Shown: piece by piece, positions 1 through 64,000 of the stretch | How positions within the stretch are numbered: position 1 is the stretch's first letter | Layout: the number at the start of each line of letters is the position of its first letter | From: a virus | Length of the DNA: 64,000 nucleotides | IMG/VR virus record: IMGVR_UViG_3300033388_007160 | Span: 1-64,000 of that record | Strand: one strand, 5' to 3' | Program-made: the position numbers and the translations under genes | The notes under the pieces: generated by a model | What the model was told of the DNA's origin: nothing | The model's database searches: none | What the model saw: only the letters and a program-made list of their open reading frames with translations

Positions 1-843
1 GAAGACGGCCTCGCCATCGCCCGTCTGACTCGTGCCTATCCTCAGCGCGTGCATAAAATCCCCGTGCCCATACAGCTCAACTACGATGAAGTCCGCCGGA
101 AGATTGACTCGTATCGTGAGCAAATGGACGTGGACACAACGGTTACTTACGACAGCACTTCTGCTGGCTTCCGTATGGTCGGTCAGAGTTCGCCTACCAA
201 TGTAGATACGGATTACTATCTGCCTCGACTTTATACGCCGGACGGCAAGTTTGTTGATGGCGATGTTGAGAACCTACCTGCAGACAATCCCTATCTCACC
301 GACCTTGACGACATTTATCTGGACCTGAGGCGACTGATTTGCGCCCTCAATGTGCCGCTTGAATACCTGAACATGCGCGTCGGGCAACGTAGCTTCGTGG
401 ATAAGGCTTCCGAAGAAGCCCAGGAAAGCTTTGCGTATCTTATCCGTCATGTGCAGATGGCTTATGCCCACGGCCTTCGCCAGATATTCGACCTTCAGCT
501 TCTTCTGAAGGGCATCAATCCGCTGGAGGCCAAATATGAGGTGATGTTCCCCGTGGTCAGCCCGATAGCAACCAAGCGGTCGGCACAGGTTGACGCCATC
601 CGTGCAAATGTGGCTATGGTCTGGGCCAAACTTGGCATACCCGCTGAAGTGATTGGCCGGTCTGCCCTCCATCTCAGCCGTGACGACCTAGAAAGGTGGC
701 TCCAAGCCACAGGTGGCAAAATCTCCACCGAAGGCCTGGAGAAGTGGATAGACTACGCTTTAATGCAACTCAAACCCGATGAAGAAGAGGAGGGCGAGAA
801 GGAATATGAGCCTGCTGGAGCGGATACAGCAGCTACACGATGA
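1..843 (+). CDS. Portal protein, T4 gp20 type (5' end cut off by the window)
   Basis: The frame is open from base 1, so the GTG at 49 is not a real start and the N-terminal part lies to the left. The visible ~280 residues look like the C-terminal half of a T4-type portal: a 'RLTRAYPQR' segment, 'DVENLPA' before a long helix, then 'ALNVPLEYLN'. This protein forms the dodecameric ring at the packaging vertex of the head. A Glu-rich tail precedes the stop. It overlaps the ligase gene that follows. Terminase genes would be expected just upstream. Fairly sure of the family from these motifs and from the prohead protease/capsid ORF downstream. Confidence 0.85.
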   Translation, partial: EDGLAIARLTRAYPQRVHKIPVPIQLNYDEVRRKIDSYREQMDVDTTVTYDSTSAGFRMVGQSSPTNVDTDYYLPRLYTPDGKFVDGDVENLPADNPYLTDLDDIYLDLRRLICALNVPLEYLNMRVGQRSFVDKASEEAQESFAYLIRHVQMAYAHGLRQIFDLQLLLKGINPLEAKYEVMFPVVSPIATKRSAQVDAIRANVAMVWAKLGIPAEVIGRSALHLSRDDLERWLQATGGKISTEGLEKWIDYALMQLKPDEEEEGEKEYEPAGADTAATR

Positions 844-3800
844 AGCCCATGAGAAGCAGGATAAAGAGTTGCATGAGCTTGCCCGGCTGCTCATGGACAT
901 CTTTGACTTGGGCCACATAAGTATTGACGAACTGGACGAGCAGCCGGATGACCTGTGGCATAAATTTCCTCTGGCTGTGTCCGTCGCCAAGCAGGCTGTC
1001 CTTCAAATCGGTTCTTCCGTCAAACGCACAGACTATCACGATATAGACCTTCTCGTCCGCAGTGAAGGGGCCTGGGAACTGCTGGACGCCGTATCAGGCA
1101 AACTTGAACAGGTTCTCGGTGCTCCTATCCATCTGGTGCATGATGAATCTGGCCCGCATGGAGACTATGTGCCTGTTTATGATGTTGTGCTAATCCGGCG
1201 GCCTGAAAGGCAGCTTATCCACCCCGATGGCGTCGTCAGGCCGGGGGAATTCGTCAGAATTGGCCCATGGCGTCGCGTAGGGACATTCAAATTCCCCGTG
1301 GTGGCCCAGCATCTTATCCGTGGTGAACGTTACCAGATTCACAAGATTGGCGAAAAAATCATTGTCTTCAATAACGAAGGTGAAGTGATAGAAGATGACC
1401 TCTCGGTAAGCAACTTCGCCCTGGCCTTCTGGCGCATGGATGAACCTCAGGTTGCCGTCTGGGAAGGCGTATGGGACGGGGAAAACTTCTGGATTTGTGA
1501 ACTTCTTTACCATGAGGACGCCCAGGCCTGGAACATGCCTCTCCAGCATCGCCTTGCCCTGATGCAAAAATATGACTACCCCGAACCGGTGAGAGTCGTG
1601 CCCTATGAAATCATCCTGACGCCTGATGATTTGCTTGAACTTGAAGAAGGCACCTATGTCATCAAATGGCGCTATGAGCGTATAGACCTGCAGCGGCCCT
1701 TCTGGTTCGTATATGAAGCCCAGGCCATTAAGCCGGGGCAGTTCTTCAAGCTACTGAAGCCAGGTGCTTCCTATCATGGCCGTGAGTTTTTCTCTATTGA
1801 TGAGATTTGGGAATTCTGGGCCAAGCGCTTCATTGAAGAAGGCCATAAAATTTACTGCCAAGCCAAGATCGATGGTACGCACTGCGAGGGACATGTTTGG
1901 GCTGGCGGCGAGCAAGTTCGTATCTTCACAGAAGACCGTGCCCGTGACCGCAGCCAGTATCTCGGTCAGCTTGTTAAAGCGATGAAGCAATGGTGCGAAG
2001 ACGCTGACGTAGATAGCATCGTTTTTGACGGCGAAATCGTTTGGTATAAGAATGGCAAGGTCATTCCTCGCAAAGACATGGCTGCTATCTGGGGCGGTAA
2101 GCGAGATTTGAGCAATGAAGACATTCGCTGGTTCATCTTTGACCTTGTTTATGTAGACGGCGAAGACATACACGAGCAGCCCTATCAAGAACGGTTTAAG
2201 CGCCTCAAGGAACTTTTCAGCAAGGCCAGCGCAGAGGTTAAGAAGCGACTCATTCTCATCCCCAATCGTGTGGCCGATAGCAAGGAGACCTTCTATAAAC
2301 ACTGGGATTGGGCCTCCTCTTTCTCGTTCAGCGAGGGCATGGTGTGCAAGCTTGATACGATGACTTACGAGTTGGACGGCGGCACTGTCTACATGGCGAA
2401 GTGCAAAACTCGAAAAGAAATCCACACTTTAGTCATAGGCCGCCGCAGAATTGCTGGAAAAGACAACACGTATCAGTATCGCTGTGCCTTGAAAGCACCC
2501 GGTGGCTACCAAGCTATTGAAGCCGAGCGCAAAGTCACCGACAAAGACCTCGAAACAGAAAATGAATGGGAGATGGCTCCTAGTTGGCCGAGGCGTGAGA
2601 AGGGTGAATATGCATATGGTTCAACTTATGCTGTGGAAATGGAACGTCCGGCCAAGCTTGGCGAAATCATCTCTGTCATGGTTGACAATATAAATGTCTG
2701 GGAAGGTGATGATGGCAAGGAACACATCTCTTGGGAAAAGCCGCGAGTGATGAACATCCAACCCGAAGAGAAAGAACCCGACTCTGTGGAGTTCGCTAAG
2801 AAGCTGGCTAAGTACGGCACAAGGAAGGCCGAGGAAGTTGAATCGGCTCCTGCTGATTCAGATGAACAAGCAACAGTTGGCGAGGCTGTAGAGGTAATTG
2901 ACAAAGAAATCCCACCGGAGAGAGGCAAGGATGATGAAGGTGGCGAGGGCGGCGATGATGATGTGCTTTCGCGCTTCTGGTTTGAGATAGACGGCCAGGA
3001 AGTTGAACAGGACGACGAGCCCAACAAGTTCTGCTATCAGCATCATGTTCGGGGCATCATGATGCCCGATACGGTTAAGCGTGTGCAGAAGATACTTTTG
3101 CAGGGTGGCGAGGAGGCCGAGAAGGTCTGGAAGGAATTTGGCCTGGCAACGTTGACTATCCCTGTGGAAGAGCTCAAGCAGAAGGTTCGGGCTGCCAAAC
3201 CTGGCGAAGTCAGCAGTATCATCAATCAGGCTCTTGACAAGAAATTCCCCGGCGAGATTGAAGTGGCCGACCTTAAGCGTATAGTGCAGCGCGGTAATTG
3301 TCACGGCGATTTGCGCATCGAGGCCCCGCCCAAGCGTGAATTTCTGCTGGGCATCACGCAGGCTGTGGTGGGCAGTGCATTACAGTTCATGGACGATCCG
3401 AAGCATATAGAAGAACTTGGCGAAGAGAAGTTTATCGAGGGAGCCGAACAATGGCCTGCTGCCCTCAAATACTTCCAGCCCTATGGCTGGCTTACGCTGG
3501 TTGACTGGGGCGAATATGAATGGTCGCCGCCTGGTGATGTGGGGGCTACGAAAAACACGGCTGCCGTCTTCTACCTCGTGGACAGAGGCCAGGCCATCCT
3601 TGGCGTCCAGAAGCACGACTTCCATGAAGTGTTCTTGATATTCGAGAGGAACAAGAAATTGAGTGGCCGTTATATCTGGACGAAGGTCAACCTGCAGGGG
3701 CAGTGGACATGGCTTGGCCGTCGGCCCAGAGATCAGACGCCCTACATCCTCACGCACAATAAAGAAAAGGAAGAAGAAAAGGCCAAGCAGGAACATGGCT

Positions 3801-3925
3801 GGATAGTCTGGAATCCACTGGCCTGCGAAGCCCTTGCCAAGACCAAGCTCAAGAACCTGCTGCCCGTCAACTGGGAAGACAAAGTTGAACCCTTCTTCGA
3901 CGAACCAAGGGTGGACTTTAGCTAA
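806..3925 (+). CDS. Nucleotidyltransferase - ATP-dependent DNA ligase - phosphoesterase-like fusion
   Basis: Three parts are visible (residues counted from an alternative ATG at 779). (1) A Pol-beta-type nucleotidyltransferase-like domain with 'GSS' at ~78 and 'DID' at ~88-90, and Asp ~135. (2) An ATP-dependent DNA ligase: 'AKIDG' (motif I, Lys ~363), 'DGE' ~417, 'EGMVCK' ~519 and 'KCK' ~541. (3) After an acidic linker, a C-terminal part with 'HH' ~755, 'HGDLRIE' ~842-848 and a 'KLSGRYIW' segment, which resembles the 3'-phosphoesterase domain of bacterial LigD. It probably seals or repairs phage DNA ends. The ATG at 806 is preferred because 'AGGAGGGCGAGAAGGA' precedes it; 779 lacks a ribosome site. 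It overlaps the portal stop. The ligase call is firm; the two flanking domains are inferred. Confidence 0.85.
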   Translation: MSLLERIQQLHDEAHEKQDKELHELARLLMDIFDLGHISIDELDEQPDDLWHKFPLAVSVAKQAVLQIGSSVKRTDYHDIDLLVRSEGAWELLDAVSGKLEQVLGAPIHLVHDESGPHGDYVPVYDVVLIRRPERQLIHPDGVVRPGEFVRIGPWRRVGTFKFPVVAQHLIRGERYQIHKIGEKIIVFNNEGEVIEDDLSVSNFALAFWRMDEPQVAVWEGVWDGENFWICELLYHEDAQAWNMPLQHRLALMQKYDYPEPVRVVPYEIILTPDDLLELEEGTYVIKWRYERIDLQRPFWFVYEAQAIKPGQFFKLLKPGASYHGREFFSIDEIWEFWAKRFIEEGHKIYCQAKIDGTHCEGHVWAGGEQVRIFTEDRARDRSQYLGQLVKAMKQWCEDADVDSIVFDGEIVWYKNGKVIPRKDMAAIWGGKRDLSNEDIRWFIFDLVYVDGEDIHEQPYQERFKRLKELFSKASAEVKKRLILIPNRVADSKETFYKHWDWASSFSFSEGMVCKLDTMTYELDGGTVYMAKCKTRKEIHTLVIGRRRIAGKDNTYQYRCALKAPGGYQAIEAERKVTDKDLETENEWEMAPSWPRREKGEYAYGSTYAVEMERPAKLGEIISVMVDNINVWEGDDGKEHISWEKPRVMNIQPEEKEPDSVEFAKKLAKYGTRKAEEVESAPADSDEQATVGEAVEVIDKEIPPERGKDDEGGEGGDDDVLSRFWFEIDGQEVEQDDEPNKFCYQHHVRGIMMPDTVKRVQKILLQGGEEAEKVWKEFGLATLTIPVEELKQKVRAAKPGEVSSIINQALDKKFPGEIEVADLKRIVQRGNCHGDLRIEAPPKREFLLGITQAVVGSALQFMDDPKHIEELGEEKFIEGAEQWPAALKYFQPYGWLTLVDWGEYEWSPPGDVGATKNTAAVFYLVDRGQAILGVQKHDFHEVFLIFERNKKLSGRYIWTKVNLQGQWTWLGRRPRDQTPYILTHNKEKEEEKAKQEHGWIVWNPLACEALAKTKLKNLLPVNWEDKVEPFFDEPRVDFS

Positions 3926-3929
3926 GCTT

Positions 3930-3960
3930 TTGCCATAAAATTGGCAACAGAAGGTTGCCA
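3930..3960 (+). promoter_or_regulatory. Two mutually exclusive small hairpins before a membrane-protein gene
   Basis: TTGCCA (3930-3935) can pair with TGGCAA (3942-3947), but the same TGGCAAC (3942-3948) can also pair with GTTGCCA (3954-3960). The second hairpin ends next to the GAGGAGG ribosome site of the next gene. Such a switch could modulate translation. There is no experimental support. Confidence 0.35.
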
Positions 3961-3976
3961 GAGGAGGCGATAAGGA

Positions 3977-4330
3977 ATGCGGCTTAAGATTTATTTGGCG
4001 CTCGTCATCGGGGCTTTCCTGTGGGCCCTCGGTTCGGTTTGGGCTACAACGGAGAAGGTCTGTGGTGTTTGGGGCGTCATAGCTTATGGCATAGTGGCAG
4101 CAGCATGGCTTGCCATGGTGCTTGTGGCGCTTCACAAGGCAGGCTTGCCTTATCCGGTGGACATGAAATACGTCAATATTGCCTATGCGGTGCTAAGCGT
4201 GCTGACGTTCGGCGTGGCTTTTGTTGTCATACTTTTGACTTATGGTGACACGGCTGCTGTGCTCTGGGCCGGTATGGCCTCAGTAGGCTTGCTTGGCATG
4301 GCATACGAATGGTCGAGGGGGCGAGCATAA
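3977..4330 (+). CDS. Small membrane protein, about four membrane segments
   Basis: 117 residues, mostly hydrophobic, with about four membrane-spanning stretches (roughly residues 3-23, 30-52, 64-88 and 92-110) and short basic ends. Ribosome site GAGGAGGCGATAAGGA lies before the ATG. It sits between the ligase and the capsid ORF, a few bases ahead of a 62-aa gene. No family is recognised; a role in lysis or membrane association is possible but not shown. Confidence 0.6.
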   Translation: MRLKIYLALVIGAFLWALGSVWATTEKVCGVWGVIAYGIVAAAWLAMVLVALHKAGLPYPVDMKYVNIAYAVLSVLTFGVAFVVILLTYGDTAAVLWAGMASVGLLGMAYEWSRGRA

Positions 4331-4331
4331 A

Positions 4332-4520
4332 ATGGGTTTCTTTGAGAAACTGCTTCTCAGGAAACTGCGGCAAAAGGCCGAGAAAAAGGCAGCATCTGAG
4401 CTTGTAGCAAGGCATTGGCCCGCAATTGAGAAGACGCTTCGGGAACTCGGTTATGATACCGAACGTGACTTCAAGGTTGCCAGAGTGGCCTGCGAAAGGC
4501 TGATTGAACATATGCTGTAA
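4332..4520 (+). CDS. Small basic helical protein, unknown
   Basis: 62 residues, highly charged and helical, starting 'MGFFEKLLLRKLRQKAEKK'. The ATG at 4332 is chosen because a G-rich ribosome site lies just before it, whereas the upstream in-frame start at 4293 lies inside the preceding gene. It ends 3 bases before the capsid polyprotein ORF, so it is probably cotranslated with it. Function unknown. Confidence 0.55.
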   Translation: MGFFEKLLLRKLRQKAEKKAASELVARHWPAIEKTLRELGYDTERDFKVARVACERLIEHML

Positions 4521-4523
4521 GCC

Positions 4524-7487
4524 ATGAAATACGCTGAGATTACACCACAAAACGTTGCCAAAGCGCCGGATGAAGAACTGCGCAGCATTCACCGGCGTTT
4601 GCATAGCTGGTGGGTTAACCTGAAGTGTGAACGTGACATGGCGAACAAAAGTGAACATATGACTTGCCGTGGGATACTTGACAGGCATTTGCTTGTTGTG
4701 AAAGAATTTCTCAAGCGAGGCATTAAGCATAATGAGGTGGATGCGTTGGATACCATGACAAACAGGCTGCTGCGCAAAGAAGAACAGGATGCCGATGGCC
4801 GGTGTGGGACAGGCCAAGGGGCTGGTAAGCCCAAGAAGGGCGATGGCGGCGTGGAGTATTGCGTCTGTCCCAATTGTGGTTATAAAATGAAACATGAACG
4901 GGGCACGCCATGCAATCAATTCAAGTGCCCGGAGTGTGGTACACCGATGCAGGGAGCAGATGAAGCGGCCAAGAAAGATTACGGCAAGAAGACTGATTAT
5001 GGCAAGCTGAAGGGTAAGTGCCCATATGCAGGCGACCCTGAGAAATGCCCGGCGGCTGCCAAGGGTTACGGCTATCCGCCCAAGAAAGGCGAGGGGCCGC
5101 CTGAGGCAGCCAAGAACTGTAAGTATGCCAAGGAATATAAGTGCCCGTATTTCGGCAAGTATTACGGATACAAGAAAAAGTCCAAGGATGCATGGGTGCC
5201 TTCTGACCTTCAATCTCTTGCCCAAGCATTGCTGAAAGCGGGCACCTACGAAGAGTGCGAAAGCATAGCTATCCAGGCCCAGCAGCTTGAAGTGCCCGAA
5301 GAGTTTGAGGACTTCCGCAGGCTTATTATCGCTGAGGCCGAAGAGAAGGCACAGATATTCAAGTCCGACAATCGCGTTGAGCTTATTGACTCGTTTGAGG
5401 GGCAGGTTCTTGAGCTGCAGGAAGCCGATGAAGGCCGGGTTCGGTTTAAGGCCATCGTCGGCCAAGTCAATAAGGTCAACAAGAACAATCGGCTCTATCC
5501 GAAGAAGGAAATCGTCAGGAACCTGCCTCGCGTAAACGAGCTTATCAAGGCAGGGAAGTTTGTCGGTTTGGCTGACCATCCAAGCTTGTTCAGCAGTGGT
5601 TCAGTCCTTGACATTGCTGTAAAATTTACAGCGGCAGGCCTGAGGGGCAATAACATTGTTGTTGAAGGCGAAGTCGTGCCCACGCAGGCCGGTAAGGAAG
5701 TTGTCACATTGTGGAAGCATGGCGTTAACACAGAATGGTCGCTGCGTGGGTATGGCGAACTCCGGCCTGCCAAGGATAAAGACGGCAAAGATTTGGGCTA
5801 TGAAGTTGTAGAGAATTATGTGTGGGATGCAGTTGACATAGTATTGCGAGGTGCCGCAGAGACTCAGACTTTGAAAGTTGAATTTGAGCACGAAGACCAC
5901 CAGACTGAAAACTCTATACAAGAAGCGAGCCGGGGTGGAGACCCCGGCGGTGAGGCGATGGCTGAAGAGAAGGTTGTTGAACAGGCCGAACAGGCACAGG
6001 CTCAAGAGCAGGCTCAGGAACAGGCTACCCAGCCTGAGCCCCAGATAAACGTTGATGAAATCGCCAAGCAGCTTGAAGAGAAGGTTGCTGCCAAGGCCAC
6101 TGAGGTTGTGGACGCGGCCCTGAAGGCTGCGGAACTGGCGGCCTACAAGCGGCAGCGCATTGAGGCCGAACTGAAAGACCTTGAAGAGAACGTGTGTGCG
6201 CCTATCGTGCAGGCCGTCGAACGGGCATCCTCGAAGGAAGAAGTTGACAAGGTCTTCGAGGAATTCAAGCCGCTTGTTGAGAAGGTGCTTCTGGCGAAGA
6301 AGGTTGAGTATGCCGGTGTGGGCATCATCACCGAGGAGCGCCGGAAGCGCCACTATCGCGACCTGTGGGTGCATCCGGCCACGGGCGAAATCGCTGAACG
6401 GCCTGAAACGGTGGCCGAAGTCAAGGCCGCCCTGCTTGAAGGCCTCGAAGGCCGTACGCGCAAAGTCTTCGAGGATGTCCTTGCGAACTATGAGGAGAAC
6501 TACCCCGAATATCTGGAGGCCTGCACGAAGCACCGCGTGATGGAAGCGGCCACGACAACGACGGCGCTTGGTGTGACGCTGCCGCAGATTCTGCCGCTGA
6601 CCCGCCAGTTCTTCCCGAACCTGATACCATTTGAGATTGCGTCGGTGCAGCCACTGAAGGGCCCGACGGGTCGCGTCTACCATCTGGCGTTCAAGAAGGC
6701 AGGCGGTGGTGACTTGGCCGACAGCTCGTCCTTTGACAGCACTTGGGCCGACCATACGGAAGGCGATTCGAAATCCCAGATTACGCTGCAGTTCAGCTAC
6801 ACCGACGTTGAAGCCGAAGAGAAGGCCATCTACTTCCACGTCACCGAACAGCTCGTGCAGGACATGAAGGCGCTCTATAATCTGGACGCCGAGAAGGAAC
6901 TGCTGCAGGCGGCTTCCGATGAGATTGCCCGCGAGGTCAACTACCAGTTCCTTGAACTGCTGCGTGCCAATGCCACGGCAGGTTCCGAGAACTATGGCAC
7001 CAAGCGGCCCAGCGGCTACACGTCCGACCTCGAATGGTATCGGATGCTGGTGGCGTTCATCCAGAAGGTGTCGGCCAAGATTGGTGCGAAGGTCAACCAT
7101 GAAGGCAACTGGATTGTAGCCGATCCGAACAGCATTAACATCCTCGCTGCTGTGGACGCCCTGCAGGGTGCCCAGCCCGAACGCAACTACGGCACGGGCC
7201 TGGTCCGGTTGGGTGTCATCCGTGGCTTCACGGTCTACCAGGCACAGTGGTTCCAGCCCAACACCATCCTCGTGGGCTTCAAGCCGCCGAGCTGGCAGTA
7301 CGCGGGTGCCGTGTATGCGCCATATGTGCCGCTCTACATCGGCCAGACTGAGATTGACGCCGAGACGAACACCCGCAAGCGGTCGGTGTCCAGCAGGGCG
7401 GCCATGGCGGTGCTGAACGGCAACGCATACGGCATCGTGAACGTCCAGTTCGGCACCACGGGCACGCCGCCATTCGACAGCGCCTAG
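4524..7487 (+). CDS. Zinc ribbon - prohead protease - scaffold - major capsid protein polyprotein
   Basis: One uninterrupted 987-residue frame covers functions that are separate genes in T4. Residues ~115-138 hold two CxxC pairs (zinc ribbon); a Cys/Lys/Gly/Tyr-rich stretch follows. Residues ~308-412 match the T4 gp21-type protease: 'NNRLYP' ~321, 'ADHP' with candidate catalytic His ~352, and 'WSLRGYGEL' with candidate Ser ~406. Residues ~480-670 are Glu/Gln/Ala-rich, like a scaffold. From about Met673 the sequence is gp23-like: 'FPNLI', 'KGPTGRVYH', 'NWIVADPN', 'VYAPYVPLYIG'. The protease would be expected to cleave scaffold from capsid protein during head maturation. An in-frame ATG at 5958 may also yield scaffold plus capsid alone. 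A terminator follows. Confidence 0.88.
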   Translation: MKYAEITPQNVAKAPDEELRSIHRRLHSWWVNLKCERDMANKSEHMTCRGILDRHLLVVKEFLKRGIKHNEVDALDTMTNRLLRKEEQDADGRCGTGQGAGKPKKGDGGVEYCVCPNCGYKMKHERGTPCNQFKCPECGTPMQGADEAAKKDYGKKTDYGKLKGKCPYAGDPEKCPAAAKGYGYPPKKGEGPPEAAKNCKYAKEYKCPYFGKYYGYKKKSKDAWVPSDLQSLAQALLKAGTYEECESIAIQAQQLEVPEEFEDFRRLIIAEAEEKAQIFKSDNRVELIDSFEGQVLELQEADEGRVRFKAIVGQVNKVNKNNRLYPKKEIVRNLPRVNELIKAGKFVGLADHPSLFSSGSVLDIAVKFTAAGLRGNNIVVEGEVVPTQAGKEVVTLWKHGVNTEWSLRGYGELRPAKDKDGKDLGYEVVENYVWDAVDIVLRGAAETQTLKVEFEHEDHQTENSIQEASRGGDPGGEAMAEEKVVEQAEQAQAQEQAQEQATQPEPQINVDEIAKQLEEKVAAKATEVVDAALKAAELAAYKRQRIEAELKDLEENVCAPIVQAVERASSKEEVDKVFEEFKPLVEKVLLAKKVEYAGVGIITEERRKRHYRDLWVHPATGEIAERPETVAEVKAALLEGLEGRTRKVFEDVLANYEENYPEYLEACTKHRVMEAATTTTALGVTLPQILPLTRQFFPNLIPFEIASVQPLKGPTGRVYHLAFKKAGGGDLADSSSFDSTWADHTEGDSKSQITLQFSYTDVEAEEKAIYFHVTEQLVQDMKALYNLDAEKELLQAASDEIAREVNYQFLELLRANATAGSENYGTKRPSGYTSDLEWYRMLVAFIQKVSAKIGAKVNHEGNWIVADPNSINILAAVDALQGAQPERNYGTGLVRLGVIRGFTVYQAQWFQPNTILVGFKPPSWQYAGAVYAPYVPLYIGQTEIDAETNTRKRSVSSRAAMAVLNGNAYGIVNVQFGTTGTPPFDSA
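5930..5960 (+). promoter_or_regulatory. Hairpin and possible internal translation start in the capsid ORF
   Basis: CCGGGGT (5930-5936) and ACCCCGG (5941-5947) form a perfect 7-bp stem with loop GGAG. Eleven bases after it comes an in-frame ATG (5958) with GGTGAGG just ahead. The start would give a ~509-residue scaffold-capsid product. It sits exactly at the protease/scaffold boundary, so internal initiation is plausible. Inference only. Confidence 0.4.
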
Positions 7488-7508
7488 TAGCTTAACAGCG
7501 TAACTCGG

Positions 7509-7546
7509 ACCGGGGGCCGTCGGGATGACGGCTCCCGGTTTATTTT
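7509..7546 (+). terminator. Intrinsic terminator after the capsid gene
   Basis: A 13-bp stem (7509-7521 with 7527-7539, one G-T wobble) with loop GGGAT is followed by TTTATTTT. It lies 20 bases after the capsid stop codon and would end the head transcript or lower expression of the genes beyond it. Confidence 0.88.
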
Positions 7547-7599
7547 GTCATGCAAATGGGTAGACTACGAGTGATGGCAGAGAGAAAGGAGTGTCCCCG

Positions 7600-7995
7600 A
7601 TGGCTGTGCTGGCTGTATCATTGATATGCTTGTGGGCCGAGGTTCCTGCTACGGGTGCTGCGCAAGAGTTCTATTACATGTGCGCCAAGCCTGCTACTGA
7701 GTTGTATGGGATAATAACAGCCCCGCCTGAACCGGCTAAATTGGCCAAGGCTTTTGAGTTCGTTCGGGCAGGCTTGCAATGCGTTGAAAAGGCTTGGCGA
7801 GCTGCCCACCGAAGCAATGACTATCAAGAGTTTCTGGCCGCTCTGTATGTACATCGAGGTTATGAGGCTCTGGTCTGGTATTATCTGGCCTGCTGCTGGG
7901 CAAAACAGGGCAATCAAGACATGGCCTTCCAATTCTGGCAGGTCAGTTCACTGCTCTGGAAACAGGCACAGGATATTTATCAACCTATCAAGTAA
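7600..7995 (+). CDS. Unknown protein with a signal-like N-terminus
   Basis: 131 residues. The first ~22 residues are hydrophobic ('MAVLAVSLICLWAEVPATGA'), resembling a signal peptide or an anchor; the rest is helical with several Cys and Trp. The ATG at 7600 is favoured over the GTG at 7591 because AAGGAG sits 8 bases before it. First gene after the terminator. Not recognised. Confidence 0.5.
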   Translation: MAVLAVSLICLWAEVPATGAAQEFYYMCAKPATELYGIITAPPEPAKLAKAFEFVRAGLQCVEKAWRAAHRSNDYQEFLAALYVHRGYEALVWYYLACCWAKQGNQDMAFQFWQVSSLLWKQAQDIYQPIK

Positions 7996-8022
7996 AGACC
8001 ACATAAAGGGGTTGTACTTGCC

Positions 8023-8724
8023 GTGCCTGCTAAGATTGGAGCAATTGACTTCATCAACATAAACGACCCATTCGAGGGTGGCAAACGCATTCAGCTTCCT
8101 TTGAGAACTATAAGCGCTGTTGACAAAGAGCTCTTTTCACATTTTTCTGCAGAGGAACGTGCTTCATTGATTGCCGAAGCAGCTTGGGACGCTGCAGCCC
8201 GTGATGCACCTCTCGCCGTTTGCGACTATATATATTCGAGGCACCCCAACATAGTCCGAAAAGTAGATGAATGCCGCAATCTTATTGCTGCGCAAGCACA
8301 ACATCTTCGTGGAAATCAGATTGCTAAACATGTCTTAGAACATTATGTCGGAAGTTTGGCAGATCTGTTAAATTGGACGGCAAAGCATATCACCTGCGGA
8401 GAACCACCCTTTGACATTGAAGCATTTATAGCCTTCGCACGCGAAACTTGTCACTACATCCAAGGTTTAATAGCGAATATCGAGCATGAGCTCGCTTGTT
8501 TTGAAGCTCATGAACCTCGTTCTCGCAGAGAAGAACTACAAGCAACAAAACGTCTGCTGACAAGAATGCTTGGCGAAGTCAATCGTGCTGCGACGATTTA
8601 TCTTAGGATTGCCAAGAGCATTAACGAGTTAATCCAGCAGATTTTGCCTCAAATCTATAGCCGGGTTTATATGGAGCTTAGGCACATTTGCGAAGAGACA
8701 ACAGAGGAGGAGCTTGCCCAATGA
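8023..8724 (+). CDS. Hypothetical helical protein
   Basis: 233 residues, probable GTG start with a GGGG-containing ribosome site upstream. The protein is largely helical with no signal peptide and no motif I recognise. Its stop overlaps the start of the next gene (ATGA), so it belongs to an operon of unknown genes running to about 10.6 kb, between head and neck genes. Confidence 0.55.
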   Translation: MPAKIGAIDFININDPFEGGKRIQLPLRTISAVDKELFSHFSAEERASLIAEAAWDAAARDAPLAVCDYIYSRHPNIVRKVDECRNLIAAQAQHLRGNQIAKHVLEHYVGSLADLLNWTAKHITCGEPPFDIEAFIAFARETCHYIQGLIANIEHELACFEAHEPRSRREELQATKRLLTRMLGEVNRAATIYLRIAKSINELIQQILPQIYSRVYMELRHICEETTEEELAQ

Positions 8725-9215
8725 TTCAACCAGAGATAGTTGTGCAGAAGCTCGTGGCAGTGGTCTGTGGGCTGGAGTTCTATGGTGCCCCGGCCCGCAG
8801 ATTTTGCACGATGATGGCCGAGTTTATCCCCACACTGGTGCGGCATTGCTCAAAGAAGGAAATCGCCGTTCGTGTTAGCGTCAACGCCTCATACGGTTGG
8901 GGCGAAGGAGATGAAGCTTGTGTCAAGGTTTGGTTCCCAGACATTCTTTTGCATGTGCTGCTATATTATCATCCCTTTGAAGGCGGGATAGAAACGGCAT
9001 CCTTTGCCTTTACTTTCGACCCGTATGATGGGCCGGTTGAGGCGATGTATACTTTCTATGTGCATGGGCGGCCCGGTGTTTATTATCGCCATGAGAACAG
9101 CTTAGGCATCCTTCGCGAACGCATCAGTGAGGATAACAAGCCATTGTTTGAGCGGGCTATTCGATGTCTCTTTGAAGTTCTAATGTCAACACCTGCAGAC
9201 GGGAGGTTGGCCTGA
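8721..9215 (+). CDS. Hypothetical protein, possible paralogue of its neighbour
   Basis: 164 residues, starting at the ATG of an ATGA overlap and preceded by AGAGGAGGAG. An N-terminal helix and Cys-Gly segment ('AVVCGLEFYG') resembles 'KIACGRKFWP' at the same place in the next gene; both then continue with strand-rich sequence. No function recognised. The paralogy is an eyeball inference. Confidence 0.55.
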   Translation: MIQPEIVVQKLVAVVCGLEFYGAPARRFCTMMAEFIPTLVRHCSKKEIAVRVSVNASYGWGEGDEACVKVWFPDILLHVLLYYHPFEGGIETASFAFTFDPYDGPVEAMYTFYVHGRPGVYYRHENSLGILRERISEDNKPLFERAIRCLFEVLMSTPADGRLA

Positions 9216-9793
9216 TGGTTCCTGAAACCCGCCTTATCGAAATTGCCAATGATATAGTGAAGATAGCCTGTGGCCGGAAGTTCTGGCCTGACAATTGGTC
9301 TTCGGTTACATCGGCCAAGCTGGCCAAGCGAATGATTTCACTGGTCACCAGCTCGTATTCGAATGACCCAGCATCGGCCCATCATCCTGCCCACCCGTCA
9401 TTTGAGCCAATCGCCTTTAGTTGCGATGTGGATAATAAGGCAATTGATGATGAATTGGTTCTTGCCTTCCCGGCACTACATATGGCTCTTACATTCTTTT
9501 GCAGCAATGCAGGACTAAATGATTTGCTAATTGACTTTGCGCCGTATCCGCACTCCGCCTCGACACTTGATGGTTCATCATTCTTCTACATTGATTTTGA
9601 AGATGGGCAGGTTATCAATTATTTTGAGCAGAATGCTATTCCTGACCATGTGCTTAGCCTCTATACGTTGGTGTTGCCTCCGAAGAAGGGCAAGTTCATC
9701 GAGATAATCAGATACTGCTGTAAGTTAACAGGAGATGAGCGCTTGAAAGAGGGCTATGAGCGTATCATCAAGTTCGGCGACATCGGAAGCTGA
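9215..9793 (+). CDS. Hypothetical protein, possible paralogue of its neighbour
   Basis: 192 residues; the ATG overlaps the preceding stop (TGATG), with GGGAGG just upstream. Its N-terminus resembles that of the preceding gene and its middle is rich in aromatic and acidic residues ('FFYIDFEDGQ'). The 3' end overlaps the nuclease-like gene. Function unknown. Confidence 0.55.
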   Translation: MVPETRLIEIANDIVKIACGRKFWPDNWSSVTSAKLAKRMISLVTSSYSNDPASAHHPAHPSFEPIAFSCDVDNKAIDDELVLAFPALHMALTFFCSNAGLNDLLIDFAPYPHSASTLDGSSFFYIDFEDGQVINYFEQNAIPDHVLSLYTLVLPPKKGKFIEIIRYCCKLTGDERLKEGYERIIKFGDIGS

Positions 9794-10616
9794 CTTGGGG
9801 CCCAAGCTGGTTCGGCTCTTTTCGGGTTGGCTGATAGTTTCTGAGTTTGCCATAGGCCAGGACAGCTATTACTCGCAGACTTTAGCCTATGGCGGCCATG
9901 TGATATATCCCACAACGCGCATAGATTGGGTAGTCTTCAATGAGCAACGGGCCTATGCTGTGCAGGCCAAGCTGAAGTGGAATAAGACACTGATTAGCCA
10001 GGCCGAAGCCGCAAACGAAGTCTTCCCTTTGGTCTATCTGCTGGTTCCCACGCCACCCAGTCGCAGGATAATAGAATCTTATGGCCTTGATACGGAAAGA
10101 AGGCACTTCGGCATCATCGCAGAAGAGGACGGCGACCTATTTATTGTTCGGGAACCGATTTTCCATTTCAAGGGCCGATACAGCGAACATGCCTATTGGA
10201 AGCGAGCCTACCCTCATCTTTATAATGAGCTTTACCGGTGGCTTGCTTGGCAAACAGAGGAATATCCCCTGTGCCGCTACAAATGGTCTTTGCATAATGG
10301 TTACATTTGTCCATTCTTGAGAGCTGATGGGCATTGTGCATGGCAGCATCCGCCTGTCGGAGCGTATGGTGGTTGTGCCCTGCGCAATTATGCCCTTGGC
10401 TACAATCCGCGAGCAGATTTTCTTGAACTTGTCCATTTGTATGAAGAGACTTGTCGCCAGCACGGCAGGCCGGTTATCCTTTATCTCGATGACCAGGCCA
10501 AAGAACGCCTTCGCCAGTACAAGAAACTTTGTGCCTATTTAGAGGCAGCAACGATTTTGCACCGATTCATCTCAAGGAGTGCTAATGCAGATGGCGAAAA
10601 TTCCCGTGAGGCTTAG
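9756..10616 (+). CDS. Possible PD-(D/E)XK nuclease-like protein with a Cys cluster
   Basis: 286 residues. 'RIDWVVFN' followed by 'AVQAKLKW' (about residues 50-77) has the spacing of a PD-(D/E)XK core, with Gln in place of the usual Glu before the Lys. Four spaced Cys (~174, 188, 197, 209) surround a 'CPFLRADGHC' segment and could bind metal or an Fe-S cluster. It might act on DNA during packaging or maturation. The start lies within the preceding gene. Weak call: the fold cannot be verified by eye. Confidence 0.5.
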   Translation: MSVSSSSATSEADLGPKLVRLFSGWLIVSEFAIGQDSYYSQTLAYGGHVIYPTTRIDWVVFNEQRAYAVQAKLKWNKTLISQAEAANEVFPLVYLLVPTPPSRRIIESYGLDTERRHFGIIAEEDGDLFIVREPIFHFKGRYSEHAYWKRAYPHLYNELYRWLAWQTEEYPLCRYKWSLHNGYICPFLRADGHCAWQHPPVGAYGGCALRNYALGYNPRADFLELVHLYEETCRQHGRPVILYLDDQAKERLRQYKKLCAYLEAATILHRFISRSANADGENSREA

Positions 10617-11631
10617 GGGGCCCTTCTCCGGCCTTACCGGATATGGCCGTTGCTTCTGTGGCGTTGTCAAGCACCTGCTGAAATCCCGGCGCTTGGCCGT
10701 GGAAGTTTTATCGCTCTACAATAATCCTCAGCCTTCTGCCGACCCCGAACTTGTTGCCCAGAGTGGCATACGATTTGATGTGCGGCATTGGGGATTGCTT
10801 TTTGGTATTCCGCCGTTGTTGCCCTCACTGGGCACGGAGTATCGGGTTATCTATACGATGTATGAGGCCGATGATATCCCTCGGCAATGGCGAACTTATG
10901 TTAAACAAGCCGATGAGATTTGGGTGCCTTCCCAGCACTGTGCCGAGGTATTTGGTGCATACAATCCCAGAATCAGAGTCGTCCATCTTGGTGTCTCAGA
11001 GTTCTTCAGGCCCACACAGCTCGACAAGAGGTATTACCGTCAGAAACTGGGCTTCCATGAAGACTGGCGAGGATACTGGATTGGCACGGCGGGCGTGATG
11101 TCTCATCGCAAAGGTGTTGATGTGCTTGTTCGGGCCTTCAGGGAAGCATTTGGCACGCAAAGCGATGTAAAGTTGCTCATCAAGACAAGAGATACCAAAT
11201 GGCTGCTGCCGATAGACGACCCTCGTGTCATTGTGATAGATGAAGACTGGCCCGAAGAGAAGATGCGTGATTTTTACTGGGCGCTCGACCTGTTTGCCCT
11301 GCCAAGTCGGGGAGAGGGCTTTGGGATGCCACCACTTGAAGCGGCGCGTTGTGGCACACCTGCTTTAGTTACAGCATGGAGTGGAATGCTGGAATACATT
11401 GATAACGATGGCATTTGGGGTATTGAAGTGGCCGGACTGGTGCCTACCAGAGGCATGGCTGCCGACCATGCCTATTATGCGGAACCTGATTTAGCAGATT
11501 TCATTGACAAGCTTCGCTTCTTATACGAAAATAGGCCCGGAGTCGGACGAAGCTATAACTACTGGACGTATCGGGAAGCTGCCAAGCGTTTCGAGAAGGC
11601 GATACTTGAGTCCATCCGGCTCCGGAGATAG
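10585..11631 (+). CDS. Glycosyltransferase, family GT4
   Basis: 349 residues, GT-B type. Typical features: 'IYTMYEADDIP', 'DEIWVPSQHCAEVF', 'GTAGVMSHRKGVDVLVRAF' and the donor-binding 'PSRGEGFGMPPLEAARCGTP' segment with the conserved E-x7-E. It should transfer a nucleotide-activated sugar in the cytoplasm; donor and acceptor are unknown. The start at 10585 has AAGGAG 5-6 bases before it. It sits between unknown genes and the head-tail connector genes, one of several glycan genes scattered through the structural region. Confidence 0.88.
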   Translation: MQMAKIPVRLRGPFSGLTGYGRCFCGVVKHLLKSRRLAVEVLSLYNNPQPSADPELVAQSGIRFDVRHWGLLFGIPPLLPSLGTEYRVIYTMYEADDIPRQWRTYVKQADEIWVPSQHCAEVFGAYNPRIRVVHLGVSEFFRPTQLDKRYYRQKLGFHEDWRGYWIGTAGVMSHRKGVDVLVRAFREAFGTQSDVKLLIKTRDTKWLLPIDDPRVIVIDEDWPEEKMRDFYWALDLFALPSRGEGFGMPPLEAARCGTPALVTAWSGMLEYIDNDGIWGIEVAGLVPTRGMAADHAYYAEPDLADFIDKLRFLYENRPGVGRSYNYWTYREAAKRFEKAILESIRLRR

Positions 11632-12333
11632 ATGGACCAAGCCACCATCATTGAGAGGATTCGGGCCAGAGGTATAACAACTTCAGATATATCGGATGAC
11701 GAACTGGGCACCCTCATCACTTCGGCCCTGAACTGGTATAGTTACTACCGGCCTGCTGTAAAGCTTACCACCACTTCAAGCTGCATCACCACCGTGGCCG
11801 ACCAGCAGGCCTATGACCCTCCAAGCGATGCTCTCTGGGTTGTAGAAGTCTTCTGGAATCCCACCGGCCAGTATGCCATACAGGACCTTTATCGGGCACT
11901 GCTGGGCGTGCAGTTTGACCCCGACCATTACGCGGATGTGGTGATAAATCTCAGCCAGTTGGCCCGTATTAACAGTTATTTCAGGGGCCGCTGGAAGGTA
12001 GTTGATGGCAAGATTTACCTCATCCCCACACCTGCGGAAGATGGTGTCAAGGTTCCGGTTCTCTATGCCACGGCCAAAACATTGAGTGATTTGGATGAAG
12101 TGAAAGATATCTGGTTTGAAGAACTGGTCTATGCAATGGCCCTTGAACGGAAAGCGCTCAATATGACTTCGCAGGCTGGTTGGCGTGCCGGGGCCTATCA
12201 GGTTTCAGCCCAACCTGCTGTGGTTATGGCTAAATGGGCCCAGCAGCGTATACAGGAAGTCCGGCAGGCTATTGCAAACAATTATGCGGCTGCCCGTAGC
12301 GATAGCCGTGGCGGCGGCCATGAAGAGACATGA
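11632..12333 (+). CDS. Probable head-tail connector (adaptor) protein
   Basis: 233 residues starting immediately after the GT4 stop. 'ALNWYSYYRP' near the N-terminus, a strand-rich middle and a helical, Arg-rich C-terminus resemble adaptor proteins that attach below the portal ring. The position just before the stopper-like gene supports this. Family membership is inferred from layout as well as sequence. Confidence 0.6.
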   Translation: MDQATIIERIRARGITTSDISDDELGTLITSALNWYSYYRPAVKLTTTSSCITTVADQQAYDPPSDALWVVEVFWNPTGQYAIQDLYRALLGVQFDPDHYADVVINLSQLARINSYFRGRWKVVDGKIYLIPTPAEDGVKVPVLYATAKTLSDLDEVKDIWFEELVYAMALERKALNMTSQAGWRAGAYQVSAQPAVVMAKWAQQRIQEVRQAIANNYAAARSDSRGGGHEET

Positions 12334-12674
12334 TGCCCCTGCCTCATAGAGTTACTATCAAGCGACCTAAGTGGTCAGATACCCGCCACGAACAGTATCG
12401 GGGCGAAGAGACCGTTGCCACAGATGTGAAAGCCCTCATTTCCCCTGCCGACCGGTCGGTAAGGGCTTTGGAGAACTGGGGCGGTATTGAGCTGTTGCGG
12501 GATACAGTTTTCCTTGAACCCGGTATTGATGTTCGGCGCGGTGATGTTATAATTGATAATGCATCGGGTGATAGATGGCGCGTTATTGAACCGCCAAAAG
12601 TCTTGCAGAATCCGATAACATGGGAAGATGACCACATCGAATGCACAGTTGAAAAGGAGGTTATCGGCCAGTGA
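12330..12674 (+). CDS. Head-tail stopper / head closure protein
   Basis: 114 residues. The pattern 'LPHRVTIKRP', 'VKALISPADRS', 'GDVIIDNASGDRWRVIEPPK' is typical of the small beta-barrel head-closure proteins (SPP1 gp16 / HK97 gp10 type) that plug the portal channel after packaging. It overlaps the adaptor gene by 4 bases. Confidence 0.7.
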   Translation: MMPLPHRVTIKRPKWSDTRHEQYRGEETVATDVKALISPADRSVRALENWGGIELLRDTVFLEPGIDVRRGDVIIDNASGDRWRVIEPPKVLQNPITWEDDHIECTVEKEVIGQ

Positions 12675-12692
12675 TAGGCCGGGTGGCCCGCA

Positions 12693-13256
12693 ATGCTATC
12701 ACAACTCGTCACAAGCGCACTGAAATCTTTGTTTCCGTCTTATAAAGCATCGGCTGCCAAGGGCATACTTGCATTCCTGTTCGGGGGGATTGTGCTGTAT
12801 TTCACCGAGGCACCTGAGAACATCGTTAACATCTGGCGCGTGATTGTGTGGTTGATTCTCGGAGATGTGGCAACTGGTTCGGCAGTTGCAATCATTCAGC
12901 GAAGCTTTAAGAGCACCATCTTTGCCCAGCGTGGGGCCAAGAGGTTAATCGGCTATGTGATGACCTTTGGCTTGGCTGCCGCAATGGACAGACTGGTTGG
13001 AAGCCACTACATGATAGCCTCTTGGGCTGCATACTATATTGCCGTTAGCGAGATTGCCTCCATTCTCGAAAACCTTGGCAAGCTTGGCATCCCCATGCCC
13101 AAGTTCATTGAAGTGATGATGAAGACCATGCGCCAGAAGGCCCAGAAGGGCAGTGACCTCAAGGACGTCATGGAAGAATTCGAGGAAGAAATCGAAGCCG
13201 AAATCCAGAAGCGCCAAGAGAAGAAAATCTGGAAGCCGGGGGATGAAGAAGAGTGA
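12693..13256 (+). CDS. Holin, phi29/TcdE-like family
   Basis: 187 residues with about three or four membrane segments in the first ~125, including 'GDVATGSAVAII' and 'YYIAVSEIASILENLGKLG', hallmarks of the TcdE-type holin family. The charged C-terminal tail (Glu/Lys-rich, ~60 residues) is longer than usual. It should form membrane lesions that release an endolysin or collapse the membrane potential. No endolysin is seen nearby, and the position among neck genes is unusual. Confidence 0.8.
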   Translation: MLSQLVTSALKSLFPSYKASAAKGILAFLFGGIVLYFTEAPENIVNIWRVIVWLILGDVATGSAVAIIQRSFKSTIFAQRGAKRLIGYVMTFGLAAAMDRLVGSHYMIASWAAYYIAVSEIASILENLGKLGIPMPKFIEVMMKTMRQKAQKGSDLKDVMEEFEEEIEAEIQKRQEKKIWKPGDEEE

Positions 13257-13765
13257 GTGAAGTCTATCTGCCTGAAGCAGGCACAGTGCTGATTGACCGT
13301 TTCCTCTATTATGTTGACTGGGAAGGCAGTGCCAGTGCCCCCTTCCATGTGGACATAGCCACCAAACGTGAGGGTCACCCGCATCATTATATCTTTCGCA
13401 TGGTTGAAGACCCCGGCAGTGTCCGGACGCCACTTTGCCTGGTTTCGCCTGAAGAATGGCCTGAAGTGGGTGAAACAATGGGCCAACAGCGCGTCCTGAG
13501 GTTCCGGTGCAACATCTTTTACGTCATTGCCATTGACCCCTATGATATTCCGGCAAGGAAGATACGCGAGGGTATCAGCAAGATAGTGGAGAATGTGATG
13601 GCTTCCAATCGCTTGGGGCTTGATTGGGTGGCAAATCTTGAGCATACCGGCATCTCATTTTCGCCCGATTTCGAGCAAGTTCTGCGCTTCAACATGATAC
13701 CCTTTAGCTGCGCGATGGCGAGTTTTGTGGCAGAAACATATGAGGACTTGGGCCACAAACCCTAA
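13253..13765 (+). CDS. Probable tail completion / neck protein
   Basis: 170 residues, GTG start in a GTGA overlap with the holin stop. No motif is decisive. Length, mixed alpha/beta look and the place between the stopper and tail tube fit a tail terminator or completion protein. This is a positional inference. Confidence 0.5.
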   Translation: MSEVYLPEAGTVLIDRFLYYVDWEGSASAPFHVDIATKREGHPHHYIFRMVEDPGSVRTPLCLVSPEEWPEVGETMGQQRVLRFRCNIFYVIAIDPYDIPARKIREGISKIVENVMASNRLGLDWVANLEHTGISFSPDFEQVLRFNMIPFSCAMASFVAETYEDLGHKP

Positions 13766-13804
13766 TCTTGATTAGCCTAATTGCGATAGGCAAAGCTTGC
13801 AGAG

Positions 13805-14416
13805 ATGATTGGCATACGAATCAATCCGACAGCAGGTGGTAAAAGAAGCTGGCTGGCCGCGATACAGCGGGCTCGCAAGCGTTGGGAACAGGTGCGGTCT
13901 TTCAATATCCCCGGAGCCCTGAGAAGTCGTATGTCGAGTGACTTCGTTCACTTGGTGCAGAATGAAGTTGAATGGGGCCAAGTAACCTGGACGTATCAGA
14001 AGCAATATTATCGGGAACGGGGCAAGGGTATGTATGGTTCAGACCCTGCAGGTTCGGGCATCGTCTACTGGGGCCGGATTAATCCACAGGAGAGATTGGA
14101 TAGGGTGGACTGGAAGGATGCAGCACGGGGGCCTCGTTTTCTTGAATCTATGAAGGGGCAATTCCGGCGTTCGGGCGGCACGAGAGCTGAAGTGCAGATA
14201 CTCACGTTTGCCATCATGAATCCGTATCCGAAAGACCAATTGCCAGCGCCGATTATGTATTACTTCCGGGAAGGTTGGCATTCGCCAGTTGAAAACAAGC
14301 AAATGCAGAAAAGGCCGGTTGACAAATATTTGGCCCGATACCAGTTCCCACGCTTGAGGCGAAGGATAACCTCAATCTGGCGGCAAGCTTGGAGGCCGCT
14401 GATGCACGTCACATAA
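13805..14416 (+). CDS. Probable neck/minor tail protein (HK97 gp10-like position)
   Basis: 203 residues, basic (Arg/Lys/Trp-rich) with 'GAGGKR'-like N-terminus 'INPTAGGKRSWL' and a C-terminal basic segment. A small hairpin (GCCTA/TAGGC, ~13774-13790) lies in the 39-base gap before it. Function is guessed only from its place between neck and tail tube genes. Confidence 0.4.
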   Translation: MIGIRINPTAGGKRSWLAAIQRARKRWEQVRSFNIPGALRSRMSSDFVHLVQNEVEWGQVTWTYQKQYYRERGKGMYGSDPAGSGIVYWGRINPQERLDRVDWKDAARGPRFLESMKGQFRRSGGTRAEVQILTFAIMNPYPKDQLPAPIMYYFREGWHSPVENKQMQKRPVDKYLARYQFPRLRRRITSIWRQAWRPLMHVT

Positions 14417-14431
14417 AAAGGAGGCTTCTGC

Positions 14432-15532
14432 ATGAAGATTTTTATCCCTCGCGAACAGCTTGCCTATCCTTCGGGCCGGGGGCCAGAGGTGGCTAGCTAC
14501 CAGCTTCTTGAGGCCGATGAACCTTACCTTGTTAATGCACTGGTTGCAGAACTGCTCCAGCAAAACTCGCCAAAGTCTGAAGTTCGGGATGTGGCCCCTC
14601 GGCCCCCAAGCAAGGATACACGGAAATTACTCATCCTGTTCCCAGGCGGGATAGGCGATGTGCTCTGCATGAAGGCCTGCCTGCAGGCTTTGGATGAACA
14701 GATGCCCTATCCCAACCTGGAAGAAGTTGGTTTTGCCAGTGTGCGGGAAGACGACTGGCTGATTAATGACACGCGCTTTAAGCCCTTCATCCACTTCACG
14801 GTTACTGTCTTTGATTATCCCATCTCGCTAAAAATGGCCGAATATTATGATAGCTGGGTAAGTTACGGCACGCTTGAACGCCAGAGTATCAACAGAGAGT
14901 TGCAGGATACTTTTGCTGAGATTCTTGGCGTCAAGCCTTTGGGGCGGCCCGCACGATTGAACCCTGACCCTGCATTGCAAAGAGTGCTTTCCGGCTATAT
15001 CCGCGACAAGAGTCGCATCAAGGTGGGAATGCAAATCTATTCGGCAGCCCATTATCGTTCTTGGTTCCCTGTCAATGCCGTTTTGACTGCCCAAGAACTC
15101 GTTAAAATGGGCTGTGATGTTTATATCCTCGGCACGCCTACACAGCGTTTGCGCTTCACGAAGGACGGCCAACCGGTTGGGCCACCCGAACATATTTACG
15201 ACATAAGCGGCCTGCTGAGGTCGGTGAAAGAGTTCATTGCCTTCGCAAGCCTAATGGATGCCGTTATCACTGTAGATACGGCCCTGTTGCACATTGCCGG
15301 ATGCTTGTATAAGCCCACTCTGGCCCTATTCAGTATCACACATGGCCGCTACAGGACTTCCTACTATCCTACCGTGGAATACCTGCAGGGCGAAGCAGAT
15401 TGTGCGCCTTGTCTGAACATTGCTACATTGCCGGATTGTGGCGAAAAGTTCTGCAAAGCGATGGTGGCCTTGACGCCCGACATAGTGGTTCCCAAGTTTG
15501 AACAAATTCTGAAGGAGGCTGAATTGCTGTGA
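14432..15532 (+). CDS. Glycosyltransferase family 9 (heptosyltransferase-like)
   Basis: 366 residues. After a ~65-residue extension the GT-B core begins 'LLILFPGGIGDVLCMKACL'; the C-terminal half has 'ITVDTALLHIAGCLYKPTLALF', the GT9 donor-site signature. GT9 enzymes usually transfer ADP-heptose to LPS core. Four C-terminal Cys ('CAPC', 'DCGEKFC') are an extra. Start follows AAAAGGAGGC. The phage also encodes a GmhB-like heptose phosphatase (58.5 kb), consistent with heptose use. Confidence 0.85.
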   Translation: MKIFIPREQLAYPSGRGPEVASYQLLEADEPYLVNALVAELLQQNSPKSEVRDVAPRPPSKDTRKLLILFPGGIGDVLCMKACLQALDEQMPYPNLEEVGFASVREDDWLINDTRFKPFIHFTVTVFDYPISLKMAEYYDSWVSYGTLERQSINRELQDTFAEILGVKPLGRPARLNPDPALQRVLSGYIRDKSRIKVGMQIYSAAHYRSWFPVNAVLTAQELVKMGCDVYILGTPTQRLRFTKDGQPVGPPEHIYDISGLLRSVKEFIAFASLMDAVITVDTALLHIAGCLYKPTLALFSITHGRYRTSYYPTVEYLQGEADCAPCLNIATLPDCGEKFCKAMVALTPDIVVPKFEQILKEAELL

Positions 15533-15777
15533 GAGCCCAGATTGGCGACAAAGTGCGGGTTGAGATTAACGGCAAAACATTTGAGTTTGAGGTAGTGGGC
15601 AGCGGGGATGATACACTTGTCCTGCAGGCCCCAAGAGGCAGCCGCTGGTCACTCAGACTCATCCCGCAGGACGACAACAAGCCCATAGAAATCCAATTTT
15701 ATCAAGTTGATGCCGAAGGGAGACGACGCCTCGATGAGAATCACGCTGATATATCTGACCTACAATTCGGAGTCTGA
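15529..15777 (+). CDS. Small beta-rich hypothetical protein
   Basis: 82 residues, GTG start overlapping the GT9 stop, with GAAGGAGGC upstream. Strand-rich start ('GDKVRVEINGKTFEFEVVG'), acidic C-terminus. It overlaps the next glycosyltransferase by about 44 bases. Unknown function; it may be a structural or decoration protein. Confidence 0.5.
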   Translation: MRAQIGDKVRVEINGKTFEFEVVGSGDDTLVLQAPRGSRWSLRLIPQDDNKPIEIQFYQVDAEGRRRLDENHADISDLQFGV

Positions 15778-16561
15778 AGTTCGGGAGAATTTGCCCCGGC
15801 TACTGCAATCAGCAGGGGCCTACATCAATCTGATAGCAATTGATAATGCCTCGCAGGACGGCACGGTGCAGGCCCTGCGAGAGTTGGGCATAGAACCCAC
15901 AGTTATGCCGGAAAATGTGGGATATACGAAGGGCATTAATATTGGCCTTCAGAAGGCGCTTGAGCTGGCCGCCCCGTGGATAGTCATCGTGAACCCCGAC
16001 GCTGTGCCCTCAACGCCTAACTGGGCACAAGCCTTGTTGAACTACGTAGATACCCGTGTGGGCATTATTGGCTGCAAGCAAGTCAGACGAAACTATCTCA
16101 TTCATGGCGGAGGGGAGATAGCTGCTCATAAACAGTTGCTGAGTTGGTGGCAAGAGTATGATGTGGTCGACCGTAAGCTGCTCGTGAAGGAGGCTATTGG
16201 GGCTTCAAGAGTGCTTCATCGAATGGGCCATCCGGCCCAGTATAACAAAGACGAATATGTGCCCTGGGTGACGTTTGCCGTTGTAGCCCTGCGCAAGGAA
16301 GCCGTCCAAGAAATTGGCCTTCTCAATGAAGAATTTTGGCTTTATTGTTCAGATGCAGAATATTGTTTCAGGGCTTGGCAGGCTGGATGGTTTGTGCTAT
16401 ATAGACCAGTGGTCTTCGTGCATGAATGCGGCACCTCGATACGACGGGCACCCGATTGGGTGCATGAGCGAGCAATCGCTGATGCAAAAAGATGGTTACA
16501 AATTGAAGATGACTGGATAGCCAAAGTCCAGAAAGCTATGGCGGCATTGTTGCCGCCGTGA
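15734..16561 (+). CDS. Glycosyltransferase family 2
   Basis: 275 residues, GT-A fold. 'ITLIYLTYNSESEVRENLP', 'IAIDNASQDGT', 'ENVGYTKGINIG' and the 'NPDA' metal site are classical GT2 features; 'SDAEYCFRAWQAGW' is the acceptor-side motif of rhamnosyl/galactosyl-type GT2 enzymes. The ATG at 15734 is chosen over upstream starts within the preceding gene because of GAAGGGAG ahead of it. It lies directly before the tail tube gene. Confidence 0.88.
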   Translation: MRITLIYLTYNSESEVRENLPRLLQSAGAYINLIAIDNASQDGTVQALRELGIEPTVMPENVGYTKGINIGLQKALELAAPWIVIVNPDAVPSTPNWAQALLNYVDTRVGIIGCKQVRRNYLIHGGGEIAAHKQLLSWWQEYDVVDRKLLVKEAIGASRVLHRMGHPAQYNKDEYVPWVTFAVVALRKEAVQEIGLLNEEFWLYCSDAEYCFRAWQAGWFVLYRPVVFVHECGTSIRRAPDWVHERAIADAKRWLQIEDDWIAKVQKAMAALLPP

Positions 16562-16566
16562 TGTAG

Positions 16567-16953
16567 ATGGGCGCTCTTACCAACAGGCTGACCTGCTATG
16601 ACGTAACAGTGATGGACATATCTGGCGTAAGCGTGCTGGCCCTGTTCCGGGAAGCTTCGCTGGAAATCACGATAGACGAGATTGACGTAAGCGCAGCTCA
16701 GGATACCTGGAAGCAGCGCGAGTTCGGCCAAGGCGACTGGCGCTTCACCTGCACCAAGCTGATCAGCGGCTCCGTCGAATTTGTGAACATGGCCCTCAAC
16801 CGCCAGCCAGTCATCGTCTCCACGGACATCGGTGGCGTTTCCATCGTGGGCACGGGTATCATTACAGGCGTGCCTATCAACGTTGGAGCAAACGCTGCCC
16901 AGACGGAACAGATTACCATCGTCTCGGCTGGTTCTGCTTTGAGCATTGGTTAA
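16567..16953 (+). CDS. Major tail tube protein
   Basis: 128 residues, beta-rich, with 'VSAAQDTWKQREFGQGDWRF' and strand repeats ending in a hydrophobic 'ITIVSAG' segment, like small siphovirus tail tube proteins. Located just before the tail chaperone pair and the tape measure gene, the standard order. It would stack as rings to form the non-contractile tube. Confidence 0.75.
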   Translation: MGALTNRLTCYDVTVMDISGVSVLALFREASLEITIDEIDVSAAQDTWKQREFGQGDWRFTCTKLISGSVEFVNMALNRQPVIVSTDIGGVSIVGTGIITGVPINVGANAAQTEQITIVSAGSALSIG

Positions 16954-16959
16954 TAGGCA

Positions 16960-16991
16960 CAGGGGCGGGGTTCTAACCGGCCCCGCCCCTG
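16960..16991 (+). terminator. GC-rich hairpin between tail tube and chaperone genes
   Basis: An 11-bp perfect stem (CAGGGGCGGGG with CCCCGCCCCTG) and a 10-base loop lie 7 bases after the tail tube stop. There is no T-run, so it is more likely a partial terminator or an RNA-stabilising element that lets the tail tube gene be expressed more highly than the genes after it. Confidence 0.5.
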
Positions 16992-17026
16992 CATAACATA
17001 CTTCCCGAAAAGGAGGCCCGGCAGAC

Positions 17027-17557
17027 ATGCCGAAAAAGAATGCCAAGAAAGTAGCGCAGGACGCTAATCCTCAACCCAAGATTGACCTGAATGAGTTCAA
17101 GAAACGCCTGCAGCAAGCACGTGAAGAACGCAAGAAGAATGCCATTGACCTTTACCTGCCGTCGGTTGATATGACCATCAAAGTGGCACCAGCTTCGGCG
17201 AGTGACTATTACTTTGAGGTGCTAAACATCTTCCGCAGCCTGCCTGCTGAAGAGACAGAAAACCGGCCAGTTATACCTGTCAAGACGGAAGAGGGCCGAG
17301 TGCTTGGCATTGACCGGAACCAGGCACGAGTGCTTTTGAAGGCCAGCATAGTAGAACCCGAACTCGATGATGAAGCAGTAGAGTTGCTGTTTAATCTGCC
17401 CATCGGCGAATTCCAGATGCTCATCATGGCCTGCATAGCGGCTTCTGCAAGTAGCATTATTGAGTTAAGCGAAAAGCTGGGCAATGTGGAGACTGGTGGC
17501 CTTGAAGGTTTTTTCGGCACCACTCCCAGTGGTTCGAACGAATTGACGCAGCAATAG
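17027..17557 (+). CDS. Tail assembly chaperone, short form (gpG-like)
   Basis: 176 residues, Lys-rich N-terminus then a helical/mixed domain, ending shortly after 'GLEGFFGT'. Ribosome site AAAAGGAGG. It sits between tail tube and tape measure genes and ends in a region with a TTTTTTC slippery heptamer, as in lambda gpG. It should coat the tape measure during tail assembly. Confidence 0.78.
   Translation: MPKKNAKKVAQDANPQPKIDLNEFKKRLQQAREERKKNAIDLYLPSVDMTIKVAPASASDYYFEVLNIFRSLPAEETENRPVIPVKTEEGRVLGIDRNQARVLLKASIVEPELDDEAVELLFNLPIGEFQMLIMACIAASASSIIELSEKLGNVETGGLEGFFGTTPSGSNELTQQ
17509..17515 (+). promoter_or_regulatory. Slippery heptamer TTTTTTC for -1 frameshifting
   Basis: The zero-frame codons are GGT TTT TTC, so the heptamer T-TTT-TTC fits X-XXY-YYZ. 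A -1 slip continues in an open frame to 17916. The site lies 14 codons before the zero-frame stop. Confidence 0.85.
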
Positions 17558-17916
17558 AGCATCTTGGCAAGCTGCCATCACAGCTTGATTTAGATGAAGC
17601 CCAGTGGGCCGAATTACTGGCCTACCATCGGCTTAAGCGGGCCATGCAAAACATGTGCCCTGATTGCTATGAGAAGACGCGAAGACAGAAGAAAGTCTGC
17701 TTCTGGTGCGGTCGCGAATATACTGAGCTTGATTGGGAGGAAAATGCGAAACGGCGAGCTGAAGCTCCCGATGAAGGCAAAGTTGTCGAGGGAGAAGACG
17801 CCCTCACCCTTCTTATGCTTACATCTAAGCCAAGGAACGAAAAGGCAGAAGCAATAAAGGAACGTCTCTGGAAGCAATGGGCAGAGAAAATGAAGGCCGA
17901 AGGCAAGCTTAAGTAG
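17515..17916 (+). CDS. Tail chaperone extension (gpT part of a gpG-gpT fusion)
   Basis: Entered by a -1 frameshift at 17509-17515; the frame is open across the gpG stop. The first residues after the slip, 'RHHSQWFERIDAAIEHLG', then 'LDEAQWAELLAYHRLKRA', resemble gpT-type chaperone tails. The last ~90 residues hold two CxxC pairs ('CPDC', 'CFWC'), a likely zinc site. An ATG at 17644 lies in frame but has no clear ribosome site, so the fusion is preferred. Only a minor fraction of ribosomes would make it. Confidence 0.78.
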   Translation, partial: RHHSQWFERIDAAIEHLGKLPSQLDLDEAQWAELLAYHRLKRAMQNMCPDCYEKTRRQKKVCFWCGREYTELDWEENAKRRAEAPDEGKVVEGEDALTLLMLTSKPRNEKAEAIKERLWKQWAEKMKAEGKLK

Positions 17917-17930
17917 CTTGCCGATGTGTA

Positions 17931-20900
17931 ATGAGGCTTGAGGATTATATCGTAACTAAGTTTGAAGCCGATACGCGAGGCCTACAGACAGCCCTCAACC
18001 AGATTCAGCAGGCCTTTGCTCAGGTTGCCCAGAATATTGTTGCCAGTGTTCAAGGAGCTTCCCGGCAGGCAGGGCAAGCAGCAGCCCAGATCGCCCAACA
18101 AGCAGCTCAGGCAACACAGGCGGCAACTCAGCAGGCTATTGCTGCTATAACAGCCAGTGCACGACGGACACCGGCAGCCGTCCAACCAGTAGCTGTAGCA
18201 CTTGACCAAGTTAGAGTCCCTGCTCGACAGGCCACTGACCAGTTTGAAGAACTCAGCCGAATGCTGGGGCAGGCTTCAAGCTCTTTCCGGCGGTCGGCCC
18301 GCACCATCATAACTGGTATTGAAAGCTTGGATGTCCTCTCGGTTCGCCTTGACCGGGCCTCCATGATGATGTGGCGCTTCACCATGGCCGTTATCCCCTT
18401 CCGGATGCTGGCTTTCTATTTGGGTGCCTTTACGGCAGGCCTTGCAGGATATGTTCGCCAGATTGTGATGGCCGCCGGGCAGCTTGAAACGGCCCGTAAG
18501 GCTTTTGAGGCTGCTACCGGTTCAATACAGGAAGCCAATGAAATCATTGAATACGTCCGGCAGCAAGCACCGAAAATCCGCTACACACTGGCACAAATCA
18601 TTGAAGCTGCACGTATCCTCACAGTTGCTGGTTATGACGTAAAAGAACTCCTCATGCCGATGGCTGACTTGGCTGCCGGTATCAACCAAGCCGGTGTAGA
18701 CATAGCCTCAGCGGCCCGTGCATTCGTGGACGCCATGCATGGCGAATTCCGGCGCTTGAAGAACACATTCGACATCACGAAGCAGGAAGTCTTGAAGTTT
18801 GCAGAAGGTGCTATTGATGCTCAGGGGCGGGTTGTTGATAAGGCCAAGCTTCAATACGGCATTCTGATGGCTATCCAGGAGAAGTATGGTGGGGCCAATC
18901 AGGCCGCTATGGAGTCAATCGCCGGTGCCTGGGCCAACTTCTCAGACAGCATGACGAGACTCGCTCAAGCTGCCGGTCAGAACTTGGTGCCCTTCTTCGT
19001 CAAACTTTTGAACACCGCAGGCCGTTTCCTGAATGTGCTTGAAAGACTGGCCCAGACACCATTCACACGAGCCCTCATAACTTGGGTTCCGCTTATCGGT
19101 GCATTAACCACAGGCCTTGGGACACTGCTCGCTTTGATGTCCATGCTGGCTATCCACTTGCAAGGTATAACCGCGATGTATCGTGCTTGGTTGCATACGG
19201 GCCAAGAAGCCGAGCTTAACCTTATCCGTGCCCACAATCAGCTCCAGCAGGCCGAGGCAGAACTTGCTGCCATCCAGACGGCACGAATGACGGAATATTT
19301 GCCGCTGCTTCGTCTGCAGCTTGAGATGCAGCAAGAACAATTGCGGCTGAATGAATTGATTAGACAGAGAGAGCTCGAAATCGCAAGGGCCGAGGCAATT
19401 CAAGAATTGACAGAAGCGGGACAGCCTGTGCCCGAACGGCTTCGGGTTGGTAGAAGGAGCGTAGAGGAAATCAATGAACAAATCAGCGAAGTCCAACAAC
19501 GGTATGAACAGCTTCAGCGTCAAGCTGAGGCAGCAGGCCTGATACTCAGCTTGCCAGAATTGCGAGCTGCTTTGCCGCAGATTAACGAACAGCTTGCCCG
19601 TGCGCGACGTACATATGCTGGAATAAGTGAACGTCTAGAAGAAGCCCGCCAACGAAGAAGAGAGTTGAGCGATCACCTGCGAATGGAAATACAGGATGCC
19701 GCCCTAAGAAGAGACCTTGAAGCCCAGCATGAACAGTTAGTGGTTGAAATTGTCGGTCTTGAGGAAGCAGAAGAACGACAACGGCAACGCATAGGTCAAC
19801 TTGAGAGACAGCGAGAGCAAACATTGCAACGCATAGCAGCAGCCGAGGAGGCTTATGTTGCTGCACTCCGAGGCGAACACGGCGAACGTGTCCGCAATAT
19901 CGCATTGATGCGTGAGGAATTGCAGCTCCAGCAGCAACAAGTTACGTTTGCGCGGCAATTTAGAGAAGCTTTCCTCGGTGCTTTGGGCTTCCCAATTGGG
20001 ATGGTGCGTGGGACAGCGGGATTGGGCGTAGCAGTGGTTGGTGGCTTGGGTCGAATTCTTGGTGGTTTGGTTGGCATGGCCGTCTGGGGAGCACTTATAG
20101 CTGCACTGTATGAACTCGCTCGGTTTCTGAAGGACTATCTCTATCGCAGAATCCATACCTTTGCTACCGAAGTAGAAAAATTGAAGAAGAGCCTAAATGA
20201 ACTCGATGGCACGACTGTTGAGCTGGTCCCGGCACTGAAAGAACTCAAGAATAGCATAGAAAAGACCAAACAGCGTTTCGATGCCGTTGAAATGGCCTAC
20301 CGAACGGCTGCACTTCCACCGCCGTGGACACGAGCTGGCTTTCCTAAAGCGGCAGCAGCAGCTTTGGGACTCGGTATAGGATTCAGTATAGGGCTACCTT
20401 TTGGTCCTGCTCTCGGTGCAGTGCTGGGTATGGTGGTTCCTGCAGGGCCCGTAACGCTGGGTTATGCATTTAGGTCGGTTCCCGAAGAGAGACGTGGGGC
20501 GGTTATCCGTGAAGTAGTTAATGTGCTGATTGAAGAAGGTCGTATCTCTCCTGAGCTAAAAGAATTACTATCGCGCTATGGTGCTGTGGAACTGATACCC
20601 GACGAAGAACTTGCCAAGCTTCGCGTGACCAAAGAAGACATGGAAGTAGTTAAGCAGCATTATCAGGAGCAACTTAAGGCAGCCAAAGACCTGATCCAAG
20701 AAGAAAAGCAACGAGCCCAGCATTATGACGAAGTTGCTCGGAGACAACTTGACAACATCGAAAGGTTGGGCCAACAGAAGCAATTTAGCGAACTAATTGG
20801 CCGCGATTGGGACAAAGTAGCTGCAGCGATTCGGGCTTCCGACCATCCTGCAGCGGCTCTGGCAGATACTTACAGCAAAATGGAAGAAAGACTGCAAAAT

Positions 20901-22508
20901 CAGATTGACTCGGTGCAGGACATCGAGAAAGAAATGGAAAAGCAAGTTAAACAGGGCCGTGATGCCAATGAAGTAGCAGCCGAATATCGTCAAAAAGTCC
21001 AGCAAGCCCAACGGGCCTATGAGCAACTGGTATACATCGTGAATATGCACAATCAGATTGATGAACGCAACCGCGAAAATCGCGAGGAGCTTATCCGGCA
21101 AGAAAGAGAGAGGCTTGAGCTTGCCCAGCAACTTCTGGTTGTCTTTGAGGCCCAGCAGCGGGCTATTGAAGGCCAGATAGCCGCTCAAACCTTGCGGGCT
21201 GCAGGGGCTGGTGGTCTGGCAACCGAGAGATTTCAGGCTGCATTGAGGTTTGCCGAGGCCGAAGCGGAATTCCGTGCCCGCAAGTTCCGTGAGGCACGCA
21301 AAGACTACGCTGAAGCTATTGAACATCTCCGGCGGGCCGAGGAACAGCAGATAGCCATCGAGAAACAGCTTGCCCAGGCTCAAACCGACCCTGTGCGACA
21401 GGCTCAGGAGATGCTGCGTATCATTGACAGGCAGATAGAGAACGAGCGGCGCTGGTATGCTTTCCGGCGACGCTGGGTGCAGGAGAATATCAGGGATGAG
21501 AGTCAAAGGCAGATGCTGCTTCGGGGCCTTGAGGAAGACCATCAACGGCGACTTGAATTGCTTGAGAGGCGGCGTCAGACACAAGCTGCCGAGGTTGAAG
21601 CGGCTTATCGCCGGAGGCTAATCGCCCAGTATCAAGTCCTGAAACAGCAGGCTGCCGACCATGGGGCCACGAAAGCCCAGTTGCTGTGGTATGACATCAA
21701 AATCGCCGAACAGCAGGAAGCTATAGCACGTGCTCAGGGCAAGGTAAATGAAGCCGCCAAATACACGGCACAAATCCAGCACCTGCAGCTTGAACAGGAG
21801 AGGCAGCTCTATGTAGATACCGAAGCTCGGCTGAAGGCTGTGCAGGAATACAACAGAGCCTATGGCACAACGATAGAGAACATCCGGCAGGTTGGGCGGC
21901 AGTTGTATGAAGTGCAAATCCAGGAAGCCCGCTGGCTTGAGGCACATGGCCGTGTCAATGAAGCAATGAAGAAGTATGCCGAAGCCCAGCAGACACTTAT
22001 CTCCACGCAGCAACAGGAACTTGATTATCATAGGACGCGACTCCAACTGGCCGAGAAACTGTATAAGCTGGGCATGATTTCTGAGGGCCAACTGGCCGCC
22101 ATACGGCAGCAAGCAGCACGGCAAGCCTTGGCGCTGGCCCGCGAGTGGGGTTTGAACACGAAAGAAGGCATGGAAGCCTACATGCGTTATCTGGACATCA
22201 TCAACAACCAGACAGCCGACAAGACTGAGGCACTAATTAGGAAGGTTATTGGAGCACCACAAGAGGCTTTAGAACAGATACTCTCACCGGCCACGTTGCA
22301 ACGTTATTTCGGCCAGCTTGAAGGGACCATCATGCCACTCACTCAAGCCATGTCGGCGGATATAGTCTCATTCAACAAAGGCGAACTGACCATCCGGATA
22401 CGGCTTGATGGCCTGCCTGAAAACATTGACAACCAGATTAAGCAGGCCATACATGAGGGTATAGATGCTATGGCCCGAACCATTGCAGGAGCACTGAACG
22501 GGCGATGA
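17931..22508 (+). CDS. Tail tape measure protein
   Basis: 1525 residues, the longest gene here. Gln/Ala/Arg/Glu-rich coiled-coil helix for most of its length, with two hydrophobic blocks (about residues 690-730 and 800-850) that may enter the host membrane. In siphoviruses about 1.5 angstrom per residue gives a tail near 230 nm, a rough estimate only. It follows the chaperone pair by 14 bases and overlaps the tail hub gene by 4. Confidence 0.92.
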   Translation: MRLEDYIVTKFEADTRGLQTALNQIQQAFAQVAQNIVASVQGASRQAGQAAAQIAQQAAQATQAATQQAIAAITASARRTPAAVQPVAVALDQVRVPARQATDQFEELSRMLGQASSSFRRSARTIITGIESLDVLSVRLDRASMMMWRFTMAVIPFRMLAFYLGAFTAGLAGYVRQIVMAAGQLETARKAFEAATGSIQEANEIIEYVRQQAPKIRYTLAQIIEAARILTVAGYDVKELLMPMADLAAGINQAGVDIASAARAFVDAMHGEFRRLKNTFDITKQEVLKFAEGAIDAQGRVVDKAKLQYGILMAIQEKYGGANQAAMESIAGAWANFSDSMTRLAQAAGQNLVPFFVKLLNTAGRFLNVLERLAQTPFTRALITWVPLIGALTTGLGTLLALMSMLAIHLQGITAMYRAWLHTGQEAELNLIRAHNQLQQAEAELAAIQTARMTEYLPLLRLQLEMQQEQLRLNELIRQRELEIARAEAIQELTEAGQPVPERLRVGRRSVEEINEQISEVQQRYEQLQRQAEAAGLILSLPELRAALPQINEQLARARRTYAGISERLEEARQRRRELSDHLRMEIQDAALRRDLEAQHEQLVVEIVGLEEAEERQRQRIGQLERQREQTLQRIAAAEEAYVAALRGEHGERVRNIALMREELQLQQQQVTFARQFREAFLGALGFPIGMVRGTAGLGVAVVGGLGRILGGLVGMAVWGALIAALYELARFLKDYLYRRIHTFATEVEKLKKSLNELDGTTVELVPALKELKNSIEKTKQRFDAVEMAYRTAALPPPWTRAGFPKAAAAALGLGIGFSIGLPFGPALGAVLGMVVPAGPVTLGYAFRSVPEERRGAVIREVVNVLIEEGRISPELKELLSRYGAVELIPDEELAKLRVTKEDMEVVKQHYQEQLKAAKDLIQEEKQRAQHYDEVARRQLDNIERLGQQKQFSELIGRDWDKVAAAIRASDHPAAALADTYSKMEERLQNQIDSVQDIEKEMEKQVKQGRDANEVAAEYRQKVQQAQRAYEQLVYIVNMHNQIDERNRENREELIRQERERLELAQQLLVVFEAQQRAIEGQIAAQTLRAAGAGGLATERFQAALRFAEAEAEFRARKFREARKDYAEAIEHLRRAEEQQIAIEKQLAQAQTDPVRQAQEMLRIIDRQIENERRWYAFRRRWVQENIRDESQRQMLLRGLEEDHQRRLELLERRRQTQAAEVEAAYRRRLIAQYQVLKQQAADHGATKAQLLWYDIKIAEQQEAIARAQGKVNEAAKYTAQIQHLQLEQERQLYVDTEARLKAVQEYNRAYGTTIENIRQVGRQLYEVQIQEARWLEAHGRVNEAMKKYAEAQQTLISTQQQELDYHRTRLQLAEKLYKLGMISEGQLAAIRQQAARQALALAREWGLNTKEGMEAYMRYLDIINNQTADKTEALIRKVIGAPQEALEQILSPATLQRYFGQLEGTIMPLTQAMSADIVSFNKGELTIRIRLDGLPENIDNQIKQAIHEGIDAMARTIAGALNGR

Positions 22509-24706
22509 GCAACGGCACACAATTGCTCACCGTAAAAGTCCGCAAGCCGACGAAGCTGCTCAGTCGGCCTTGGGAGACTAAGCTTGACTTGATTGGCCGG
22601 AATACTCGTGACCTCAACAGTCACGGTGTCTATATCCAAAAACACGCGAAGGTTCTGATGTTGCCGCCGATTGTCAGGCCTGAAAACTACCCTTGGGCGA
22701 GAGCCGATTACACTCTTCACCCTTCTTCAGATGACTTCTTTGATGGCCGTAACTGGGGCGGGGCTGAAGGATATTACGTGGGCCACGTGGGCAATGCCAG
22801 CGAAGCCTGGGCTGCCTGGCTGAGTCCTTCGCATACCATTGAAGCCGACCGGGGCTTGCAGGTTACGCTAATCTGGTCGCCGCCTGCTGGCGATGAAGTT
22901 GTGCCCCGCATTGAAATCTTCCCCCGCATAGACTACAACCGTAGCACGACAATCAACGGCGTGACTTATTACTTTGCTCCACTTGCATTTGCCATCAATT
23001 CGCAGATGGTCTTCGAGGTTTATGAGTATGAATATGACAGCTATGAACAGTTCGAGAACAATCCTGCTCAGATACTTGTGCGGCGTTATCAGCATCCCAT
23101 TCTGGCCCAGCGGGGCACTCAGATTATGGGCGTCTTCCGCATCATTCCCATTGAGGCAGACGGCTTCGTCGTGGAGTCGCCCATCCTCAAGGATGGTGGC
23201 TTTGTTTACATCAGCCGGATACAGCGTGAGAATTTGAAGCTCTTCCCAGCAGGCGGTTGCGGCATAAGGTCTCTGGCCGGAGGATTTGCAGTTTTTAGCT
23301 TTGTTCCTTTGGAATTCCCAAGCGAAGGCTATGTAATTGGCCCCAAGCAAAGCAAACGACAGGAAGACGATAAATGGGTTTCGGTTAGTTTCCATGCTTA
23401 CACGCCTACCGGCACGGCAGTGGCCGGGACCATTGTTGACCCCGAAACTGGCGATGTTATCACCACAGGCGAAACATTTCAGGAATACGCCTACAAGGTT
23501 ACACTTTACTCAACCGACGGCATCCATACTCCGGTGGTTAATTATGTTAAGTGCGATGTGGAAGGCGAGACTGAGACCAGCTCAGAAGAAGAGATAGACA
23601 TCTCCAATGAGGTCCGGATTCAAGAGCAGGTTTCGGGCAACCTGATGGGCCATCGGGCTACGATTAGCCTGCACAATCCCAACGGTGAATATACGGAACT
23701 GGCCCTAAGGCCCATGAATGAGATTGACGTGGACATCAAAGGCCAAGACCGGGCCATCTTCTATACCCTCAATCCCAAGATAGAACTCTGGAAGGTGCCG
23801 GAGAAGGAAGCACCCTGGATTGAATGGGAATGCGGCGACATGTGGGTGCGCCTTGAGCATTATGTGCTGACAGATGAGGATGTTTATGACGGCCTCGACC
23901 TCAAGACTGCCGTGTCAAACTTCCTGCAACGGCTTGGCATACCGTCGGATAAGATAGATATTGACGATGAAGCCTCGTCTATCATGCTGCCGAAGTCGCG
24001 CAGCTCACAAGACCCCCTCTTCCGGCCACGCCTTGGGGCAACGGCTGCTGAATTCCTGAGGGACTTGCATCACAAGTTCTGTTCCGACTGGATTATGCGT
24101 TTCCGAGGCGATGGCACGTTTGAATTGAAGCCTGCTGACTCCAGCACCATTGCCCGAACCTACTACCTAAGTCATGAAACCGCTGAGCAGCTATATCAGC
24201 AGGCCTTAGAAGATTATCAAGCGGGGCTGGGCGAAGAGCCTGACCCCGAAGATTATAGCTACTTTGTCTCCAATCTCACTGTAGAACTTTTGCACGACAA
24301 GTTTTACAACGAGATTTGGGTGATTGGCGAAGATTCAGCCACAGGCCGTCCTCTTGTCGCATTTTGGATGGACTACCGCAGTCAAACTGACCGCGATTAT
24401 CTGTATTTCGTCGGCGAAAGACGAGTTGCTATCTTCATCACGCGCATTAACAATCAAGACATGCTCAATTTTGTATGCCAGCAAGCAGTCAACCGCTACG
24501 GCAAGGTAAGGCGACGGATTTCGTTTAGGACGAAGTTTGACCCGGCCCTCTGGCCGGGAGACTTTATCCAGATTTACGGCTACGCCAATATATTCCGCGT
24601 AGAGAACATTGACACGAGAATTGAACCCGGCACCGTGACGATGCGGGGAGGCGAACCGACCGATATAGTTGAGTGCCAGATTACAGCCATCGAATGGCCT
24701 ACATAG
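22505..24706 (+). CDS. Tail tip / hub protein (distal tail or tail-associated type)
   Basis: 733 residues starting in an ATGA overlap with the tape measure. Mixed beta structure with a C-terminal part ('LGATAAEFLRDLHHKF', 'MRFRGDGTFELKPAD') that resembles hub proteins of gp27/Tal type. The gene directly after the tape measure is normally a tail-tip component. No peptidase motif is recognised. Confidence 0.7.
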   Translation: MSNGTQLLTVKVRKPTKLLSRPWETKLDLIGRNTRDLNSHGVYIQKHAKVLMLPPIVRPENYPWARADYTLHPSSDDFFDGRNWGGAEGYYVGHVGNASEAWAAWLSPSHTIEADRGLQVTLIWSPPAGDEVVPRIEIFPRIDYNRSTTINGVTYYFAPLAFAINSQMVFEVYEYEYDSYEQFENNPAQILVRRYQHPILAQRGTQIMGVFRIIPIEADGFVVESPILKDGGFVYISRIQRENLKLFPAGGCGIRSLAGGFAVFSFVPLEFPSEGYVIGPKQSKRQEDDKWVSVSFHAYTPTGTAVAGTIVDPETGDVITTGETFQEYAYKVTLYSTDGIHTPVVNYVKCDVEGETETSSEEEIDISNEVRIQEQVSGNLMGHRATISLHNPNGEYTELALRPMNEIDVDIKGQDRAIFYTLNPKIELWKVPEKEAPWIEWECGDMWVRLEHYVLTDEDVYDGLDLKTAVSNFLQRLGIPSDKIDIDDEASSIMLPKSRSSQDPLFRPRLGATAAEFLRDLHHKFCSDWIMRFRGDGTFELKPADSSTIARTYYLSHETAEQLYQQALEDYQAGLGEEPDPEDYSYFVSNLTVELLHDKFYNEIWVIGEDSATGRPLVAFWMDYRSQTDRDYLYFVGERRVAIFITRINNQDMLNFVCQQAVNRYGKVRRRISFRTKFDPALWPGDFIQIYGYANIFRVENIDTRIEPGTVTMRGGEPTDIVECQITAIEWPT

Positions 24707-24722
24707 GGGGCTTGACAGGCAT

Positions 24723-26129
24723 ATGCTGAGCGGTGATGCTTTACACAGGCTGCGAGAGGCAATCGAAAGAAAAATAGCACGCCAGGCTACTGGCGTGGAA
24801 GTTGTCCTTGACTACGGGGCCTCGCTTGAGAACCTGATAAAGACGTTGCAGCAGGCCGGAGAAACGATTGAAGGTGAAACTGTCTCACGCGGGGCCACGT
24901 GGTCTTATCTATTGCCCAGCAGCCAGTTTGGTTATGATGAGAGAACAATCGGATTGTGGCATTTCGAAGAAGGCAGCGGGGGCCAGGCCGCTGATGCGTC
25001 GCCTAACGGCAACACTCTCACCTTGGTTGATACGACTTGGACAAGCGGCAAGTGGGGCAGTGGCCTGTCTTTTAACGGGTCTTCTAGCTATTGCTATGGC
25101 AGCCTCACTTACACTGAACGCCTTGGGCACTACCTCTACGTCGCTGGATGGTTCAACCCATCGGGGAATGGGCCGCTGATTTACTGGCCTTCTGTTATCC
25201 TGCTTGCCATTGATAGCGGCAGACTGGTAGTTACCATTGATTCGGTTGACTATGTCGGGCCATCCGTCCAGACAGGCGAGTGGCAGCTCCTGCATTGTCA
25301 ATTCTTTGACGGACGGGTTTATCTGGGCGTCAATGATGTTATCACCTGGCACGATCACAGCAGCGAGGAGCTTAGTCCCCTGTATTCAACTTTCTATGTG
25401 GGCCGAGATGATACGAGCTATTACAACGGTCTCGCCGATGAGATACTTGTAGCTGCCGATGTGTTTGTGCAAGAAGACTTTCAGTATCCACGTGACTGGG
25501 CTTATACATCATCTATTGGCCACTGGCGCTTCAATGAAGGCGCAGGCAATATGGCCTTCAACCTGCTGATGTCTTACAGACCTCTGACGCTCGTCAATCA
25601 TACTTGGACTGATGGCTGGCTGGGGTCGGCTGTGGCATTCAATGCGGATGGTTATGCATATTATGCACAAGATGCAACAAATCTCAGCCGTTTTGGGCTT
25701 GAAATGTGCGTCCAGTTTGACGATGTGTCTGCTTCACAGGTTCTTGCTTATCAGGAGGGGGCTTTGCGGGTAACCTGGTCGCCGGGCCAGCTTGAGGTTT
25801 ACATCGCAAGCCTTACACCAGCAACTTTCACCTTTGAACTGCCGACTATCAGTAGCAGCAACTGGTATATCATTTCGGTGCAATATGACAATAATGCAGT
25901 GACGGCCTGGCTGAATGGGCTTAAGGTAGGCGAAGCTTCGGCCAGTGGCACGGTTGATTTGGCTTCGGCCAATTTCTTGCTGGGCGGCGACGGCACAAAC
26001 GGTTTGATAGGCAAGCTTGACTACGCTATGATAAATCGTGGGCCGGTCAGGCCCTTCTATCGTGTGCTTCCACGCTGGCTTATCGGCCAGCATGGGTTTG
26101 AAAGGGCCGATGACTGGATATTACTTTAG
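24723..26129 (+). CDS. Tail protein with two LamG/concanavalin-like domains
   Basis: 468 residues. Two copies of a jelly-roll carbohydrate-binding layout are seen: 'IGLWHFEEGSGGQAADAS' ... 'YVGRDD' and 'IGHWRFNEGAGNMAFNL' ... 'LLGGDGTNGLIGKLDYAM'. Such domains bind sugars or proteins, so a receptor-recognition role is likely. The start at 24723 (just after the hub gene) is preferred over starts inside that gene. Confidence 0.75.
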   Translation: MLSGDALHRLREAIERKIARQATGVEVVLDYGASLENLIKTLQQAGETIEGETVSRGATWSYLLPSSQFGYDERTIGLWHFEEGSGGQAADASPNGNTLTLVDTTWTSGKWGSGLSFNGSSSYCYGSLTYTERLGHYLYVAGWFNPSGNGPLIYWPSVILLAIDSGRLVVTIDSVDYVGPSVQTGEWQLLHCQFFDGRVYLGVNDVITWHDHSSEELSPLYSTFYVGRDDTSYYNGLADEILVAADVFVQEDFQYPRDWAYTSSIGHWRFNEGAGNMAFNLLMSYRPLTLVNHTWTDGWLGSAVAFNADGYAYYAQDATNLSRFGLEMCVQFDDVSASQVLAYQEGALRVTWSPGQLEVYIASLTPATFTFELPTISSSNWYIISVQYDNNAVTAWLNGLKVGEASASGTVDLASANFLLGGDGTNGLIGKLDYAMINRGPVRPFYRVLPRWLIGQHGFERADDWILL

Positions 26130-26144
26130 TGGAGGATGATAACC

Positions 26145-26681
26145 ATGGTGCTGATGGCCTATGCAGTTGACCCTGTAACCCTGAGGAATTACGTGCGGCT
26201 TACCAACCGGCGCAAGATGCCCGAAGAGGAACTGCCTGAAGTTGAGTTGCCCGACAACGTTAAGATTGGCCCCACGGATAACTTGGGTAACATCCGGCAG
26301 AAGGCCATGCGGGCCTTGATAACCTTCCTCTCGTCTGAACCCAAACCGATAGAAGAAGGCAGGTATGTCTGGATTGAAACAGCTCTACTGCCTATCATCG
26401 CCATTGACCCTACTAACTACCAGATGGCTCTGCGGCATTTTGCTGACCAAGTGCAAAAGCTAAATATCTCAGCAGTGCGGGGTTACTGGTTCAAACCCAG
26501 CGAGTGGCAAGGGACTCGTCATTGGATACCGCCTTACTGGTTTACAGATTGGTCGGCCACGCTGATTCATGGATGCTTCGAGGAAGGGTATCACGAGTGG
26601 GAAGTACGGTCTCTTAAAGGCCAAAAGCGAAAAGAAACGAATTCAACCGAGGAGTGTAGCAAATATCACAAATGCACATGA
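26145..26681 (+). CDS. Hypothetical tail-region protein
   Basis: 178 residues, ATG at 26145 with GGAGG nine bases before it (the ATG at 26136 directly abuts that site). Proline/Trp-rich in its second half ('GTRHWIPPYWFTDW'). Lies between tail-fibre type genes and overlaps the membrane glycosyltransferase gene. Not recognised. Confidence 0.5.
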   Translation: MVLMAYAVDPVTLRNYVRLTNRRKMPEEELPEVELPDNVKIGPTDNLGNIRQKAMRALITFLSSEPKPIEEGRYVWIETALLPIIAIDPTNYQMALRHFADQVQKLNISAVRGYWFKPSEWQGTRHWIPPYWFTDWSATLIHGCFEEGYHEWEVRSLKGQKRKETNSTEECSKYHKCT

Positions 26682-27967
26682 AAACACCGATTAAAAAGCT
26701 GCTTGTGGCCCTTCGTTACTTACAGACCATATTCTCGCGCCGCGATGTGCTTTTCTCCATAGCCATGCTTGCCGCGCTGTATGGCGCCTGGCCCGCTCTC
26801 GAGGAAGCATTCACACAGCCGGACTTTTCCCGGAACTGGCAGCAGGATTGCGACCTGGTCCTCATTCACAAAGGCCTGGTGGAACATCCGCGTTTCAGGG
26901 ATACGCTGCAGTGGTGGACAGGGACATGGGTGGGGCAGGTGCCGTTCTGGAGGCCACTTACATCACTGCTGTTCTGGCTGGAATGGAAGTTGTTTGGGTG
27001 GGAGTTTCAAGATGCATGGATGCTGGTGCACGGATTGCTGCATCTAGCTACTTGTGCAGCGCTGTTTGTTTTCGCCGACACATTTACGGGGAGTGCAACT
27101 ATAGCCGCACTATCGGTAGCCTTCTTCTCGTTGCCGGGTCCGCTGCTTCCGTACGGCTTGCGGCTCTGGCATTCACGGGCATTCTGGGCGCTGTGGAGCT
27201 GGAAGGACCAGCCAGATTTGTTGCTGGGCTTGCTGACCATCGGCTCGTGTGCGCTCGCCCTCAGACGCCGAACGGTTTCCGCGCTGGCGCTGGCTACTAG
27301 TGCCGCAATGACCAAGGAAACGGGCTTCGTCACGCTGCCGCTCGCGGGGGCCTTCCTTCAGCTTGCAGGGCGTGCCATCGGCCCTGCTCTCGGCGCGTTT
27401 GCCACTGTGATTTTGCTGGCGATAGCAAAGCTGAAGGCTACTGGCTTGGGATTCATCCTCGGAGCAAACATCCACTGGCCGGCTCGCTTGCTGTTGACAA
27501 TCGGTGGTCTACCCTTGGCCAAGTTGGTGGGAGCGACATCTGGATATTGCGTGCTTGGGCTGACTGCGGCTGTAGCGCTTGTCTGGGCACGACCTTTGCG
27601 CTGGCTCGCTGCTTTCTGCGGAACAGCAATTGCCTGCGCCGTTCAGGCAGTCACACTTGCCAACACAGACGAGTCGCCGCCGTGGATTGTGGCCATCGTT
27701 GGTTTGTTCGACTGGAATCTTATATGCACCACTCTACCGGTAGCCGTATGGGTCGTCGTGGCCGCCTTCGGGGCTAGCAAGCAGGCTTTGTTGTCGGCTT
27801 TGGCCTATGCGGCGCTTGCGGCCCCTCCGGCGCTGGCACCCCAAGCTCTATCCCATGCTTATTACACAGCGTGGTGTTTTAGTGCAATAGCTATCGCGAC
27901 TGCTTGGTGGTGTACATGTCAAAGGTTAAGACTAACGTCTGGCTGCCGCAGCAGACTTACAACGTGA
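26672..27967 (+). CDS. GT-C-type membrane glycosyltransferase
   Basis: 431 residues with roughly 10 membrane segments. After the first one comes a loop with acidic residues and the 'FWRPLTSLLFWLEWKLFGW' pattern followed by a 'VHGLLHLATCAALF' helix, as in Tmtc/PMT-like GT-C enzymes, which take sugars from a polyprenyl phosphate carrier. Sequence is distinctly richer in GC than the flanking tail genes, suggesting transfer from elsewhere. Placed between tail genes; its 3' end overlaps the fibre gene by 52 bases. The acceptor could be the host envelope or phage proteins. Confidence 0.7.
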   Translation: MHMKTPIKKLLVALRYLQTIFSRRDVLFSIAMLAALYGAWPALEEAFTQPDFSRNWQQDCDLVLIHKGLVEHPRFRDTLQWWTGTWVGQVPFWRPLTSLLFWLEWKLFGWEFQDAWMLVHGLLHLATCAALFVFADTFTGSATIAALSVAFFSLPGPLLPYGLRLWHSRAFWALWSWKDQPDLLLGLLTIGSCALALRRRTVSALALATSAAMTKETGFVTLPLAGAFLQLAGRAIGPALGAFATVILLAIAKLKATGLGFILGANIHWPARLLLTIGGLPLAKLVGATSGYCVLGLTAAVALVWARPLRWLAAFCGTAIACAVQAVTLANTDESPPWIVAIVGLFDWNLICTTLPVAVWVVVAAFGASKQALLSALAYAALAAPPALAPQALSHAYYTAWCFSAIAIATAWWCTCQRLRLTSGCRSRLTT

Positions 27968-30900
27968 CGCTGCGGCTTCTCAATCAAAACCTCACGATCA
28001 ATACGCTTTCTTCGCCCACTAAGCGCATCTATATTAATGCGCTCGGCAGTGCCGAGATTGCATTTGACGAAGACCTGCGCACTGTGTTGGGGCCCGCGCC
28101 CGACGATCCGCCGAGCGACCCTCCCGTACCAGGCTACGTGTGGGTCGGCGTTTACTGGGTATTTAAGCTCACGATCACCGCCCCTGGAGAAACACCTTCA
28201 GCCCCTAATACGGCAACGGTAGACTTGTTCATCTGGACAGGAACAGGCACGTGGGTCATGGCACCGCAAGAACTGCCGGACGGATGGGTGAGTCAGACGG
28301 GTAGCATGGACATCAACGTGCGCATTGAGGTCACTGGCGTGTACATGAAGGCCGAAACTAACGAGGAAGCCATCTATAGCAACGGAGGCATAATGGCTTT
28401 TGTGGAAAGAAGTTATACCGAGAGCTGGTTCGCGGATGAGAATGCAAGCGTCACCGTCACTGCGGTCGGCCCTAGCGGTGAGCAACTTTCCGTCTCAGGT
28501 CCACTAGCTGACGCCGGACAGGAAGTTGAATTTGCTGCTGGCTGGAAACTCAACTTCGGGTGGACTATCCACCGTTACGACTATGAAGATGTTGTGTACG
28601 CGGCTGTTAGCGACATCGCCATATGCGAGATACCATTGGACCTCGGCAGGTTAGACCTTTACCGTCCAGGTAGCAACGTGCCTGACAGCACGCAACCCGA
28701 GTGGGGCCGCACGAAGACCCAAGACGACTGCTGTCGCGTCGGCCAAGCCGAAGGAGGAGCAGCTACTTGGCGTGAAGGGGAAGGCTGCGGCGGCGATATA
28801 TCGTGGCGCGGCGCCGTCGGCATGCCCGTTCATGTCCACTTCAAACCGCGCACACATAAGCACGCTGATGACGTTGACTACCCCGACATCCTGGTCACGG
28901 GCACGCCCATTAATTGGCAATATGATGAAGAGTCAGGCACCTACGTATCCGTTCCTGTCCAGTGGACAGGTGAACTCGAAGTCGTCCAGCAGGAGAAGAG
29001 CTGGGAATTTGACTGGGAGTGGAGAACGCTTTCGTCGTTGAAGCAATTCGTCAATGTGGTGCGCGATTGGCAAAAAGACCACGGAGAAGATGTTGGCAGC
29101 GACGATGATCCCAATCTTAATGCGCAGGCCTGCCCGTTGCTTACCCATCCCCGTTCGGTAAGCAATCTGGAAGGCGACCCCACTGAAGAGTGGGGCACAG
29201 GTGTGACCGTATCTCATGAAGGTGAGAAAGCTGTATTCAAGCCGCCTGATGTATCTCGTCCGGGCAACTGGACGGGTTCCGGTGGGCTTACGCCCGATGC
29301 CAGTGTGGGAGATAATAACGACATCTGGCATGTTGCTGCTGGTTCTACGGCCCCCACGGCCACTATGGTTATCCGCGAACGAAAGACTTCCCGCTTGGCT
29401 CGTGTTGTGGCACAAGACCCTGACCTGCCAAGTGAAATGAAACATCGCAACTTAATCATCTTGAATCGGGCAAATGTTGATACTTGGACGGAAGGCGGCA
29501 GCGATTATCTTGATCCTGAGGATGAGCGGTATCCCGAACATATCTGGCACTGGATGAATTACAGTTACGCCAAACTACGGATTAAGGCCCCAATGAGTGG
29601 CACAATTCGCATGACGGTTGACTATAAGTATCCAATGATTTTTGACCCCGGCTATCCGACACTGGAACCCGGTGAACTGACCGTAGACTGGATTGAAAAG
29701 ACGGTCGTATATGAAGGGCACGTCGAGAAAACTCCGGAAGGGGCTGACTACTCTGAAGTTGTCTTTGACTTGGCCTGCCCCAAGGAAGGCGAAATTGCCC
29801 CTCGGCTCTACCTCGTAACACGAGTTACCTTGCAATTGCCGCCACACACAGAAGACCTCACTTGGGAAATTGACGATCTCTATCTGCTGCCTTCGTATGT
29901 AGACGGCTCTTGGGGCGTATCAATGCCGCCATGGTTTCAACTTCGGGTTTATGACCCGTGGGACTTCCTGTCGGATTATACGATGTTTGCGGGCTTGGTC
30001 GGCGGAGTGAAATGCTTGGATATTCCTTATGGTTGGGAAGAACTTGAGCGGTATGAAAGGAGCTTGAAAGGCCGCCGTAAATGGCGTTCGCGGAATGAAG
30101 AAGTTTACTTCATGGACCATTCTCGGCCACTCAGCGAATTGGCAAGCGACTTGTCATGGCAGGAAGGTTGGCAGGCGACGTATCATGAGCCGGAAGAAAG
30201 CACTGTCAACAAAGATGAAGATGGCAATAAACTGTTCCCCCAGTTCTACTGGTGGGACTTGCTACGTTCGCATGAATATACGGCCAACCCAGGTGATACT
30301 ATCGAGCTGAAGCTATGTCCCATTGTGCGTTATTGGGAAGTGGTGGCAGGCATCAAACATGTAATCTACTACGAGAAATTCTTCCAAGGTCGTATTCACG
30401 GCATTGTAGTTAAGACTGACCGGTCGGGACGCATCCGGAAAGACCTTGAAGTGGAAGGCTACCGGCGGCCTTCTGAGGGAGGCGAATGGGCGAAAGTTGA
30501 TGAAACACCTGTAGATGGTCATGGGCGCTATCGTTTGGGGCCCTACCTTGAGAAAGGATATGACTATAAAGTCAGCGTCAACAGCAATTACATCACTGGC
30601 GTCGCCAACGCCAGATATTCGTGGATATCGGGAACTGGCATCGTCGGACCTGTGGGCGGTGCCATCTCGGCCACTGGCCCCCTCACCGAAATGGTGCATA
30701 TCGCCTATACGGATAACGACAACTATGCCGTGAAGCATCTGTTCACTTCACCAGGCGACCAGTGGTTTATTGGCCACATTCCTCAAGTGCCCTACGAACA
30801 GCCGAATACCGTGGTAGACGCCCCGGCCCAAGGCCTAGCACTGTATCATGACATGTCCCGAAGGCTTCACTTGTTCACCGTAGAAGATGGCACTATAATC

Positions 30901-31236
30901 CATTATGAATCACAGGACTGGGGCAAAACTTGGGTATCGCAGACCATGGTGACTACAATCAAAGGCCAAGCGGTTGCTGCAACTCTGTTAGCAGGCATCA
31001 CTACATTCTTGTTTGTCGTAGACGAAGACAACAAATTGGTATGTTATCGCAGTTGTGACCATTTCAAGACACATTGTGAGGGGCCATGGACGGTAACAAC
31101 GGGCGTAGATGCTGTTCAACCAGCCTGCTACAATGCTCTTGTTAGGTTGTATGTCTATTGCTTTAAGGACGGCACACTCTACTGCTATCGGAGTGATGAC
31201 GCTGGCAAGACTTGGGTTGAGGTGGGCAGCGCATGA
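27916..31236 (+). CDS. Large tail fibre / receptor-binding protein with Asp-box repeats
   Basis: 1106 residues, starting inside the end of the membrane glycosyltransferase gene (ATG 27916, GGTGG ahead). Beta-rich throughout. Near residue 825 a 'RIHGIVVKTDRSGRIRKDL' segment resembles a carboxypeptidase-regulatory-like fold. The C-terminus carries sialidase-type Asp-boxes: 'ESQDWGKTWVS', a degenerate 'RSCDHFKT', and 'RSDDAGKTWVE'. This suggests a beta-propeller that binds or cuts glycans. The first ~1.3 kb has the GC-rich composition of the preceding gene; the rest looks like the phage. Confidence 0.72.
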   Translation: MSKVKTNVWLPQQTYNVTLRLLNQNLTINTLSSPTKRIYINALGSAEIAFDEDLRTVLGPAPDDPPSDPPVPGYVWVGVYWVFKLTITAPGETPSAPNTATVDLFIWTGTGTWVMAPQELPDGWVSQTGSMDINVRIEVTGVYMKAETNEEAIYSNGGIMAFVERSYTESWFADENASVTVTAVGPSGEQLSVSGPLADAGQEVEFAAGWKLNFGWTIHRYDYEDVVYAAVSDIAICEIPLDLGRLDLYRPGSNVPDSTQPEWGRTKTQDDCCRVGQAEGGAATWREGEGCGGDISWRGAVGMPVHVHFKPRTHKHADDVDYPDILVTGTPINWQYDEESGTYVSVPVQWTGELEVVQQEKSWEFDWEWRTLSSLKQFVNVVRDWQKDHGEDVGSDDDPNLNAQACPLLTHPRSVSNLEGDPTEEWGTGVTVSHEGEKAVFKPPDVSRPGNWTGSGGLTPDASVGDNNDIWHVAAGSTAPTATMVIRERKTSRLARVVAQDPDLPSEMKHRNLIILNRANVDTWTEGGSDYLDPEDERYPEHIWHWMNYSYAKLRIKAPMSGTIRMTVDYKYPMIFDPGYPTLEPGELTVDWIEKTVVYEGHVEKTPEGADYSEVVFDLACPKEGEIAPRLYLVTRVTLQLPPHTEDLTWEIDDLYLLPSYVDGSWGVSMPPWFQLRVYDPWDFLSDYTMFAGLVGGVKCLDIPYGWEELERYERSLKGRRKWRSRNEEVYFMDHSRPLSELASDLSWQEGWQATYHEPEESTVNKDEDGNKLFPQFYWWDLLRSHEYTANPGDTIELKLCPIVRYWEVVAGIKHVIYYEKFFQGRIHGIVVKTDRSGRIRKDLEVEGYRRPSEGGEWAKVDETPVDGHGRYRLGPYLEKGYDYKVSVNSNYITGVANARYSWISGTGIVGPVGGAISATGPLTEMVHIAYTDNDNYAVKHLFTSPGDQWFIGHIPQVPYEQPNTVVDAPAQGLALYHDMSRRLHLFTVEDGTIIHYESQDWGKTWVSQTMVTTIKGQAVAATLLAGITTFLFVVDEDNKLVCYRSCDHFKTHCEGPWTVTTGVDAVQPACYNALVRLYVYCFKDGTLYCYRSDDAGKTWVEVGSA

Positions 31237-32000
31237 GCCTCACATATCATCAGCAGGTTGATAGGCCTTACACCTTCGGCGAGACAAGCAAACAGGTCAC
31301 CAAATCTCGCCTCAATCACAATTTTGACATCTTGGCAAACAACGACCAGAACATTGAAGACCGCTTTGAGAATACGTTTGATAGCCTATTTGGTGGCGGC
31401 GTCATCACAGGCATGGAGGCCACCATAGGGACGGGCCTGAGCATACAGGTCTCCGAGGGTAAGGCACTGATTGGCTGTGAGATTAGCTGGCCCGGCGGCA
31501 CTGTAGCAGTTCTCGCTAATGCCAATCCTGGCTATATCTTCTTTTGCCATGATGGCACCTGGCACGTAGATACCGATAATACGCCTCCCGACGATAAAAG
31601 CAGCTTCCTCTATGCGACATACGTAAGCGACGCTTCTTCTGTCACAAGTGTAACAGTTGTGGGCAAGCTGGTGCTGCCCAAGCTTATTGAGGTCAGTGAT
31701 ACGCATGAGGATTTGGTTGTGGCCGGGGATTATCTTGACGTGCATATTGACCACAGTTCCCAAGCCAGCTTCGTAATACCGGGCTTCATCCAGCTCAAAG
31801 TTGAGCCTTCGGATGCCTTCTACGTGGAGCACCTTTACAAGGGCGGCATCACCGACGACAGCGACACAGAAGAAGACGTGCCATATGAGGATACTCCGAC
31901 GGGATTTTGGGTAAGAATATACAGAAGGGAAGGTTACTATTATGAGGACAACCCGACGGTTACCTTGACATGGAAGAGATGGGGCTTCGCTTATGGCTAA
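31233..32000 (+). CDS. Tail appendage / baseplate-like protein
   Basis: 255 residues, ATGA overlap with the fibre gene. N-terminal 'SRLNHNFDILANNDQNIEDR' then 'GGGVITGMEATIGTGLSIQV', a layout common in phage tail-fibre attachment or upper baseplate proteins. Beta-rich C-terminus. It probably helps attach the receptor-binding protein. Confidence 0.6.
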   Translation: MSLTYHQQVDRPYTFGETSKQVTKSRLNHNFDILANNDQNIEDRFENTFDSLFGGGVITGMEATIGTGLSIQVSEGKALIGCEISWPGGTVAVLANANPGYIFFCHDGTWHVDTDNTPPDDKSSFLYATYVSDASSVTSVTVVGKLVLPKLIEVSDTHEDLVVAGDYLDVHIDHSSQASFVIPGFIQLKVEPSDAFYVEHLYKGGITDDSDTEEDVPYEDTPTGFWVRIYRREGYYYEDNPTVTLTWKRWGFAYG

Positions 32001-32014
32001 AGGGCGTGGTGTGA

Positions 32015-33037
32015 TTGCTCTTTCCGTTTTCAAGGGGCCCAAAAGGCAGCCATCTTGATGTAAAGACGCGCACCGAACACATTGTTGAGGTTACGAATAC
32101 CGGTCAGGAACCTCAGCAGATAGGCTCCATCACCATTGCCCCCGGCGAGACCGTGCAGCTTCCCTATGAGATAGCGAAGGCCCTCATCGGCAAGCCGAAT
32201 TTCCGTGTTAGCTGGAATGTAGGCAGTGATGTGCGTGTGTTGCATGTTATCCGCTATCCGGGCCTCGGCGACCGGATTTTTGCTATGGCTGCCTGTTATG
32301 CCTTCCATCGGAACTTCCCCGAAGCCAAAATCTATTTTGAGACTTTCCCCAATGATAGAGTCTGGATTAACTGGGTGCCTTTCGTGGAATTCGGCAACCC
32401 GCCGGTGCCGCCAAGCAAAGCAGTCAATCTGGACAATGCCCCTACCGGCGGCGAAGATAGGTGCCGCCTTTACGGACGGCTGCTTGGCGTGGATGTATAT
32501 GACATCCGCTTTCCTATCAGTGTGCCTAAGATCAGCATTGTGCCAGATAAACCTTATATCCTGTTTGCACCCTGCAATTCGGGGCGGGCCATGACGAGGT
32601 CACTGGCCCCTAAAGTCGTTCAGCATGTCCTGCAGTGTGATTTTGGCTACGACTTGGTACTTGTAGACCGGCAGCCTATTTATATGGACGGGCCAAGAGC
32701 TATCAATCTCACCGGCAAGACAAGCCTGGCAGAACTGTGGTCACTTGCCCGATATGCAGAAGCTGTAATCTCGGTTGATACGGGTGTGGCCTGGATGGGA
32801 GCCTGCTTGGGCAAACCGACACTGGTCTTCTTCAGCTACATAAATCCTGCTGAACGTGTGCAAACATGCCATACGGTTTGGGCGGTTGAACCTTCGGCTC
32901 CTTGTTGTCCCTGCGGCGATAGGTTGCCGCCTATGCCCTGTGGAGTCAAAGCAGGCGATATTCCCATATGCATGAGGACATATACTCCTTGGGTGGTTGA
33001 AGCCAAGATACGAGAGTTTTTGTATGCGGCGCTATGA
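32015..33037 (+). CDS. Glycosyltransferase family 9-like protein
   Basis: About 340 residues. A short beta-type N-terminal piece ('EVTNTGQEPQQIG') precedes a GT9-like body: 'VIRYPGLGDRIFAMAACYAF', and 'AVISVDTGVAWMGACLGKPT' at the donor site. The start is uncertain: the frame has a stop at 32012 and only TTG (32015) follows at once. The C-terminal Cys-rich part parallels the GT9 at 14.4 kb. Followed with a 4-base overlap by a GT4 gene. Confidence 0.75.
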   Translation: MLFPFSRGPKGSHLDVKTRTEHIVEVTNTGQEPQQIGSITIAPGETVQLPYEIAKALIGKPNFRVSWNVGSDVRVLHVIRYPGLGDRIFAMAACYAFHRNFPEAKIYFETFPNDRVWINWVPFVEFGNPPVPPSKAVNLDNAPTGGEDRCRLYGRLLGVDVYDIRFPISVPKISIVPDKPYILFAPCNSGRAMTRSLAPKVVQHVLQCDFGYDLVLVDRQPIYMDGPRAINLTGKTSLAELWSLARYAEAVISVDTGVAWMGACLGKPTLVFFSYINPAERVQTCHTVWAVEPSAPCCPCGDRLPPMPCGVKAGDIPICMRTYTPWVVEAKIREFLYAAL

Positions 33038-34059
33038 GAAGGAAGATTCTGTTTCTGTTTCCGTCGAGTTCAATGGGTGGGGAACAACGATGGCTCGCCA
33101 CACTGGCCCCGCGCTTGGATAGGCTTGGCTTTGAGGTTCGAATCATATTCAATCGGGGTCATCGGAGCGACTTTTTCTACCACCTGCTTGAGAAGTATGC
33201 CATACCCGAAGCCTGCTACTGGGCACCAGACTGGCGGCATTTTCATGAGCGCTACCCCGAAGTGATAGCAGAAGCCCTTGCTGCATACCGGCCCGATGTG
33301 CTGATAGTTGACCGTGCTGAAGCCCTGCATGATGTTTTCAAACAGCCCCAGCTTGACTACAAGCCGAAGGTCGTCTTTGTATGCCACACTATGGAAATGG
33401 CGATGATAAATCAAATCCGGCAGATTGATGAGCTTATTGACGAAGTGGTGGCCGTCTCCAATCGCATTGCAGAACTGATTGACTGGCGGCCTGTGCATGT
33501 AATCTGGAATGGCGTGGAGAAGCCGCAGGCCATACCGGGCTTTGATGTGCGTAAGCTACTGGGCATACCTGAGAGAGCTGAAGTTGTAGGTTTTATGGGC
33601 CGGGTAGATGCCAACAAAAGGCCAAGCTGGGTTATCGAGGCAGCCAAACGCTGTGGTTACTGGTCTTTGATTATTGGCCGAGGGGCCATCGTTCCCAAGC
33701 TGAAGGAAATGGCAGCCACCACAACCAAGTTTATCCCCACTGAAGTCTGGTTCCCCGGCAACTGGTATCAGGCCATGACCCGTTTTGTGCTGGCTTCCAT
33801 GCATGAAGGCTTTGGCCTAGTGCCCATAGAAGCGCTTCTATATGATGTGCCGGTGTATGTAACTCGTGTTGGCGACCTGCCTAATATCTTCGGAGACACT
33901 ATCCGTTATTTCGATTCGCTTCAGGAGCTAATCGGTCTTCTGAGGCAATCGCCCTACGACATACGGCCTGCGAGGGCCATCATTGAAGAGAAATTATCGC
34001 CAGAGAGGATGGCAAAAGCCTATGCCAGACTATTCGAAGGTCAGGCTTCTTATCCATGA
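33034..34059 (+). CDS. Glycosyltransferase family 4
   Basis: 341 residues, GT-B. 'LFPSSSMGGEQRWLATLA' is the N-terminal glycine loop, 'GFMGRVDANKRPSWVIEAA' starts the donor domain, and 'SMHEGFGLVPIEALLYDVP' holds the E-x7-E-like site. Cytoplasmic sugar transferase of unknown acceptor. Starts in an ATGA overlap with the GT9-like gene and overlaps the pyruvyltransferase-like gene, forming a three-gene glycan cassette. Confidence 0.88.
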   Translation: MRRKILFLFPSSSMGGEQRWLATLAPRLDRLGFEVRIIFNRGHRSDFFYHLLEKYAIPEACYWAPDWRHFHERYPEVIAEALAAYRPDVLIVDRAEALHDVFKQPQLDYKPKVVFVCHTMEMAMINQIRQIDELIDEVVAVSNRIAELIDWRPVHVIWNGVEKPQAIPGFDVRKLLGIPERAEVVGFMGRVDANKRPSWVIEAAKRCGYWSLIIGRGAIVPKLKEMAATTTKFIPTEVWFPGNWYQAMTRFVLASMHEGFGLVPIEALLYDVPVYVTRVGDLPNIFGDTIRYFDSLQELIGLLRQSPYDIRPARAIIEEKLSPERMAKAYARLFEGQASYP

Positions 34060-34993
34060 TATAACACACACGGCCAACTTTGGAGACTGGATGGTGGGCC
34101 AGTTTTTGCGCTTCTGGCTGGCCGAAAACTGCCCTAGCATACAGACACGATACCTAACAAGCGTGCCAAATACCCGTGGTGTATGGCTGAATGATAGGTT
34201 CTTTGAGGACTGGGACTGGCCGACGCACATACTGATTTTCGGCGGCTCGGTATGGTATGACGACCGCCGTTGGGTGTATGAACATGACTGGCTTGAGCGT
34301 CTACAGGACAATCAAAGGCTTTGCATCTGGGGCGGCATCCAAGTGCCCTTCACTCATCAAGAGAAGGTTAGGCCAGTTCTGGCGCGGGCTGATTTGGTCT
34401 TGACGCGTTTTGAAAGCGAAATACCCGTCCTCAAGGAACATTGCAGTGATGCCCACATAATGGTGGGCAGTGACCTTTGCTTCCTGCAAACGATAAAATG
34501 GAAGCCCAAGACGGGGCCTGCGGTGATTGCAGGCCACCTCATCAAAGAATTTGAACCATATCAATCGCTGTGGGTAGAGACATTGCGTTCTGCTTTGGGC
34601 TGCCAAGTCAGGATTGCGGGTGTTTGTTGTTTGGACGGCACACCGGCAACCAATCCCTGGGTTGTGCCCTTCCCAATGTTCTGGAATTGGCTGTTTGATT
34701 GCTGTCTGGCCGCTTGCACAGCCCTTCATGCAGGCATCCTCGCAGCAGCCATGTGCACGCCGCTTGTCTTAATTGACTTGCAGGGAAGGCCGATGAGCAA
34801 GTATCGCTTCATGGGCTTGGAATTCGAGTCGGTGACGGGTTTCTATCCTACTGTCAGGCCTTCTGAACCGACGCCCGAAGTTGTTCAGGCAGCATATGAA
34901 TTGCCATTCGCCCTGCGTGAAGAATATGCTAAACTTAAAGCAGAACAGGCCCGAAGGGGACTGGGGGAGCTGAGGGCATGGCTGACGAGCTAA
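34022..34993 (+). CDS. Polysaccharide pyruvyltransferase-like protein
   Basis: 323 residues. 'ANFGDWMVGQFLRFWLAE', 'ILIFGGSVWYDDRRW', 'CIWGGIQVPF', 'ARADLVLTRFESEI' and 'VGSDLCFL' correspond to the CsaB-type pyruvyltransferase family, which adds pyruvate ketals to surface sugars using phosphoenolpyruvate. The start at 34022 lies within the GT4 gene. Third gene of the glycan cassette. Family resemblance is good; substrate unknown. Confidence 0.7.
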   Translation: MPDYSKVRLLIHDITHTANFGDWMVGQFLRFWLAENCPSIQTRYLTSVPNTRGVWLNDRFFEDWDWPTHILIFGGSVWYDDRRWVYEHDWLERLQDNQRLCIWGGIQVPFTHQEKVRPVLARADLVLTRFESEIPVLKEHCSDAHIMVGSDLCFLQTIKWKPKTGPAVIAGHLIKEFEPYQSLWVETLRSALGCQVRIAGVCCLDGTPATNPWVVPFPMFWNWLFDCCLAACTALHAGILAAAMCTPLVLIDLQGRPMSKYRFMGLEFESVTGFYPTVRPSEPTPEVVQAAYELPFALREEYAKLKAEQARRGLGELRAWLTS

Positions 34994-36567
34994 TTGACGT
35001 GGGCAGCAAGTTAACCGAAGAAGAGCTTGAATTATTCGCCAAATTGCTCGACTTTTACCAGAATTATGAACTTTACCAGCGATTGCCTTTAGCCACCAAG
35101 GCTGTCGTCTGGCAAATGGTGTATCAGTTATGCAGGAAGTCGGCAGCCTGGGTGGCTGCTTTCTTTGGGATTAAATACAACACGGCAAGGGCTTTGCTAC
35201 GCAATCGGGGCCTGAAGGCTTCAGGCATTCGGGCCAGGCCGCCGTGGGACTATTACTATGACAGGGCAGCAGCGCTGGTGATGGAAGGCAAAGTTAAGCC
35301 GGTCTTGCAGGAACTCCGCGAGGAAATGCTGGGCGGTCCCTATGACCCCAAAGAAGGTGCCATTGAAGCCCTGCGTGAAGCAAGATTGAAACAGCAGGCA
35401 GCCCAGGCTCAAGCAAAACAGCCGACCGAACAGCTTCCGAACGAAGAGAATGAAGATGAAGGCAAAGAAGATATCCTGCCCAATGAGGATGTAGCTAAGC
35501 TTGATTATTATCGGGCACGATGTGCGAAGCTTGAACGACGGCTTGAGCGCCTGCAACAGCAATACATCCGCTTACAGATGACCTGGGAACGATTCTCAGA
35601 GTATGTGCTGGAGAAACTGGCCCCCTATCCGAAGCAAGATTACCCGGATGTTCCTCCGGCCAGAAGCACCAAAGACCCACATATAGCCATGATGGATTTG
35701 TCGGATATACACGTAGGTGAGCTGGTTCGGGCCGAAGAAACAATGGGCCTAGCCGCTTACGATTGGGAAACATTCCTGCGTCGTAAGAAGGCCTACATGG
35801 AAGGCCTCGTGCGAGTTGTTGAAGACGTGCGTGAAGACCATCCCATACATATAGGCATAATTCACGCTCTTGGCGACTGGGCCACCGGCGAACGCAACTT
35901 CCCTTTGCAACTCGCCCAGCTTGACAAATTCTTGAACGAGCAGATTATCGAAGGTTCCGCTGAGTTGGCCGAGATGATACAGTTCATGGCAACCCTGTTC
36001 CCCAAGCTATATATTTACGCCGTCCCCGGCAATCATTCTGCAGGCAAAGACCTCACGATGACCCTTGACCTGCTGGTTTATCATACCATAGCAACGCTGC
36101 TGCGAGACCAGGATAACATCAAGTTTGTCATCAGCAAGTCGCCGTATCTCGGCTATGAGCTTTCGCCTCAGTATGTGCCGATTGAATACAAGCACGATAA
36201 CTGGTGCTGGCGTTATCTGATAACACACGGGCATATGGTTAGAAGGCATTATGGCATACCGTATTATGGCCTCGACCGGCTGGTCGCCAAGATAACAAAG
36301 ACCACGGGCGTGGTCTGGGATGCCGTCTTCGCAGCCCATCATCATGAAGAGGCCCGCACACGTCACTGGTGGGTTAATGGCTCTTGGGTAGGGGGCAGCA
36401 AACTGAGCGTGGAGAAGATGCAGGCTGCCGAACCTGCCTGTCAGTGGTTCAGGCTATGGCATCCCCACTGGGGCATAAGCTGGCAGCTTGAAATCTATTT
36501 GGAGAATCCACAGCAGAAGCTCATGCCGGATGAAGATGGCATCTTTGGGCCAGCGTTTAAGCAGTGA
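34978..36567 (+). CDS. Calcineurin-like metallophosphoesterase with N-terminal helical/HTH region
   Basis: 529 residues. The first ~75 residues look like a helix-turn-helix ('CRKSAAWVAAFFGIKYNTA'), then a Glu/Gln-rich linker and coiled coil (~140-210), then the enzyme: 'DLSDIHVG' ~242, 'LGDWATG' ~297, 'VPGNHS' ~347, 'ITHGHM' ~415 and 'AAHHHEE' ~453, covering the metal-binding motifs. It probably acts on nucleic acid or nucleotides. It overlaps the pyruvyltransferase gene by 16 bases. Confidence 0.8.
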   Translation: MADELIDVGSKLTEEELELFAKLLDFYQNYELYQRLPLATKAVVWQMVYQLCRKSAAWVAAFFGIKYNTARALLRNRGLKASGIRARPPWDYYYDRAAALVMEGKVKPVLQELREEMLGGPYDPKEGAIEALREARLKQQAAQAQAKQPTEQLPNEENEDEGKEDILPNEDVAKLDYYRARCAKLERRLERLQQQYIRLQMTWERFSEYVLEKLAPYPKQDYPDVPPARSTKDPHIAMMDLSDIHVGELVRAEETMGLAAYDWETFLRRKKAYMEGLVRVVEDVREDHPIHIGIIHALGDWATGERNFPLQLAQLDKFLNEQIIEGSAELAEMIQFMATLFPKLYIYAVPGNHSAGKDLTMTLDLLVYHTIATLLRDQDNIKFVISKSPYLGYELSPQYVPIEYKHDNWCWRYLITHGHMVRRHYGIPYYGLDRLVAKITKTTGVVWDAVFAAHHHEEARTRHWWVNGSWVGGSKLSVEKMQAAEPACQWFRLWHPHWGISWQLEIYLENPQQKLMPDEDGIFGPAFKQ

Positions 36568-36570
36568 AAC

Positions 36571-37548
36571 ATGGCGGATCAGAAAATCGGTAAACAGAGG
36601 CTCATCCTTGGAGATTGCCGCGAGGTGCTTCGCGAATTACACCTCGAAGGTGTGTCTCTTGTCCTTACCGATCCACCGTATGGTCACAAACTGACCGAAT
36701 GGGATAACTGGCCTGACAAGCAGGTCTGGCGGTTGTGCTACGAGGCGATGCTTCCTGGGGCTGCTCTGCTGAGTTTTATGGCTAACCGGGGCAATAAGCT
36801 TGCTCGCCTAGTAGCAGAGCTCGAAGAAGCAGGATTTGAGACCGATTGGCCTTGGCTATATTGGGCACAAGGCAATGGTCTACCCAAAGCGAAAGGCGAG
36901 AGACCTAAGGGGAAACTAGCGCTGAAGCCAGCGGTGCAACCGATCGTGCATGTGCGAAAGCCGGGCGATCCTATCCCATACGATATTGGCTCGGCGACCA
37001 TTCCCTTTCGTGATGAGCAGGACGCAAGCACAGCAAGAAGAAACAGAACTCAATGGTGGGAAAGTCTGTCAGCAGCACAAGCAGCAGCTAATCGTAGTCT
37101 CTGGGATGGTCCTCAACAGAAGCGACTGCTGAGTGGGCGGTATCCTGCTGAGCTTGTCTGCATTGGTGTCCCTGGCGAATGGGCCAAGTACTTCGACATC
37201 ACCAACTGGGCGCTTGCGTACTTTCCAGATGAACGCCAAGGTTCGCTGTGCTGGCTGCAGCATAGCGGAGCACCAGATGGGCGCAATAGACACCCGACAC
37301 GCAAACCAGTACGGCTATTAGCATGGCTAATTAAGTTGTTTAGTGCTCAGTTCGTACTAGACCCATTTGCAGGCAGTGGAAGCATCGCAGTCGCTTGTGA
37401 GCTACTGGGAATACCTGGTGTGCATATTGAAGTACAGCGTGAGTATTTCCGTATTATGTGCGGGCGTGTAAAATGGGCAGTCGAACAAAAGAGAAACTGC
37501 GACAAACAGCAAGACAAAGAACAACTACGCCTTTGGCAACTCTCCTAA
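36571..37548 (+). CDS. DNA methyltransferase (N6-adenine/N4-cytosine, beta-type order)
   Basis: 325 residues. 'LTDPPYG' (motif IV) near residue 32 precedes 'DPFAGSGSIAVACELLG' (motif I) near 263, the beta-class order. The ~100-residue stretch before motif I is the likely target-recognition part. No restriction enzyme is next to it, so it may protect phage DNA from host restriction. Codon usage (more A/T-ending codons) differs from neighbours, suggesting recent acquisition. Confidence 0.85.
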   Translation: MADQKIGKQRLILGDCREVLRELHLEGVSLVLTDPPYGHKLTEWDNWPDKQVWRLCYEAMLPGAALLSFMANRGNKLARLVAELEEAGFETDWPWLYWAQGNGLPKAKGERPKGKLALKPAVQPIVHVRKPGDPIPYDIGSATIPFRDEQDASTARRNRTQWWESLSAAQAAANRSLWDGPQQKRLLSGRYPAELVCIGVPGEWAKYFDITNWALAYFPDERQGSLCWLQHSGAPDGRNRHPTRKPVRLLAWLIKLFSAQFVLDPFAGSGSIAVACELLGIPGVHIEVQREYFRIMCGRVKWAVEQKRNCDKQQDKEQLRLWQLS

Positions 37549-37599
37549 AAAGAAGGAAGAAAATAATTCCCACGATTCCGAAATAGAAGAAAAGAAAAA

Positions 37600-37836
37600 A
37601 TGGCACTAAAGCAGCGGCAAAACCAAGTTTGTGCCTTAGACTTCGCGGATATACTTGGTTCGATAGGCTATCTCGTGCTGTATGCGTCGGGAGACGATGG
37701 TGACAGGTTGTTTGTGTTTCAGCGGCCCAACCGGCCTCAAGATGAGCTTGCGCCGCTTTGTATTCTTGAGATTGATGAAGAGGGGAACATCAGTGCCGAT
37801 GACATTGAAGCTTCGCTCAACTGGAAGCTGCGATAA
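37600..37836 (+). CDS. Small hypothetical protein
   Basis: 78 residues, start in a purine-rich leader (weak ribosome site 'AAGAAAAGAAAAA'). Acidic, mixed alpha/beta. It is the last gene before the early promoter and is followed by a hairpin. Function unknown. Confidence 0.5.
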   Translation: MALKQRQNQVCALDFADILGSIGYLVLYASGDDGDRLFVFQRPNRPQDELAPLCILEIDEEGNISADDIEASLNWKLR

Positions 37837-37843
37837 AAATTAC

Positions 37844-37866
37844 AGGGGCCTCGGTGTGAGGCCCCT
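37844..37866 (+). terminator. Hairpin after the 78-aa gene, possible terminator
   Basis: AGGGGCCTC and GAGGCCCCT form a perfect 9-bp stem with loop GGTGT, 7 bases after the stop codon. There is no T-run, so termination may need Rho or be partial. It separates the late genes from the replication operon. Confidence 0.5.
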
Positions 37867-37867
37867 C

Positions 37868-38019
37868 GTGGCACAGACAAGGAGTGGCGGTAAGCAGCAC
37901 AAAGCCGCTAGCCAAGCGAACCCCCACTCTCACTTGACATTATACCACACTAGGCATATAATTCAAACGCAAAATTTAAGTAGGGGAGAGTGGCACAAGA
38001 CAAGGGGTGGACGGTAAGC
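37868..38019 (+). repeat. Imperfect direct repeat pair (28/30 bases) around the early promoter
   Basis: 37868-37895 (starts GTGGCACAGACAAGGAG) and 37990-38019 (starts GTGGCACAAGACAAGGGG) match at nearly every base apart from two inserted A and one A-to-G. The second copy holds the ribosome site of the initiator gene. In addition CCACTCTC (37924-37931) and GAGAGTGG (37986-37993) form an inverted pair bracketing the promoter. Possible operators. Confidence 0.65.
37934..37962 (+). promoter_or_regulatory. Consensus sigma70-type promoter for the replication operon
   Basis: TTGACA (37934-37939), exactly 17 bases, TATAAT (37957-37962). Both boxes are perfect. Transcription should begin near 37969 and run into the gene at 38021 and those beyond it. 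The perfect match suggests early expression by host RNA polymerase. Confidence 0.9.
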
Positions 38020-38020
38020 G

Positions 38021-41000
38021 ATGAAAACAAAGCTAAGACTAAAAGCAGACAACCGGAAGCTCACCAAACAGATTGTCCGAGGCAAGCCCCTCGACCGCCC
38101 CGTAGTAGTCAAGTGCCATCATGTAACTATTGAGAGGAATAACGCTGAGTCTCTGGCGAAGAATCTTGAAGGTGTCCACTACCGCAGGCCTTCCCGCAAT
38201 CGTGAGAATTATCCCATCATGGAGTGTCTGCAGAAGTTGGGCCAGGGCCGGATTGTAGGCTTCGGCACCAAGCGCAAGCACCGCAAGCGCAAGACACGGT
38301 ATGAACTGCTCAGCCAGAACAATCCCCACTCGGCTTACAGCAAAATCAAAGCTTATATGCAACAATATCCCGGCCTGCTGAAGGATGACCCCAAGCAATG
38401 GGCCGAACAGCTCAAAGGCATGGGTTATTGCGGGAAGACTTACCTGCGCGTCATGGCCCAGATGGTCAAAGACCGCATACTCATCTGGACGTATGATAAT
38501 TACACTGAAGGCTGGCGCGTTGCCACCAAAGACGACCCCGATTGGGTGCCACGGTTCCCGTTGTATCCCTGGGCATTCGTGTTTGCCTGGCTGGCTGCGG
38601 GCCGCAGCATACTTGACCTCAAGCTCGACTGGATGACCTACGGTTATAGCCCCGCTGAGATAGATGAAGGATTGCGGTTCCTGCGCAAGCATGGTTTAGT
38701 GCAGGTTGATGAGAAGGGACATCTGCAACCCAATGTTGAACCCACAGGCTATCGGCGGGCCGTCGAATACGAAGACACAGGCGACCCCATCTTTGAGGTC
38801 TGCAAAACTGGGCTGTGGGAACAGCGGAAGAAGTTGCCTCGTATGCCCAAGGTGCAACAATACCTTTACGTGATAGCTTTGGCCTATGCCGTGGCCTTCC
38901 CCGAAAGGCTGATAGAATACTGCAAGAGTCTGGCCTGGACACGTTTGCGCAACTTAAAACTCGACTTATCACCGTGTGCTTATGGCGATTTGCAGCTCGT
39001 CAGAAGAGTGGGCCGCAATGAGCGCCGCAAGGGCAAGCACAACCGTTACCCCAATGCTACACTGCAAAATCTGCTGGCCCTTATCAAGCGCTATAAGCTC
39101 ACCATCGTGGAACCGGAACTCCTGGCCGAAGCCCTCGGCATCACCGCCCGCCACGCCCATCGCCTCCTCTGGCGGGCACATGAGCTGGGCCTGTTAACAA
39201 TTGTGAACATCTATCGCCGCCCCGGCTCAAGGGCATATCTTTACCGCGTTTCATTTAATTTTGCAGCGCCGGATAAAAACTGTCGCGTAAAGTGCGATTT
39301 CGGGACAAGCAATTCCCCCTCATACTCCCCCTATAAGCTCTTTAGTACTCCTAGTACAAGTACGATTGATTCGAAGGCAAGTAAGGGAGGGCACGGGCCC
39401 GGCCAGCAGGCCGTTGGCCTGCCGGGATTGCTGTTTGGGGAGAAGTATATAGCTTACAAGAGAGGGAAAGGAAAAAAGCTTTGGGGGAGGGTTTTGGGCG
39501 TGCTGGGGGTGGAGGGTTTGGGCCGGGGCCTTGCGTTATTTGCCAAGCATCTGGAAATAGAAAAACTTAAGGCCTGGGGGTGGAGGAGAGGTCACCCATA
39601 TGAGGTGCTGGTAGGCAGGTTTGAGAGGTTTGAGGAAGGATGGAAGCAAGCGCTTGTGAAATTTTTCACAGGCAGGGAAGAGGGAGGGGGTGTGGAGGGG
39701 TTTGTTGGGCTTGTGCTGGCGTGGTTGAACGGGGAGTGGCGGGTGGTATGTGGCCTGCTGGAGGAGTATGTGGATTGGCTTTATAAGAGGGCCACGCAGT
39801 TGGGACATGATGGCAGACGCAAGCTGGCCTGGTGGACGATGCAGGATTACCGGAAGGCACGGGACTTGCTGGAAGAGGCCCGGCAACGGCCCATAGACTA
39901 CATCCTTCGCTTCTGGTATGGTTATTGCACGGGCTTCCGCTGGGTGGATGACGCCATTGAAAGGTGGGCTTTGAGGTTTACCGGCCAGGCTATGCGGCTA
40001 TACTTACTGCGGGGTGCTAAAACTTTCTACATCAGTGACGAGGGACATGTTATGGCGCTTGACGGGCGGAAGGAAGCAAGTGGCAACGGCATCCACATGC
40101 ACACGGATTACGGCACGCTCGACCCCAAGCCCAGGCGCAAGACGAAGCCTACCATCCGTGAGCAGGAGGCCATCCCCAACCAGGGGATAGATTTGACTGC
40201 TGCCCTGAAGGAGGCATCGGAGGCCGAAGAAGAGGCTTCTGTTGATGAAGAAGTTAAAGGCCAGGATGAAGTGGTTATCGTTCAGAGGCCAGGGGAAAGC
40301 TGGTCACTGCCCCTCGGCCCCAACCGGCCCAAGCACATAAGAGTCAAGACAGAAGACGGCCAGACCATCATCTGCTACGAGCTTGATGAAGAAGTGGATG
40401 TATACAGGATAGCTTCCTATCCGGGCACCGGTGGCCTCGATGAAGGCATGTATGTGCCCCAGTGTGCCGAGGAATTCTGGCGCTTGCCGCCTGATGCCCC
40501 CATCGCCATACTTGAATCCCGGCTGCCTACTCATTTGCGCTATCTGGCCCGTTACCGCCAGATTAAGCAGAAATTCCGCGAAGCCAAGCAGATTGAGGAT
40601 TTGCTGACCCGCAGCATGCCAAGGAATACAACCTACGGCCTCGGCCTGATAGGTATCGTCACTGACTGGTATCTGTGGTATATCAAGAAGCAACGTGTGC
40701 GACACTGGACGCCGGAATGGTATCTTGCTTACGGGGAAGTTTTGCTGAAAGCCTGTCACTACTATGCGGCCCCCGGCGAACCTGCAGGCCTTAAGATTGG
40801 GGCTGCTGAAACCTGGCAGAAGGCTTTACAGGGCCAGGCGGTATCGCCCGTCGAGCTGGCCGATGCCTATGACCGCCTGACAATGGTCACGCCCATTGAG
40901 TCCAGTGTTGCTCGCCATATGAACCAGCCTTGGCGGGGCATGTGGGATTGGTTCTGGAATTGGGTGTTGAAGGGTATGCCCGAAGATGAGAAGTATAAGG

Positions 41001-41164
41001 CGTTGCACAACGTGATTGTGGCCTGCCAGAGAGGTCATGAGAAATATGATGTTGAAACCTATTGCGATGACCTGACCGGCCTTGCCGTAATAGAAGCTTT
41101 CGACGACTTTGATGCTGACGCGATACGGGAAGCCCTGCGACGTTACGGCGACCCCCGAAGCTAA
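38021..41164 (+). CDS. Putative replication initiator / large DNA-binding protein
   Basis: 1047 residues, first gene after the early promoter and just before the primase-helicase. At ~360-405 there is a winged-helix-like stretch ('LAEALGITARHAHRLLWRAHE'), after a similar wHTH-type region at ~200-245. A Ser/Pro/Thr linker (~430-470) separates it from a basic, Trp/Gly/Leu-rich part and a long C-terminal domain. No enzyme motif seen. The linker DNA has repeats and a GC-skew switch, as with initiators that carry their own origin. Function is inferred from position and DNA-binding features. Confidence 0.5.
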   Translation: MKTKLRLKADNRKLTKQIVRGKPLDRPVVVKCHHVTIERNNAESLAKNLEGVHYRRPSRNRENYPIMECLQKLGQGRIVGFGTKRKHRKRKTRYELLSQNNPHSAYSKIKAYMQQYPGLLKDDPKQWAEQLKGMGYCGKTYLRVMAQMVKDRILIWTYDNYTEGWRVATKDDPDWVPRFPLYPWAFVFAWLAAGRSILDLKLDWMTYGYSPAEIDEGLRFLRKHGLVQVDEKGHLQPNVEPTGYRRAVEYEDTGDPIFEVCKTGLWEQRKKLPRMPKVQQYLYVIALAYAVAFPERLIEYCKSLAWTRLRNLKLDLSPCAYGDLQLVRRVGRNERRKGKHNRYPNATLQNLLALIKRYKLTIVEPELLAEALGITARHAHRLLWRAHELGLLTIVNIYRRPGSRAYLYRVSFNFAAPDKNCRVKCDFGTSNSPSYSPYKLFSTPSTSTIDSKASKGGHGPGQQAVGLPGLLFGEKYIAYKRGKGKKLWGRVLGVLGVEGLGRGLALFAKHLEIEKLKAWGWRRGHPYEVLVGRFERFEEGWKQALVKFFTGREEGGGVEGFVGLVLAWLNGEWRVVCGLLEEYVDWLYKRATQLGHDGRRKLAWWTMQDYRKARDLLEEARQRPIDYILRFWYGYCTGFRWVDDAIERWALRFTGQAMRLYLLRGAKTFYISDEGHVMALDGRKEASGNGIHMHTDYGTLDPKPRRKTKPTIREQEAIPNQGIDLTAALKEASEAEEEASVDEEVKGQDEVVIVQRPGESWSLPLGPNRPKHIRVKTEDGQTIICYELDEEVDVYRIASYPGTGGLDEGMYVPQCAEEFWRLPPDAPIAILESRLPTHLRYLARYRQIKQKFREAKQIEDLLTRSMPRNTTYGLGLIGIVTDWYLWYIKKQRVRHWTPEWYLAYGEVLLKACHYYAAPGEPAGLKIGAAETWQKALQGQAVSPVELADAYDRLTMVTPIESSVARHMNQPWRGMWDWFWNWVLKGMPEDEKYKALHNVIVACQRGHEKYDVETYCDDLTGLAVIEAFDDFDADAIREALRRYGDPRS
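39310..39425 (+). other. Candidate replication origin inside the initiator gene
   Basis: Over ~115 bases: two CCCCCT repeats (39310-39335), three AGTAC units (39344, 39353, 39359), then a hairpin (39399-39425; CAGGCC-GTT-GGCCTG core). The + strand changes here from C-rich to strongly G-rich (until ~39780). The stretch encodes a low-complexity linker. This is the layout of the lambda origin within gene O. Speculative. Confidence 0.35.
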
Positions 41165-41199
41165 GCGATGCCCAAAAGCTTTTGAGGTGAAGCCCAGCA

Positions 41200-43380
41200 A
41201 TGGCTGCTACTGATAGTGTCTTTGAGCAGATAAAAGCCCGCATAAACCTCATTGAAGTCATCGGCCAAGAAGTTGAACTCAAGCGCGTCGGCAAATACTG
41301 GATGGGCCTTTGCCCCTTTCATTACGAAACAGAACCCAGCTTTGCCGTAACAGAGAACTTCTATTATTGCTTCGGCGCCACCTGTAACGCAAAGGGAGAC
41401 ATATTCACGTGGCTGATGGTTCGCAGGGGCCTCAGCTTTTCTGAGGCAGTCCGGGAAGCAGCCCGCCTCGCTGGTATCCCATTAGACGATAACTGGCAGG
41501 AACGCCTCAAAAAAGCCCAGGAACATCAGGCCAAACTGGAAGCCTACGTCAAGCAAAGCCAGGAATACCTCTGGTCAAAAAAGGGCCAAACGGCCCTGGA
41601 TTACCTTCGCAATGAACGCAGGCTTACAGACGAGACAATCAAGCAGTTTGGCCTCGGCTATGATAGCAAACGCGACGCCATAGTCATCCCGCTGATGGAC
41701 ATGTCTGGCAGGCTGGTTGCCTATGCTCTCCGCCTTCTAAATAGCACCAAACGCTATCAAGTCTTCAATCAACCCTTCTTCCAGCGTCGTCGTTATTTGT
41801 TCAATGAGCAAGTTTTGTGGCAGCACAAAGACCAGCCTCTCTACCTCTGCGAAGGTTATTTTGATTGCATGAGTATCGTGCAGGCGGGCTATCCGAGGGT
41901 TGTGGCTCTTTGTGGCGGCCAGCTCAATGATTATCAGCTCAAGAAGCTCACCCAAGCTGCCCGCCAAATCATCCTAGTGCCCGACAACAAATCAGCAACG
42001 GACTGGAAACTGGCTCGCCGCAATATAGACCTCATTCGCCGTTTTGATGCCGAAGTAAAGGTGCTTGTTGCTGTGCCGGAAGGCGATGCCAATGATACCG
42101 ACCCCGACAGGCTCAAGGAAATCCTTGCATCGCCCAATGAACCCGAAGTTGCCATGCTGGACTTCATCGTTTCCGGCACCCAGGCCGAACAATACGAAAA
42201 GGCCCGGCAACTTCTCCAGACGATACACAATCCCCTGCTTCGTGATGATATTATCCAAGAATTAGCCAAGCGTTGGGGTAAAAGCACGCACCTGGTTAAG
42301 CAGGCTTTGAGTGGCCGGGCTGTCTCGGTGAATGTAGTTAAAAGCGAACATACAGTCACCATCCTTCGGCACATGGCTGCCGAGATAGCCCAAGAACACG
42401 AAATCAACCTCCGCTGGCCGGGTTTTGAACCAGAAGTCCTTCAACGTATCCACGCCGGTCATCTTATAGGCATAGCAGCCCGCACTAATGTGGGTAAGAC
42501 ACTGTATGCCCTCAACCTGGCACCTTGGTCACGTGGCCTTTACAGCCAGGTTTTCTTCACCCTTGAACAGCCCTACAGTGAAATCGCCTACCGCATGGCA
42601 CGAATCACTCTGGGACATGTCATACCGCATATGTATCCCTATCTGGATGCGGCCATCCGGAAGGCCGAGGATGAGTTCAAGGACTTCAACATTTTGAACG
42701 AAGAAGTTTTTGGTCGTAACCTTCAGCCTCTCATCACAACGTTGTATTCGGATTTCTATGTAGTGGAAGGCGTTTTTGACGTGGAAGGCCTGAAGGGGGC
42801 CATCGCTAAGCTTGCCGAAGAAGTCAGGCTGCCCGTCCGCATAGTCTGGATAGACTACCTCGGCCTGATGCGGGCCAAAGGTGACACCGAATACGTCCAG
42901 CTCAGCAACCTCATCCGCGACCTCGCACGCCTGGCAAAGGAGCTTAACCTTTTAATAATATTCCTGCACCAGCTTAGCCGCCGGGGTGGCACTGGCAAGG
43001 AGCACGTGGAAATTGACATGCTTCGCGGTAGCGGCCAGATTGAAGAAGCCGTTGACCTTCTGCTGGGCCTTTACCGACCCCAGCTTAACGATGAATACCA
43101 GCAGAACAATCAGGTCTGCACCGAGGAGCCTTTCTACGTGGACGTTATCAAGAACCGCCACGGCCCCAAGCAACGGCTTAAGCTCACCTTCTACAAGCGC
43201 AGCCTGCTAATCACGTCGGTTCATCCCTTGCATGGCCCCGAGGTTTTGCGCAGCGAGATAATGGATATACTGGAAACGAAAGGAGCTGATAGCCATGACG
43301 CAGGAGCAATTGAGCGAGGCGGCGGAGAATGTGGAGGCCATCCGGCAGGAACTGGACAATCTGGCGAAGAGGTATTTTGA
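41200..43380 (+). CDS. Primase-helicase (DnaG-type primase fused to DnaB-type helicase)
   Basis: 726 residues. N-terminal CHC2 zinc site ('CPFHYETEPSF' ~38, 'CFGATC' ~57). TOPRIM region: 'LCEGYFDCMSIVQAG' ~218 and 'VPDNKSATDW' ~263, where the usual DxD is DNK. Helicase: Walker A 'GIAARTNVGKT' ~425, Walker B 'IVWIDYLGLM' ~548, sensor 'LLIIFLHQLSRRGG' ~583. It primes and unwinds at the phage fork. The 3' end overlaps the next gene by 86 bases and its last ~25 residues (Gly-rich) are probably unstructured. Confidence 0.9.
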   Translation: MAATDSVFEQIKARINLIEVIGQEVELKRVGKYWMGLCPFHYETEPSFAVTENFYYCFGATCNAKGDIFTWLMVRRGLSFSEAVREAARLAGIPLDDNWQERLKKAQEHQAKLEAYVKQSQEYLWSKKGQTALDYLRNERRLTDETIKQFGLGYDSKRDAIVIPLMDMSGRLVAYALRLLNSTKRYQVFNQPFFQRRRYLFNEQVLWQHKDQPLYLCEGYFDCMSIVQAGYPRVVALCGGQLNDYQLKKLTQAARQIILVPDNKSATDWKLARRNIDLIRRFDAEVKVLVAVPEGDANDTDPDRLKEILASPNEPEVAMLDFIVSGTQAEQYEKARQLLQTIHNPLLRDDIIQELAKRWGKSTHLVKQALSGRAVSVNVVKSEHTVTILRHMAAEIAQEHEINLRWPGFEPEVLQRIHAGHLIGIAARTNVGKTLYALNLAPWSRGLYSQVFFTLEQPYSEIAYRMARITLGHVIPHMYPYLDAAIRKAEDEFKDFNILNEEVFGRNLQPLITTLYSDFYVVEGVFDVEGLKGAIAKLAEEVRLPVRIVWIDYLGLMRAKGDTEYVQLSNLIRDLARLAKELNLLIIFLHQLSRRGGTGKEHVEIDMLRGSGQIEEAVDLLLGLYRPQLNDEYQQNNQVCTEEPFYVDVIKNRHGPKQRLKLTFYKRSLLITSVHPLHGPEVLRSEIMDILETKGADSHDAGAIERGGGECGGHPAGTGQSGEEVF

Positions 43381-43699
43381 CCTGACTGACCTAATCAGCC
43401 AGCTTGAGGAAGAGCGAAGCAGGGTGGCCCAGGAAATTCTTAACATCTGGCAGAAGACACAGCTCAAGCCGTCGCGCTGGGCTACCGTGGTTGCCGGTCG
43501 GACTTCTTACGACCAAGACAGGCTTATTGCCTATTTGAAGGCTCGTGGCCTCAGACAGGCCATCAAGACTCAAGAAGTCCTCGACCGCAAGGCATTGAAA
43601 CAACTGATGGACAGCGGCCAGCTTAGTGAACAGGAACTTGAGCAGTTCAAGACCACTGGCCGCCCATATGTGCAACTCGTTAAGCCCAAGGAGGAATAG
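43295..43699 (+). CDS. Coiled-coil hypothetical protein of the recombination operon
   Basis: 134 residues; ATG with AAAGGAGC ahead, lying within the end of the primase-helicase gene. N-terminal coiled coil (Glu/Leu/Arg, ~1-50), C-terminal basic/polar part. Next to recombination genes; a nuclease-inhibitor or recombination-accessory role is possible but nothing proves it. Confidence 0.5.
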   Translation: MTQEQLSEAAENVEAIRQELDNLAKRYFDLTDLISQLEEERSRVAQEILNIWQKTQLKPSRWATVVAGRTSYDQDRLIAYLKARGLRQAIKTQEVLDRKALKQLMDSGQLSEQELEQFKTTGRPYVQLVKPKEE

Positions 43700-43702
43700 T
43701 TT

Positions 43703-44578
43703 ATGCGAACTAAGCGGTTGGAATGGGACCATTATCCTTCGCTTGATGAATTGCGGGAAGCCCTTAAGGATGTGCCAGCATGGCCGGGCTCAGAGAAGTC
43801 GCTAGCTGATTACTGGCCCTATATCATCCCCCTTTCACGTCGCCGTAAGGTTGGCCGTGACCAGTGGGAAGTGGTCTGGAATCCCTACCTAACCGTAGAT
43901 GGCCGCATTCGCATTTTTGTAGATGCCCATCTGGAGGCCGATGCCCACTATCACGAAGAGATAGTCGAAATCCGGCGCGAAGACCGCTTCCTCATTGTGC
44001 GCTTGCGGATAACAAGTGACCTGTTTGGCACACGTGAAGATGTGGGCACGGCGGACTTTTCACTTGCCGAAGCTCCTCCCGACCAGAGGGAACGCCAAGT
44101 TGATGCCACTAACCCATTCGAAAATGCTGTCACTTCTGCCCGTGGCCGTGTGATAGCAGCCTTTGGCGTTGGTATCATTCCCGGCATGGGCCTTGCCACA
44201 GCAGAAGAGGTTGTGGACGCTGATAACCGTTACCAGCAGCGCAGTGGTGATAACCGCAAACCTGCCCCGCAACCCAGCCAGGCGCCACGTGAAGAACCGT
44301 CGCAACCTTCCCCTCGTGCCATGCGGCCCCATGAACTGGAAGGCAGGCTCGGCTTTGGCATTCAGACACTCAACGGCGGCAAGCTGCCCGAAGACTGGAA
44401 GCGCTACATCGGCCCCGCAACAAAGGCATTCATCGAAGAGACTGGCCATCCTAATGCCGATATAAGCAACTGGTCTACAATTGACATAAGCAAGTTCGTT
44501 GTCTGGTGCAGGCAGAAGCACGAACAAGACCCCGAATTCCTGAGCAAGCTGGAGGTTGGCGATGCCGGAACAAGTTGA
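43703..44578 (+). CDS. Likely single-strand DNA annealing protein (Erf/Rad52-like)
   Basis: 291 residues. A beta-rich start is followed at ~135-170 by 'NPFENAVTSARGRVIAAFG' and 'GMGLATAEEV', the helix pattern seen in Rad52/Erf-type annealing proteins. Then a Pro/Gln/Ser linker and a C-terminal helical domain. It lies directly before a RecA-like gene and among nucleases. The family match is by motif only. Confidence 0.55.
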   Translation: MRTKRLEWDHYPSLDELREALKDVPAWPGSEKSLADYWPYIIPLSRRRKVGRDQWEVVWNPYLTVDGRIRIFVDAHLEADAHYHEEIVEIRREDRFLIVRLRITSDLFGTREDVGTADFSLAEAPPDQRERQVDATNPFENAVTSARGRVIAAFGVGIIPGMGLATAEEVVDADNRYQQRSGDNRKPAPQPSQAPREEPSQPSPRAMRPHELEGRLGFGIQTLNGGKLPEDWKRYIGPATKAFIEETGHPNADISNWSTIDISKFVVWCRQKHEQDPEFLSKLEVGDAGTS

Positions 44579-45590
44579 TTTGGATGCCATACTGCAACGT
44601 ATCAATACAGATTTGCAGCGAAAATATGGCAAGCCACTGCTCCGTAGGGCTTCAGAACATAGCGATATTCACCGCATACCAACAGGTATAATCGGCCTCG
44701 ACAAAGCCCTGCGGGGCGGCATACCCGTTGGCATACCGGTTATCGTTCAGGGTCGTGAAAGCACCGGCAAAAGCAGCCTGTGTTACCACATTGCGGGCCA
44801 GGCTCATGAACATCTCAACAAGCCGGTGCTTCTGGTCTATGCCGAAGGCCCCTTTGACTCTCAGTATGAATGGGCAAGGGATTGTGGCCTGCCGGTAGAT
44901 GATACACTTGTCTTGGACCGAAGCCTTGCCCTTGAAGATGCCTTGCAGATAGTCCGTGAGCAACTGCAAACGGGTCTTTATAGCTGCATCATCGTGGACA
45001 GCCTTGCCAGTCTCCGGCCCAGCCCAGAAGTTCAGAAGAAGCTTGAAGAAGCCCAGTCGCACGGCGTGAAGGCCGTCATCATGAATCGTTTCTTCAACAG
45101 CCTCACTTCATTCATGCCCGACGAACCACCGTTGCTGCTTTTCACACAGCACCTTTACGACAATCCAGGTTTTGGTGGCCCGCAGATGACTGGTGGCCGG
45201 GGACAGCAATACATCGCAGGCCTCATCATTCGCCTGTCCCGTCTCGAAACACTTACAGTCACCATCGAGCACGGCGGCGTTGAGCATAAGAAGGCTTACG
45301 CCATTGCCATCCAGTGGGAGATAATCAAGAGCAAGGTGGCCCCTGCTATCGGCGAACGTGGCCGGTTTGACCTCTACCTCGAAAGCCACGTCTTCCCACG
45401 GGGCACGTTCAGCGAACATGTAGAAGCCCTCCGGCGGGCCATCCTTTGCGGCTTGGTAACGCGCCGTGGTTCCTGGTATGAATACAAAGGCGAAAAGTAT
45501 CAGGGTGAAGCAGCCATCCTGCGCGTCCTCGATGTGCAAGAAGCTTTCGATGCTTATTACGAAGCCCTTGGTAAGGTTATATCTGGTTAG
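44562..45590 (+). CDS. RecA-like recombinase
   Basis: 342 residues. Walker A 'GRESTGKSS' ~65-73, 'VYAEGPFD' after strand 2, Walker B 'CIIVDSLASL' ~147, then 'FTQHLYDNPGFGG' in the L1/L2 position. Start 44562 has GGAGG 6 bases before it. It should form filaments on single-stranded DNA for recombination-dependent replication, with the presumed annealing protein just upstream. Shorter than bacterial RecA, like phage UvsX-type enzymes. Confidence 0.88.
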   Translation: MPEQVDLDAILQRINTDLQRKYGKPLLRRASEHSDIHRIPTGIIGLDKALRGGIPVGIPVIVQGRESTGKSSLCYHIAGQAHEHLNKPVLLVYAEGPFDSQYEWARDCGLPVDDTLVLDRSLALEDALQIVREQLQTGLYSCIIVDSLASLRPSPEVQKKLEEAQSHGVKAVIMNRFFNSLTSFMPDEPPLLLFTQHLYDNPGFGGPQMTGGRGQQYIAGLIIRLSRLETLTVTIEHGGVEHKKAYAIAIQWEIIKSKVAPAIGERGRFDLYLESHVFPRGTFSEHVEALRRAILCGLVTRRGSWYEYKGEKYQGEAAILRVLDVQEAFDAYYEALGKVISG

Positions 45591-45603
45591 GGAGCTGAGG
45601 GAT

Positions 45604-45951
45604 ATGCCCACCGGCCAGGATTTTGAAAAAGCGATTGCTGAAGCACTTGGCGCTGCCCGCACTGCCCGCAGCGGTGGTGCCAATATCAAAGGTGATATAG
45701 TTTGGGGGCCGTTCCTTATCGAGGCAAAAGCCACAACCAAAGATTCAATTACCGTGAAGCGCAAATGGCTTGAGAAGATTGAAGCTGAAGCCCTTCGCCA
45801 AGGCCGTTACCCGGTCTTGGTGATAGGCTTCAAGCCCATGCGCCAAGCATTTGCCGTAATACCATTGCCATTGTTTGAGGTGCTGGCGAGGGAGGCGATG
45901 GAGAATGCGGCCAAGTCCAACAGTGACAGCAGCTCTACTGGCAGCCCATGA
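45604..45951 (+). CDS. PD-(D/E)XK nuclease, likely Holliday-junction resolvase type
   Basis: 115 residues. 'GANIKGDIVW' followed by 'FLIEAKAT' gives the GD...E-x-K core, and 'QGRYPVLVIGF' forms the next strand, as in Hjc-like or other small phage resolvases. Start 45604 (ribosome site GAGGG/GGAG) rather than the earlier in-frame starts inside the RecA gene. It is embedded in the recombination operon. Confidence 0.75.
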   Translation: MPTGQDFEKAIAEALGAARTARSGGANIKGDIVWGPFLIEAKATTKDSITVKRKWLEKIEAEALRQGRYPVLVIGFKPMRQAFAVIPLPLFEVLAREAMENAAKSNSDSSSTGSP

Positions 45952-46111
45952 TTATCATCGTGGGCAAATCTCATTGGACGAACTGGACAGGCTGATAAGT
46001 GAGCTTGATTATGCCGAGGCTCAGCACGTCAGAGAACTTCTTGCCACATTGCACCGTGACCCGGAGCTGAGGAGGTATTTTTTAGGATGCATGAAACTCC
46101 AAAGGACATAG
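45905..46111 (+). CDS. Small hypothetical protein
   Basis: 68 residues, helical and acidic in the middle ('SLDELDRLISELDYAEAQ'). The start is unsure (ATG 45905 or the GTG at 45917). It overlaps both neighbours, consistent with tight coupling. No function known. Confidence 0.45.
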   Translation: MRPSPTVTAALLAAHDYHRGQISLDELDRLISELDYAEAQHVRELLATLHRDPELRRYFLGCMKLQRT

Positions 46112-46854
46112 TGCATTTTCTTAAGACGCTAACGCCCCGTGAACCCATCAAATGGCCTGAGGAAGATACCCTCTGGAATGCTTCTACGCTTCACTGGTGC
46201 CAGAGGTTACAGATACTGCGGGCTAAGGGTGTCCAGCTTCGCCTTGACCCGAATCTTCAACGCAAATTCTCCCTACGCAAGGCCATACACGAGGCCGTCC
46301 AGGAATGGATAACACAAAACATCACACCAGTGGCCGTAGAGAAGTTTTTCATAGACCGCGAGAACCGTATCAGTGGCCGATGCGATGTGCTATTGCCGAT
46401 GACCAACCCGCCTTATGTCATTGAAATCAAAACCTTCCGTTCCCGCCATGTGATTAATGGCTATCTGAGCGGCAAATATCAGCCATACTGGCTTCGCCAG
46501 ATGGGTTTCTATTACCAGCAGGCCGCCAAGGAATACGGTGCCCAACTCCGGCCCGTTACACTGCTCATTGATGTTGAAGAAGGCACACCCGAAGTTTTGC
46601 CGCATGACCCCAACGAGCTGCCGGACTATAAACCTTTGTGCGATGAACTCAACGCTTGCTGGGATGCCGATATGCTGCCGCCCATGAAGGAAGATTGTGG
46701 CGATTGCCCGCTCAAATCCGTCTGCACCGAACCCATCTACTCCATCAGCGAATTTTATGACTACATCAACCGTTTGAGGATTGAAAACCCCGACCAGTGG
46801 GAAATGCTAATCGTGAAGGAGGAAGAGCAGGTATGTCTCGACGAAGAGTCGTAG
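46087..46854 (+). CDS. Cas4/RecB-like exonuclease with a Cys cluster
   Basis: 255 residues. 'ISGRCDVLLP' then 'YVIEIKTF' (~95-118) gives the D...E-x-K nuclease core; a single N-terminal Cys ('LHWCQR', ~38) and three C-terminal Cys ('CGDCPLKSVC', ~203-212) match the four-Cys iron-sulfur layout of Cas4/AddB-type nucleases. No CRISPR array or other cas gene is present, so it probably resects phage DNA ends for recombination. Confidence 0.8.
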   Translation: MHETPKDIVHFLKTLTPREPIKWPEEDTLWNASTLHWCQRLQILRAKGVQLRLDPNLQRKFSLRKAIHEAVQEWITQNITPVAVEKFFIDRENRISGRCDVLLPMTNPPYVIEIKTFRSRHVINGYLSGKYQPYWLRQMGFYYQQAAKEYGAQLRPVTLLIDVEEGTPEVLPHDPNELPDYKPLCDELNACWDADMLPPMKEDCGDCPLKSVCTEPIYSISEFYDYINRLRIENPDQWEMLIVKEEEQVCLDEES

Positions 46855-47381
46855 AACTTGAAGGTTTCAAGTCTTTTGTGACGCAAGCCGCAGAAATGTA
46901 TGGCGGGATGAAGGAGCTTGGCGAGAAGGTGGGCTTGCATTTCACGGGCATATATCGCCGGTTTCGGGCCTTGCCTTGGATTAGATGGGGCAAGGAGGGC
47001 GAATTCCTGAAGCGTCTGGCTGAAGTCTTGGTGACGCCTTTTGAACGAGTCCTTTGGCTTGCCGGTTATAATCCCTTTGTCAAGCGAGAGTATGGCCTGA
47101 CGCCCAAGGCATTGGATGCCCTCTGGGAACTCAATCTCAAGATTGCTGAGGCGGTCAAACAGGGCCGTTTCCGGGCCGAGGACATCACCAAACTGGCCGC
47201 CCTGGCCCTAAAAGACATCGAAGAGGAGGCTCAGTCCAATGCAACCCGAGGAGAAGCGGGAACGGACACTGGGAATAGACCCTGGCACGAAAAACTTCGC
47301 GGCGATACTGCTGGAAGTGGGACTGAGCAGCGGGAAGAGTGCAGTGCACAAGAAATTGGTGCTGAAAAGGAAACGTGGTGA
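46833..47381 (+). CDS. Helix-turn-helix protein, XRE-like
   Basis: 182 residues. 'MKELGEKVGLHFTGIYRRF' (~21-40) and 'LAEVLVTPFERVLWLAGY' are typical of lambda-repressor-type DNA-binding domains. The C-terminal third is polar and likely disordered. ATG 46833 has GGAGGAAGAG before it. It lies inside the recombination operon, so it may be a regulator or an accessory DNA-binding protein. The 3' part overlaps the RuvC-like gene by ~140 bases, an unusually long overlap. Confidence 0.55.
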   Translation: MSRRRVVELEGFKSFVTQAAEMYGGMKELGEKVGLHFTGIYRRFRALPWIRWGKEGEFLKRLAEVLVTPFERVLWLAGYNPFVKREYGLTPKALDALWELNLKIAEAVKQGRFRAEDITKLAALALKDIEEEAQSNATRGEAGTDTGNRPWHEKLRGDTAGSGTEQREECSAQEIGAEKETW

Positions 47382-47886
47382 GGACATACTTACATTTGCC
47401 CGACGGGTTGGCAGTGAAATCATAGAGAAGTTCCTTGGGGAGGGCCATGCAGTTGAGCCCGTATCTTTTGTCGTGTTTGAGCGGCAGTTTGACCGTTCAC
47501 CGGATAAACCTCTCGAAAGATTGTTGCACATAGTTGAGTTTGTCCTTTACGATTATACCTACCGAACCTGCAATGAGTGGTTTGGATACCCAGCTATCTC
47601 TTTGGGACTGGAATACTCACCCACGCAGATGAAAAAGTATGTAACTGGCAAGGGCAATGCCGATGAAGCCGAATATTGGCGCAAGATAGAGCGGAAATGT
47701 GCTACAGGCCAGTTGCCCTTCGGCGATATAGACAACCAGCATTTGATAGAGGCGGGTATTTATGCTTTGATGGGACTCGACTGGTATCATGTCTACTACC
47801 GTGGTGATGAGGCATGGAAGTGTCACGGCAATCGGGAAGGGGCCAAGAAGCCGAAGATACTCTGGAATTTCGACGTAGACTTCTGA
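47239..47886 (+). CDS. RuvC-like Holliday-junction resolvase
   Basis: 215 residues. 'LGIDPGTKNFAAI' (first Asp), 'VVFERQF' (Glu), 'YSPTQMKKYVTGKGNADEAE' (Asp) and 'GDIDNQHLIEAGIYAL' (final Asp) reproduce RuvC in order. It should cut four-way junctions before packaging. It overlaps the HTH gene and a small gene at its 3' end. The phage also has a PD-(D/E)XK resolvase-like gene 1.3 kb upstream. Confidence 0.85.
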   Translation: MQPEEKRERTLGIDPGTKNFAAILLEVGLSSGKSAVHKKLVLKRKRGEDILTFARRVGSEIIEKFLGEGHAVEPVSFVVFERQFDRSPDKPLERLLHIVEFVLYDYTYRTCNEWFGYPAISLGLEYSPTQMKKYVTGKGNADEAEYWRKIERKCATGQLPFGDIDNQHLIEAGIYALMGLDWYHVYYRGDEAWKCHGNREGAKKPKILWNFDVDF

Positions 47887-48113
47887 GGAAGCTTTGGGCC
47901 GTGGGCACGGAAATCTGGGGCAAAGAAGTGGCCAACTATATCTTCCACGCTTACATTGCGATGAACTACGGCAAAACGAGCCTGAAAGAGCTATCAATAG
48001 AAGAACTACAAGGAATGCTCGACTGGTTAAAGGAGGAGATTTATGGACAGCGAGAAGATACGGCAGAAGGCCGTCGAGATGCTGGCCCAGCTCCTCAAAC
48101 GGCCAGCATTTGA
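47814..48113 (+). CDS. Small protein resembling GemA/Mu gp16-type domains
   Basis: 99 residues, overlapping the RuvC-like gene by ~70 bases. The middle 'LRKLWAVGTEIWGKE' and 'KTSLKELSIEELQGMLDWLKEEI' follow the pattern of GemA-like domains. The end overlaps the next gene. Low certainty of function; the gene itself is plausible because the overlap and composition fit. Confidence 0.45.
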   Translation: MEVSRQSGRGQEAEDTLEFRRRLLRKLWAVGTEIWGKEVANYIFHAYIAMNYGKTSLKELSIEELQGMLDWLKEEIYGQREDTAEGRRDAGPAPQTASI

Positions 48114-48714
48114 GATAGATAGCCTGCAGCCATCTGAACTGCTTGAAATCTACAAAGAAGCAGCATTTACCGCCTATCACGGCCAGCTTGTAGCTATGCT
48201 GATTGGTGCCCTGCTGCGTCACAAATTTGGCATTGGCACAACCCGTATCTTCCGTCTACGCAGCCAGGATAAAAACATGCAAATCCTCTGGTCTATTGGC
48301 ATGTTCCGGCCCCTTACAACCGGCACGAAGTATCTGGGCTGGCTGCTGGATAATGATGCTTTCAACTTTGCTATGGCCCCAGAATGTGTTGTGCGGCTTT
48401 TCCGCCTTTACAACCGCGATGAGACACGTGGCCTGATGGAGGGTATCAACCCCAAGCAGCTTGCCAACCTGATGACTCGCCATAACATTGACCCCAAGGG
48501 TTTTGTCCGGTTCACTCGCCTTCTACTGGATATGATGCGCCAGTTGCAACCCTGGCCCCAGTATGATACTCTCATCGCCGAGGTATTGAAGATAGCCCTT
48601 GGCGAGAAGACCAAAGAAAGGGCCAGGACGATATACGAAATCCTGACGGGTGATACCGATGCCCAAGAAGAAGACACTCAAGGAGAAGCTGAAGAACCTT
48701 CTGGAGAACCGTAG
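48043..48714 (+). CDS. Hypothetical protein
   Basis: 223 residues with AAAGGAGG at the ribosome site. Helical, with an acidic C-terminal tail. No motif is recognised. It is embedded in the recombination operon. Confidence 0.5.
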   Translation: MDSEKIRQKAVEMLAQLLKRPAFEIDSLQPSELLEIYKEAAFTAYHGQLVAMLIGALLRHKFGIGTTRIFRLRSQDKNMQILWSIGMFRPLTTGTKYLGWLLDNDAFNFAMAPECVVRLFRLYNRDETRGLMEGINPKQLANLMTRHNIDPKGFVRFTRLLLDMMRQLQPWPQYDTLIAEVLKIALGEKTKERARTIYEILTGDTDAQEEDTQGEAEEPSGEP

Positions 48715-49084
48715 CGTGGCCTGTGTGGAGGAAAATGGCCGGTTATACTTCCGCGTGGAGTCCGAGGATGGCGACTTCGTGGTGTTTGTCGAGCAGGACG
48801 AATACACCGCTGAGCAATGGGTAATCCGTGTCTTCCCTCTTTTCAGCGTCAAGCTGGATACCTGGGACGAGGCCGAGTTTTTGCATGACATGCTTCAGTG
48901 GACTTCTGTCCTCTTGCTATCGCCGATCATCCATCCAATTGAAGGCGGCATGGCGATAGGCTTTCAGCGGGTCTTGGGTGATACAGACCTCTGGGCGCAG
49001 GTTGAAGGTTTCATCATTGACGTAGCCGTGGCCCGAAGTAAACTTATGAAGCACGCTATCGAGTGGGATTTTAGCGTGCGATGA
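48659..49084 (+). CDS. Hypothetical alpha/beta protein
   Basis: 141 residues, ATG 48659 within the previous gene. A basic start, then alternating strands ('RLYFRVESEDGDFVVFVEQDE') and helices, reminiscent of YbjN/secretion-chaperone-like folds. Function unknown. Confidence 0.5.
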   Translation: MPKKKTLKEKLKNLLENRSVACVEENGRLYFRVESEDGDFVVFVEQDEYTAEQWVIRVFPLFSVKLDTWDEAEFLHDMLQWTSVLLLSPIIHPIEGGMAIGFQRVLGDTDLWAQVEGFIIDVAVARSKLMKHAIEWDFSVR

Positions 49085-49087
49085 AAG

Positions 49088-49393
49088 ATGCTATTGCCAA
49101 TCATGGATGAATGGGAAGACTTAACGCCGGAGGAACGCCGCCACATAGGCTGGCAACGCTTCATGAAATGCCCCGACGATGTTTATCTCTGCCCCCGATG
49201 TATGCCGCCTGGTGCAGTTTATCCTGACGACTTTGATTCATACGACGAATGGCTGCCTGACCCGCATTGCAAATTTTGCTTCGGCTTTGGCGTGGTCAGC
49301 GACATCACCGAAATCATTCGCGAGGCTGGGGAAGAAGAGGAAGCCCCTGCCCAGCAACCCGAAGATAACGATGAGGCCGAAGGTTTAGCTTGA
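49088..49393 (+). CDS. Small zinc-finger-like protein
   Basis: 101 residues. 'CPRC' (~34-37) and 'CKFC' (~61-64) may bind one zinc; acidic Gln/Glu-rich tail. Three bases separate it from the previous gene. The start could also be the ATG at 49103. Role unknown. Confidence 0.5.
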   Translation: MLLPIMDEWEDLTPEERRHIGWQRFMKCPDDVYLCPRCMPPGAVYPDDFDSYDEWLPDPHCKFCFGFGVVSDITEIIREAGEEEEAPAQQPEDNDEAEGLA

Positions 49394-49452
49394 CGCGCAA
49401 GTGGGTATAGTGTCTTATGAGAAAGCCCAAAACAGAAAGGAGTGGCGGCACG

Positions 49453-49830
49453 GTGCCCGATGTAATCGTCAATGATATCAACATCACGGCGATAGCCTAT
49501 TCCGATAGGCTTGACCGGAGGCTCAAGGAAAAGTGCTTGAAGCGCCTTTTCGAGGCCTTTAAGGGCAACGAAGACATCGAGTGGTATCGTGAGTTGTATG
49601 ACTATGCCCGCAGGACCGGTTTGGATGTCACGCTTTCGGCCCTTCACAAGTCACTGGAGGCCGCATTTGAGGCTGATGCCCAGAAGACAACAGACATCCT
49701 CCACGAGCTAAACATCTGGCCTGCCCACGCACAGGGGATTTGCGAAGCCTGTGGTGGCCCAGTTGTTGACGAGGGGAACATGTGGATTTGCTGGTGGTGT
49801 TCTTGGGCCGAAGCCAAGTATCCTGAATAG
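49453..49830 (+). CDS. Hypothetical protein with C-terminal zinc ribbon
   Basis: About 125 residues. C-terminal 'CEACGGPVV' and 'ICWWC' form two CxxC pairs. GTG 49453 is favoured by AAAGGAG before it; an in-frame ATG at 49417 has no ribosome site and would add 12 residues. Unknown role, perhaps nucleic-acid binding. Confidence 0.45.
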   Translation: MPDVIVNDINITAIAYSDRLDRRLKEKCLKRLFEAFKGNEDIEWYRELYDYARRTGLDVTLSALHKSLEAAFEADAQKTTDILHELNIWPAHAQGICEACGGPVVDEGNMWICWWCSWAEAKYPE

Positions 49831-49854
49831 CGCGGGGAAAGGAGCTTCTATCAT

Positions 49855-50112
49855 ATGTATCTACCTGAGGAACCCAAAGTCAGTGCTGCGCCGGTGATTT
49901 TTATCGCCCTGTCGCTTCTTGTTTTCTTGATTGGCACGGCGATATGCTTCTACTATTCCACTTCTGGCTTGCCGGTCAGGCTAATTGTTGCCGTCTTGGG
50001 AGGCTTGGCTGCTGACGTAATATTCGGGGCGGCAGTCGCAGTATTCTTGCTGGCAGTTGGCTTGGTAGCCTATGTTCTAACTTACATCAGCGAAAGGATG
50101 AACCGGAAGTGA
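49855..50112 (+). CDS. Small membrane protein
   Basis: 85 residues with two or three membrane segments (about 12-33, 40-60 and 56-78), short basic ends. Its stop overlaps the GTG start of the RNase HII gene. Could be a lysis or membrane-associated factor; not recognised. Confidence 0.55.
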   Translation: MYLPEEPKVSAAPVIFIALSLLVFLIGTAICFYYSTSGLPVRLIVAVLGGLAADVIFGAAVAVFLLAVGLVAYVLTYISERMNRK

Positions 50113-50705
50113 TACTTGATGATGCTTGGGGTATTGACGAAGCGGGCCGGGCAGCTATTGCTGGGCCACTTGTAATAGCGGCTTATCACCCATGCGAACA
50201 TATCGGAGGCGTAAAAGACAGTAAGAAACTTACTGAAAAGCAGCGCGAGGCCTTATATCCGCGATTGCTTGAATCGGGTGTAGCTAAAATCAAAGTCATT
50301 CCGGTCCGAAAGATTGACAAATACGGCATAGTCACGGCTGAAATGTGGGAAATTGGTTTTATGTTGGATGAGCAAATATACCACGAGGTGGTGGTAGATG
50401 GGCCACGTTACAAAGTCTGGGACGAGATAGAGCAAAATGTTATGGGCGTCCAGTTCCTCGGCGACGACCTACGCTTTGAAGTTGATGCCGATGACAAGTA
50501 TTATTCCGTGGCCGCCGCCAGTATCATCGCCAAAGTCTTCCGTGACCACCTGATGAAGCTCTGGCATGAAATCTATCCTGAATACAATTGGGCCAGCAAC
50601 AAAGGCTACCCGACGCCCGAACATTGCTGTGCTGTGCGTGAACATGGCCTTACGCCACTGCACCGGAAGACATTTGTTGAGCGGATTGTTTCAGGAAGGG
50701 GGTGA
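50109..50705 (+). CDS. Ribonuclease HII
   Basis: 198 residues, the usual length for RNase HII. 'GIDEAGRAAIAGPLVIAA' (first acidic pair), 'VKDSKKLTEKQREAL', 'VVVDGPRY', 'YYSVAAASIIAKVFRD' and 'NKGYPTPEHCCAVREHGLTP' are in place. It removes RNA primers or misinserted ribonucleotides. The usual 'GRG' after DEA is 'GRA'. Rare in phages; probably acquired from a host. Confidence 0.88.
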   Translation: MILDDAWGIDEAGRAAIAGPLVIAAYHPCEHIGGVKDSKKLTEKQREALYPRLLESGVAKIKVIPVRKIDKYGIVTAEMWEIGFMLDEQIYHEVVVDGPRYKVWDEIEQNVMGVQFLGDDLRFEVDADDKYYSVAAASIIAKVFRDHLMKLWHEIYPEYNWASNKGYPTPEHCCAVREHGLTPLHRKTFVERIVSGRG

Positions 50706-50711
50706 CTATTG

Positions 50712-50882
50712 ATGGCAAGTTCGTCTTCAGTGCCAACAACGTTCATTGTTTGCTTCTTGGTGGCTATTGTTACAACTATCCTAATAGGACTTGGATGTGC
50801 CAAGCAGGTGCCTTGCGAGGTCAAAGCAGGCCAGGCGGGTTGTTTCCGGCACAGTCAAGCTGGAGCCGCCGGTAATAGTTGA
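50712..50882 (+). CDS. Small lipoprotein-like membrane protein, possibly frameshifted
   Basis: 56 residues: a hydrophobic segment (~10-28) ending in 'LIGLGC', near the lipobox pattern but not a perfect match, then a polar tail. GGGGGTG precedes the ATG. In the +1 frame the sequence continues with a plausible protein ('VVSGTVKLEPPVIVETDEV') to a stop at 50925. A sequencing indel, a frameshift or an outer-spanin-like arrangement may be involved. Confidence 0.4.
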   Translation: MASSSSVPTTFIVCFLVAIVTTILIGLGCAKQVPCEVKAGQAGCFRHSQAGAAGNS

Positions 50883-50899
50883 AACGGACGAAGTTTTCT

Positions 50900-51025
50900 A
50901 TGAATATCCCGACAGAGAATATTAACCGAGTAATTATCTACGTCGGGCCTAGCAAACCCGAATGTAGCCCAGACGAGTCTCAGCTTAAAGGGGAAAACAC
51001 CACAAAGGGGGCGTGCCGAGAATGA
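50900..51025 (+). CDS. Possible 41-aa peptide
   Basis: 41-codon frame from ATG 50900, ending in an ATGA overlap with the next gene. The ribosome site is weak and the composition is unremarkable. Marginal; its coupling with the next gene is the main support. Confidence 0.25.
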   Translation: MNIPTENINRVIIYVGPSKPECSPDESQLKGENTTKGACRE

Positions 51026-51345
51026 ATTGTCTATCCAGTAAATTGAAGCAAGTATTGGATGCTATGCAGCAGATGGAACAGGATTTTGGGCATATAGAGA
51101 CCGGTATAAACAGTCTCCGCGAGAGCACGACATTTATCAAGCGTCGATTAAATGAATTGGTTTGGGCTCTGTGGGAAGGGACAGCAGAAGCGCGGTTCAT
51201 GGATGATTTGATAGATGCTCTGCATGTCTGTGCTAGCGTAAGCAAAACAATCGAATCTCTGGCCAAGTCAATTAGAGGTTCCAGCGACAAAAGTTTAGAA
51301 ATCATTGAAGAAGTGTGTGAAATCCTGAAGGAGAATGCCAGATGA
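51022..51345 (+). CDS. Hypothetical coiled-coil protein
   Basis: 107 residues, mainly helical with a heptad-like pattern. AAAGGGGG precedes the ATG by ~11 bases. The stop is an ATGA overlap with the phosphatase gene. Not recognised. Confidence 0.5.
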   Translation: MNCLSSKLKQVLDAMQQMEQDFGHIETGINSLRESTTFIKRRLNELVWALWEGTAEARFMDDLIDALHVCASVSKTIESLAKSIRGSSDKSLEIIEEVCEILKENAR

Positions 51346-51878
51346 TTCGTGTCACCGAGAACCTTTACTGGGGTGCCATAGCGCCGCGCGAGGAAGGGTT
51401 GGCCATCGAGCCCAAGCAACTGGACCTGCTTATTTACTGCGGCGACTGTGAGGAATTTGCCCAATACGCTTCCGAGGAGCTTCGGGATGAGATAGACCGT
51501 TGGAATGTGCCGGTGATATGCCTTGGCTGGCATGATAATCCCGGAATGCCACCAACACGCAAGTCGATAACTTTCCTCGTTGATACCGTGAACATGATGC
51601 TACGTGCTGGCCGGTCGGTATGTATCGCCTGTGCCTTGGGCATTAACCGTTCTTTCTTTGCTTTGATGTGCTGTCTGGCCCGCACTGAACCTGAGTTTGA
51701 GGCCAGAATATCTGCCCTGAGCCGTTTGCGAGGTATTAATTACGAAGATTGGTTTCACCGCTATGCCATCTGGCGCACAGTTTGGGAGACGAGCAAAGAC
51801 AAAGCGAGAGATATCTCTGATGTGAAAAAGGGCCGGATGCAGGCCCCTCAAAGCTCACAAAAGGAGAGATTAAAATGA
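51342..51878 (+). CDS. Dual-specificity/tyrosine phosphatase-like protein
   Basis: 178 residues. 'CIACALGINRS' (~94-103) gives the CX5R phosphate-binding loop (C-ALGIN-R), though the residue before the Cys is Ala rather than His. 'LGWHDNPGMP' upstream can supply the general-acid Asp. Sits between helical genes; TGA of the previous gene overlaps its ATG. It could reverse phosphorylation of host or phage proteins, or act on RNA caps or phosphoinositides. The loop is convincing; the target is unknown. Confidence 0.7.
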   Translation: MIRVTENLYWGAIAPREEGLAIEPKQLDLLIYCGDCEEFAQYASEELRDEIDRWNVPVICLGWHDNPGMPPTRKSITFLVDTVNMMLRAGRSVCIACALGINRSFFALMCCLARTEPEFEARISALSRLRGINYEDWFHRYAIWRTVWETSKDKARDISDVKKGRMQAPQSSQKERLK

Positions 51879-52102
51879 AACCAACACAGAAGCCCTATGA
51901 ATTCCTCGCCGAGAAGCTTCAATGGTATAAGATGAAGGCCAAAGAGTTGAGAATGGCCGTCTCTAGGCTAAAGGAAGGGGTAGAGAATCCACTGCTGTTA
52001 GCAGGCCTGGAAGTGCTGGATAAACTCGCCCGTGATGTGCTCTCTTGGTGCGAATACCGTGACTATCCACCATCCCTTAGGAGTGCGAATATTGCTCGAT
52101 AA
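51875..52102 (+). CDS. Small hypothetical protein
   Basis: 75 residues, helical, AAAGGAGAGATTAAA ahead of the ATG. It overlaps the phosphatase stop by 4 bases. Function unknown. Confidence 0.5.
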   Translation: MKPTQKPYEFLAEKLQWYKMKAKELRMAVSRLKEGVENPLLLAGLEVLDKLARDVLSWCEYRDYPPSLRSANIAR

Positions 52103-52184
52103 TGCAGGATACGGTTGGGACCCGCCCTATTATGATACCTACGACGAGGCCCGTGATGACGGTAGTTGGAGTGAGACCGTTTAA
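52083..52184 (+). CDS. Possible 33-aa acidic peptide
   Basis: 33 codons from a GTG at 52083, rich in Asp, Tyr and Trp ('GWDPPYYDTYDEARDD'), like other proteins of this phage. Overlaps the end of the preceding gene. The start has only a short AGGA before it, so it is marginal. Confidence 0.3.
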   Translation: MRILLDNAGYGWDPPYYDTYDEARDDGSWSETV

Positions 52185-52253
52185 GCTATTTGAGGACGCT
52201 GTTAAGATATGGGCCGAGCAATCGCGAGAATGTTAATGAGGGAGGCGACGAGT

Positions 52254-52748
52254 ATGTCCTCACTTGTTGCAGATTGGTGGTGTGTTTGCCTAAAGGAACA
52301 ATATGGTAGTGTGTCGTTCAGACCAGAGGGTGACGAAGTGCTTTTAAACCTGTGTCCTTCCACACCCGATTGGCATGACATCGTGCTAAGCATAAGCAGA
52401 AAAGACTGGATGCTAGAGTTGACACATAAGGTAGAAGCCGACTCGCCAAGTATTCTGCCTTGGGAAGTTCGGATTGATGCTGGGGCCAACGTTCGAGTCT
52501 GTGCCTATCGGCCTATTACCGGTTTGTGCTGTGGTTTGGCAGTACGACAAGTCAGCGAGGAGTTGTGTACTGCTGCTATTGGTGTTTCTCCTCCACTACA
52601 GGCGATTGTTGTTGCGGTACATCGCCAAGACGGCCTTATCTTGCTTGAGCATCCGATTAATATTGATGATGTATTCGTTCTTGCGAGTTACTTAGACGAA
52701 ATAGCAAAGCGCTATCGAGCATACGGATTTACAATTGAGAAAAGCTAA
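52254..52748 (+). CDS. Hypothetical beta-rich protein
   Basis: 164 residues. ATG 52254 is preferred: GAGGGAGG lies nine bases ahead. Several Cys and strands; no known motif. It lies just before a GC-rich, foreign-looking block. Confidence 0.5.
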   Translation: MSSLVADWWCVCLKEQYGSVSFRPEGDEVLLNLCPSTPDWHDIVLSISRKDWMLELTHKVEADSPSILPWEVRIDAGANVRVCAYRPITGLCCGLAVRQVSEELCTAAIGVSPPLQAIVVAVHRQDGLILLEHPINIDDVFVLASYLDEIAKRYRAYGFTIEKS

Positions 52749-52768
52749 GTGGTCAACGGTGAGGTGCG

Positions 52769-53932
52769 ATGCCGAAGGCGACGATAACGGTTATGCGCGT
52801 GGGGCACAGGGATAGCGACGCGGGCAAGCGGGCGCCAAGCGAGCTGCTGATAGTGACGCCCCAGGGGATAGGGGATGCGCTGATAGCGGCGACTGTGGGG
52901 TATCACTGCGAGGCTGCGGGCATAGCGACGGCGATACGGCGGGAGATACGGGGCGAAGCGGCGGTGCGCGGATGGAGCGTATCGGATTTTGATGTTAGTG
53001 AGCTGGAGTTGTTACCGTTGCTATCGGGGAGCGGGCGTGGTGAGGTGTTTCGGTTGGCGGGGCGCAGGAGCTTTGCGTGGCATGATGCGAGCGGCGGGGC
53101 GATGCTGGATAGGCTGCTCGCGGAGATTGGGTTGGAGCGGCAGGCGGCGCCTGCAACGGCGATGATAGGGGCGGATATCGAGCGGATGGAGATTGGCGGA
53201 GGCCACGGGATAATAGCGCCGTGGAAGCACAGCGCGCCAGAATACAGTATGAGCAAGGAGCAAGTAGCGGCTGCGGCTGCGGAGATGCGGGCGGCAGGCT
53301 TGATACCGGTGGTAGTGCACAGCGAGCGCGTAGACTTGGGTGGAGTAGATGCGGTGAATTGGACGGGGCAAACGCGGACGGTGCGAGAACTGCTACCGTT
53401 GCTCGCTGCGGCGCGGGTTGTTGTGACGGCGGATAATGGCATTTTGCACGCGGCGCAGGCGATGCAGGTGCCGACGGTTGCTGTGGCGAGCAGGCGCACG
53501 ATAGCGCCGGAGGCGTTTAGGGATTACGCGCCGATACTGTGGTGCATGGCGCGGGGCGAAACGCGAGCGGTGCGCGAGCGCACGATAATGCTCGCAGTGC
53601 GAGCGATGCTGAAGGCAAGCGAGGCGAGGTGGTGTATAGCGGGGCCGGAGCGCTATCTGTGTGGTGTGGAGCAGGCGGGGCGGCGGGTAGCGCGGGCGGC
53701 AGGGGTGTTTTACGCGAGGATGGACGCGGACGCGATTGCAGAAGCGGATGCGGTGATCGTCGAATATCATCCGTATTATCACGATGATTGGGCGGCTGTG
53801 TTTGAGGAGCTGCGTGCTCGCGGTTGGCAGGGGGAGATAATTTGGAGCGTGCACAAGGCGGCGGACTTGACGCGCGAGGGGCGGCAGGCGGAGATAGCGG
53901 AATTGGAGGTTGTTGGCGAGCATGGCGGATAA
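52769..53932 (+). CDS. GT9-like glycosyltransferase, N-terminal half of a GC-rich split pair
   Basis: 387 residues. 'LLIVTPQGIGDALIAATVGYH' is the GT9 N-terminal loop; 'VVVTADNGILHAAQAMQVPT' is the donor site. After ~280 residues there is a second segment ('ADAVIVEYHPYYHDDW') that looks like the start of another GT-B domain. Codons are strongly GCG/GGC-rich, unlike the neighbouring genes. Its end overlaps the next GT gene (ATG 53922 inside the stop region), which looks like the missing C-terminal half. Confidence 0.65.
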   Translation: MPKATITVMRVGHRDSDAGKRAPSELLIVTPQGIGDALIAATVGYHCEAAGIATAIRREIRGEAAVRGWSVSDFDVSELELLPLLSGSGRGEVFRLAGRRSFAWHDASGGAMLDRLLAEIGLERQAAPATAMIGADIERMEIGGGHGIIAPWKHSAPEYSMSKEQVAAAAAEMRAAGLIPVVVHSERVDLGGVDAVNWTGQTRTVRELLPLLAAARVVVTADNGILHAAQAMQVPTVAVASRRTIAPEAFRDYAPILWCMARGETRAVRERTIMLAVRAMLKASEARWCIAGPERYLCGVEQAGRRVARAAGVFYARMDADAIAEADAVIVEYHPYYHDDWAAVFEELRARGWQGEIIWSVHKAADLTREGRQAEIAELEVVGEHGG

Positions 53933-54437
53933 GGAACGCGCGCTGGTATTGATGGAGCATTGCGATGATGCGGGCGGAACGCAGGCGCTGCTCACGGGGG
54001 TTGACTACTTTTTGCGAGGGCGATGGAGCGAGCAGGAGCTGCAGCGGGCTTTGCAGCAGGCGGATATATTCGTGTATGCGGATGATGTGGACGAACCCGA
54101 CCAATCGGCTGCGGCGGCGGATGTGTTGGGGTTCGGGCGCCCCGTGGTAGTATCGGGCTGCAGGAAACATGCGGATGTGTTGCCGTGGTGCGTGCAAGCG
54201 AAGGGGGCGCAGGAGATAGCTGAGCGAGTATTGTGGCTGCTGAGCAATGCTGCTGCATACCAGCGGGCGGGGCTACGGGCGCTGCAGGGAGCGAGCTTTC
54301 GGCGGCAACGGGTGCTCGCGCGGCAGTATCGGGCGGCGGTTGTCCATGTTTTGGCGAGGCGATACTTGCGGGATTATCGTGGCGCAGGGGGGAATACTGG
54401 CCCTAAGCGAGCGGTCGAACATGAACGCGATGGATGA
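53922..54437 (+). CDS. GT4-like C-terminal glycosyltransferase fragment
   Basis: 171 residues. 'LQRALQQADIFVYADDVDE' and 'AADVLGFGRPVVVSGC' match the donor half of GT4 enzymes; no N-terminal domain is present. It overlaps the previous GC-rich gene by 11 bases in a +1 frame. Together they could be one GT-B enzyme split by a frameshift, or two coupled proteins. Same GC-rich composition. Confidence 0.5.
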   Translation: MADKERALVLMEHCDDAGGTQALLTGVDYFLRGRWSEQELQRALQQADIFVYADDVDEPDQSAAAADVLGFGRPVVVSGCRKHADVLPWCVQAKGAQEIAERVLWLLSNAAAYQRAGLRALQGASFRRQRVLARQYRAAVVHVLARRYLRDYRGAGGNTGPKRAVEHERDG

Positions 54438-54592
54438 AGCCAGCTACGAAAGTGGAGAGAATGTGGCCGAAGGCTTGCACTGGTACGTGCATGGTTATGG
54501 GCAGAGGCGATGTTGTTGCCGATAGCGCCGCGAGGCCACAACATGGTTTGGGAGACGAACAGAGATTGAATAAAATAGGAGGGGAAACGAAA

Positions 54593-55339
54593 ATGCAGCA
54601 GCCATTTGTACCGGAGATAGGGCAATTGCTCTTCGCGGGCAATAGAATCGGTCCATGCGAAGTCCCAGATTTTGTCAAGTCGGGGCTATACCAGATCTCG
54701 TCGGCTTTAATAGCTCGCTTCAGTGAGAATCCTCAAGATGAAATGCCAGCTTATGGTTGGCCGTTTATGAACAACACCTTCATGATGCGCAATTATTGCT
54801 GGTGCGAGCGGGGCGACTGCCCTTGGTGTTCAGGTGGCAAGTGCACATGTCCACCATCGGCATTCATTGTCGAAAAAAACGGAGTCCGCAAAACGGCTGA
54901 AGAGGTTGAGAAAGAAATCCTAGCTCAAATCGGCGAGGAACCCCCTCTGTTCTTGGAGAAGAATCCTGAGACGCCAGAACCGGGTATGCGTGTTTTCGAA
55001 GTTGCGCCGAATCCTGAGTATGATAGGTGGCGGCGGGAATACGAACGTCTTATAGAAGGTTGGCAAGTAGTTGAGCATCACCCTGTTTGTCCGTCTTGCA
55101 GGCCGCCGCGCTGGTGGGCTGATGTTGGGGCGGTTGGCTGCGCTGCCCCAAACTTCTGGTATAAACCTACAGATCTGAAGATATGGTGGTATAAATACAT
55201 CGGACGAAGCATGAGCAGCAATCGTGGGATAACAAGCGACGAATGGCAACAAGTCGTGTTGCATGTTTTGCGTTCGCTGGAAGACGACCCTGTTGACCAA
55301 TTGGAGCCGCTATTGCGCAAGCTGTACGAAGCCGATTGA
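54593..55339 (+). CDS. Cys-rich hypothetical protein
   Basis: 248 residues. ATG 54593 has AGGAGGGG before it; ~155 bases upstream (54438-54592) hold nothing I can support. Clustered Cys in 'YCWCERGDCPWC' and 'KCTCPP' plus 'CPSC' later suggest metal binding. Trp-rich C-terminus. Not recognised. Confidence 0.5.
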   Translation: MQQPFVPEIGQLLFAGNRIGPCEVPDFVKSGLYQISSALIARFSENPQDEMPAYGWPFMNNTFMMRNYCWCERGDCPWCSGGKCTCPPSAFIVEKNGVRKTAEEVEKEILAQIGEEPPLFLEKNPETPEPGMRVFEVAPNPEYDRWRREYERLIEGWQVVEHHPVCPSCRPPRWWADVGAVGCAAPNFWYKPTDLKIWWYKYIGRSMSSNRGITSDEWQQVVLHVLRSLEDDPVDQLEPLLRKLYEAD

Positions 55340-55346
55340 TAATATC

Positions 55347-55817
55347 ATGCAATCAGTGGGGGTAGGGTTTTTATGCTTTCGTCCACTTCGCTGGCGAGCA
55401 CCGTCAAAAAACTTGCTCATAAAGCTATTCGATGAGTGGACTTTAGTCTGGGCAACAGAAGACAATCAAGTAGAGGTGCATTTGCCCTTTATTGACGTGC
55501 ACCGCGATGAGTTGACATTGTATGTTCGGCAAGCGGCCAATGGCGAATACATAGTCACCGACGGCGGCTTGATTGTTAGCAACTTGGAATTCGACGGCCT
55601 GCAAGTGGCCGAGGGCACCAGACTTCATCGTGTCGTCATATCTCTGCTTGAAGGCACGTCCTTGAACCTTAAAGGTGGCGAGATATATGGCTCTGGGCCG
55701 CTGCACAAGCTGCCGAGCATAATCTGGGAACTTGTTCGTGTCTTCATGTATGTCCAAGGTGCACGGGCTATGTATGAAATCGTGCGGAGAAAAGGAGGAG
55801 ACAAGCATGGCAACTGA
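55347..55817 (+). CDS. DUF1828-like protein
   Basis: About 156 residues. 'DELTLYVRQAANGEYIVTD' followed by 'LEFDGLQV' resembles DUF1828 proteins, a family found in phages and mobile elements without known function. The start is uncertain (upstream in-frame start at 55263 lies in the previous gene). It overlaps the next gene. Confidence 0.45.
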   Translation: MQSVGVGFLCFRPLRWRAPSKNLLIKLFDEWTLVWATEDNQVEVHLPFIDVHRDELTLYVRQAANGEYIVTDGGLIVSNLEFDGLQVAEGTRLHRVVISLLEGTSLNLKGGEIYGSGPLHKLPSIIWELVRVFMYVQGARAMYEIVRRKGGDKHGN

Positions 55818-56250
55818 AGATATGAAGGCCTTCTACAGAAACAATCCATTCTGCTGGACAACCTTCGAGGATGTGGAGGACGAATACTGGCGTTTGTTTG
55901 AGTCTCACGACCGCGATGAAGACAGGCTTGTCCGTGTGGCCGAGATTTTGCGGAAGGCGCTAATCACGGCTGCTAAGCGTCTGTGGGGGCCGACGTTTTC
56001 TGGCTATGTGATACTCATTCGAGGCCGCAGGGCAATATATATCCTGCAATACAACGCTGGGTCTCCTACGGGCTGGGAAGTACTCGGCCATGTCCGAAGG
56101 CCTTTTGATTTCCCGGATAATCTGAAATACTGGTGGCAGACGGATTGGCAATACGGTTGGTGGGACGAGAAGAACCCGTGGGCCGGGCCAGATTATGGGC
56201 CTGTGGGTGTTGATATTGTTGAGGTACAAAAGCGCTTGCGTGATGCCTGA
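55807..56250 (+). CDS. Hypothetical protein
   Basis: 147 residues, AAAGGAGGAG ribosome site. Basic-helical middle, then a Trp/Pro-rich tail ('WWQTDWQYGWWDEKNPW'). Last gene before the IS607-type element. Unknown function. Confidence 0.5.
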   Translation: MATEDMKAFYRNNPFCWTTFEDVEDEYWRLFESHDRDEDRLVRVAEILRKALITAAKRLWGPTFSGYVILIRGRRAIYILQYNAGSPTGWEVLGHVRRPFDFPDNLKYWWQTDWQYGWWDEKNPWAGPDYGPVGVDIVEVQKRLRDA

Positions 56251-56348
56251 GGCTGTCTAGAAGTGGTGGTATCACAAGGGCAATGTCAGTGAGGACAGGG
56301 ACAATACACAGTTGCCGATTTGAGGGGACTTAACTGGCAGTCTGTCTA

Positions 56349-56377
56349 TTGACAGGCAATGCCAAACGTGATAATAT
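56349..56377 (+). promoter_or_regulatory. Likely promoter of the IS607-type element
   Basis: TTGACA (56349-56354) and, 17 bases on, TAATAT (56372-56377), or GATAAT at a 15-base spacing. The TTGACA lies in the 3' arm of a CTGTC-TATT-GACAG hairpin. It is just before the tnpA start. Confidence 0.55.
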
Positions 56378-56386
56378 ATTACCGCC

Positions 56387-56974
56387 ATGAAGCTAAGTGA
56401 TTGGGCCAAGCAGCAAGGCATCAGTTATCGCACGGCATGGAGATGGTTTAGGCAAGGACGCTTGCCGTGTAGGGCTGAGCAGATGCCTTCGGGGACCATA
56501 TTGGTCTATCCCGATGAGGAAACACAAACAGATGAAGCTGTAGTGATTTATGCTCGTGTTTCGTCCAGCAACCAGCGTGGAGACTTGCAGCGGCAGGTTG
56601 AACGGCTTGTGACTTACGCCAATGCTCGCGGCTGGAGAATTGCGGATATTGTCACAGAGATAGGTTCGGGCCTCAACGGTCGCCGGAAGAAGCTGTTGAA
56701 GCTGTTGGCCGACCCCAATGTTCGCCATATCCTCGTAGAACACCGAGACCGCTTGGCCCGTTTCGGTGTTGAGTTTATAGAGGCAGCGTTGTCTGCCAGT
56801 GGCCGCAAGCTTACGGTGGTAGATGAAACAGAATTCAAAGACGACTTATGGCAGGACTTTGTGGATTTGGTTACCAGCATGGCGGTCCGCATATATGGCC
56901 GTCGAGGCGCACGAAACCGTGCGCAACGTGCTTTAGAGGCCCTGAGGCACGGCGATGACAATCTTAAGGAGTAG
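56387..56974 (+). CDS. IS607-family serine recombinase (TnpA)
   Basis: 195 residues. N-terminal MerR-like helix-turn-helix ('WAKQQGISYRTAWRWFRQG') followed by a serine-recombinase domain 'VVIYARVSSSNQRGDLQRQ' with the catalytic Ser (~58), and 'LVEHRDRLARFGVEFIEA'. Length fits IS607 TnpA. It moves the element with no target duplication. Overlaps tnpB by 20 bases, with a possible regulatory hairpin upstream. Confidence 0.92.
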   Translation: MKLSDWAKQQGISYRTAWRWFRQGRLPCRAEQMPSGTILVYPDEETQTDEAVVIYARVSSSNQRGDLQRQVERLVTYANARGWRIADIVTEIGSGLNGRRKKLLKLLADPNVRHILVEHRDRLARFGVEFIEAALSASGRKLTVVDETEFKDDLWQDFVDLVTSMAVRIYGRRGARNRAQRALEALRHGDDNLKE

Positions 56975-58049
56975 CAAGCTTAGCTTCAAAGAAGCAACGG
57001 AAGCCAAGCTGGCTATCCTGCAGAAGATAGCTGAAGATTACCGTCGTGCCGTTAACTGGTTCATAGACTGGTATTGGCAACACGGCCTCCGCCGCTTTCC
57101 TGAAACCGAAGTAGTCAATGCCTGTCCTGTGGATTGGTTCACTCATCGCATGAAGAAGGTGGCTGCACAGCAGGCCCTTGGTATAGTCCGCGTTGCCTGC
57201 AAGCGAGGCCGGAAAACAAAGCCTGAATATAAGCAGCTTAAGATACAAGCTCAATGCACCATTGCGCGGTTGCGGCAACCCAAAGAGGCCGAGAGCTTTG
57301 ATTACTGGCTTGAGCTGCGGTGCATAGGCAACAAATTACGCTTGGACTTGCCCCTGAAAGCCAACAAACATTTCAACCGCTTCGTAGCTGAAGGCTGGAA
57401 ACAGCATAGTGGACTGCTTATTGATGTAAAGCGACGCACTGTGACGGTAGTATTCGAGAAGGATGAGAAACCTGCAGATGATACGTCACACCCCGTTGCT
57501 GTAGACATCGGGGCAAGTTCATGTCTATTTGCCTGTGCCGACTTTGCCCACGCTGGCTGTCTTGGTCTGCAGATTGGCGACCTTCTACAAAAGGTTGCGC
57601 GGAAACAACATGGCTCCAAGCGCCAGAAGAAAGCTCGACGCCGGTTGAGGCATTACATTGATGAACAAGTCAAGAACCTGCTCAAAGCTTTTCAACCTAG
57701 CTGCGTCGTGGCCGAAAGATTGCATAACGTGCTGCAGCGAACCAAACAAGACCGTAAGCTAAATAAAGCAGTTCGCTGCCTCCTCGGTGGTTGGTGCTAC
57801 CGTTACGCGCTGGAGCGGTTGCGCATGACATGCGAAGTCAACCGTGTTGGCTTCCATGTCGTGCCGCCGCAGTATACCAGCCAGCGGTGCCCAGCCTGCG
57901 GCCACATCGAGGAGTCGAACCGCCGAGGCAGGATGTTTCGCTGTCGGCAATGTGGGTATATTGACCATGCCGACTTAGTGGCCGCCAGAAACATCCTGTG
58001 GCGGTTCACTGAGGAGATTACCGTCCCTCAGGCGGCGGAAGCCGGTTGA
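56955..58049 (+). CDS. TnpB RNA-guided nuclease of the IS607-type element
   Basis: 364 residues, standard size. RuvC-like sites: 'VAVDIGASS' (Asp ~182), 'CVVAERLHN' (Glu ~254) and 'IDHADLVAARNIL' (Asp ~340). Four-Cys zinc finger: 'CPACGHIEES' and 'FRCRQCGYID'. All three catalytic acids look intact, so it may be active. TnpB usually uses a guide RNA encoded at the element's right end. Starts inside the end of tnpA. Confidence 0.93.
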   Translation: MTILRSSKLSFKEATEAKLAILQKIAEDYRRAVNWFIDWYWQHGLRRFPETEVVNACPVDWFTHRMKKVAAQQALGIVRVACKRGRKTKPEYKQLKIQAQCTIARLRQPKEAESFDYWLELRCIGNKLRLDLPLKANKHFNRFVAEGWKQHSGLLIDVKRRTVTVVFEKDEKPADDTSHPVAVDIGASSCLFACADFAHAGCLGLQIGDLLQKVARKQHGSKRQKKARRRLRHYIDEQVKNLLKAFQPSCVVAERLHNVLQRTKQDRKLNKAVRCLLGGWCYRYALERLRMTCEVNRVGFHVVPPQYTSQRCPACGHIEESNRRGRMFRCRQCGYIDHADLVAARNILWRFTEEITVPQAAEAG

Positions 58050-58072
58050 CAATGTTTGACCACGTAACCGGC
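58009..58072 (+). ncRNA. Possible guide-RNA (omega RNA) region at the TnpB 3' end
   Basis: Two hairpins overlap the end of tnpB and follow it: CTGAGG/CCTCAG (58009-58031) and GCCGGTT/AACCGGC (58041-58072). In known TnpB systems the guide RNA scaffold overlaps this region and the guide comes from the DNA next to the right end. Only the hairpins are seen here. Confidence 0.45.
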
Positions 58073-58113
58073 AACGGTCAGATGAGCTTGCCATACGAAA
58101 GGAGGCTAATGAA

Positions 58114-58476
58114 ATGCAAGACTATGTATTTGTGGAATGGCATGGTAGGTTGAGGGCGTTGCTCAGAGTCTTGGCTTCAGTAGAACAAGACTTGAAGGAT
58201 GTGGTGCGTCAAGCGGTAAGCTATGGCGTCGCCCCAGCCCATCAAATCCGCCGTATTGACCGTGCATTCTGGGAGATTACTGATGCTGTGTTTGAGGTCC
58301 TGGAAAACATCGCAGACCGGATTGATGGCCTCGATTTGGAGACGACCATGCAGGCCCTTGAGGCCGAGATTAAAGCCAAAGGCGTAAGCCCGAAACAAAT
58401 ACAGCAGGCCGCGGAAGAAGTTCGGCGCGAGGCTTACGAAGAGAAGTACGGGGAGGGGGAGGCCGGACGTGAATGA
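58114..58476 (+). CDS. Hypothetical helical protein
   Basis: 120 residues, GAAAGGAGGC at the ribosome site. Helical throughout with a charged tail. It overlaps the GTG of the GmhB-like gene. No function known. Confidence 0.5.
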   Translation: MQDYVFVEWHGRLRALLRVLASVEQDLKDVVRQAVSYGVAPAHQIRRIDRAFWEITDAVFEVLENIADRIDGLDLETTMQALEAEIKAKGVSPKQIQQAAEEVRREAYEEKYGEGEAGRE

Positions 58477-59128
58477 AGTCTGGTTTGTTGACCGTGACGG
58501 CACGATAATGAAGGATGTCGGGTATTGCAATGACCCTCTCAAGGTTGAGTTAATCTCATATAGAGCGGAAGGCATAATAGAAGCTTTAGAGAAGGGTATC
58601 AAAATTGCCATAGTGAGTAACCAGAGTGGCGTGGCCCGTCGAAAGATAACACCTAAACAACTGGCATCAGTTACTCACGAGGTTGCAATGCAAATTGCGA
58701 AGTCTTGCTCCTTGTTATTGCTTCCGGATTACACTCCGCCGTTGTGGGCGACGTGGACGTGCGAACAAGCTGCTCGATGGCCCTACCCGCTCTTGCTGCC
58801 GGTCAAATTGACGCTTTCTCAAACACGCAAGGCTGAATTATTATTTGTCTACTGCCCCCATCATCCCGACCAAATGTGCGCCTGCCGCAAGCCCCAGATA
58901 GGCATGGCTATAATGGCCCTATGCTATTGGCACGGCGAAAACTGGCATGAAACGATGCAGGAACTCTCAATGGGCCGTGTGCCGGAGTGGTTGAGGGACA
59001 TGAGGGCCCAAGTTTTCGGGGACAAGGAGAGCGATAGAGAGTTTGCTGAGGCCCTGCCATTTGAGACTGGATTCTGGCCGCCCGAACGATTTTACGAAGT
59101 TGCTTGTTTCGCTAGCTGTGCTGATTAG
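58469..59128 (+). CDS. GmhB-like HAD phosphatase (heptose-bisphosphate type)
   Basis: 219 residues. 'VDRDGTI' (nucleophile Asp, ~7), 'SNQSGVARR' (motif II), zinc loop 'CPHHPDQMCACRKPQIG' (C-x-H-...-C-x-C-R-K-P), and 'FGDKESD' (motif IV) match D-glycero-D-manno-heptose 1,7-bisphosphate phosphatase. An extra ~45 residues lie in the middle. It would help make a heptose donor for the GT9-type transferases. GTG start overlapping the previous gene. Confidence 0.85.
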   Translation: MNEVWFVDRDGTIMKDVGYCNDPLKVELISYRAEGIIEALEKGIKIAIVSNQSGVARRKITPKQLASVTHEVAMQIAKSCSLLLLPDYTPPLWATWTCEQAARWPYPLLLPVKLTLSQTRKAELLFVYCPHHPDQMCACRKPQIGMAIMALCYWHGENWHETMQELSMGRVPEWLRDMRAQVFGDKESDREFAEALPFETGFWPPERFYEVACFASCAD

Positions 59129-59182
59129 TTGAATTAATAAGTGCGATGATTGTTAGAAATTTGGCTAGAAACTTGTCATCAA

Positions 59183-59198
59183 CGTTTCACGTGAAACA
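59183..59198 (+). promoter_or_regulatory. parS-like palindrome
   Basis: CGTTTCACGTGAAACA matches the parS consensus TGTTTCACGTGAAACA at 15 of 16 positions; the 14-base core GTTTCACGTGAAAC is perfect. It lies in the 208-base gap before the methyltransferase gene. No ParB is coded in the window. A 13-base GTATCT-T-AGATAC palindrome sits at 59212-59224. Confidence 0.7.
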
Positions 59199-59336
59199 AA
59201 TTTGGGATGCCGTATCTTAGATACATAGCGACTCGTGTGGGATTCGTTCTTCGTGGGCGTAAGTATGGAAGATAGACGAAGAAGCATTTGCTGTGACATT
59301 AGAGAGAGTATCGAAGGAGGTTAACCGTTTATTTCC

Positions 59337-60641
59337 ATGAAACGTCGCACAATCGGGAATCATACATTCATATGCGCTGATGCCTGCGAGGCCCTTCGCA
59401 CGTTGTCCGCTAACAGCGTCCATTGCATAGTAACATCGCCCCCATACCTGTGGGCAAGGCGCTATTCGGGCCAGCAGGCTCAAATTTGGGGCGGTGACCC
59501 TAAGTGTAAGCACGAGTGGGAGGACGGCAGTTGGCGTCGTAGAAGCAGTGACTCTGGTGACCTCATCGGAAACAAGCAACGAATCCTGGTTCCTTGGGCC
59601 GGCGATGTACCGATCCAGTATCGCGTGTGCCGCAAGTGCGGTGCCTGGCATGGCGAACTAGGGCTTGAACCGGACCCCAAGCTTTATGTGGAGCATATCG
59701 TTGAGGTAATGCGAGAATGTAAGCGTGTGCTGCGGGATAACGGGATTTTGTGGTTGAATTTGGGTGATACATATGCAAATGCCGGAGGTAAAGGCTTGAA
59801 ACGCACAGACCTGATAGGCATGCCTTGGCGGGTTGCATTTGCGTTACAGGAAGACGGATGGTACTTACGGCAGTGTGTCATCTGGGCGAAAGGACATTCG
59901 TGTCAGCGGCAGCTCGAAGACATCGTGGCCGAAGCGGCCAAGGCTGCAGGCATAGAGGAAGAGAAAATTCTGGTTCTGCTTGAGAATCTTCAACCTTATG
60001 TGGGCAATGCCATGCCTGAAAGTGTCAAGTCACGGCCTACTACAACGCACGAGTACATTTTTATGCTTACGAAGAGGCCTAGTGGTGATTACTATTATGA
60101 CTACTGGGCCAGCAAGGAGAAAGGCCGCCGGAGTTTGCGAAGCGTGTGGGCTATACCACCGAGGCCGTTCAGCGGCACCCATTTCGCAGTCATGCCCATC
60201 GAGCTGGCCGAATTGTGCATTAGGCTCAGCACCAGCGAACATGGTTGCTGTGCGAAATGTGGTACACCTTACCAGCGCATCGTCGAGGCCATCGGGCCAG
60301 ATGAAGAATGGAAACGGGCTTGTGGAGCGGACAAGTGTGGTGAATATAAAGGCAAGGCCCAAAAAGACTATGCTGCTGCCGGAGCTGAAGACGCCAGTGA
60401 AGTGAAGGCAAGGATTTTGCGAGGTATGCAAAAACGAGTTACTGTCGGTTGGGAGAAAACCTGCAATTGCGATACGGATGAAGTTATGCCTTGTGTTGTC
60501 CTCGACCCATTCGGCGGAAGCGGGACAACATCTGTAGCTGCCATGCGGCTTGGGCGAGCCAGCATTTACATTGATGTAAGCGAAGAATACTGGCAAATGG
60601 CTATAGAGCGGCTGCAATGGGAGCAGCCGAGGTTGCTATGA
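59337..60641 (+). CDS. DNA methyltransferase with zinc-finger inserts (TSPPY type)
   Basis: 434 residues. 'VTSPPYLW' (motif IV) near the start and 'DPFGGSGTTSVAAMRLG' (motif I) near the end indicate a beta-class enzyme; TSPPY is usual for N4-cytosine methylation. Two Cys-rich inserts ('VCRKCGAW', 'CCAKCGTPYQ') suggest zinc sites. No restriction enzyme is adjacent. Ribosome site GAAGGAGG; follows the parS-like site. Confidence 0.85.
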   Translation: MKRRTIGNHTFICADACEALRTLSANSVHCIVTSPPYLWARRYSGQQAQIWGGDPKCKHEWEDGSWRRRSSDSGDLIGNKQRILVPWAGDVPIQYRVCRKCGAWHGELGLEPDPKLYVEHIVEVMRECKRVLRDNGILWLNLGDTYANAGGKGLKRTDLIGMPWRVAFALQEDGWYLRQCVIWAKGHSCQRQLEDIVAEAAKAAGIEEEKILVLLENLQPYVGNAMPESVKSRPTTTHEYIFMLTKRPSGDYYYDYWASKEKGRRSLRSVWAIPPRPFSGTHFAVMPIELAELCIRLSTSEHGCCAKCGTPYQRIVEAIGPDEEWKRACGADKCGEYKGKAQKDYAAAGAEDASEVKARILRGMQKRVTVGWEKTCNCDTDEVMPCVVLDPFGGSGTTSVAAMRLGRASIYIDVSEEYWQMAIERLQWEQPRLL

Positions 60642-60934
60642 AATGCGCCGTTTTAGGTTGTGAAGAAGAAGCCGGAATCTGGCTTGTTACATCTAACGAG
60701 CAGGTAACCCGGCTGTGCCGGAAGCATTTCGAGGAATACTGGCAGGCCGGAGGGGAGTTGCATGGTGTAGAATACAAAGTCCGGCAGGGTGGCCGGAGCG
60801 AATCTATGGGCTGGTCACATCGCACAGGCACCATCCAAAGCAAATTTGTCAACGAACAACGCCGGTGGTTGCAATGGCTCGAAGAAAACCAGCCTACGAG
60901 GTCATCAAAGAATTCGGGGAAGCCTGGCTTGTGA
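60638..60934 (+). CDS. Small Cys/His-containing protein
   Basis: 98 residues. 'CAVLGCEEEAG' and 'CRKHFEEYW' suggest a zinc-binding knuckle; a Trp/Arg-rich tail follows. ATG overlaps the methyltransferase end. Function unknown. Confidence 0.45.
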   Translation: MKCAVLGCEEEAGIWLVTSNEQVTRLCRKHFEEYWQAGGELHGVEYKVRQGGRSESMGWSHRTGTIQSKFVNEQRRWLQWLEENQPTRSSKNSGKPGL

Positions 60935-61107
60935 GAAGATTGGGGGCTGATGGACGGCCCTCAAAGCAGCGGCCATTCTGGGCATGTGGCCGCTGCTTTG
61001 ATTTGTATCAGGGAGGAGGCATTATCCTCGATGCCGGATATTGCTCAAACTGCGGCTTCCGACCGGCTCCGGACACTGAAGCAGAGGATACTGAACTGGG
61101 CGAATGA
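60874..61107 (+). CDS. Small zinc-ribbon protein
   Basis: 77 residues. 'CGRC' (~38-41) and 'CSNCG' (~57-60) form a CxxC pair set; acidic end. The ATG lies within the preceding gene in another frame. Its end overlaps the HD-domain gene. Confidence 0.5.
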   Translation: MARRKPAYEVIKEFGEAWLVRRLGADGRPSKQRPFWACGRCFDLYQGGGIILDAGYCSNCGFRPAPDTEAEDTELGE

Positions 61108-61588
61108 AATTGTTGACCCCCAGCTTAAAGATTTCGTATTCCATTGTCTGCGCCATGCCCCTCCGGCCTTCTGGGAAATGCCCGCTTCCGCTACCGGCAG
61201 GCACCATCCGTCCGACGAAAGAGGCCCCGGTGGCCTGCTGATACACATCCTTCGCCTTCTCAGTGTGACAGATGACGCCATGCAATGGCTGAAGGCTGCC
61301 GGATATTCCGAACGCAAATGGCGGGATTGGTGGATAGCAACCTCGATTCTTCACGACTTGCTCAGGGCCACGGAAAGATACAAGAAGCGCCACGGCCCGG
61401 AAATGGCAAAACGCATAGAAGCACGCCTCGACAGCCGTTACAGGCAACTTGCCGATGCCATCCGTAGGCATGAAGGTCCCTGGTCTGATGGCGGCCCCTC
61501 TACACGCAACTGGTTTGGCCTTCTCTTCCATATGGCAGACTTCTGGTTAACGCGAGAAAAGGTAAAGACCGACATCGAGGAAAAATAA
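61031..61588 (+). CDS. HD-domain phosphohydrolase-like protein
   Basis: 185 residues. 'PGGLLIHILRLL', 'ATSILHDLLR' with the HD pair, and a later 'HEGPWS' / 'FHMADFW' fit the HD superfamily, metal-dependent phosphohydrolases acting on nucleotides. ATG 61031 has GGAGGAGG some way ahead. The A-rich end of the gene overlaps the U-tract of a terminator reading the other way. Confidence 0.65.
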   Translation: MPDIAQTAASDRLRTLKQRILNWANEIVDPQLKDFVFHCLRHAPPAFWEMPASATGRHHPSDERGPGGLLIHILRLLSVTDDAMQWLKAAGYSERKWRDWWIATSILHDLLRATERYKKRHGPEMAKRIEARLDSRYRQLADAIRRHEGPWSDGGPSTRNWFGLLFHMADFWLTREKVKTDIEEK

Positions 61589-61613
61589 AAGCCCCACCCT
61601 TCGGGTGGGGCTT
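61581..61613. terminator. Bidirectional hairpin terminator
   Basis: GCCCCACCC and GGGTGGGGC form a 9-bp stem with a 3-base loop; AA and TT extend it. On the minus strand it is followed by TTTTATTTTT, an excellent intrinsic terminator for the helicase transcript. On the + strand there is only a weak T content, so it may end the HD-gene message poorly. Confidence 0.85.
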
Positions 61614-61946
61614 GAGCTTGAGAGGATGCCGCCTCGGTGCCTGTCCTCCGCGTTAGCCAGGCCTCGCTCGGGCTTTGACCGACGCCATCCTCCAGACGAG
61701 GTTGGGATGGGCTGCGATAACGCAGCCCCGGTGGACTCGCTAACGCGAGTGACCACCGAAATATTCCAGCGGGCAGGCCTATGACGCGAGACGGGAAGGG
61801 GGCAGGCATAAAGCCTGTGCGAGGGGACACACGCGGGCGGCGGTGCCTGCTGCCACTAGTATATTGACTGGCTAGCGATCGGGCGCTTGGCCACGCGTCT
61901 CACGGATTGGCCGAGCATCGCCCAAGAAGCTATTGAAGCTGGGCTT
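61614..61946 (+). ncRNA. Candidate large structured non-coding RNA
   Basis: About 330 bases with no ORF but many nested stems: GAGGATG/CATCCTC (61622-61692) enclosing TCGGT/ACCGA and GCCTG/CAGGC; GGGCTGCG-ATAA-CGCAGCCC (61709-61728); a 12-bp hairpin with loop TAAC (61729-61758); CAGGC-ATAAA-GCCTG (61803-61817); and a 13-bp stem (61881-61923). The + strand is favoured: its loops are A-rich, TAAC is a UMAC-type tetraloop, and a U-G wobble occurs in the last stem. No tmRNA, RNase P or SRP hallmark is seen. Identity unknown. Confidence 0.6.
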
Positions 61947-62035
61947 TAACTCCCTTTGCATTTGTCGCCAAAGGCCTGCCCGCCTTTACTCGCTGTCAGA
62001 GTTCGCACGAACAGTATACCCACAATGCTACTCAT

Positions 62036-63574
62036 TCAAACCTGTCGCATTGATACTTGCTGGCCCAAGGCTGTATACGTGCGCCATCTTTCTTCGCTGT
62101 GCTTTTCAAGGACGCCATCGTCCTCGTCCCAGAAATCTATAACTTGGGCAAAGGGCTTGCCGGGGGCTATGCGAAGGCTTCGGCCAAGGCGTTGCTGTTG
62201 ACGGCCATGAGCCTTGCCCCCAGCGGCCATAATCAGCACGTCAATCGTCGGCACGTTGAACCCCAAGTCCACCACTGGCGTGCCAATCAGGATTTTGTTG
62301 GTGGCAATGAATTCGTCTTTGATTTCTTGGGCCTTCTGGGCGGACATGCCGCCGTGCAAGAAGAGACAATTTTCACGTCCCAGATATTCATCCATCAGCA
62401 GGTTGGCATGTTCTTCCCAATTGACGATGATAAGCACCTTCCGGCCTTTGCTTTGGTGGTAGAGGGCTTCGGTTGCAATGTGGAGGTTTCTTTCTGTGTT
62501 GTAGGCGATGCCATACCGATACTTCTCAGCCCAAGAACCTGCTACGGGCAGGCACCGGACTGGTATGAATTCCACACGGGCTTCGGATAAATAACCTTCG
62601 TCCTGGAGTTCACGTGTGGGCTTTCGGGCCAGGATAGGGCCGGTTACAGCATGTAGCTTCATCGTTTCCCCATAGCCTTCTTCGCGGCTGGCCGTGGCCG
62701 TTTGGCCGAATCGATAGTAAGCGTCTACAGTCATCAGGTAATCAAACCACGTATCGGCAGCGGATTTGTGATGTTCGTCCACGATAATCAAGTCCACTTC
62801 GCGGGCCAGTTTGCCTCCACGTGCAGGGTCTCTGGCCCATCCTTCGTCAAAGATGGCAAGTGTTACCCAGTCTGGCTCGAATTTGCCTTTCGCGATAATG
62901 CCCAGTGGCACGTCGGGGCAGTATTCGGGCCAGCGGGATTTGAATTCATTGAAAATCGGTGTTGTGGGAACGATTATCAGGGTTCGCAGCCCCAAACGAG
63001 CAATAATCTCGATGGCAATTTCCGTCTTGCCGCCGCCTGTTGCCACTTCAATAATGCCCCGCTCAGCTTCAATGGCAGCCTGCACGATTTCTTCTTGGTA
63101 ATCGCGTAGCCTGATAGTCGTCCGCCAGGGGCGAGCTTCGCCAGGTTTGCGTCTTTCATCTACGATTTCAGCGCCTTGGGTAAGATGGGAGATATAAAAG
63201 AGCAGCCCTGTGGGCACAGCCTTCCGCCGCCGGTCGAGAAAATGTATCCGGTGATCCCACTGGCAACGCCAGCAGTCTGGAAACAGGCTGGCCGCTTCTT
63301 CATGGCTGAATTTCTTGCGTCGTTTGACTTTCTGAATGAGCCTCTGGCATTGCCGTCGCAACCACCGAACGCTATCATAGCGGGCTTCAAGGCCGGGCCG
63401 TCCGGCCAGTCGGGCTTCTTCATCCATTAGTTCTTGCAAATGCTTCTCAAGGTGCCGTGCCAGAATCCACTTCGCATTAGGAATTTCAAAAGACAGACAT
63501 TCATCAATGGCTCTGAGTTCTTCGTCAGTGGCTTCCTCAATTTGCGTCCAAGTGTTGGATATCCTCAGCCTCAA
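62036..63574 (-). CDS. SF2 DNA/RNA helicase
   Basis: 512 residues on the minus strand. 'IIEVATGGGKTEIAIEII' (Walker A, ~172), 'LIIVDEHHKS' (DEHH, ~261), 'FGQTATAS' (motif III) and 'QQRLGRSLRIAPG' (motif VI) order it as a DEAH/UvsW/XPB-like superfamily 2 helicase. N-terminal ~150 residues with four Cys/His-like positions are of unknown role. Probable TTG start with GGAGGTG before it. It probably processes recombination or replication intermediates. Confidence 0.85.
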   Translation of the reverse strand: MRLRISNTWTQIEEATDEELRAIDECLSFEIPNAKWILARHLEKHLQELMDEEARLAGRPGLEARYDSVRWLRRQCQRLIQKVKRRKKFSHEEAASLFPDCWRCQWDHRIHFLDRRRKAVPTGLLFYISHLTQGAEIVDERRKPGEARPWRTTIRLRDYQEEIVQAAIEAERGIIEVATGGGKTEIAIEIIARLGLRTLIIVPTTPIFNEFKSRWPEYCPDVPLGIIAKGKFEPDWVTLAIFDEGWARDPARGGKLAREVDLIIVDEHHKSAADTWFDYLMTVDAYYRFGQTATASREEGYGETMKLHAVTGPILARKPTRELQDEGYLSEARVEFIPVRCLPVAGSWAEKYRYGIAYNTERNLHIATEALYHQSKGRKVLIIVNWEEHANLLMDEYLGRENCLFLHGGMSAQKAQEIKDEFIATNKILIGTPVVDLGFNVPTIDVLIMAAGGKAHGRQQQRLGRSLRIAPGKPFAQVIDFWDEDDGVLEKHSEERWRTYTALGQQVSMRQV

Positions 63575-64000
63575 GCTCTTTCACCTCCTCGATGGCTTGA
63601 GTGGCTGCTGCGAGTAACCTCGATAGGTCGTAGCACAGATTGGGGTCTGTCACGAAGCGAATTATTGTGTTATTAAGCTTGGCAAAAACTTCGTCTCTCT
63701 CATCGGGCAATGTATCAAGCGTAATGTGATAATAGACGATTACTGGTGCGAGCATATATTGGCTCAGGCCAAGTCTTTGGGGTAGCGATTCGGTTATTTC
63801 ATTCGATGGGGCGAAGGAAAATATCTCGCGCCAAAGGCCTTCTTCTATGATGAAGTCCTCGCACAGTCGCTGGATAGCCTCCCATGCCTGAGGGGAGATT
63901 GTTGGTGGTTCGCCACGTCTGGCCGTGTATAATACTCCTGCAAACCCAGCTATTGCATTTGTAAAGGCATCTTTCAGGCACTGGGTGATTGTTTTTGACA
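63537..64000 (-). CDS. Unknown protein, 5' end beyond the right edge
   Basis: The minus-strand frame is open to the window edge, giving at least 154 residues; the ATG at 63755 is therefore internal. It ends in 'EVKELEAEDIQHLDAN' and overlaps the helicase start by ~37 bases, so both are in one operon. Helical, no family recognised. Confidence 0.6.
   Translation of the reverse strand, partial: SKTITQCLKDAFTNAIAGFAGVLYTARRGEPPTISPQAWEAIQRLCEDFIIEEGLWREIFSFAPSNEITESLPQRLGLSQYMLAPVIVYYHITLDTLPDERDEVFAKLNNTIIRFVTDPNLCYDLSRLLAAATQAIEEVKELEAEDIQHLDAN

Follow-up and report, generated by a model that had tools for sequence, protein, structure and literature searches.

The window, i.e. the whole 64,000-nucleotide stretch of viral DNA analysed here, starts within a set of head genes, and a gene for a large fusion protein lies among them. 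The record it comes from is circular, 86 kb long, with an exact 114-base terminal repeat, and is probably the genome of a bacterial phage. The portal gene runs over the record end: its N-terminal part is found at ~85246-86019 of the record and continues across the end in the same frame and sequence. The features are as follows.

49..843, + strand: T4-gp20-like portal protein, C-terminal part (PF07230, E=1.2e-10)
806..3925, + strand: NTase-ligase-phosphoesterase fusion protein, 1039 aa, open reading frame (alternative start at 779)
983..1285, + strand: NTase-like domain of the Pol-beta superfamily, residues ~60-160, with the motif GSS...HDID and the third acidic position in VYD
1289..1570, + strand: putative degenerate second ligase domain, residues ~162-255, with LIRG for KxDG (motif-I lysine replaced)
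1841..2407, + strand: ATP-dependent DNA ligase adenylation core, residues 346-534 (PF01068, E=1.3e-18, above the cut-off)
2408..2785, + strand: OB-fold-like region completing the ligase, residues ~535-660 (beta-rich in the model; ~390-400 columns aligned to ligase cores by Foldseek)
2831..3010, + strand: acidic low-complexity linker, residues ~676-735, seen in the sequence
3023..3775, + strand: divergent LigD-type 3'-phosphoesterase (PE) domain, residues ~740-990 (structure match and profiles)
3044..3046, + strand: His747, equivalent of the metal ligand His42 of LigD
3302..3316, + strand: HGDLR, with His833, Asp835 and Arg837 equivalent to LigD His48, Asp50 and Arg52
3476..3490, + strand: Gln891 and Trp895, replacing LigD His84 and Tyr88
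3623..3631, + strand: HE(V)F motif with His940-Glu941, specific to this family and lacking in cellular LigD PE
3977..4330, + strand: small hydrophobic protein, 117 aa, open reading frame between the fusion and the protease-capsid genes
4524..7487, + strand: fusion of a Zn-ribbon, S77 prohead protease and Gp23 major capsid protein, 987 aa (PF07068 1.6e-35, PF03420 2.3e-6, phrog_138, phrog_207)

The ATG at 806 is preceded by a purine-rich AGGAGG-like stretch, and the start of the fusion gene overlaps the portal stop. The 117-residue protein matched no family and is likely a membrane protein. An earlier note on this DNA had placed the fusion between portal and capsid genes and outside any replication module. 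Both statements hold, as the S77 protease and Gp23 capsid follow downstream and the replication genes are far away, with a DnaG-DnaB fusion at 41200-43380. The fusion gene encodes the sole ligase of the complete 86-kb genome; its protein is not recognised by PHROGs, and in this copy the protease is not fused to it. A defence-system reading was rejected: PADLOC has no match for the window protein and only methylase models for one relative, L021.

The ligase is the clearest part of the protein, and a search of solved structures with the full-length sequence gives matches to this part only. Motifs I (KIDG, K354), III (DGE, E410), IV (SEG, E510-G511) and V (KCK, K532) are intact, in agreement with the earlier description of a ligase with its main motifs. 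The best matches of the core are DNA ligases, which the structure model also matches at 1e-16 (Foldseek). The top NCBI family is an NHEJ ligase model, the score against TIGR02779 is 1.6e-16, below the trusted cut-off, and Pfam recognises no replicative N-terminal DNA-binding domain. Across the relatives the catalytic residues are nearly invariant (K354 in 46/46, E410 in 46/49, E510 in 48/49, K532 in 48/48), which argues against a dead structural relic.

Upstream of the core, residues ~162-255 may form a second, lysine-less ligase domain, for which the sequence and the predicted model are suggestive only. Aligned by hhalign, the ligase core and residues 150-306 give E=6.5e-4 with a probability of 27.6% (five control segments, 0.36-0.66), and the strand order in the model resembles that of the core; the corresponding part of relative L006 gives no support for such a repeat. 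The N-terminus had been described as NTase-like, and a Pol-beta-type NTase is weakly supported. The window and about 35 relatives carry the motif G[GS]..D(h)D, the predicted fold is of low confidence, and family matches are weak and confined to relatives (PF01909 at 0.0066, PF22014 at 5e-4). The third acidic residue is kept in the window and replaced in most relatives, and pair alignment of the N-terminus against solved structures found no credible NTase.

The AlphaFold model of the PE domain has a pLDDT of 86 and a pTM of 0.80. Its only matches among solved structures at E<1e-3 are 3p43 (4.5e-5, TMt 0.68) and 3p4h (2.3e-4, TMt 0.72), both archaeal LigD-type 3'-phosphoesterases matched with probability 1.00, and the sole significant viral structure match is A0A516LT18. 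Viral and cellular PE profiles align with a probability of 96.8% by hhalign (reversed control 0.5%), and the top match of the PE profile in the PDB by hmmsearch is 3p43 (0.0093). Pfam gives no direct match for the window's PE, the PE of L020 matches PF13298 (2.2e-7, 31.4 bits against a cut-off of 31.1), and the PE of relatives matches TIGR02777 at 4e-9, below the cut-off.

The proposed likeness of the C-terminus to the LigD PE is therefore borne out for the fold, HGDLRIE and the upstream QHH, and fails at two active-site positions. Among the 54 viral members the equivalents of H42 (50/54), H48 (52/54), D50 (52/54) and R52 (50/54) are kept, with an insertion of ~75 residues between the His42 and His48 equivalents. 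His84 is replaced by Gln or Glu in 51 of the 54 and Tyr88 by Trp in 53. HExF is found in 46/54 members, and its His, Glu and Phe are invariant in the PE alignment. Catalysis by P. aeruginosa LigD requires both His84 and Tyr88 (PMC8656161); the healing of 3' ends may thus be changed or absent here, and we class the domain as a divergent relative and not as a canonical LigD PE. Judged from these residues, its chemistry may differ from that of LigD.

The 54 viral members, each with its locus, were collected by pattern search with the PE domain, while pattern searches with the whole protein or the ligase alone found no relatives. The same placement among head genes recurs in more than 50 further viruses, all uncultured, that infect bacteria or archaea, and nearly all of the 54 loci lie among portal, head-protease or capsid genes. 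The virus lineages that share this setting are unrelated. The portals are of three types (PF07230, PF06381, PF04860), the head proteases are S77, S78 or S78_2, and the capsids are Gp23 and several HK97-like families; one portal cluster representative has no match in the PDB, and its cluster aligns with a PF04860 portal cluster (97%). Ligase and PE are paired in at least 51/54 loci, two of the three exceptions being contig ends, and share one ORF in 29 loci and are otherwise encoded by neighbouring genes. The first downstream gene of at least 200 aa belongs to a head-protease cluster in 28/54, a capsid cluster lies at most six genes away in 30/54, and the flanking genes are on the same strand in 52/54. 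Many relatives have other genes between portal and ligase, and the PE and the head protease are the more regular neighbours. In five relatives (L005, L008, L025, L063, L073) the prohead protease XkdF is the C-terminal domain of the protein itself.

Additional domains in the relatives are largely of nucleic-acid type. L007 has a PNK3P/HAD phosphatase and a 2H phosphoesterase beside the ligase, and others have an RNase-Z-like metallo-beta-lactamase or a Dam-type methylase. G013 and G015 encode a second ligase of ordinary length elsewhere (547 and 582 aa), so the head ligase is an extra one there. Ku (PF02735) was not found in 17 virus records, incomplete ones included, and no AEP polymerase is matched by Pfam in the window protein; hence this is not a complete NHEJ set.

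We propose that the fusion is an end-healing-and-sealing polyprotein of the head module, located in or at the procapsid and probably ejected with the genome, and give this reading a probability of roughly 0.5. What we observe is the sequence, the fold, the conserved motifs, the place of the gene and, in five relatives, the fusion to the protease; catalysis, encapsidation, ejection and target are inferred. The protein would be made together with the portal, head protease and capsid, be taken into or onto the procapsid along with the protease and most likely accompany the genome into the new host. The ligase core would seal nicks or ends with ATP after the PE has readied 3' ends blocked by a 3'-phosphate or ribonucleotide, and the NTase-like domain may fill in or add nucleotides. 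In the new host, incoming DNA ends would be repaired or joined, or shielded from host nucleases. Precedents are effectors fused to MuF or portal proteins and packaged in heads (PMC5512222), the heads of SPN3US with their ejection proteins and processing by the prohead protease (PMC7411985), and NHEJ-type recircularisation by phage Corndog (PMC4351075).

The enzyme could instead act at packaging, as the earlier note had it; possibly attached to the portal, it would mend nicks and damaged ends in the DNA entering the head. The gene directly follows the portal gene in both the window and ANMV-1, in overlapping or near-adjacent frames, which favours this reading; we nevertheless regard it as unlikely, given the spacing between portal and ligase in many relatives. 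Adjacency to the prohead protease, together with the five fusions, points to a component in or at the procapsid more than to a packaging role, and such a component could work on the DNA while it is still in the head or once it has been ejected. It is also improbable that this is an ordinary replicative or repair ligase, placed in a late operon by chance, with PE and NTase as accessories, and working in the cytoplasm during replication. Recurrence of the head-operon position in about 50 loci with unrelated portals and capsids speaks against it, as do the protease fusions, the additional ligases of G013 and G015 and the core without a recognised replicative DNA-binding domain, even though viral gene order is mosaic and the window's genome has no other ligase.

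It is quite unlikely that the protein is an effector for counter-defence or RNA repair that travels with the genome and serves to reseal RNA cut by the host (e.g. tRNA) or to break down signalling nucleotides. The LigD PE works on DNA 3' ends (PMC8656161), and the core is closest to DNA ligases, with an NHEJ model on top and an OB-type region. These facts outweigh the 2H and PNK3P-like domains of L007, the RNase-Z-like domain in others and the frequency of such domains in polyvalent and MuF-fused proteins (PMC5512222). Least probable, and in our view very unlikely, is a catalytically spent scaffold, its domains now serving as a structural protein inside the head: the PE has lost His84/Tyr88, one ligase repeat and the PE2 domains are degenerate and most relatives have lost the third acid of the NTase, but near-invariant ligase motifs and the PE metal triad are kept across very divergent members.

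Returning to the procapsid polyprotein, its recurrent placement suggests a kit for repairing DNA ends, carried by these viruses in or at the capsid. A bolder form, which we offer as a tentative possibility, is that widespread, undescribed tailed viruses of bacteria and archaea build into the capsid an end-joining machine that resembles LigD and works without Ku. It would be made beside or within a prohead protease polyprotein, freed by proteolysis and ejected with the DNA, and would heal and seal genome ends or host-inflicted breaks on entry, with a PE site rebuilt around HExF. Literature searches found no description of the fusion reported here, and to our knowledge there are hardly any accounts of prokaryotic viruses whose virions carry DNA end repair. 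A conserved head module of ligase and LigD-type PE would offer an explanation, open to testing, for the repair or circularisation of injected linear genomes. The module also reveals a branch of LigD PEs whose active site has changed and an unusual fusion to the protease, and it would help to annotate a family that PHROGs misses in the window copy. Host NHEJ is rare in archaea (PMC7719229), and several family members are archaeal.

Compared with bacterial LigD, the window protein likewise joins LIG and PE in one polypeptide, with an ATP-dependent DNA ligase core that has no replicative DNA-binding domain and a PE with the same fold and Gln40, His42, His48, Asp50 and Arg52. In contrast to LigD, it has neither an AEP polymerase domain nor Ku, its PE has HExF and insertions in place of His84/Tyr88, it adds a Pol-beta-like NTase and the putative pseudo-ligase, and it sits in a head operon; some genuine LigDs also lack one domain (PMC8656161). 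The archaeal stand-alone enzymes 3p43 and 3p4h differ in being cellular, small and single-domain, with His84/Tyr88 kept.

The only carrier among 50,697 phage records is ANMV-1, whose protein AJP62006.1 ('ATP-dependent DNA ligase', KP703175.1) also has NTase, ligase and PE parts. An overall MAFFT alignment with the window protein misplaces the termini, and domain slices were compared instead. ANMV-1 is an archaeal (ANME) virus with another portal family, and its protein has no pseudo-ligase and a second, degenerate PE; second PE domains (PE2) are degenerate. The main text of the ANMV-1 genome paper mentions neither the fusion nor its setting (PMC4372165).

As a multi-enzyme protein encoded in the head module, the fusion resembles the polyvalent and MuF/portal-fused proteins surveyed by Iyer et al. 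2017 (PMC5512222), which are likewise large and modular, belong to the head module of portal-terminase viruses and are thought to be injected. The passages found in that survey hold no DNA ligase with a LigD PE and no XkdF. Its 2H domains never occur with RNA ligases, whereas L007 combines a ligase with 2H, and it lists few such proteins in archaea, while several members of the present family are archaeal.

'DNA methyltransferase/prohead protease' proteins of Rhizobium phages also fuse a DNA-acting enzyme to an XkdF-type protease, the enzyme being a methylase and not a ligase or PE. The host ligase for mycobacteriophage Corndog is reportedly LigD, a finding attributed to Pitcher et al. 2006. 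Corndog recircularises its genome on infection by NHEJ-type joining but encodes Ku, depends on the host ligase and has no head-operon ligase-PE fusion (PMC4351075).

The fusion gene of the window is an open reading frame within the head genes; its surroundings, and one replication gene, are as follows.

49-843: T4-like portal (PF07230), its 3' end overlapped by the fusion gene
806-3925, plus strand: fusion gene, single 1039-aa product, alternative in-frame ATG at 779
directly after the fusion gene, before the protease-capsid gene: small hydrophobic protein
4524-7487: zinc ribbons, S77 prohead protease and Gp23-type capsid in a single 987-aa polyprotein
41200-43380: bacterial-type replication protein, a fusion of a DnaG-type primase with a DnaB-type helicase

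The record is 86,019 bases long. Since its first 114 bases recur exactly as the last 114 and the portal reading frame continues across the ends, the genome maps as a circle, in the order small-terminase candidate (by position), large terminase, portal, fusion protein, protease-capsid. Two replication proteins, the DnaG-DnaB fusion and a beta clamp of DNA polymerase III, indicate a bacterial host. The genome also encodes a TROVE/Ro60-type protein with a vWA domain (L003:10641-12164 in a further stretch, record ~74641-76164, minus strand) and a protein with a TnpB/Cas12f-like C-terminal domain (PF07282, window 56955-58049).

The C-terminal domain of the fusion protein is a LigD-type 3'-phosphoesterase (PE) by fold and metal site, as modelled, with a non-canonical active site and putative chemistry. 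A model built from a 29-sequence alignment (pLDDT 86, pTM 0.80) was compared with 350,542 PDB chains, and only 3p43 and 3p4h, archaeal members of the LigD 3'-phosphoesterase superfamily, obtained E<1e-3. Independent sequence evidence agrees with this match: the family PE profile ranks 3p43 first in an hmmsearch of the PDB, relatives match TIGR02777 and PF13298 (one just over the cut-off), and the viral and cellular profiles align with a probability of 96.8%, against 0.5% for the reversed viral profile. The residues of 54 viral PEs were compared with ten cellular archaeal PEs. In LigD numbering, His42 is kept in 50/54 of the viral domains, His48 and Asp50 in 52/54 each, and Arg52 in 50/54. However, the His84 position holds Gln in 29, Glu in 22 and His in one, and the Tyr88 position holds Trp in 53 and never Tyr; P. 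aeruginosa LigD activity requires both residues (PMC8656161). The window protein has Q891 and W895 here. The viral family carries instead the motif QKPxFHEYF, with HExF in 46/54, and H940-E941 of the window protein lie inside HExF.

Residues 346-534 are certainly the ligase core (PF01068, E=1.3e-18). The predicted model of this part matches DNA ligases at 1e-16. Of the NCBI families, the core scores best with TIGR02779, a model for NHEJ ligases, at 1.6e-16, which falls short of the trusted cut-off. The N-terminal domain carries the GS(S)...D-h-D motif typical of the Pol-beta NTase superfamily; family matches are weak and come from relatives only, and its predicted model is poor. Between these parts, a stretch aligns to the core around motif I with LIRG replacing KxDG (E=6.5e-4; control segments 0.36-0.66) and is, judged from sequence, probably a dead ligase repeat.

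A search of 50,697 phage records gave a single relative, in the archaeal (ANME) virus ANMV-1. This protein is likewise NTase-ligase-PE and its gene lies immediately after the portal; the main text of the ANMV-1 genome paper does not mention the ligase. Scanning IMG/VR and GTDB contigs extended the family to 54 loci (redundancy not removed), some of them on contigs from the Guaymas Basin that had been binned as Archaeoglobales and Thermoprotei. A ligase is paired with the PE in 51/54, two of the three exceptions being contig ends; they form a single ORF in 29 loci and adjoining genes in the remaining pairs. The catalytic residues of the ligase hardly vary (K354 46/46, E410 46/49, E510 48/49, K532 48/48).

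The adjoining head genes belong to several unrelated types: portals of PF07230, PF06381, PF04860 and PHROG families, proteases of S77, S78, S78_2 and PHROG head-maturation families, and capsids. An annotated head-cluster gene is present in 45/54 loci, where the protease (c0) and portal (c7) clusters were assigned by profile comparison with annotated clusters. Nine loci lack one; in five of these (the window, ANMV-1, L006, L071, L072) head or packaging genes are annotated directly, and four have neither. The first downstream gene of at least 200 aa belongs to a head-protease cluster in 28/54. Five proteins (L005, L008, L025, L063, L073) have the XkdF prohead protease as their own C-terminal domain, which is gene-fusion evidence tying the repair module to head assembly.

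A plain replicative ligase would fit the window phage, in whose genome we found no ligase besides the fusion protein. However, the head setting is conserved across the family, and two related records (G013, G015) have a second, ordinary-length ligase elsewhere, so that we disfavour this role. Most likely, the fusion protein would enter or dock on the procapsid together with the protease, be freed at maturation, and heal and seal DNA ends or nicks, in the head or after ejection; encapsidation, catalysis and target are all predicted. Precedents support the proposal: MuF- and portal-fused enzymes are proposed to be packaged and injected (PMC5512222), SPN3US heads combine ejection proteins with prohead-protease processing (PMC7411985), and Corndog uses NHEJ-type recircularisation (PMC4351075). 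Ku was not found in the 17 virus records searched, many of them fragmentary.

The components are of known kinds. A literature search found no description of the combination, of how widely it occurs in uncultured viruses or of the altered PE active site. The protein has LigD-like parts; we group it with head-module multi-enzyme proteins, not with LigD.

Additional domains are swapped in and out between members.

L007: PNK3P/HAD phosphatase and 2H phosphoesterase
L005:5916-9131 (130-kb virus, separate ligase gene elsewhere): ferritin-like domain fused with PE and XkdF prohead protease
L009, L012, L015, L018, L023, L029: RNase-Z-like metallo-beta-lactamase
L021: Dam-type methylase
L026: zinc finger

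In a related group of six loci (L021, L024, L027, L031, L033, L035) two successive genes encode the ligase, dividing it about halfway through the adenylation domain, and the second runs on into the PE (e.g. L021:5323-7071, with the methylase, and 7068-9254); this is possibly a natural split ligase. Pfam inteins are found in L015:1954-6522, within the ligase domain, and L029:2409-7493, N-terminal beside the metallo-beta-lactamase part; in L034:1239-5966 about 330 residues interrupt the ligase at the same site as in L015. In ANMV-1 (L002:3200-5800) and several relatives, such as L007:3996-8894 and L008:5512-8574, the PE is followed by a second PE-like repeat, which is degenerate. The ANMV-1 gene after the ligase (L002:5868-9368) encodes a very cysteine-rich 1166-aa protein with, by eye, a MuF-like C/H motif at its end.

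Follow-up and report, generated by a model that had tools for sequence, protein, structure and literature searches.

A Possible Host-Assisted Heptose Glycosylation System in an Uncultured Phage

Introduction

Glycosyltransferase genes dispersed among the structural genes of a phage raise the question of whether they serve a common pathway, which sugar they transfer and whether the acceptor is the virion or the host surface. An earlier note on this DNA had proposed a full pathway building or editing a specific glycan. This article describes a computational analysis of the window (the whole stretch presented, positions 1-64,000 of an 86-kb uncultured-phage record) as well as searches of the complete record, which is closed on itself by a 114-bp terminal repeat. 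The best explanation, to which we assign a probability of about 0.42, is a phage-encoded, host-assisted system for heptose glycosylation, probably acting on tail proteins.

Gene Layout and Glycosyltransferase Families

The position of the glycosyltransferase genes between neck, tail and accessory genes was borne out by their coordinates (Table 1). An unbroken array on the + strand (8023-37548, gaps of at most 73 nt) includes the neck and tail genes together with six glycosyltransferase-like genes (GT4a, GT9a, GT2, GT9b, GT4b and the pyruvyltransferase-like gene), and this co-directional packing makes late co-expression of the glycosyltransferase genes with the tail genes probable. The interval first delimited, 10585-58469, leaves out the most informative genes, namely the HldE-like adenylyltransferase at the window end and the kinase beyond it.

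Table 1. Sugar-related genes, candidate acceptors and associated features of the phage record.
Feature	Coordinates	Strand	Evidence and remarks
GT4a glycosyltransferase	10579-11631	+	PF13692 1e-15; ATG at 10585 with AGGAG upstream; neck-gene region
GT9a, heptosyltransferase-family	14432-15532	+	PF01075 5e-9; TIGR02195 2.9e-8
GT2 glycosyltransferase	15707-16561	+	PF00535 1e-12; start site 15734
Putative tail-tube gene, 128 aa	16567-16953	+	Directly downstream of GT2
Polytopic membrane protein, identity unproven ("GT-C" of the earlier note)	26672-27967	+	Nine hydrophobic segments
Large putative tail-fibre/tail protein, candidate acceptor	27904-31236	+	Weak BNR repeat; follows the tape-measure and distal tail genes
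Putative tail-fibre/receptor-binding protein, candidate acceptor	31233-32000	+	Position beside GT9b
GT9b, TibC/BAHT-like heptosyltransferase	32015-33037	+	PF01075 1e-7; TIGR04414 1.3e-4
GT4b glycosyltransferase	33034-34059	+	PF13439 2e-11; 4-nt overlap with GT9b end
Polysaccharide pyruvyltransferase-like protein	33983-34993	+	PF04230 0.0075, sub-threshold; gene placed at 34022-34993
GT9c, GT9 domain with C-terminal extension	52769-53932	+	PF01075 8e-7; DNGILH
GT4c, C-terminal-half GT4 fragment	53910-54437	+	PF13692 3e-4, sub-threshold; gene placed at 53922-54437
GmhB-like heptose-1,7-bisphosphate 7-phosphatase (HAD)	58469-59128	+	PRK08942 1.3e-21; PDB GmhB 3e-12
HldE-type heptose-1-phosphate adenylyltransferase	63974-64690	-	TIGR02199 2.6e-18, below cut-off
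HldE-type kinase	77557-78453	+	TIGR02198 4.3e-6; wholly outside window

Six family assignments of the earlier note, to GT4 (two genes), GT9 (three) and GT2 (one), all exceed the Pfam curated cut-offs, so that chance is not a serious explanation for them. Relatives of GT4a were found in Streptomyces and Microbacterium phages and in archaeal rod-shaped viruses. The three GT9 genes belong to the family by their PF01075 scores (36.2, 31.6 and 29.0 bits, gathering cut-off 22) and have the catalytic-Asp GD motif, and the D-x-x-x-x-H motif with its LPS-type His is retained in GT9a and GT9c. In the alignment GT9a shows GIGD and DTALLH, followed by a C-terminal CX2C-X8-C-X4-C arrangement. Membership of the GT9 family does not fix the donor. 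No N-terminal targeting domain of GT9a or GT9b was found in common with other proteins of the record.

The remaining candidates fared less well. Matches were seen for the GT4-like fragment (PF13692, 21.5 bits against a cut-off of 27) and the pyruvyltransferase-like protein (PF04230, 16.6 bits against 25.3), both below the curated thresholds. The start of GT4c overlaps the stop of GT9c at the junction ATGGCGGATAA; a single fusion of the two genes broken by a frameshift was considered but is less likely, as the junction resembles a normal overlap of stop and start codons preceded by GGAGG. The supposed GT-C enzyme is polytopic by its hydrophobic segments, but gave no Pfam or PDB match, and its AF2 model built without an alignment failed (pLDDT 43).

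Among the structural genes, the two candidate acceptors overlap by 4 nt. A profile search of the putative tail-fibre protein at 31233-32000 and a PHROGs search of the putative tail-tube protein returned no match. At the level of the whole phage, megablast of the record against known phages gave no match, and scans of viral contigs with MCP, TerL, GT9a, GT9b and primase-helicase found no sister phages. The host was sought in genome contigs, where a TnpB scan found no relative and a scan with a GT9 alignment returned a single locus, in a Marinimicrobia MAG. An independent case is seen in an IMG/VR contig (L095), where a GT9 gene and a pair of GT2-type genes lie upstream of a capsid match that is itself weak.

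Putative Genes for ADP-Heptose Synthesis

The best NCBIfam models of three separate genes all correspond to ADP-heptose steps (GmhB, HldE domain II and HldE domain I), and the key motifs of these homologues are retained with respect to the E. coli K-12 enzymes. The GmhB-like phosphatase anticipated in the earlier note was confirmed at the profile level, and in the alignment it keeps the DRDGT, NQSGVAR and CPHHP..C.CRKP motifs of GmhB. The adenylyltransferase, of which only the C-terminal end (63974-64000) lies inside the window, contains IKGGDW, in agreement with the KGGD(Y/W) motif. The kinase carries GDSFLD, GGAANVA and GAGD; its match is weak (TIGR02198 is the best model, with 26 bits against a cut-off of 345) and a PDB search gave none. 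Scores with the NCBIfam models for GmhB/ADP-heptose and heptosyltransferases are all below the curated equivalog cut-offs, and these proteins are therefore treated as homologues, not as certified equivalogs.

No SIS_2 match that would indicate the first-step isomerase GmhA was found in the closed record, nor any Epimerase-family match for HldD, an enzyme required for L,D-heptose only. Since HldD was not found, ADP-D,D-heptose is the expected product, which matches the natural donor of TibC (PMC4358343). The proposal of a full pathway thus holds in part: one sugar would be served by three ADP-heptose enzyme homologues and three GT9 genes, whereas GmhA and HldD were not found, no donor synthesis for the GT4 and GT2 enzymes was seen in the record and the GT-C enzyme is unproven.

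Resemblance of GT9b to a Protein Heptosyltransferase

TibC is a protein O-heptosyltransferase that, with Aah, represents the bacterial autotransporter heptosyltransferases (BAHT, TIGR04414). By sequence and predicted structure, GT9b looks like TibC and is a putative protein O-heptosyltransferase. TibC was its only sequence match in a phmmer search of the PDB (4e-4), and the TIGR04414 match of GT9b was reached by none of four other viral GT9s. The score, 21.1 bits, is far under the family cut-off of 200, so GT9b is called TibC-like and is not filed as a BAHT member; the WaaC model fits slightly better (4.6e-5 vs 1.3e-4). With Foldseek the top 21 matches were all TibC (E 9e-9 to 2e-6), followed by WaaF (2e-6) and WaaC (6e-5), whereas the TM-score was higher for WaaF (0.44) than for TibC (0.39), both values being under 0.5 and the AF2 model of GT9b poor overall (mean pLDDT 57.5).

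GT9b and the BAHT enzymes have in common the GT-B/GT9 catalytic core and the catalytic-Asp GD motif, with GLGD of GT9b equivalent to Asp-110 of TibC. In DTGVAW a Trp occupies the site of the sugar-binding W305 of TibC, where WaaC and WaaF have His. Four C-terminal Cys residues resemble the iron finger of TibC; the CX2C pair aligns and the spacing differs (CX2C-X8-C-X9-C in GT9b vs CX2C-X15-C-X11-C in TibC). An N-terminal beta domain is predicted by the GT9b model (approximately residues 17-66, pLDDT mostly 75-87), smaller than that of TibC (about 50 vs 97 residues). Both genes adjoin a candidate surface-protein gene. Unlike the bacterial enzymes, GT9b is encoded by a phage, and the position of TibC Arg-286 is aligned with Leu; Lys-230 and Thr-226 of TibC have no clear alignment.

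Proposed Mechanism and Alternatives

The donor-enzyme homologues and a TibC-like enzyme encoded in the tail array suggest that the phage may sugar-coat its own tail and not simply edit the host surface. We infer the enzyme activities, the host supply of heptose 7-phosphate, the D,D- over the L,D-form and the tail as acceptor. Host GmhA would supply D-glycero-D-manno-heptose 7-phosphate, and the phage GT9 enzymes, produced alongside the tail, would transfer the heptose. GT9b, encoded right after a putative tail-fibre gene, would O-heptosylate a tail or fibre protein, and the glycan may be extended or varied by the GT4, GT2 and GT9 partners. In its narrowest form, viral protein O-heptosylation in which the phage produces ADP-D,D-heptose out of a host intermediate and a TibC-like transferase decorates the phage's own tail fibre, the proposal is possible, if somewhat improbable, and just as tentative is its reading as the autotransporter mechanism reused in a virus. 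The host-assisted explanation is weakened by the weak kinase match, the sub-cut-off NCBIfam scores, the fit of the WaaC model, the Leu aligned with TibC Arg-286, the higher TM-score of WaaF and the poor GT9b model; the protein at 26672, if a membrane glycosyltransferase, would also count against it by pointing to the envelope and away from the virion.

Known systems resemble parts of this arrangement. Synechococcus phages S-T4 and SynMITS9220M01 likewise encode heptose kinase/adenylyltransferase-type genes, but in contiguous cassettes with GmhA (and HldD in SynMITS9220M01), whereas the present genes are dispersed; the S-T4 cassette has no GT9 match, in contrast to the three GT9 genes found here, among tail genes. 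The E. coli LPS inner-core pathway (GmhB, HldE, WaaC, WaaF) uses the same families for donor synthesis and transfer; it is bacterial, includes GmhA and HldD and has Kdo2-lipid A as acceptor. Mycobacteriophage glycosyltransferases modify virion capsid and tail-tube proteins (Freeman et al., 2023, cited in PMC12619734); phage transferases act there as proposed here, and ADP-heptose synthesis genes or a TibC-like enzyme are not described in the corresponding passage of PMC12619734.

Host-LPS editing is the main rival to tail heptosylation and a possible, if somewhat improbable, explanation. Phage ADP-heptose together with the GT9, GT4 and GT2 enzymes would alter the LPS core or another envelope glycan in the course of infection, either blocking superinfection or keeping new virions from adsorbing to debris. 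GT9 is classically the family of the LPS-core heptosyltransferases WaaC and WaaF, which are also the best PDB matches of a viral GT9 profile, and the LPS-type His kept by GT9a and GT9c, the possible membrane glycosyltransferase at 26672 and the annotation of related cyanophage cassettes as LPS synthesis (PMC7378029) are in line with it. GT9b is however nearest TibC, and the glycosyltransferase genes lie within a tail-gene array that is probably expressed late. L,D-heptose is the usual substrate form for LPS enzymes, yet HldD was not found.

That the sugar genes were acquired independently for unrelated jobs, some of them decaying, and do not cooperate is unlikely. The HldA-type and HldC-type genes lie on opposite strands, separated by 12.9 kb, while among 33 other viral records 29 have them adjacent (<1.5 kb); GT4c is a half-domain, and the GT9c-GT4c stretch has an odd composition (GC 0.58, skew 0.30) and lies near an IS607-type element. 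Against this, three distinct ADP-heptose steps and three GT9 genes within 86 kb form a pointed combination, and the motifs are intact. Glycosylation of modified bases of the phage DNA, a role known for phage glycosyltransferases (reviewed in PMC12619734) and compatible with the two N4/N6 DNA methylases that the phage encodes, is very improbable and was rejected, as the transferase genes sit with tail rather than DNA-metabolism genes and a search of the record gave no supporting genes (no thymidylate-synthase-fold (ThyA) protein or TET/JBP hydroxylase).

Significance

Phage genomes abound in glycosyltransferases of unknown donor and acceptor. In this phage the donor is predictable as ADP-D,D-heptose and the likely acceptors are the products of neighbouring tail genes; with a characterised protein-modifying relative, this makes the role of a phage transferase directly testable. 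ADP-heptose also acts as an innate-immune signal in animals (PMC10948575, PMC10269868). Virion heptosylation, if true, would extend protein O-heptosylation to viruses.

Genome and Glycosyltransferase Inventory

The IMG/VR virus record is 86,019 bases long, the window taking its positions 1-64000. Its first 114 bases recur as its last 114 in an exact direct repeat (window 1-114; positions 5907-6020 of L003, a stretch of the record), and the portal reading frame runs on across the join of the two ends; the genome is therefore read as complete and circularly closing, of about 85.9 kb, despite its "linear" label in IMG/VR. PHROGs profiles identified the portal, head closure and tape measure genes, and also a fusion of the head maturation protease with the major head protein in a single 987-aa reading frame (window 4524-7487, PHROGs 207 and 138). 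The terminase shares about 23% identity with known phages across 91% of its length, and no close relative was found among the known phages and viral contigs searched.

Most of the sugar-related genes listed in the earlier note are real: the two GT4, three GT9 and one GT2 genes all exceed the Pfam curated cut-offs, and the GmhB-like phosphatase is well supported. The GT4 fragment and the pyruvyltransferase-like protein do have matches, but under cut-off, and GT-C is an unproven assignment for a protein with nine hydrophobic segments, no match in Pfam and PDB searches and no usable AF2 model.

Predicted glycosyltransferase and ADP-heptose synthesis genes (record positions)
Gene	Position	Strand	Evidence
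GT4a (GT4)	10579-11631	+	Pfam, above curated cut-off
GT9a (GT9)	14432-15532	+	Pfam, above curated cut-off
GT2	15707-16561	+	Pfam, above curated cut-off
GT9b (GT9)	32015-33037	+	Pfam, above curated cut-off
GT4b (GT4)	33034-34059	+	Pfam, above curated cut-off
Pyruvyltransferase-like	33983-34993	+	Pfam, under cut-off
GT9c (GT9)	52769-53932	+	Pfam, above curated cut-off
GT4c (GT4 fragment)	53910-54437	+	Pfam, under cut-off
GmhB (phosphatase)	58469-59128		NCBIfam profile and PDB sequence matches
HldE adenylyltransferase half	63974-64690	-	Best NCBIfam model TIGR02199, 2.6e-18
HldE kinase half	77557-78453		Best NCBIfam model TIGR02198, 4.3e-6

At window 52001-54500, spanning GT9c-GT4c, a local rise in GC (0.58) and a strong GC skew (0.30) suggest recent acquisition. 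The sequence at window 56387-58049 suggests an IS607-like pair, in which a gene resembling serine recombinases precedes a TnpB-like one; the genome scan returned no relatives of the TnpB-like protein. The record also encodes a TROVE and Ro60-type vWA protein (L002 11642-13165, record 74641-76164, - strand; PF05731, 3.4e-14), a phage-borne relative of RNA-binding Ro60, and a nitrilase-superfamily carbon-nitrogen hydrolase (L002 17052-17972, record 80051-80971; PF00795, 3e-7) adjoined by a LamG-like putative tail protein.

Packing With Virion Genes

From 8023 to 37548 all called genes lie on the + strand, the largest gap being 73 nt or less. Neck genes surround GT4a, small tail genes are flanked by GT9a and GT2, and two putative tail-fibre genes precede GT9b, GT4b and the pyruvyltransferase-like gene, an overlapping run. 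This arrangement, with its single strand, short gaps and neck and tail neighbors, suggests that the glycosyltransferase genes of the array may be expressed together with the structural genes.

Predicted ADP-Heptose Synthesis

Two further genes, whose best NCBIfam models are the halves of HldE, lie wholly or mostly beyond the window. Compared with E. coli K-12 HldE and GmhB, the phage kinase keeps GDSFLD, GGAANVA and GAGD, the adenylyltransferase keeps KGGDW and has TPNH in place of the HxGH motif, and GmhB keeps DRDGT, NQSGVAR and CPHHP..C.CRKP. Neither the isomerase GmhA (SIS-domain families) nor the epimerase HldD (NAD epimerase families) had a match anywhere in the record. The pathway for a specific glycan proposed in the earlier note gains support for heptose specifically, through genes that could not be seen when it was put forward. 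In the mechanism favored below, the donor pathway is much firmer than the acceptor part.

GT9b and TibC

TibC, an autotransporter O-heptosyltransferase, provided the only PDB sequence matches of GT9b (4e-4). The corresponding family model, TIGR04414, matched at 1.3e-4 and that of the LPS-core heptosyltransferase WaaC slightly more strongly (4.6e-5); four other viral GT9s matched LPS-type models only. An AF2 model of GT9b built from eight viral GT9s had a mean pLDDT of 57.5 and a pTM of 0.51, with pLDDT values of mostly 75-87 in the N-terminal beta domain. In a Foldseek search with this model, TibC took the first 21 places (E 9e-9 to 2e-6), followed by WaaF and WaaC. Because TM-scores were below 0.5 and placed WaaF above TibC, membership of the TibC subfamily is suggestive, not proven.

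TibC, whose natural ligand is ADP-D,D-heptose, has an N-terminal beta-barrel, the catalytic or sugar-binding residues Asp-110, Trp-305, Arg-286, Lys-230 and Thr-226, and iron-finger cysteines 339, 342, 358 and 370 (PMC4358343). GT9b has the catalytic Asp, the Trp within DTGVAW (His in WaaC and WaaF), four Cys with a CX2C aligning with TibC, and a smaller predicted beta domain; by alignment, Leu stands in place of Arg-286. GT9a and other viral GT9s share the four-Cys pattern, so the cysteines by themselves are no sign of a TibC-type enzyme. In BFVD an uncultured-phage entry already carries an Aah/TibC annotation, so such phage genes are not unique to this record.

Comparison With Other Viruses

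Relatives of the heptose adenylyltransferase were found in 138 viral contig stretches, and in cyanophages too. Among 50 records chosen for an adenylyltransferase or GT9, some perhaps cellular contamination and their counts not population frequencies, GT9 occurred in 25, the kinase in 33 and GmhB in 6; kinase, GmhB, GT9 and the selecting adenylyltransferase coincided in only 2/50 (G018 and G019). Kinase and adenylyltransferase lay <1.5 kb apart in 29 of the 33 records carrying both; in the present phage 12.9 kb separates the two, which lie on opposite strands. As prior art, Synechococcus phage S-T4 has a contiguous cassette including phosphoheptose isomerase, and in SynMITS9220M01 the annotation assigns a kinase, GmhA and HldD to LPS (PMC7378029). 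An independent, weaker example of glycosyltransferases lodged beside structural genes is IMG/VR contig L095, whose weak Phage_capsid match has a GT9 gene and two genes of GT2 type on its upstream side. On another viral contig (L037 8515-10191), a 559-aa protein apparently joins a methyltransferase domain to a GT9-like one.

Biological Role

The packing of glycosyltransferases with tail genes and the TibC-like features favor heptosylation of the virion, probably its tail, by phage-encoded enzymes, to which a probability of roughly 0.4 is given. Editing of LPS or the envelope is a somewhat less probable role, considered because GT9 is the family of the LPS enzymes and because two of the three phage members, GT9a and GT9c, resemble the LPS type. 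That the genes are unrelated morons is unlikely, and glycosylation of DNA is very improbable, neither a ThyA nor a TET homologue having been found in the record. Rather than a new category, the gene set is a variation on sugar-gene sets known from phages, and it yields one prediction that is unusually open to testing.
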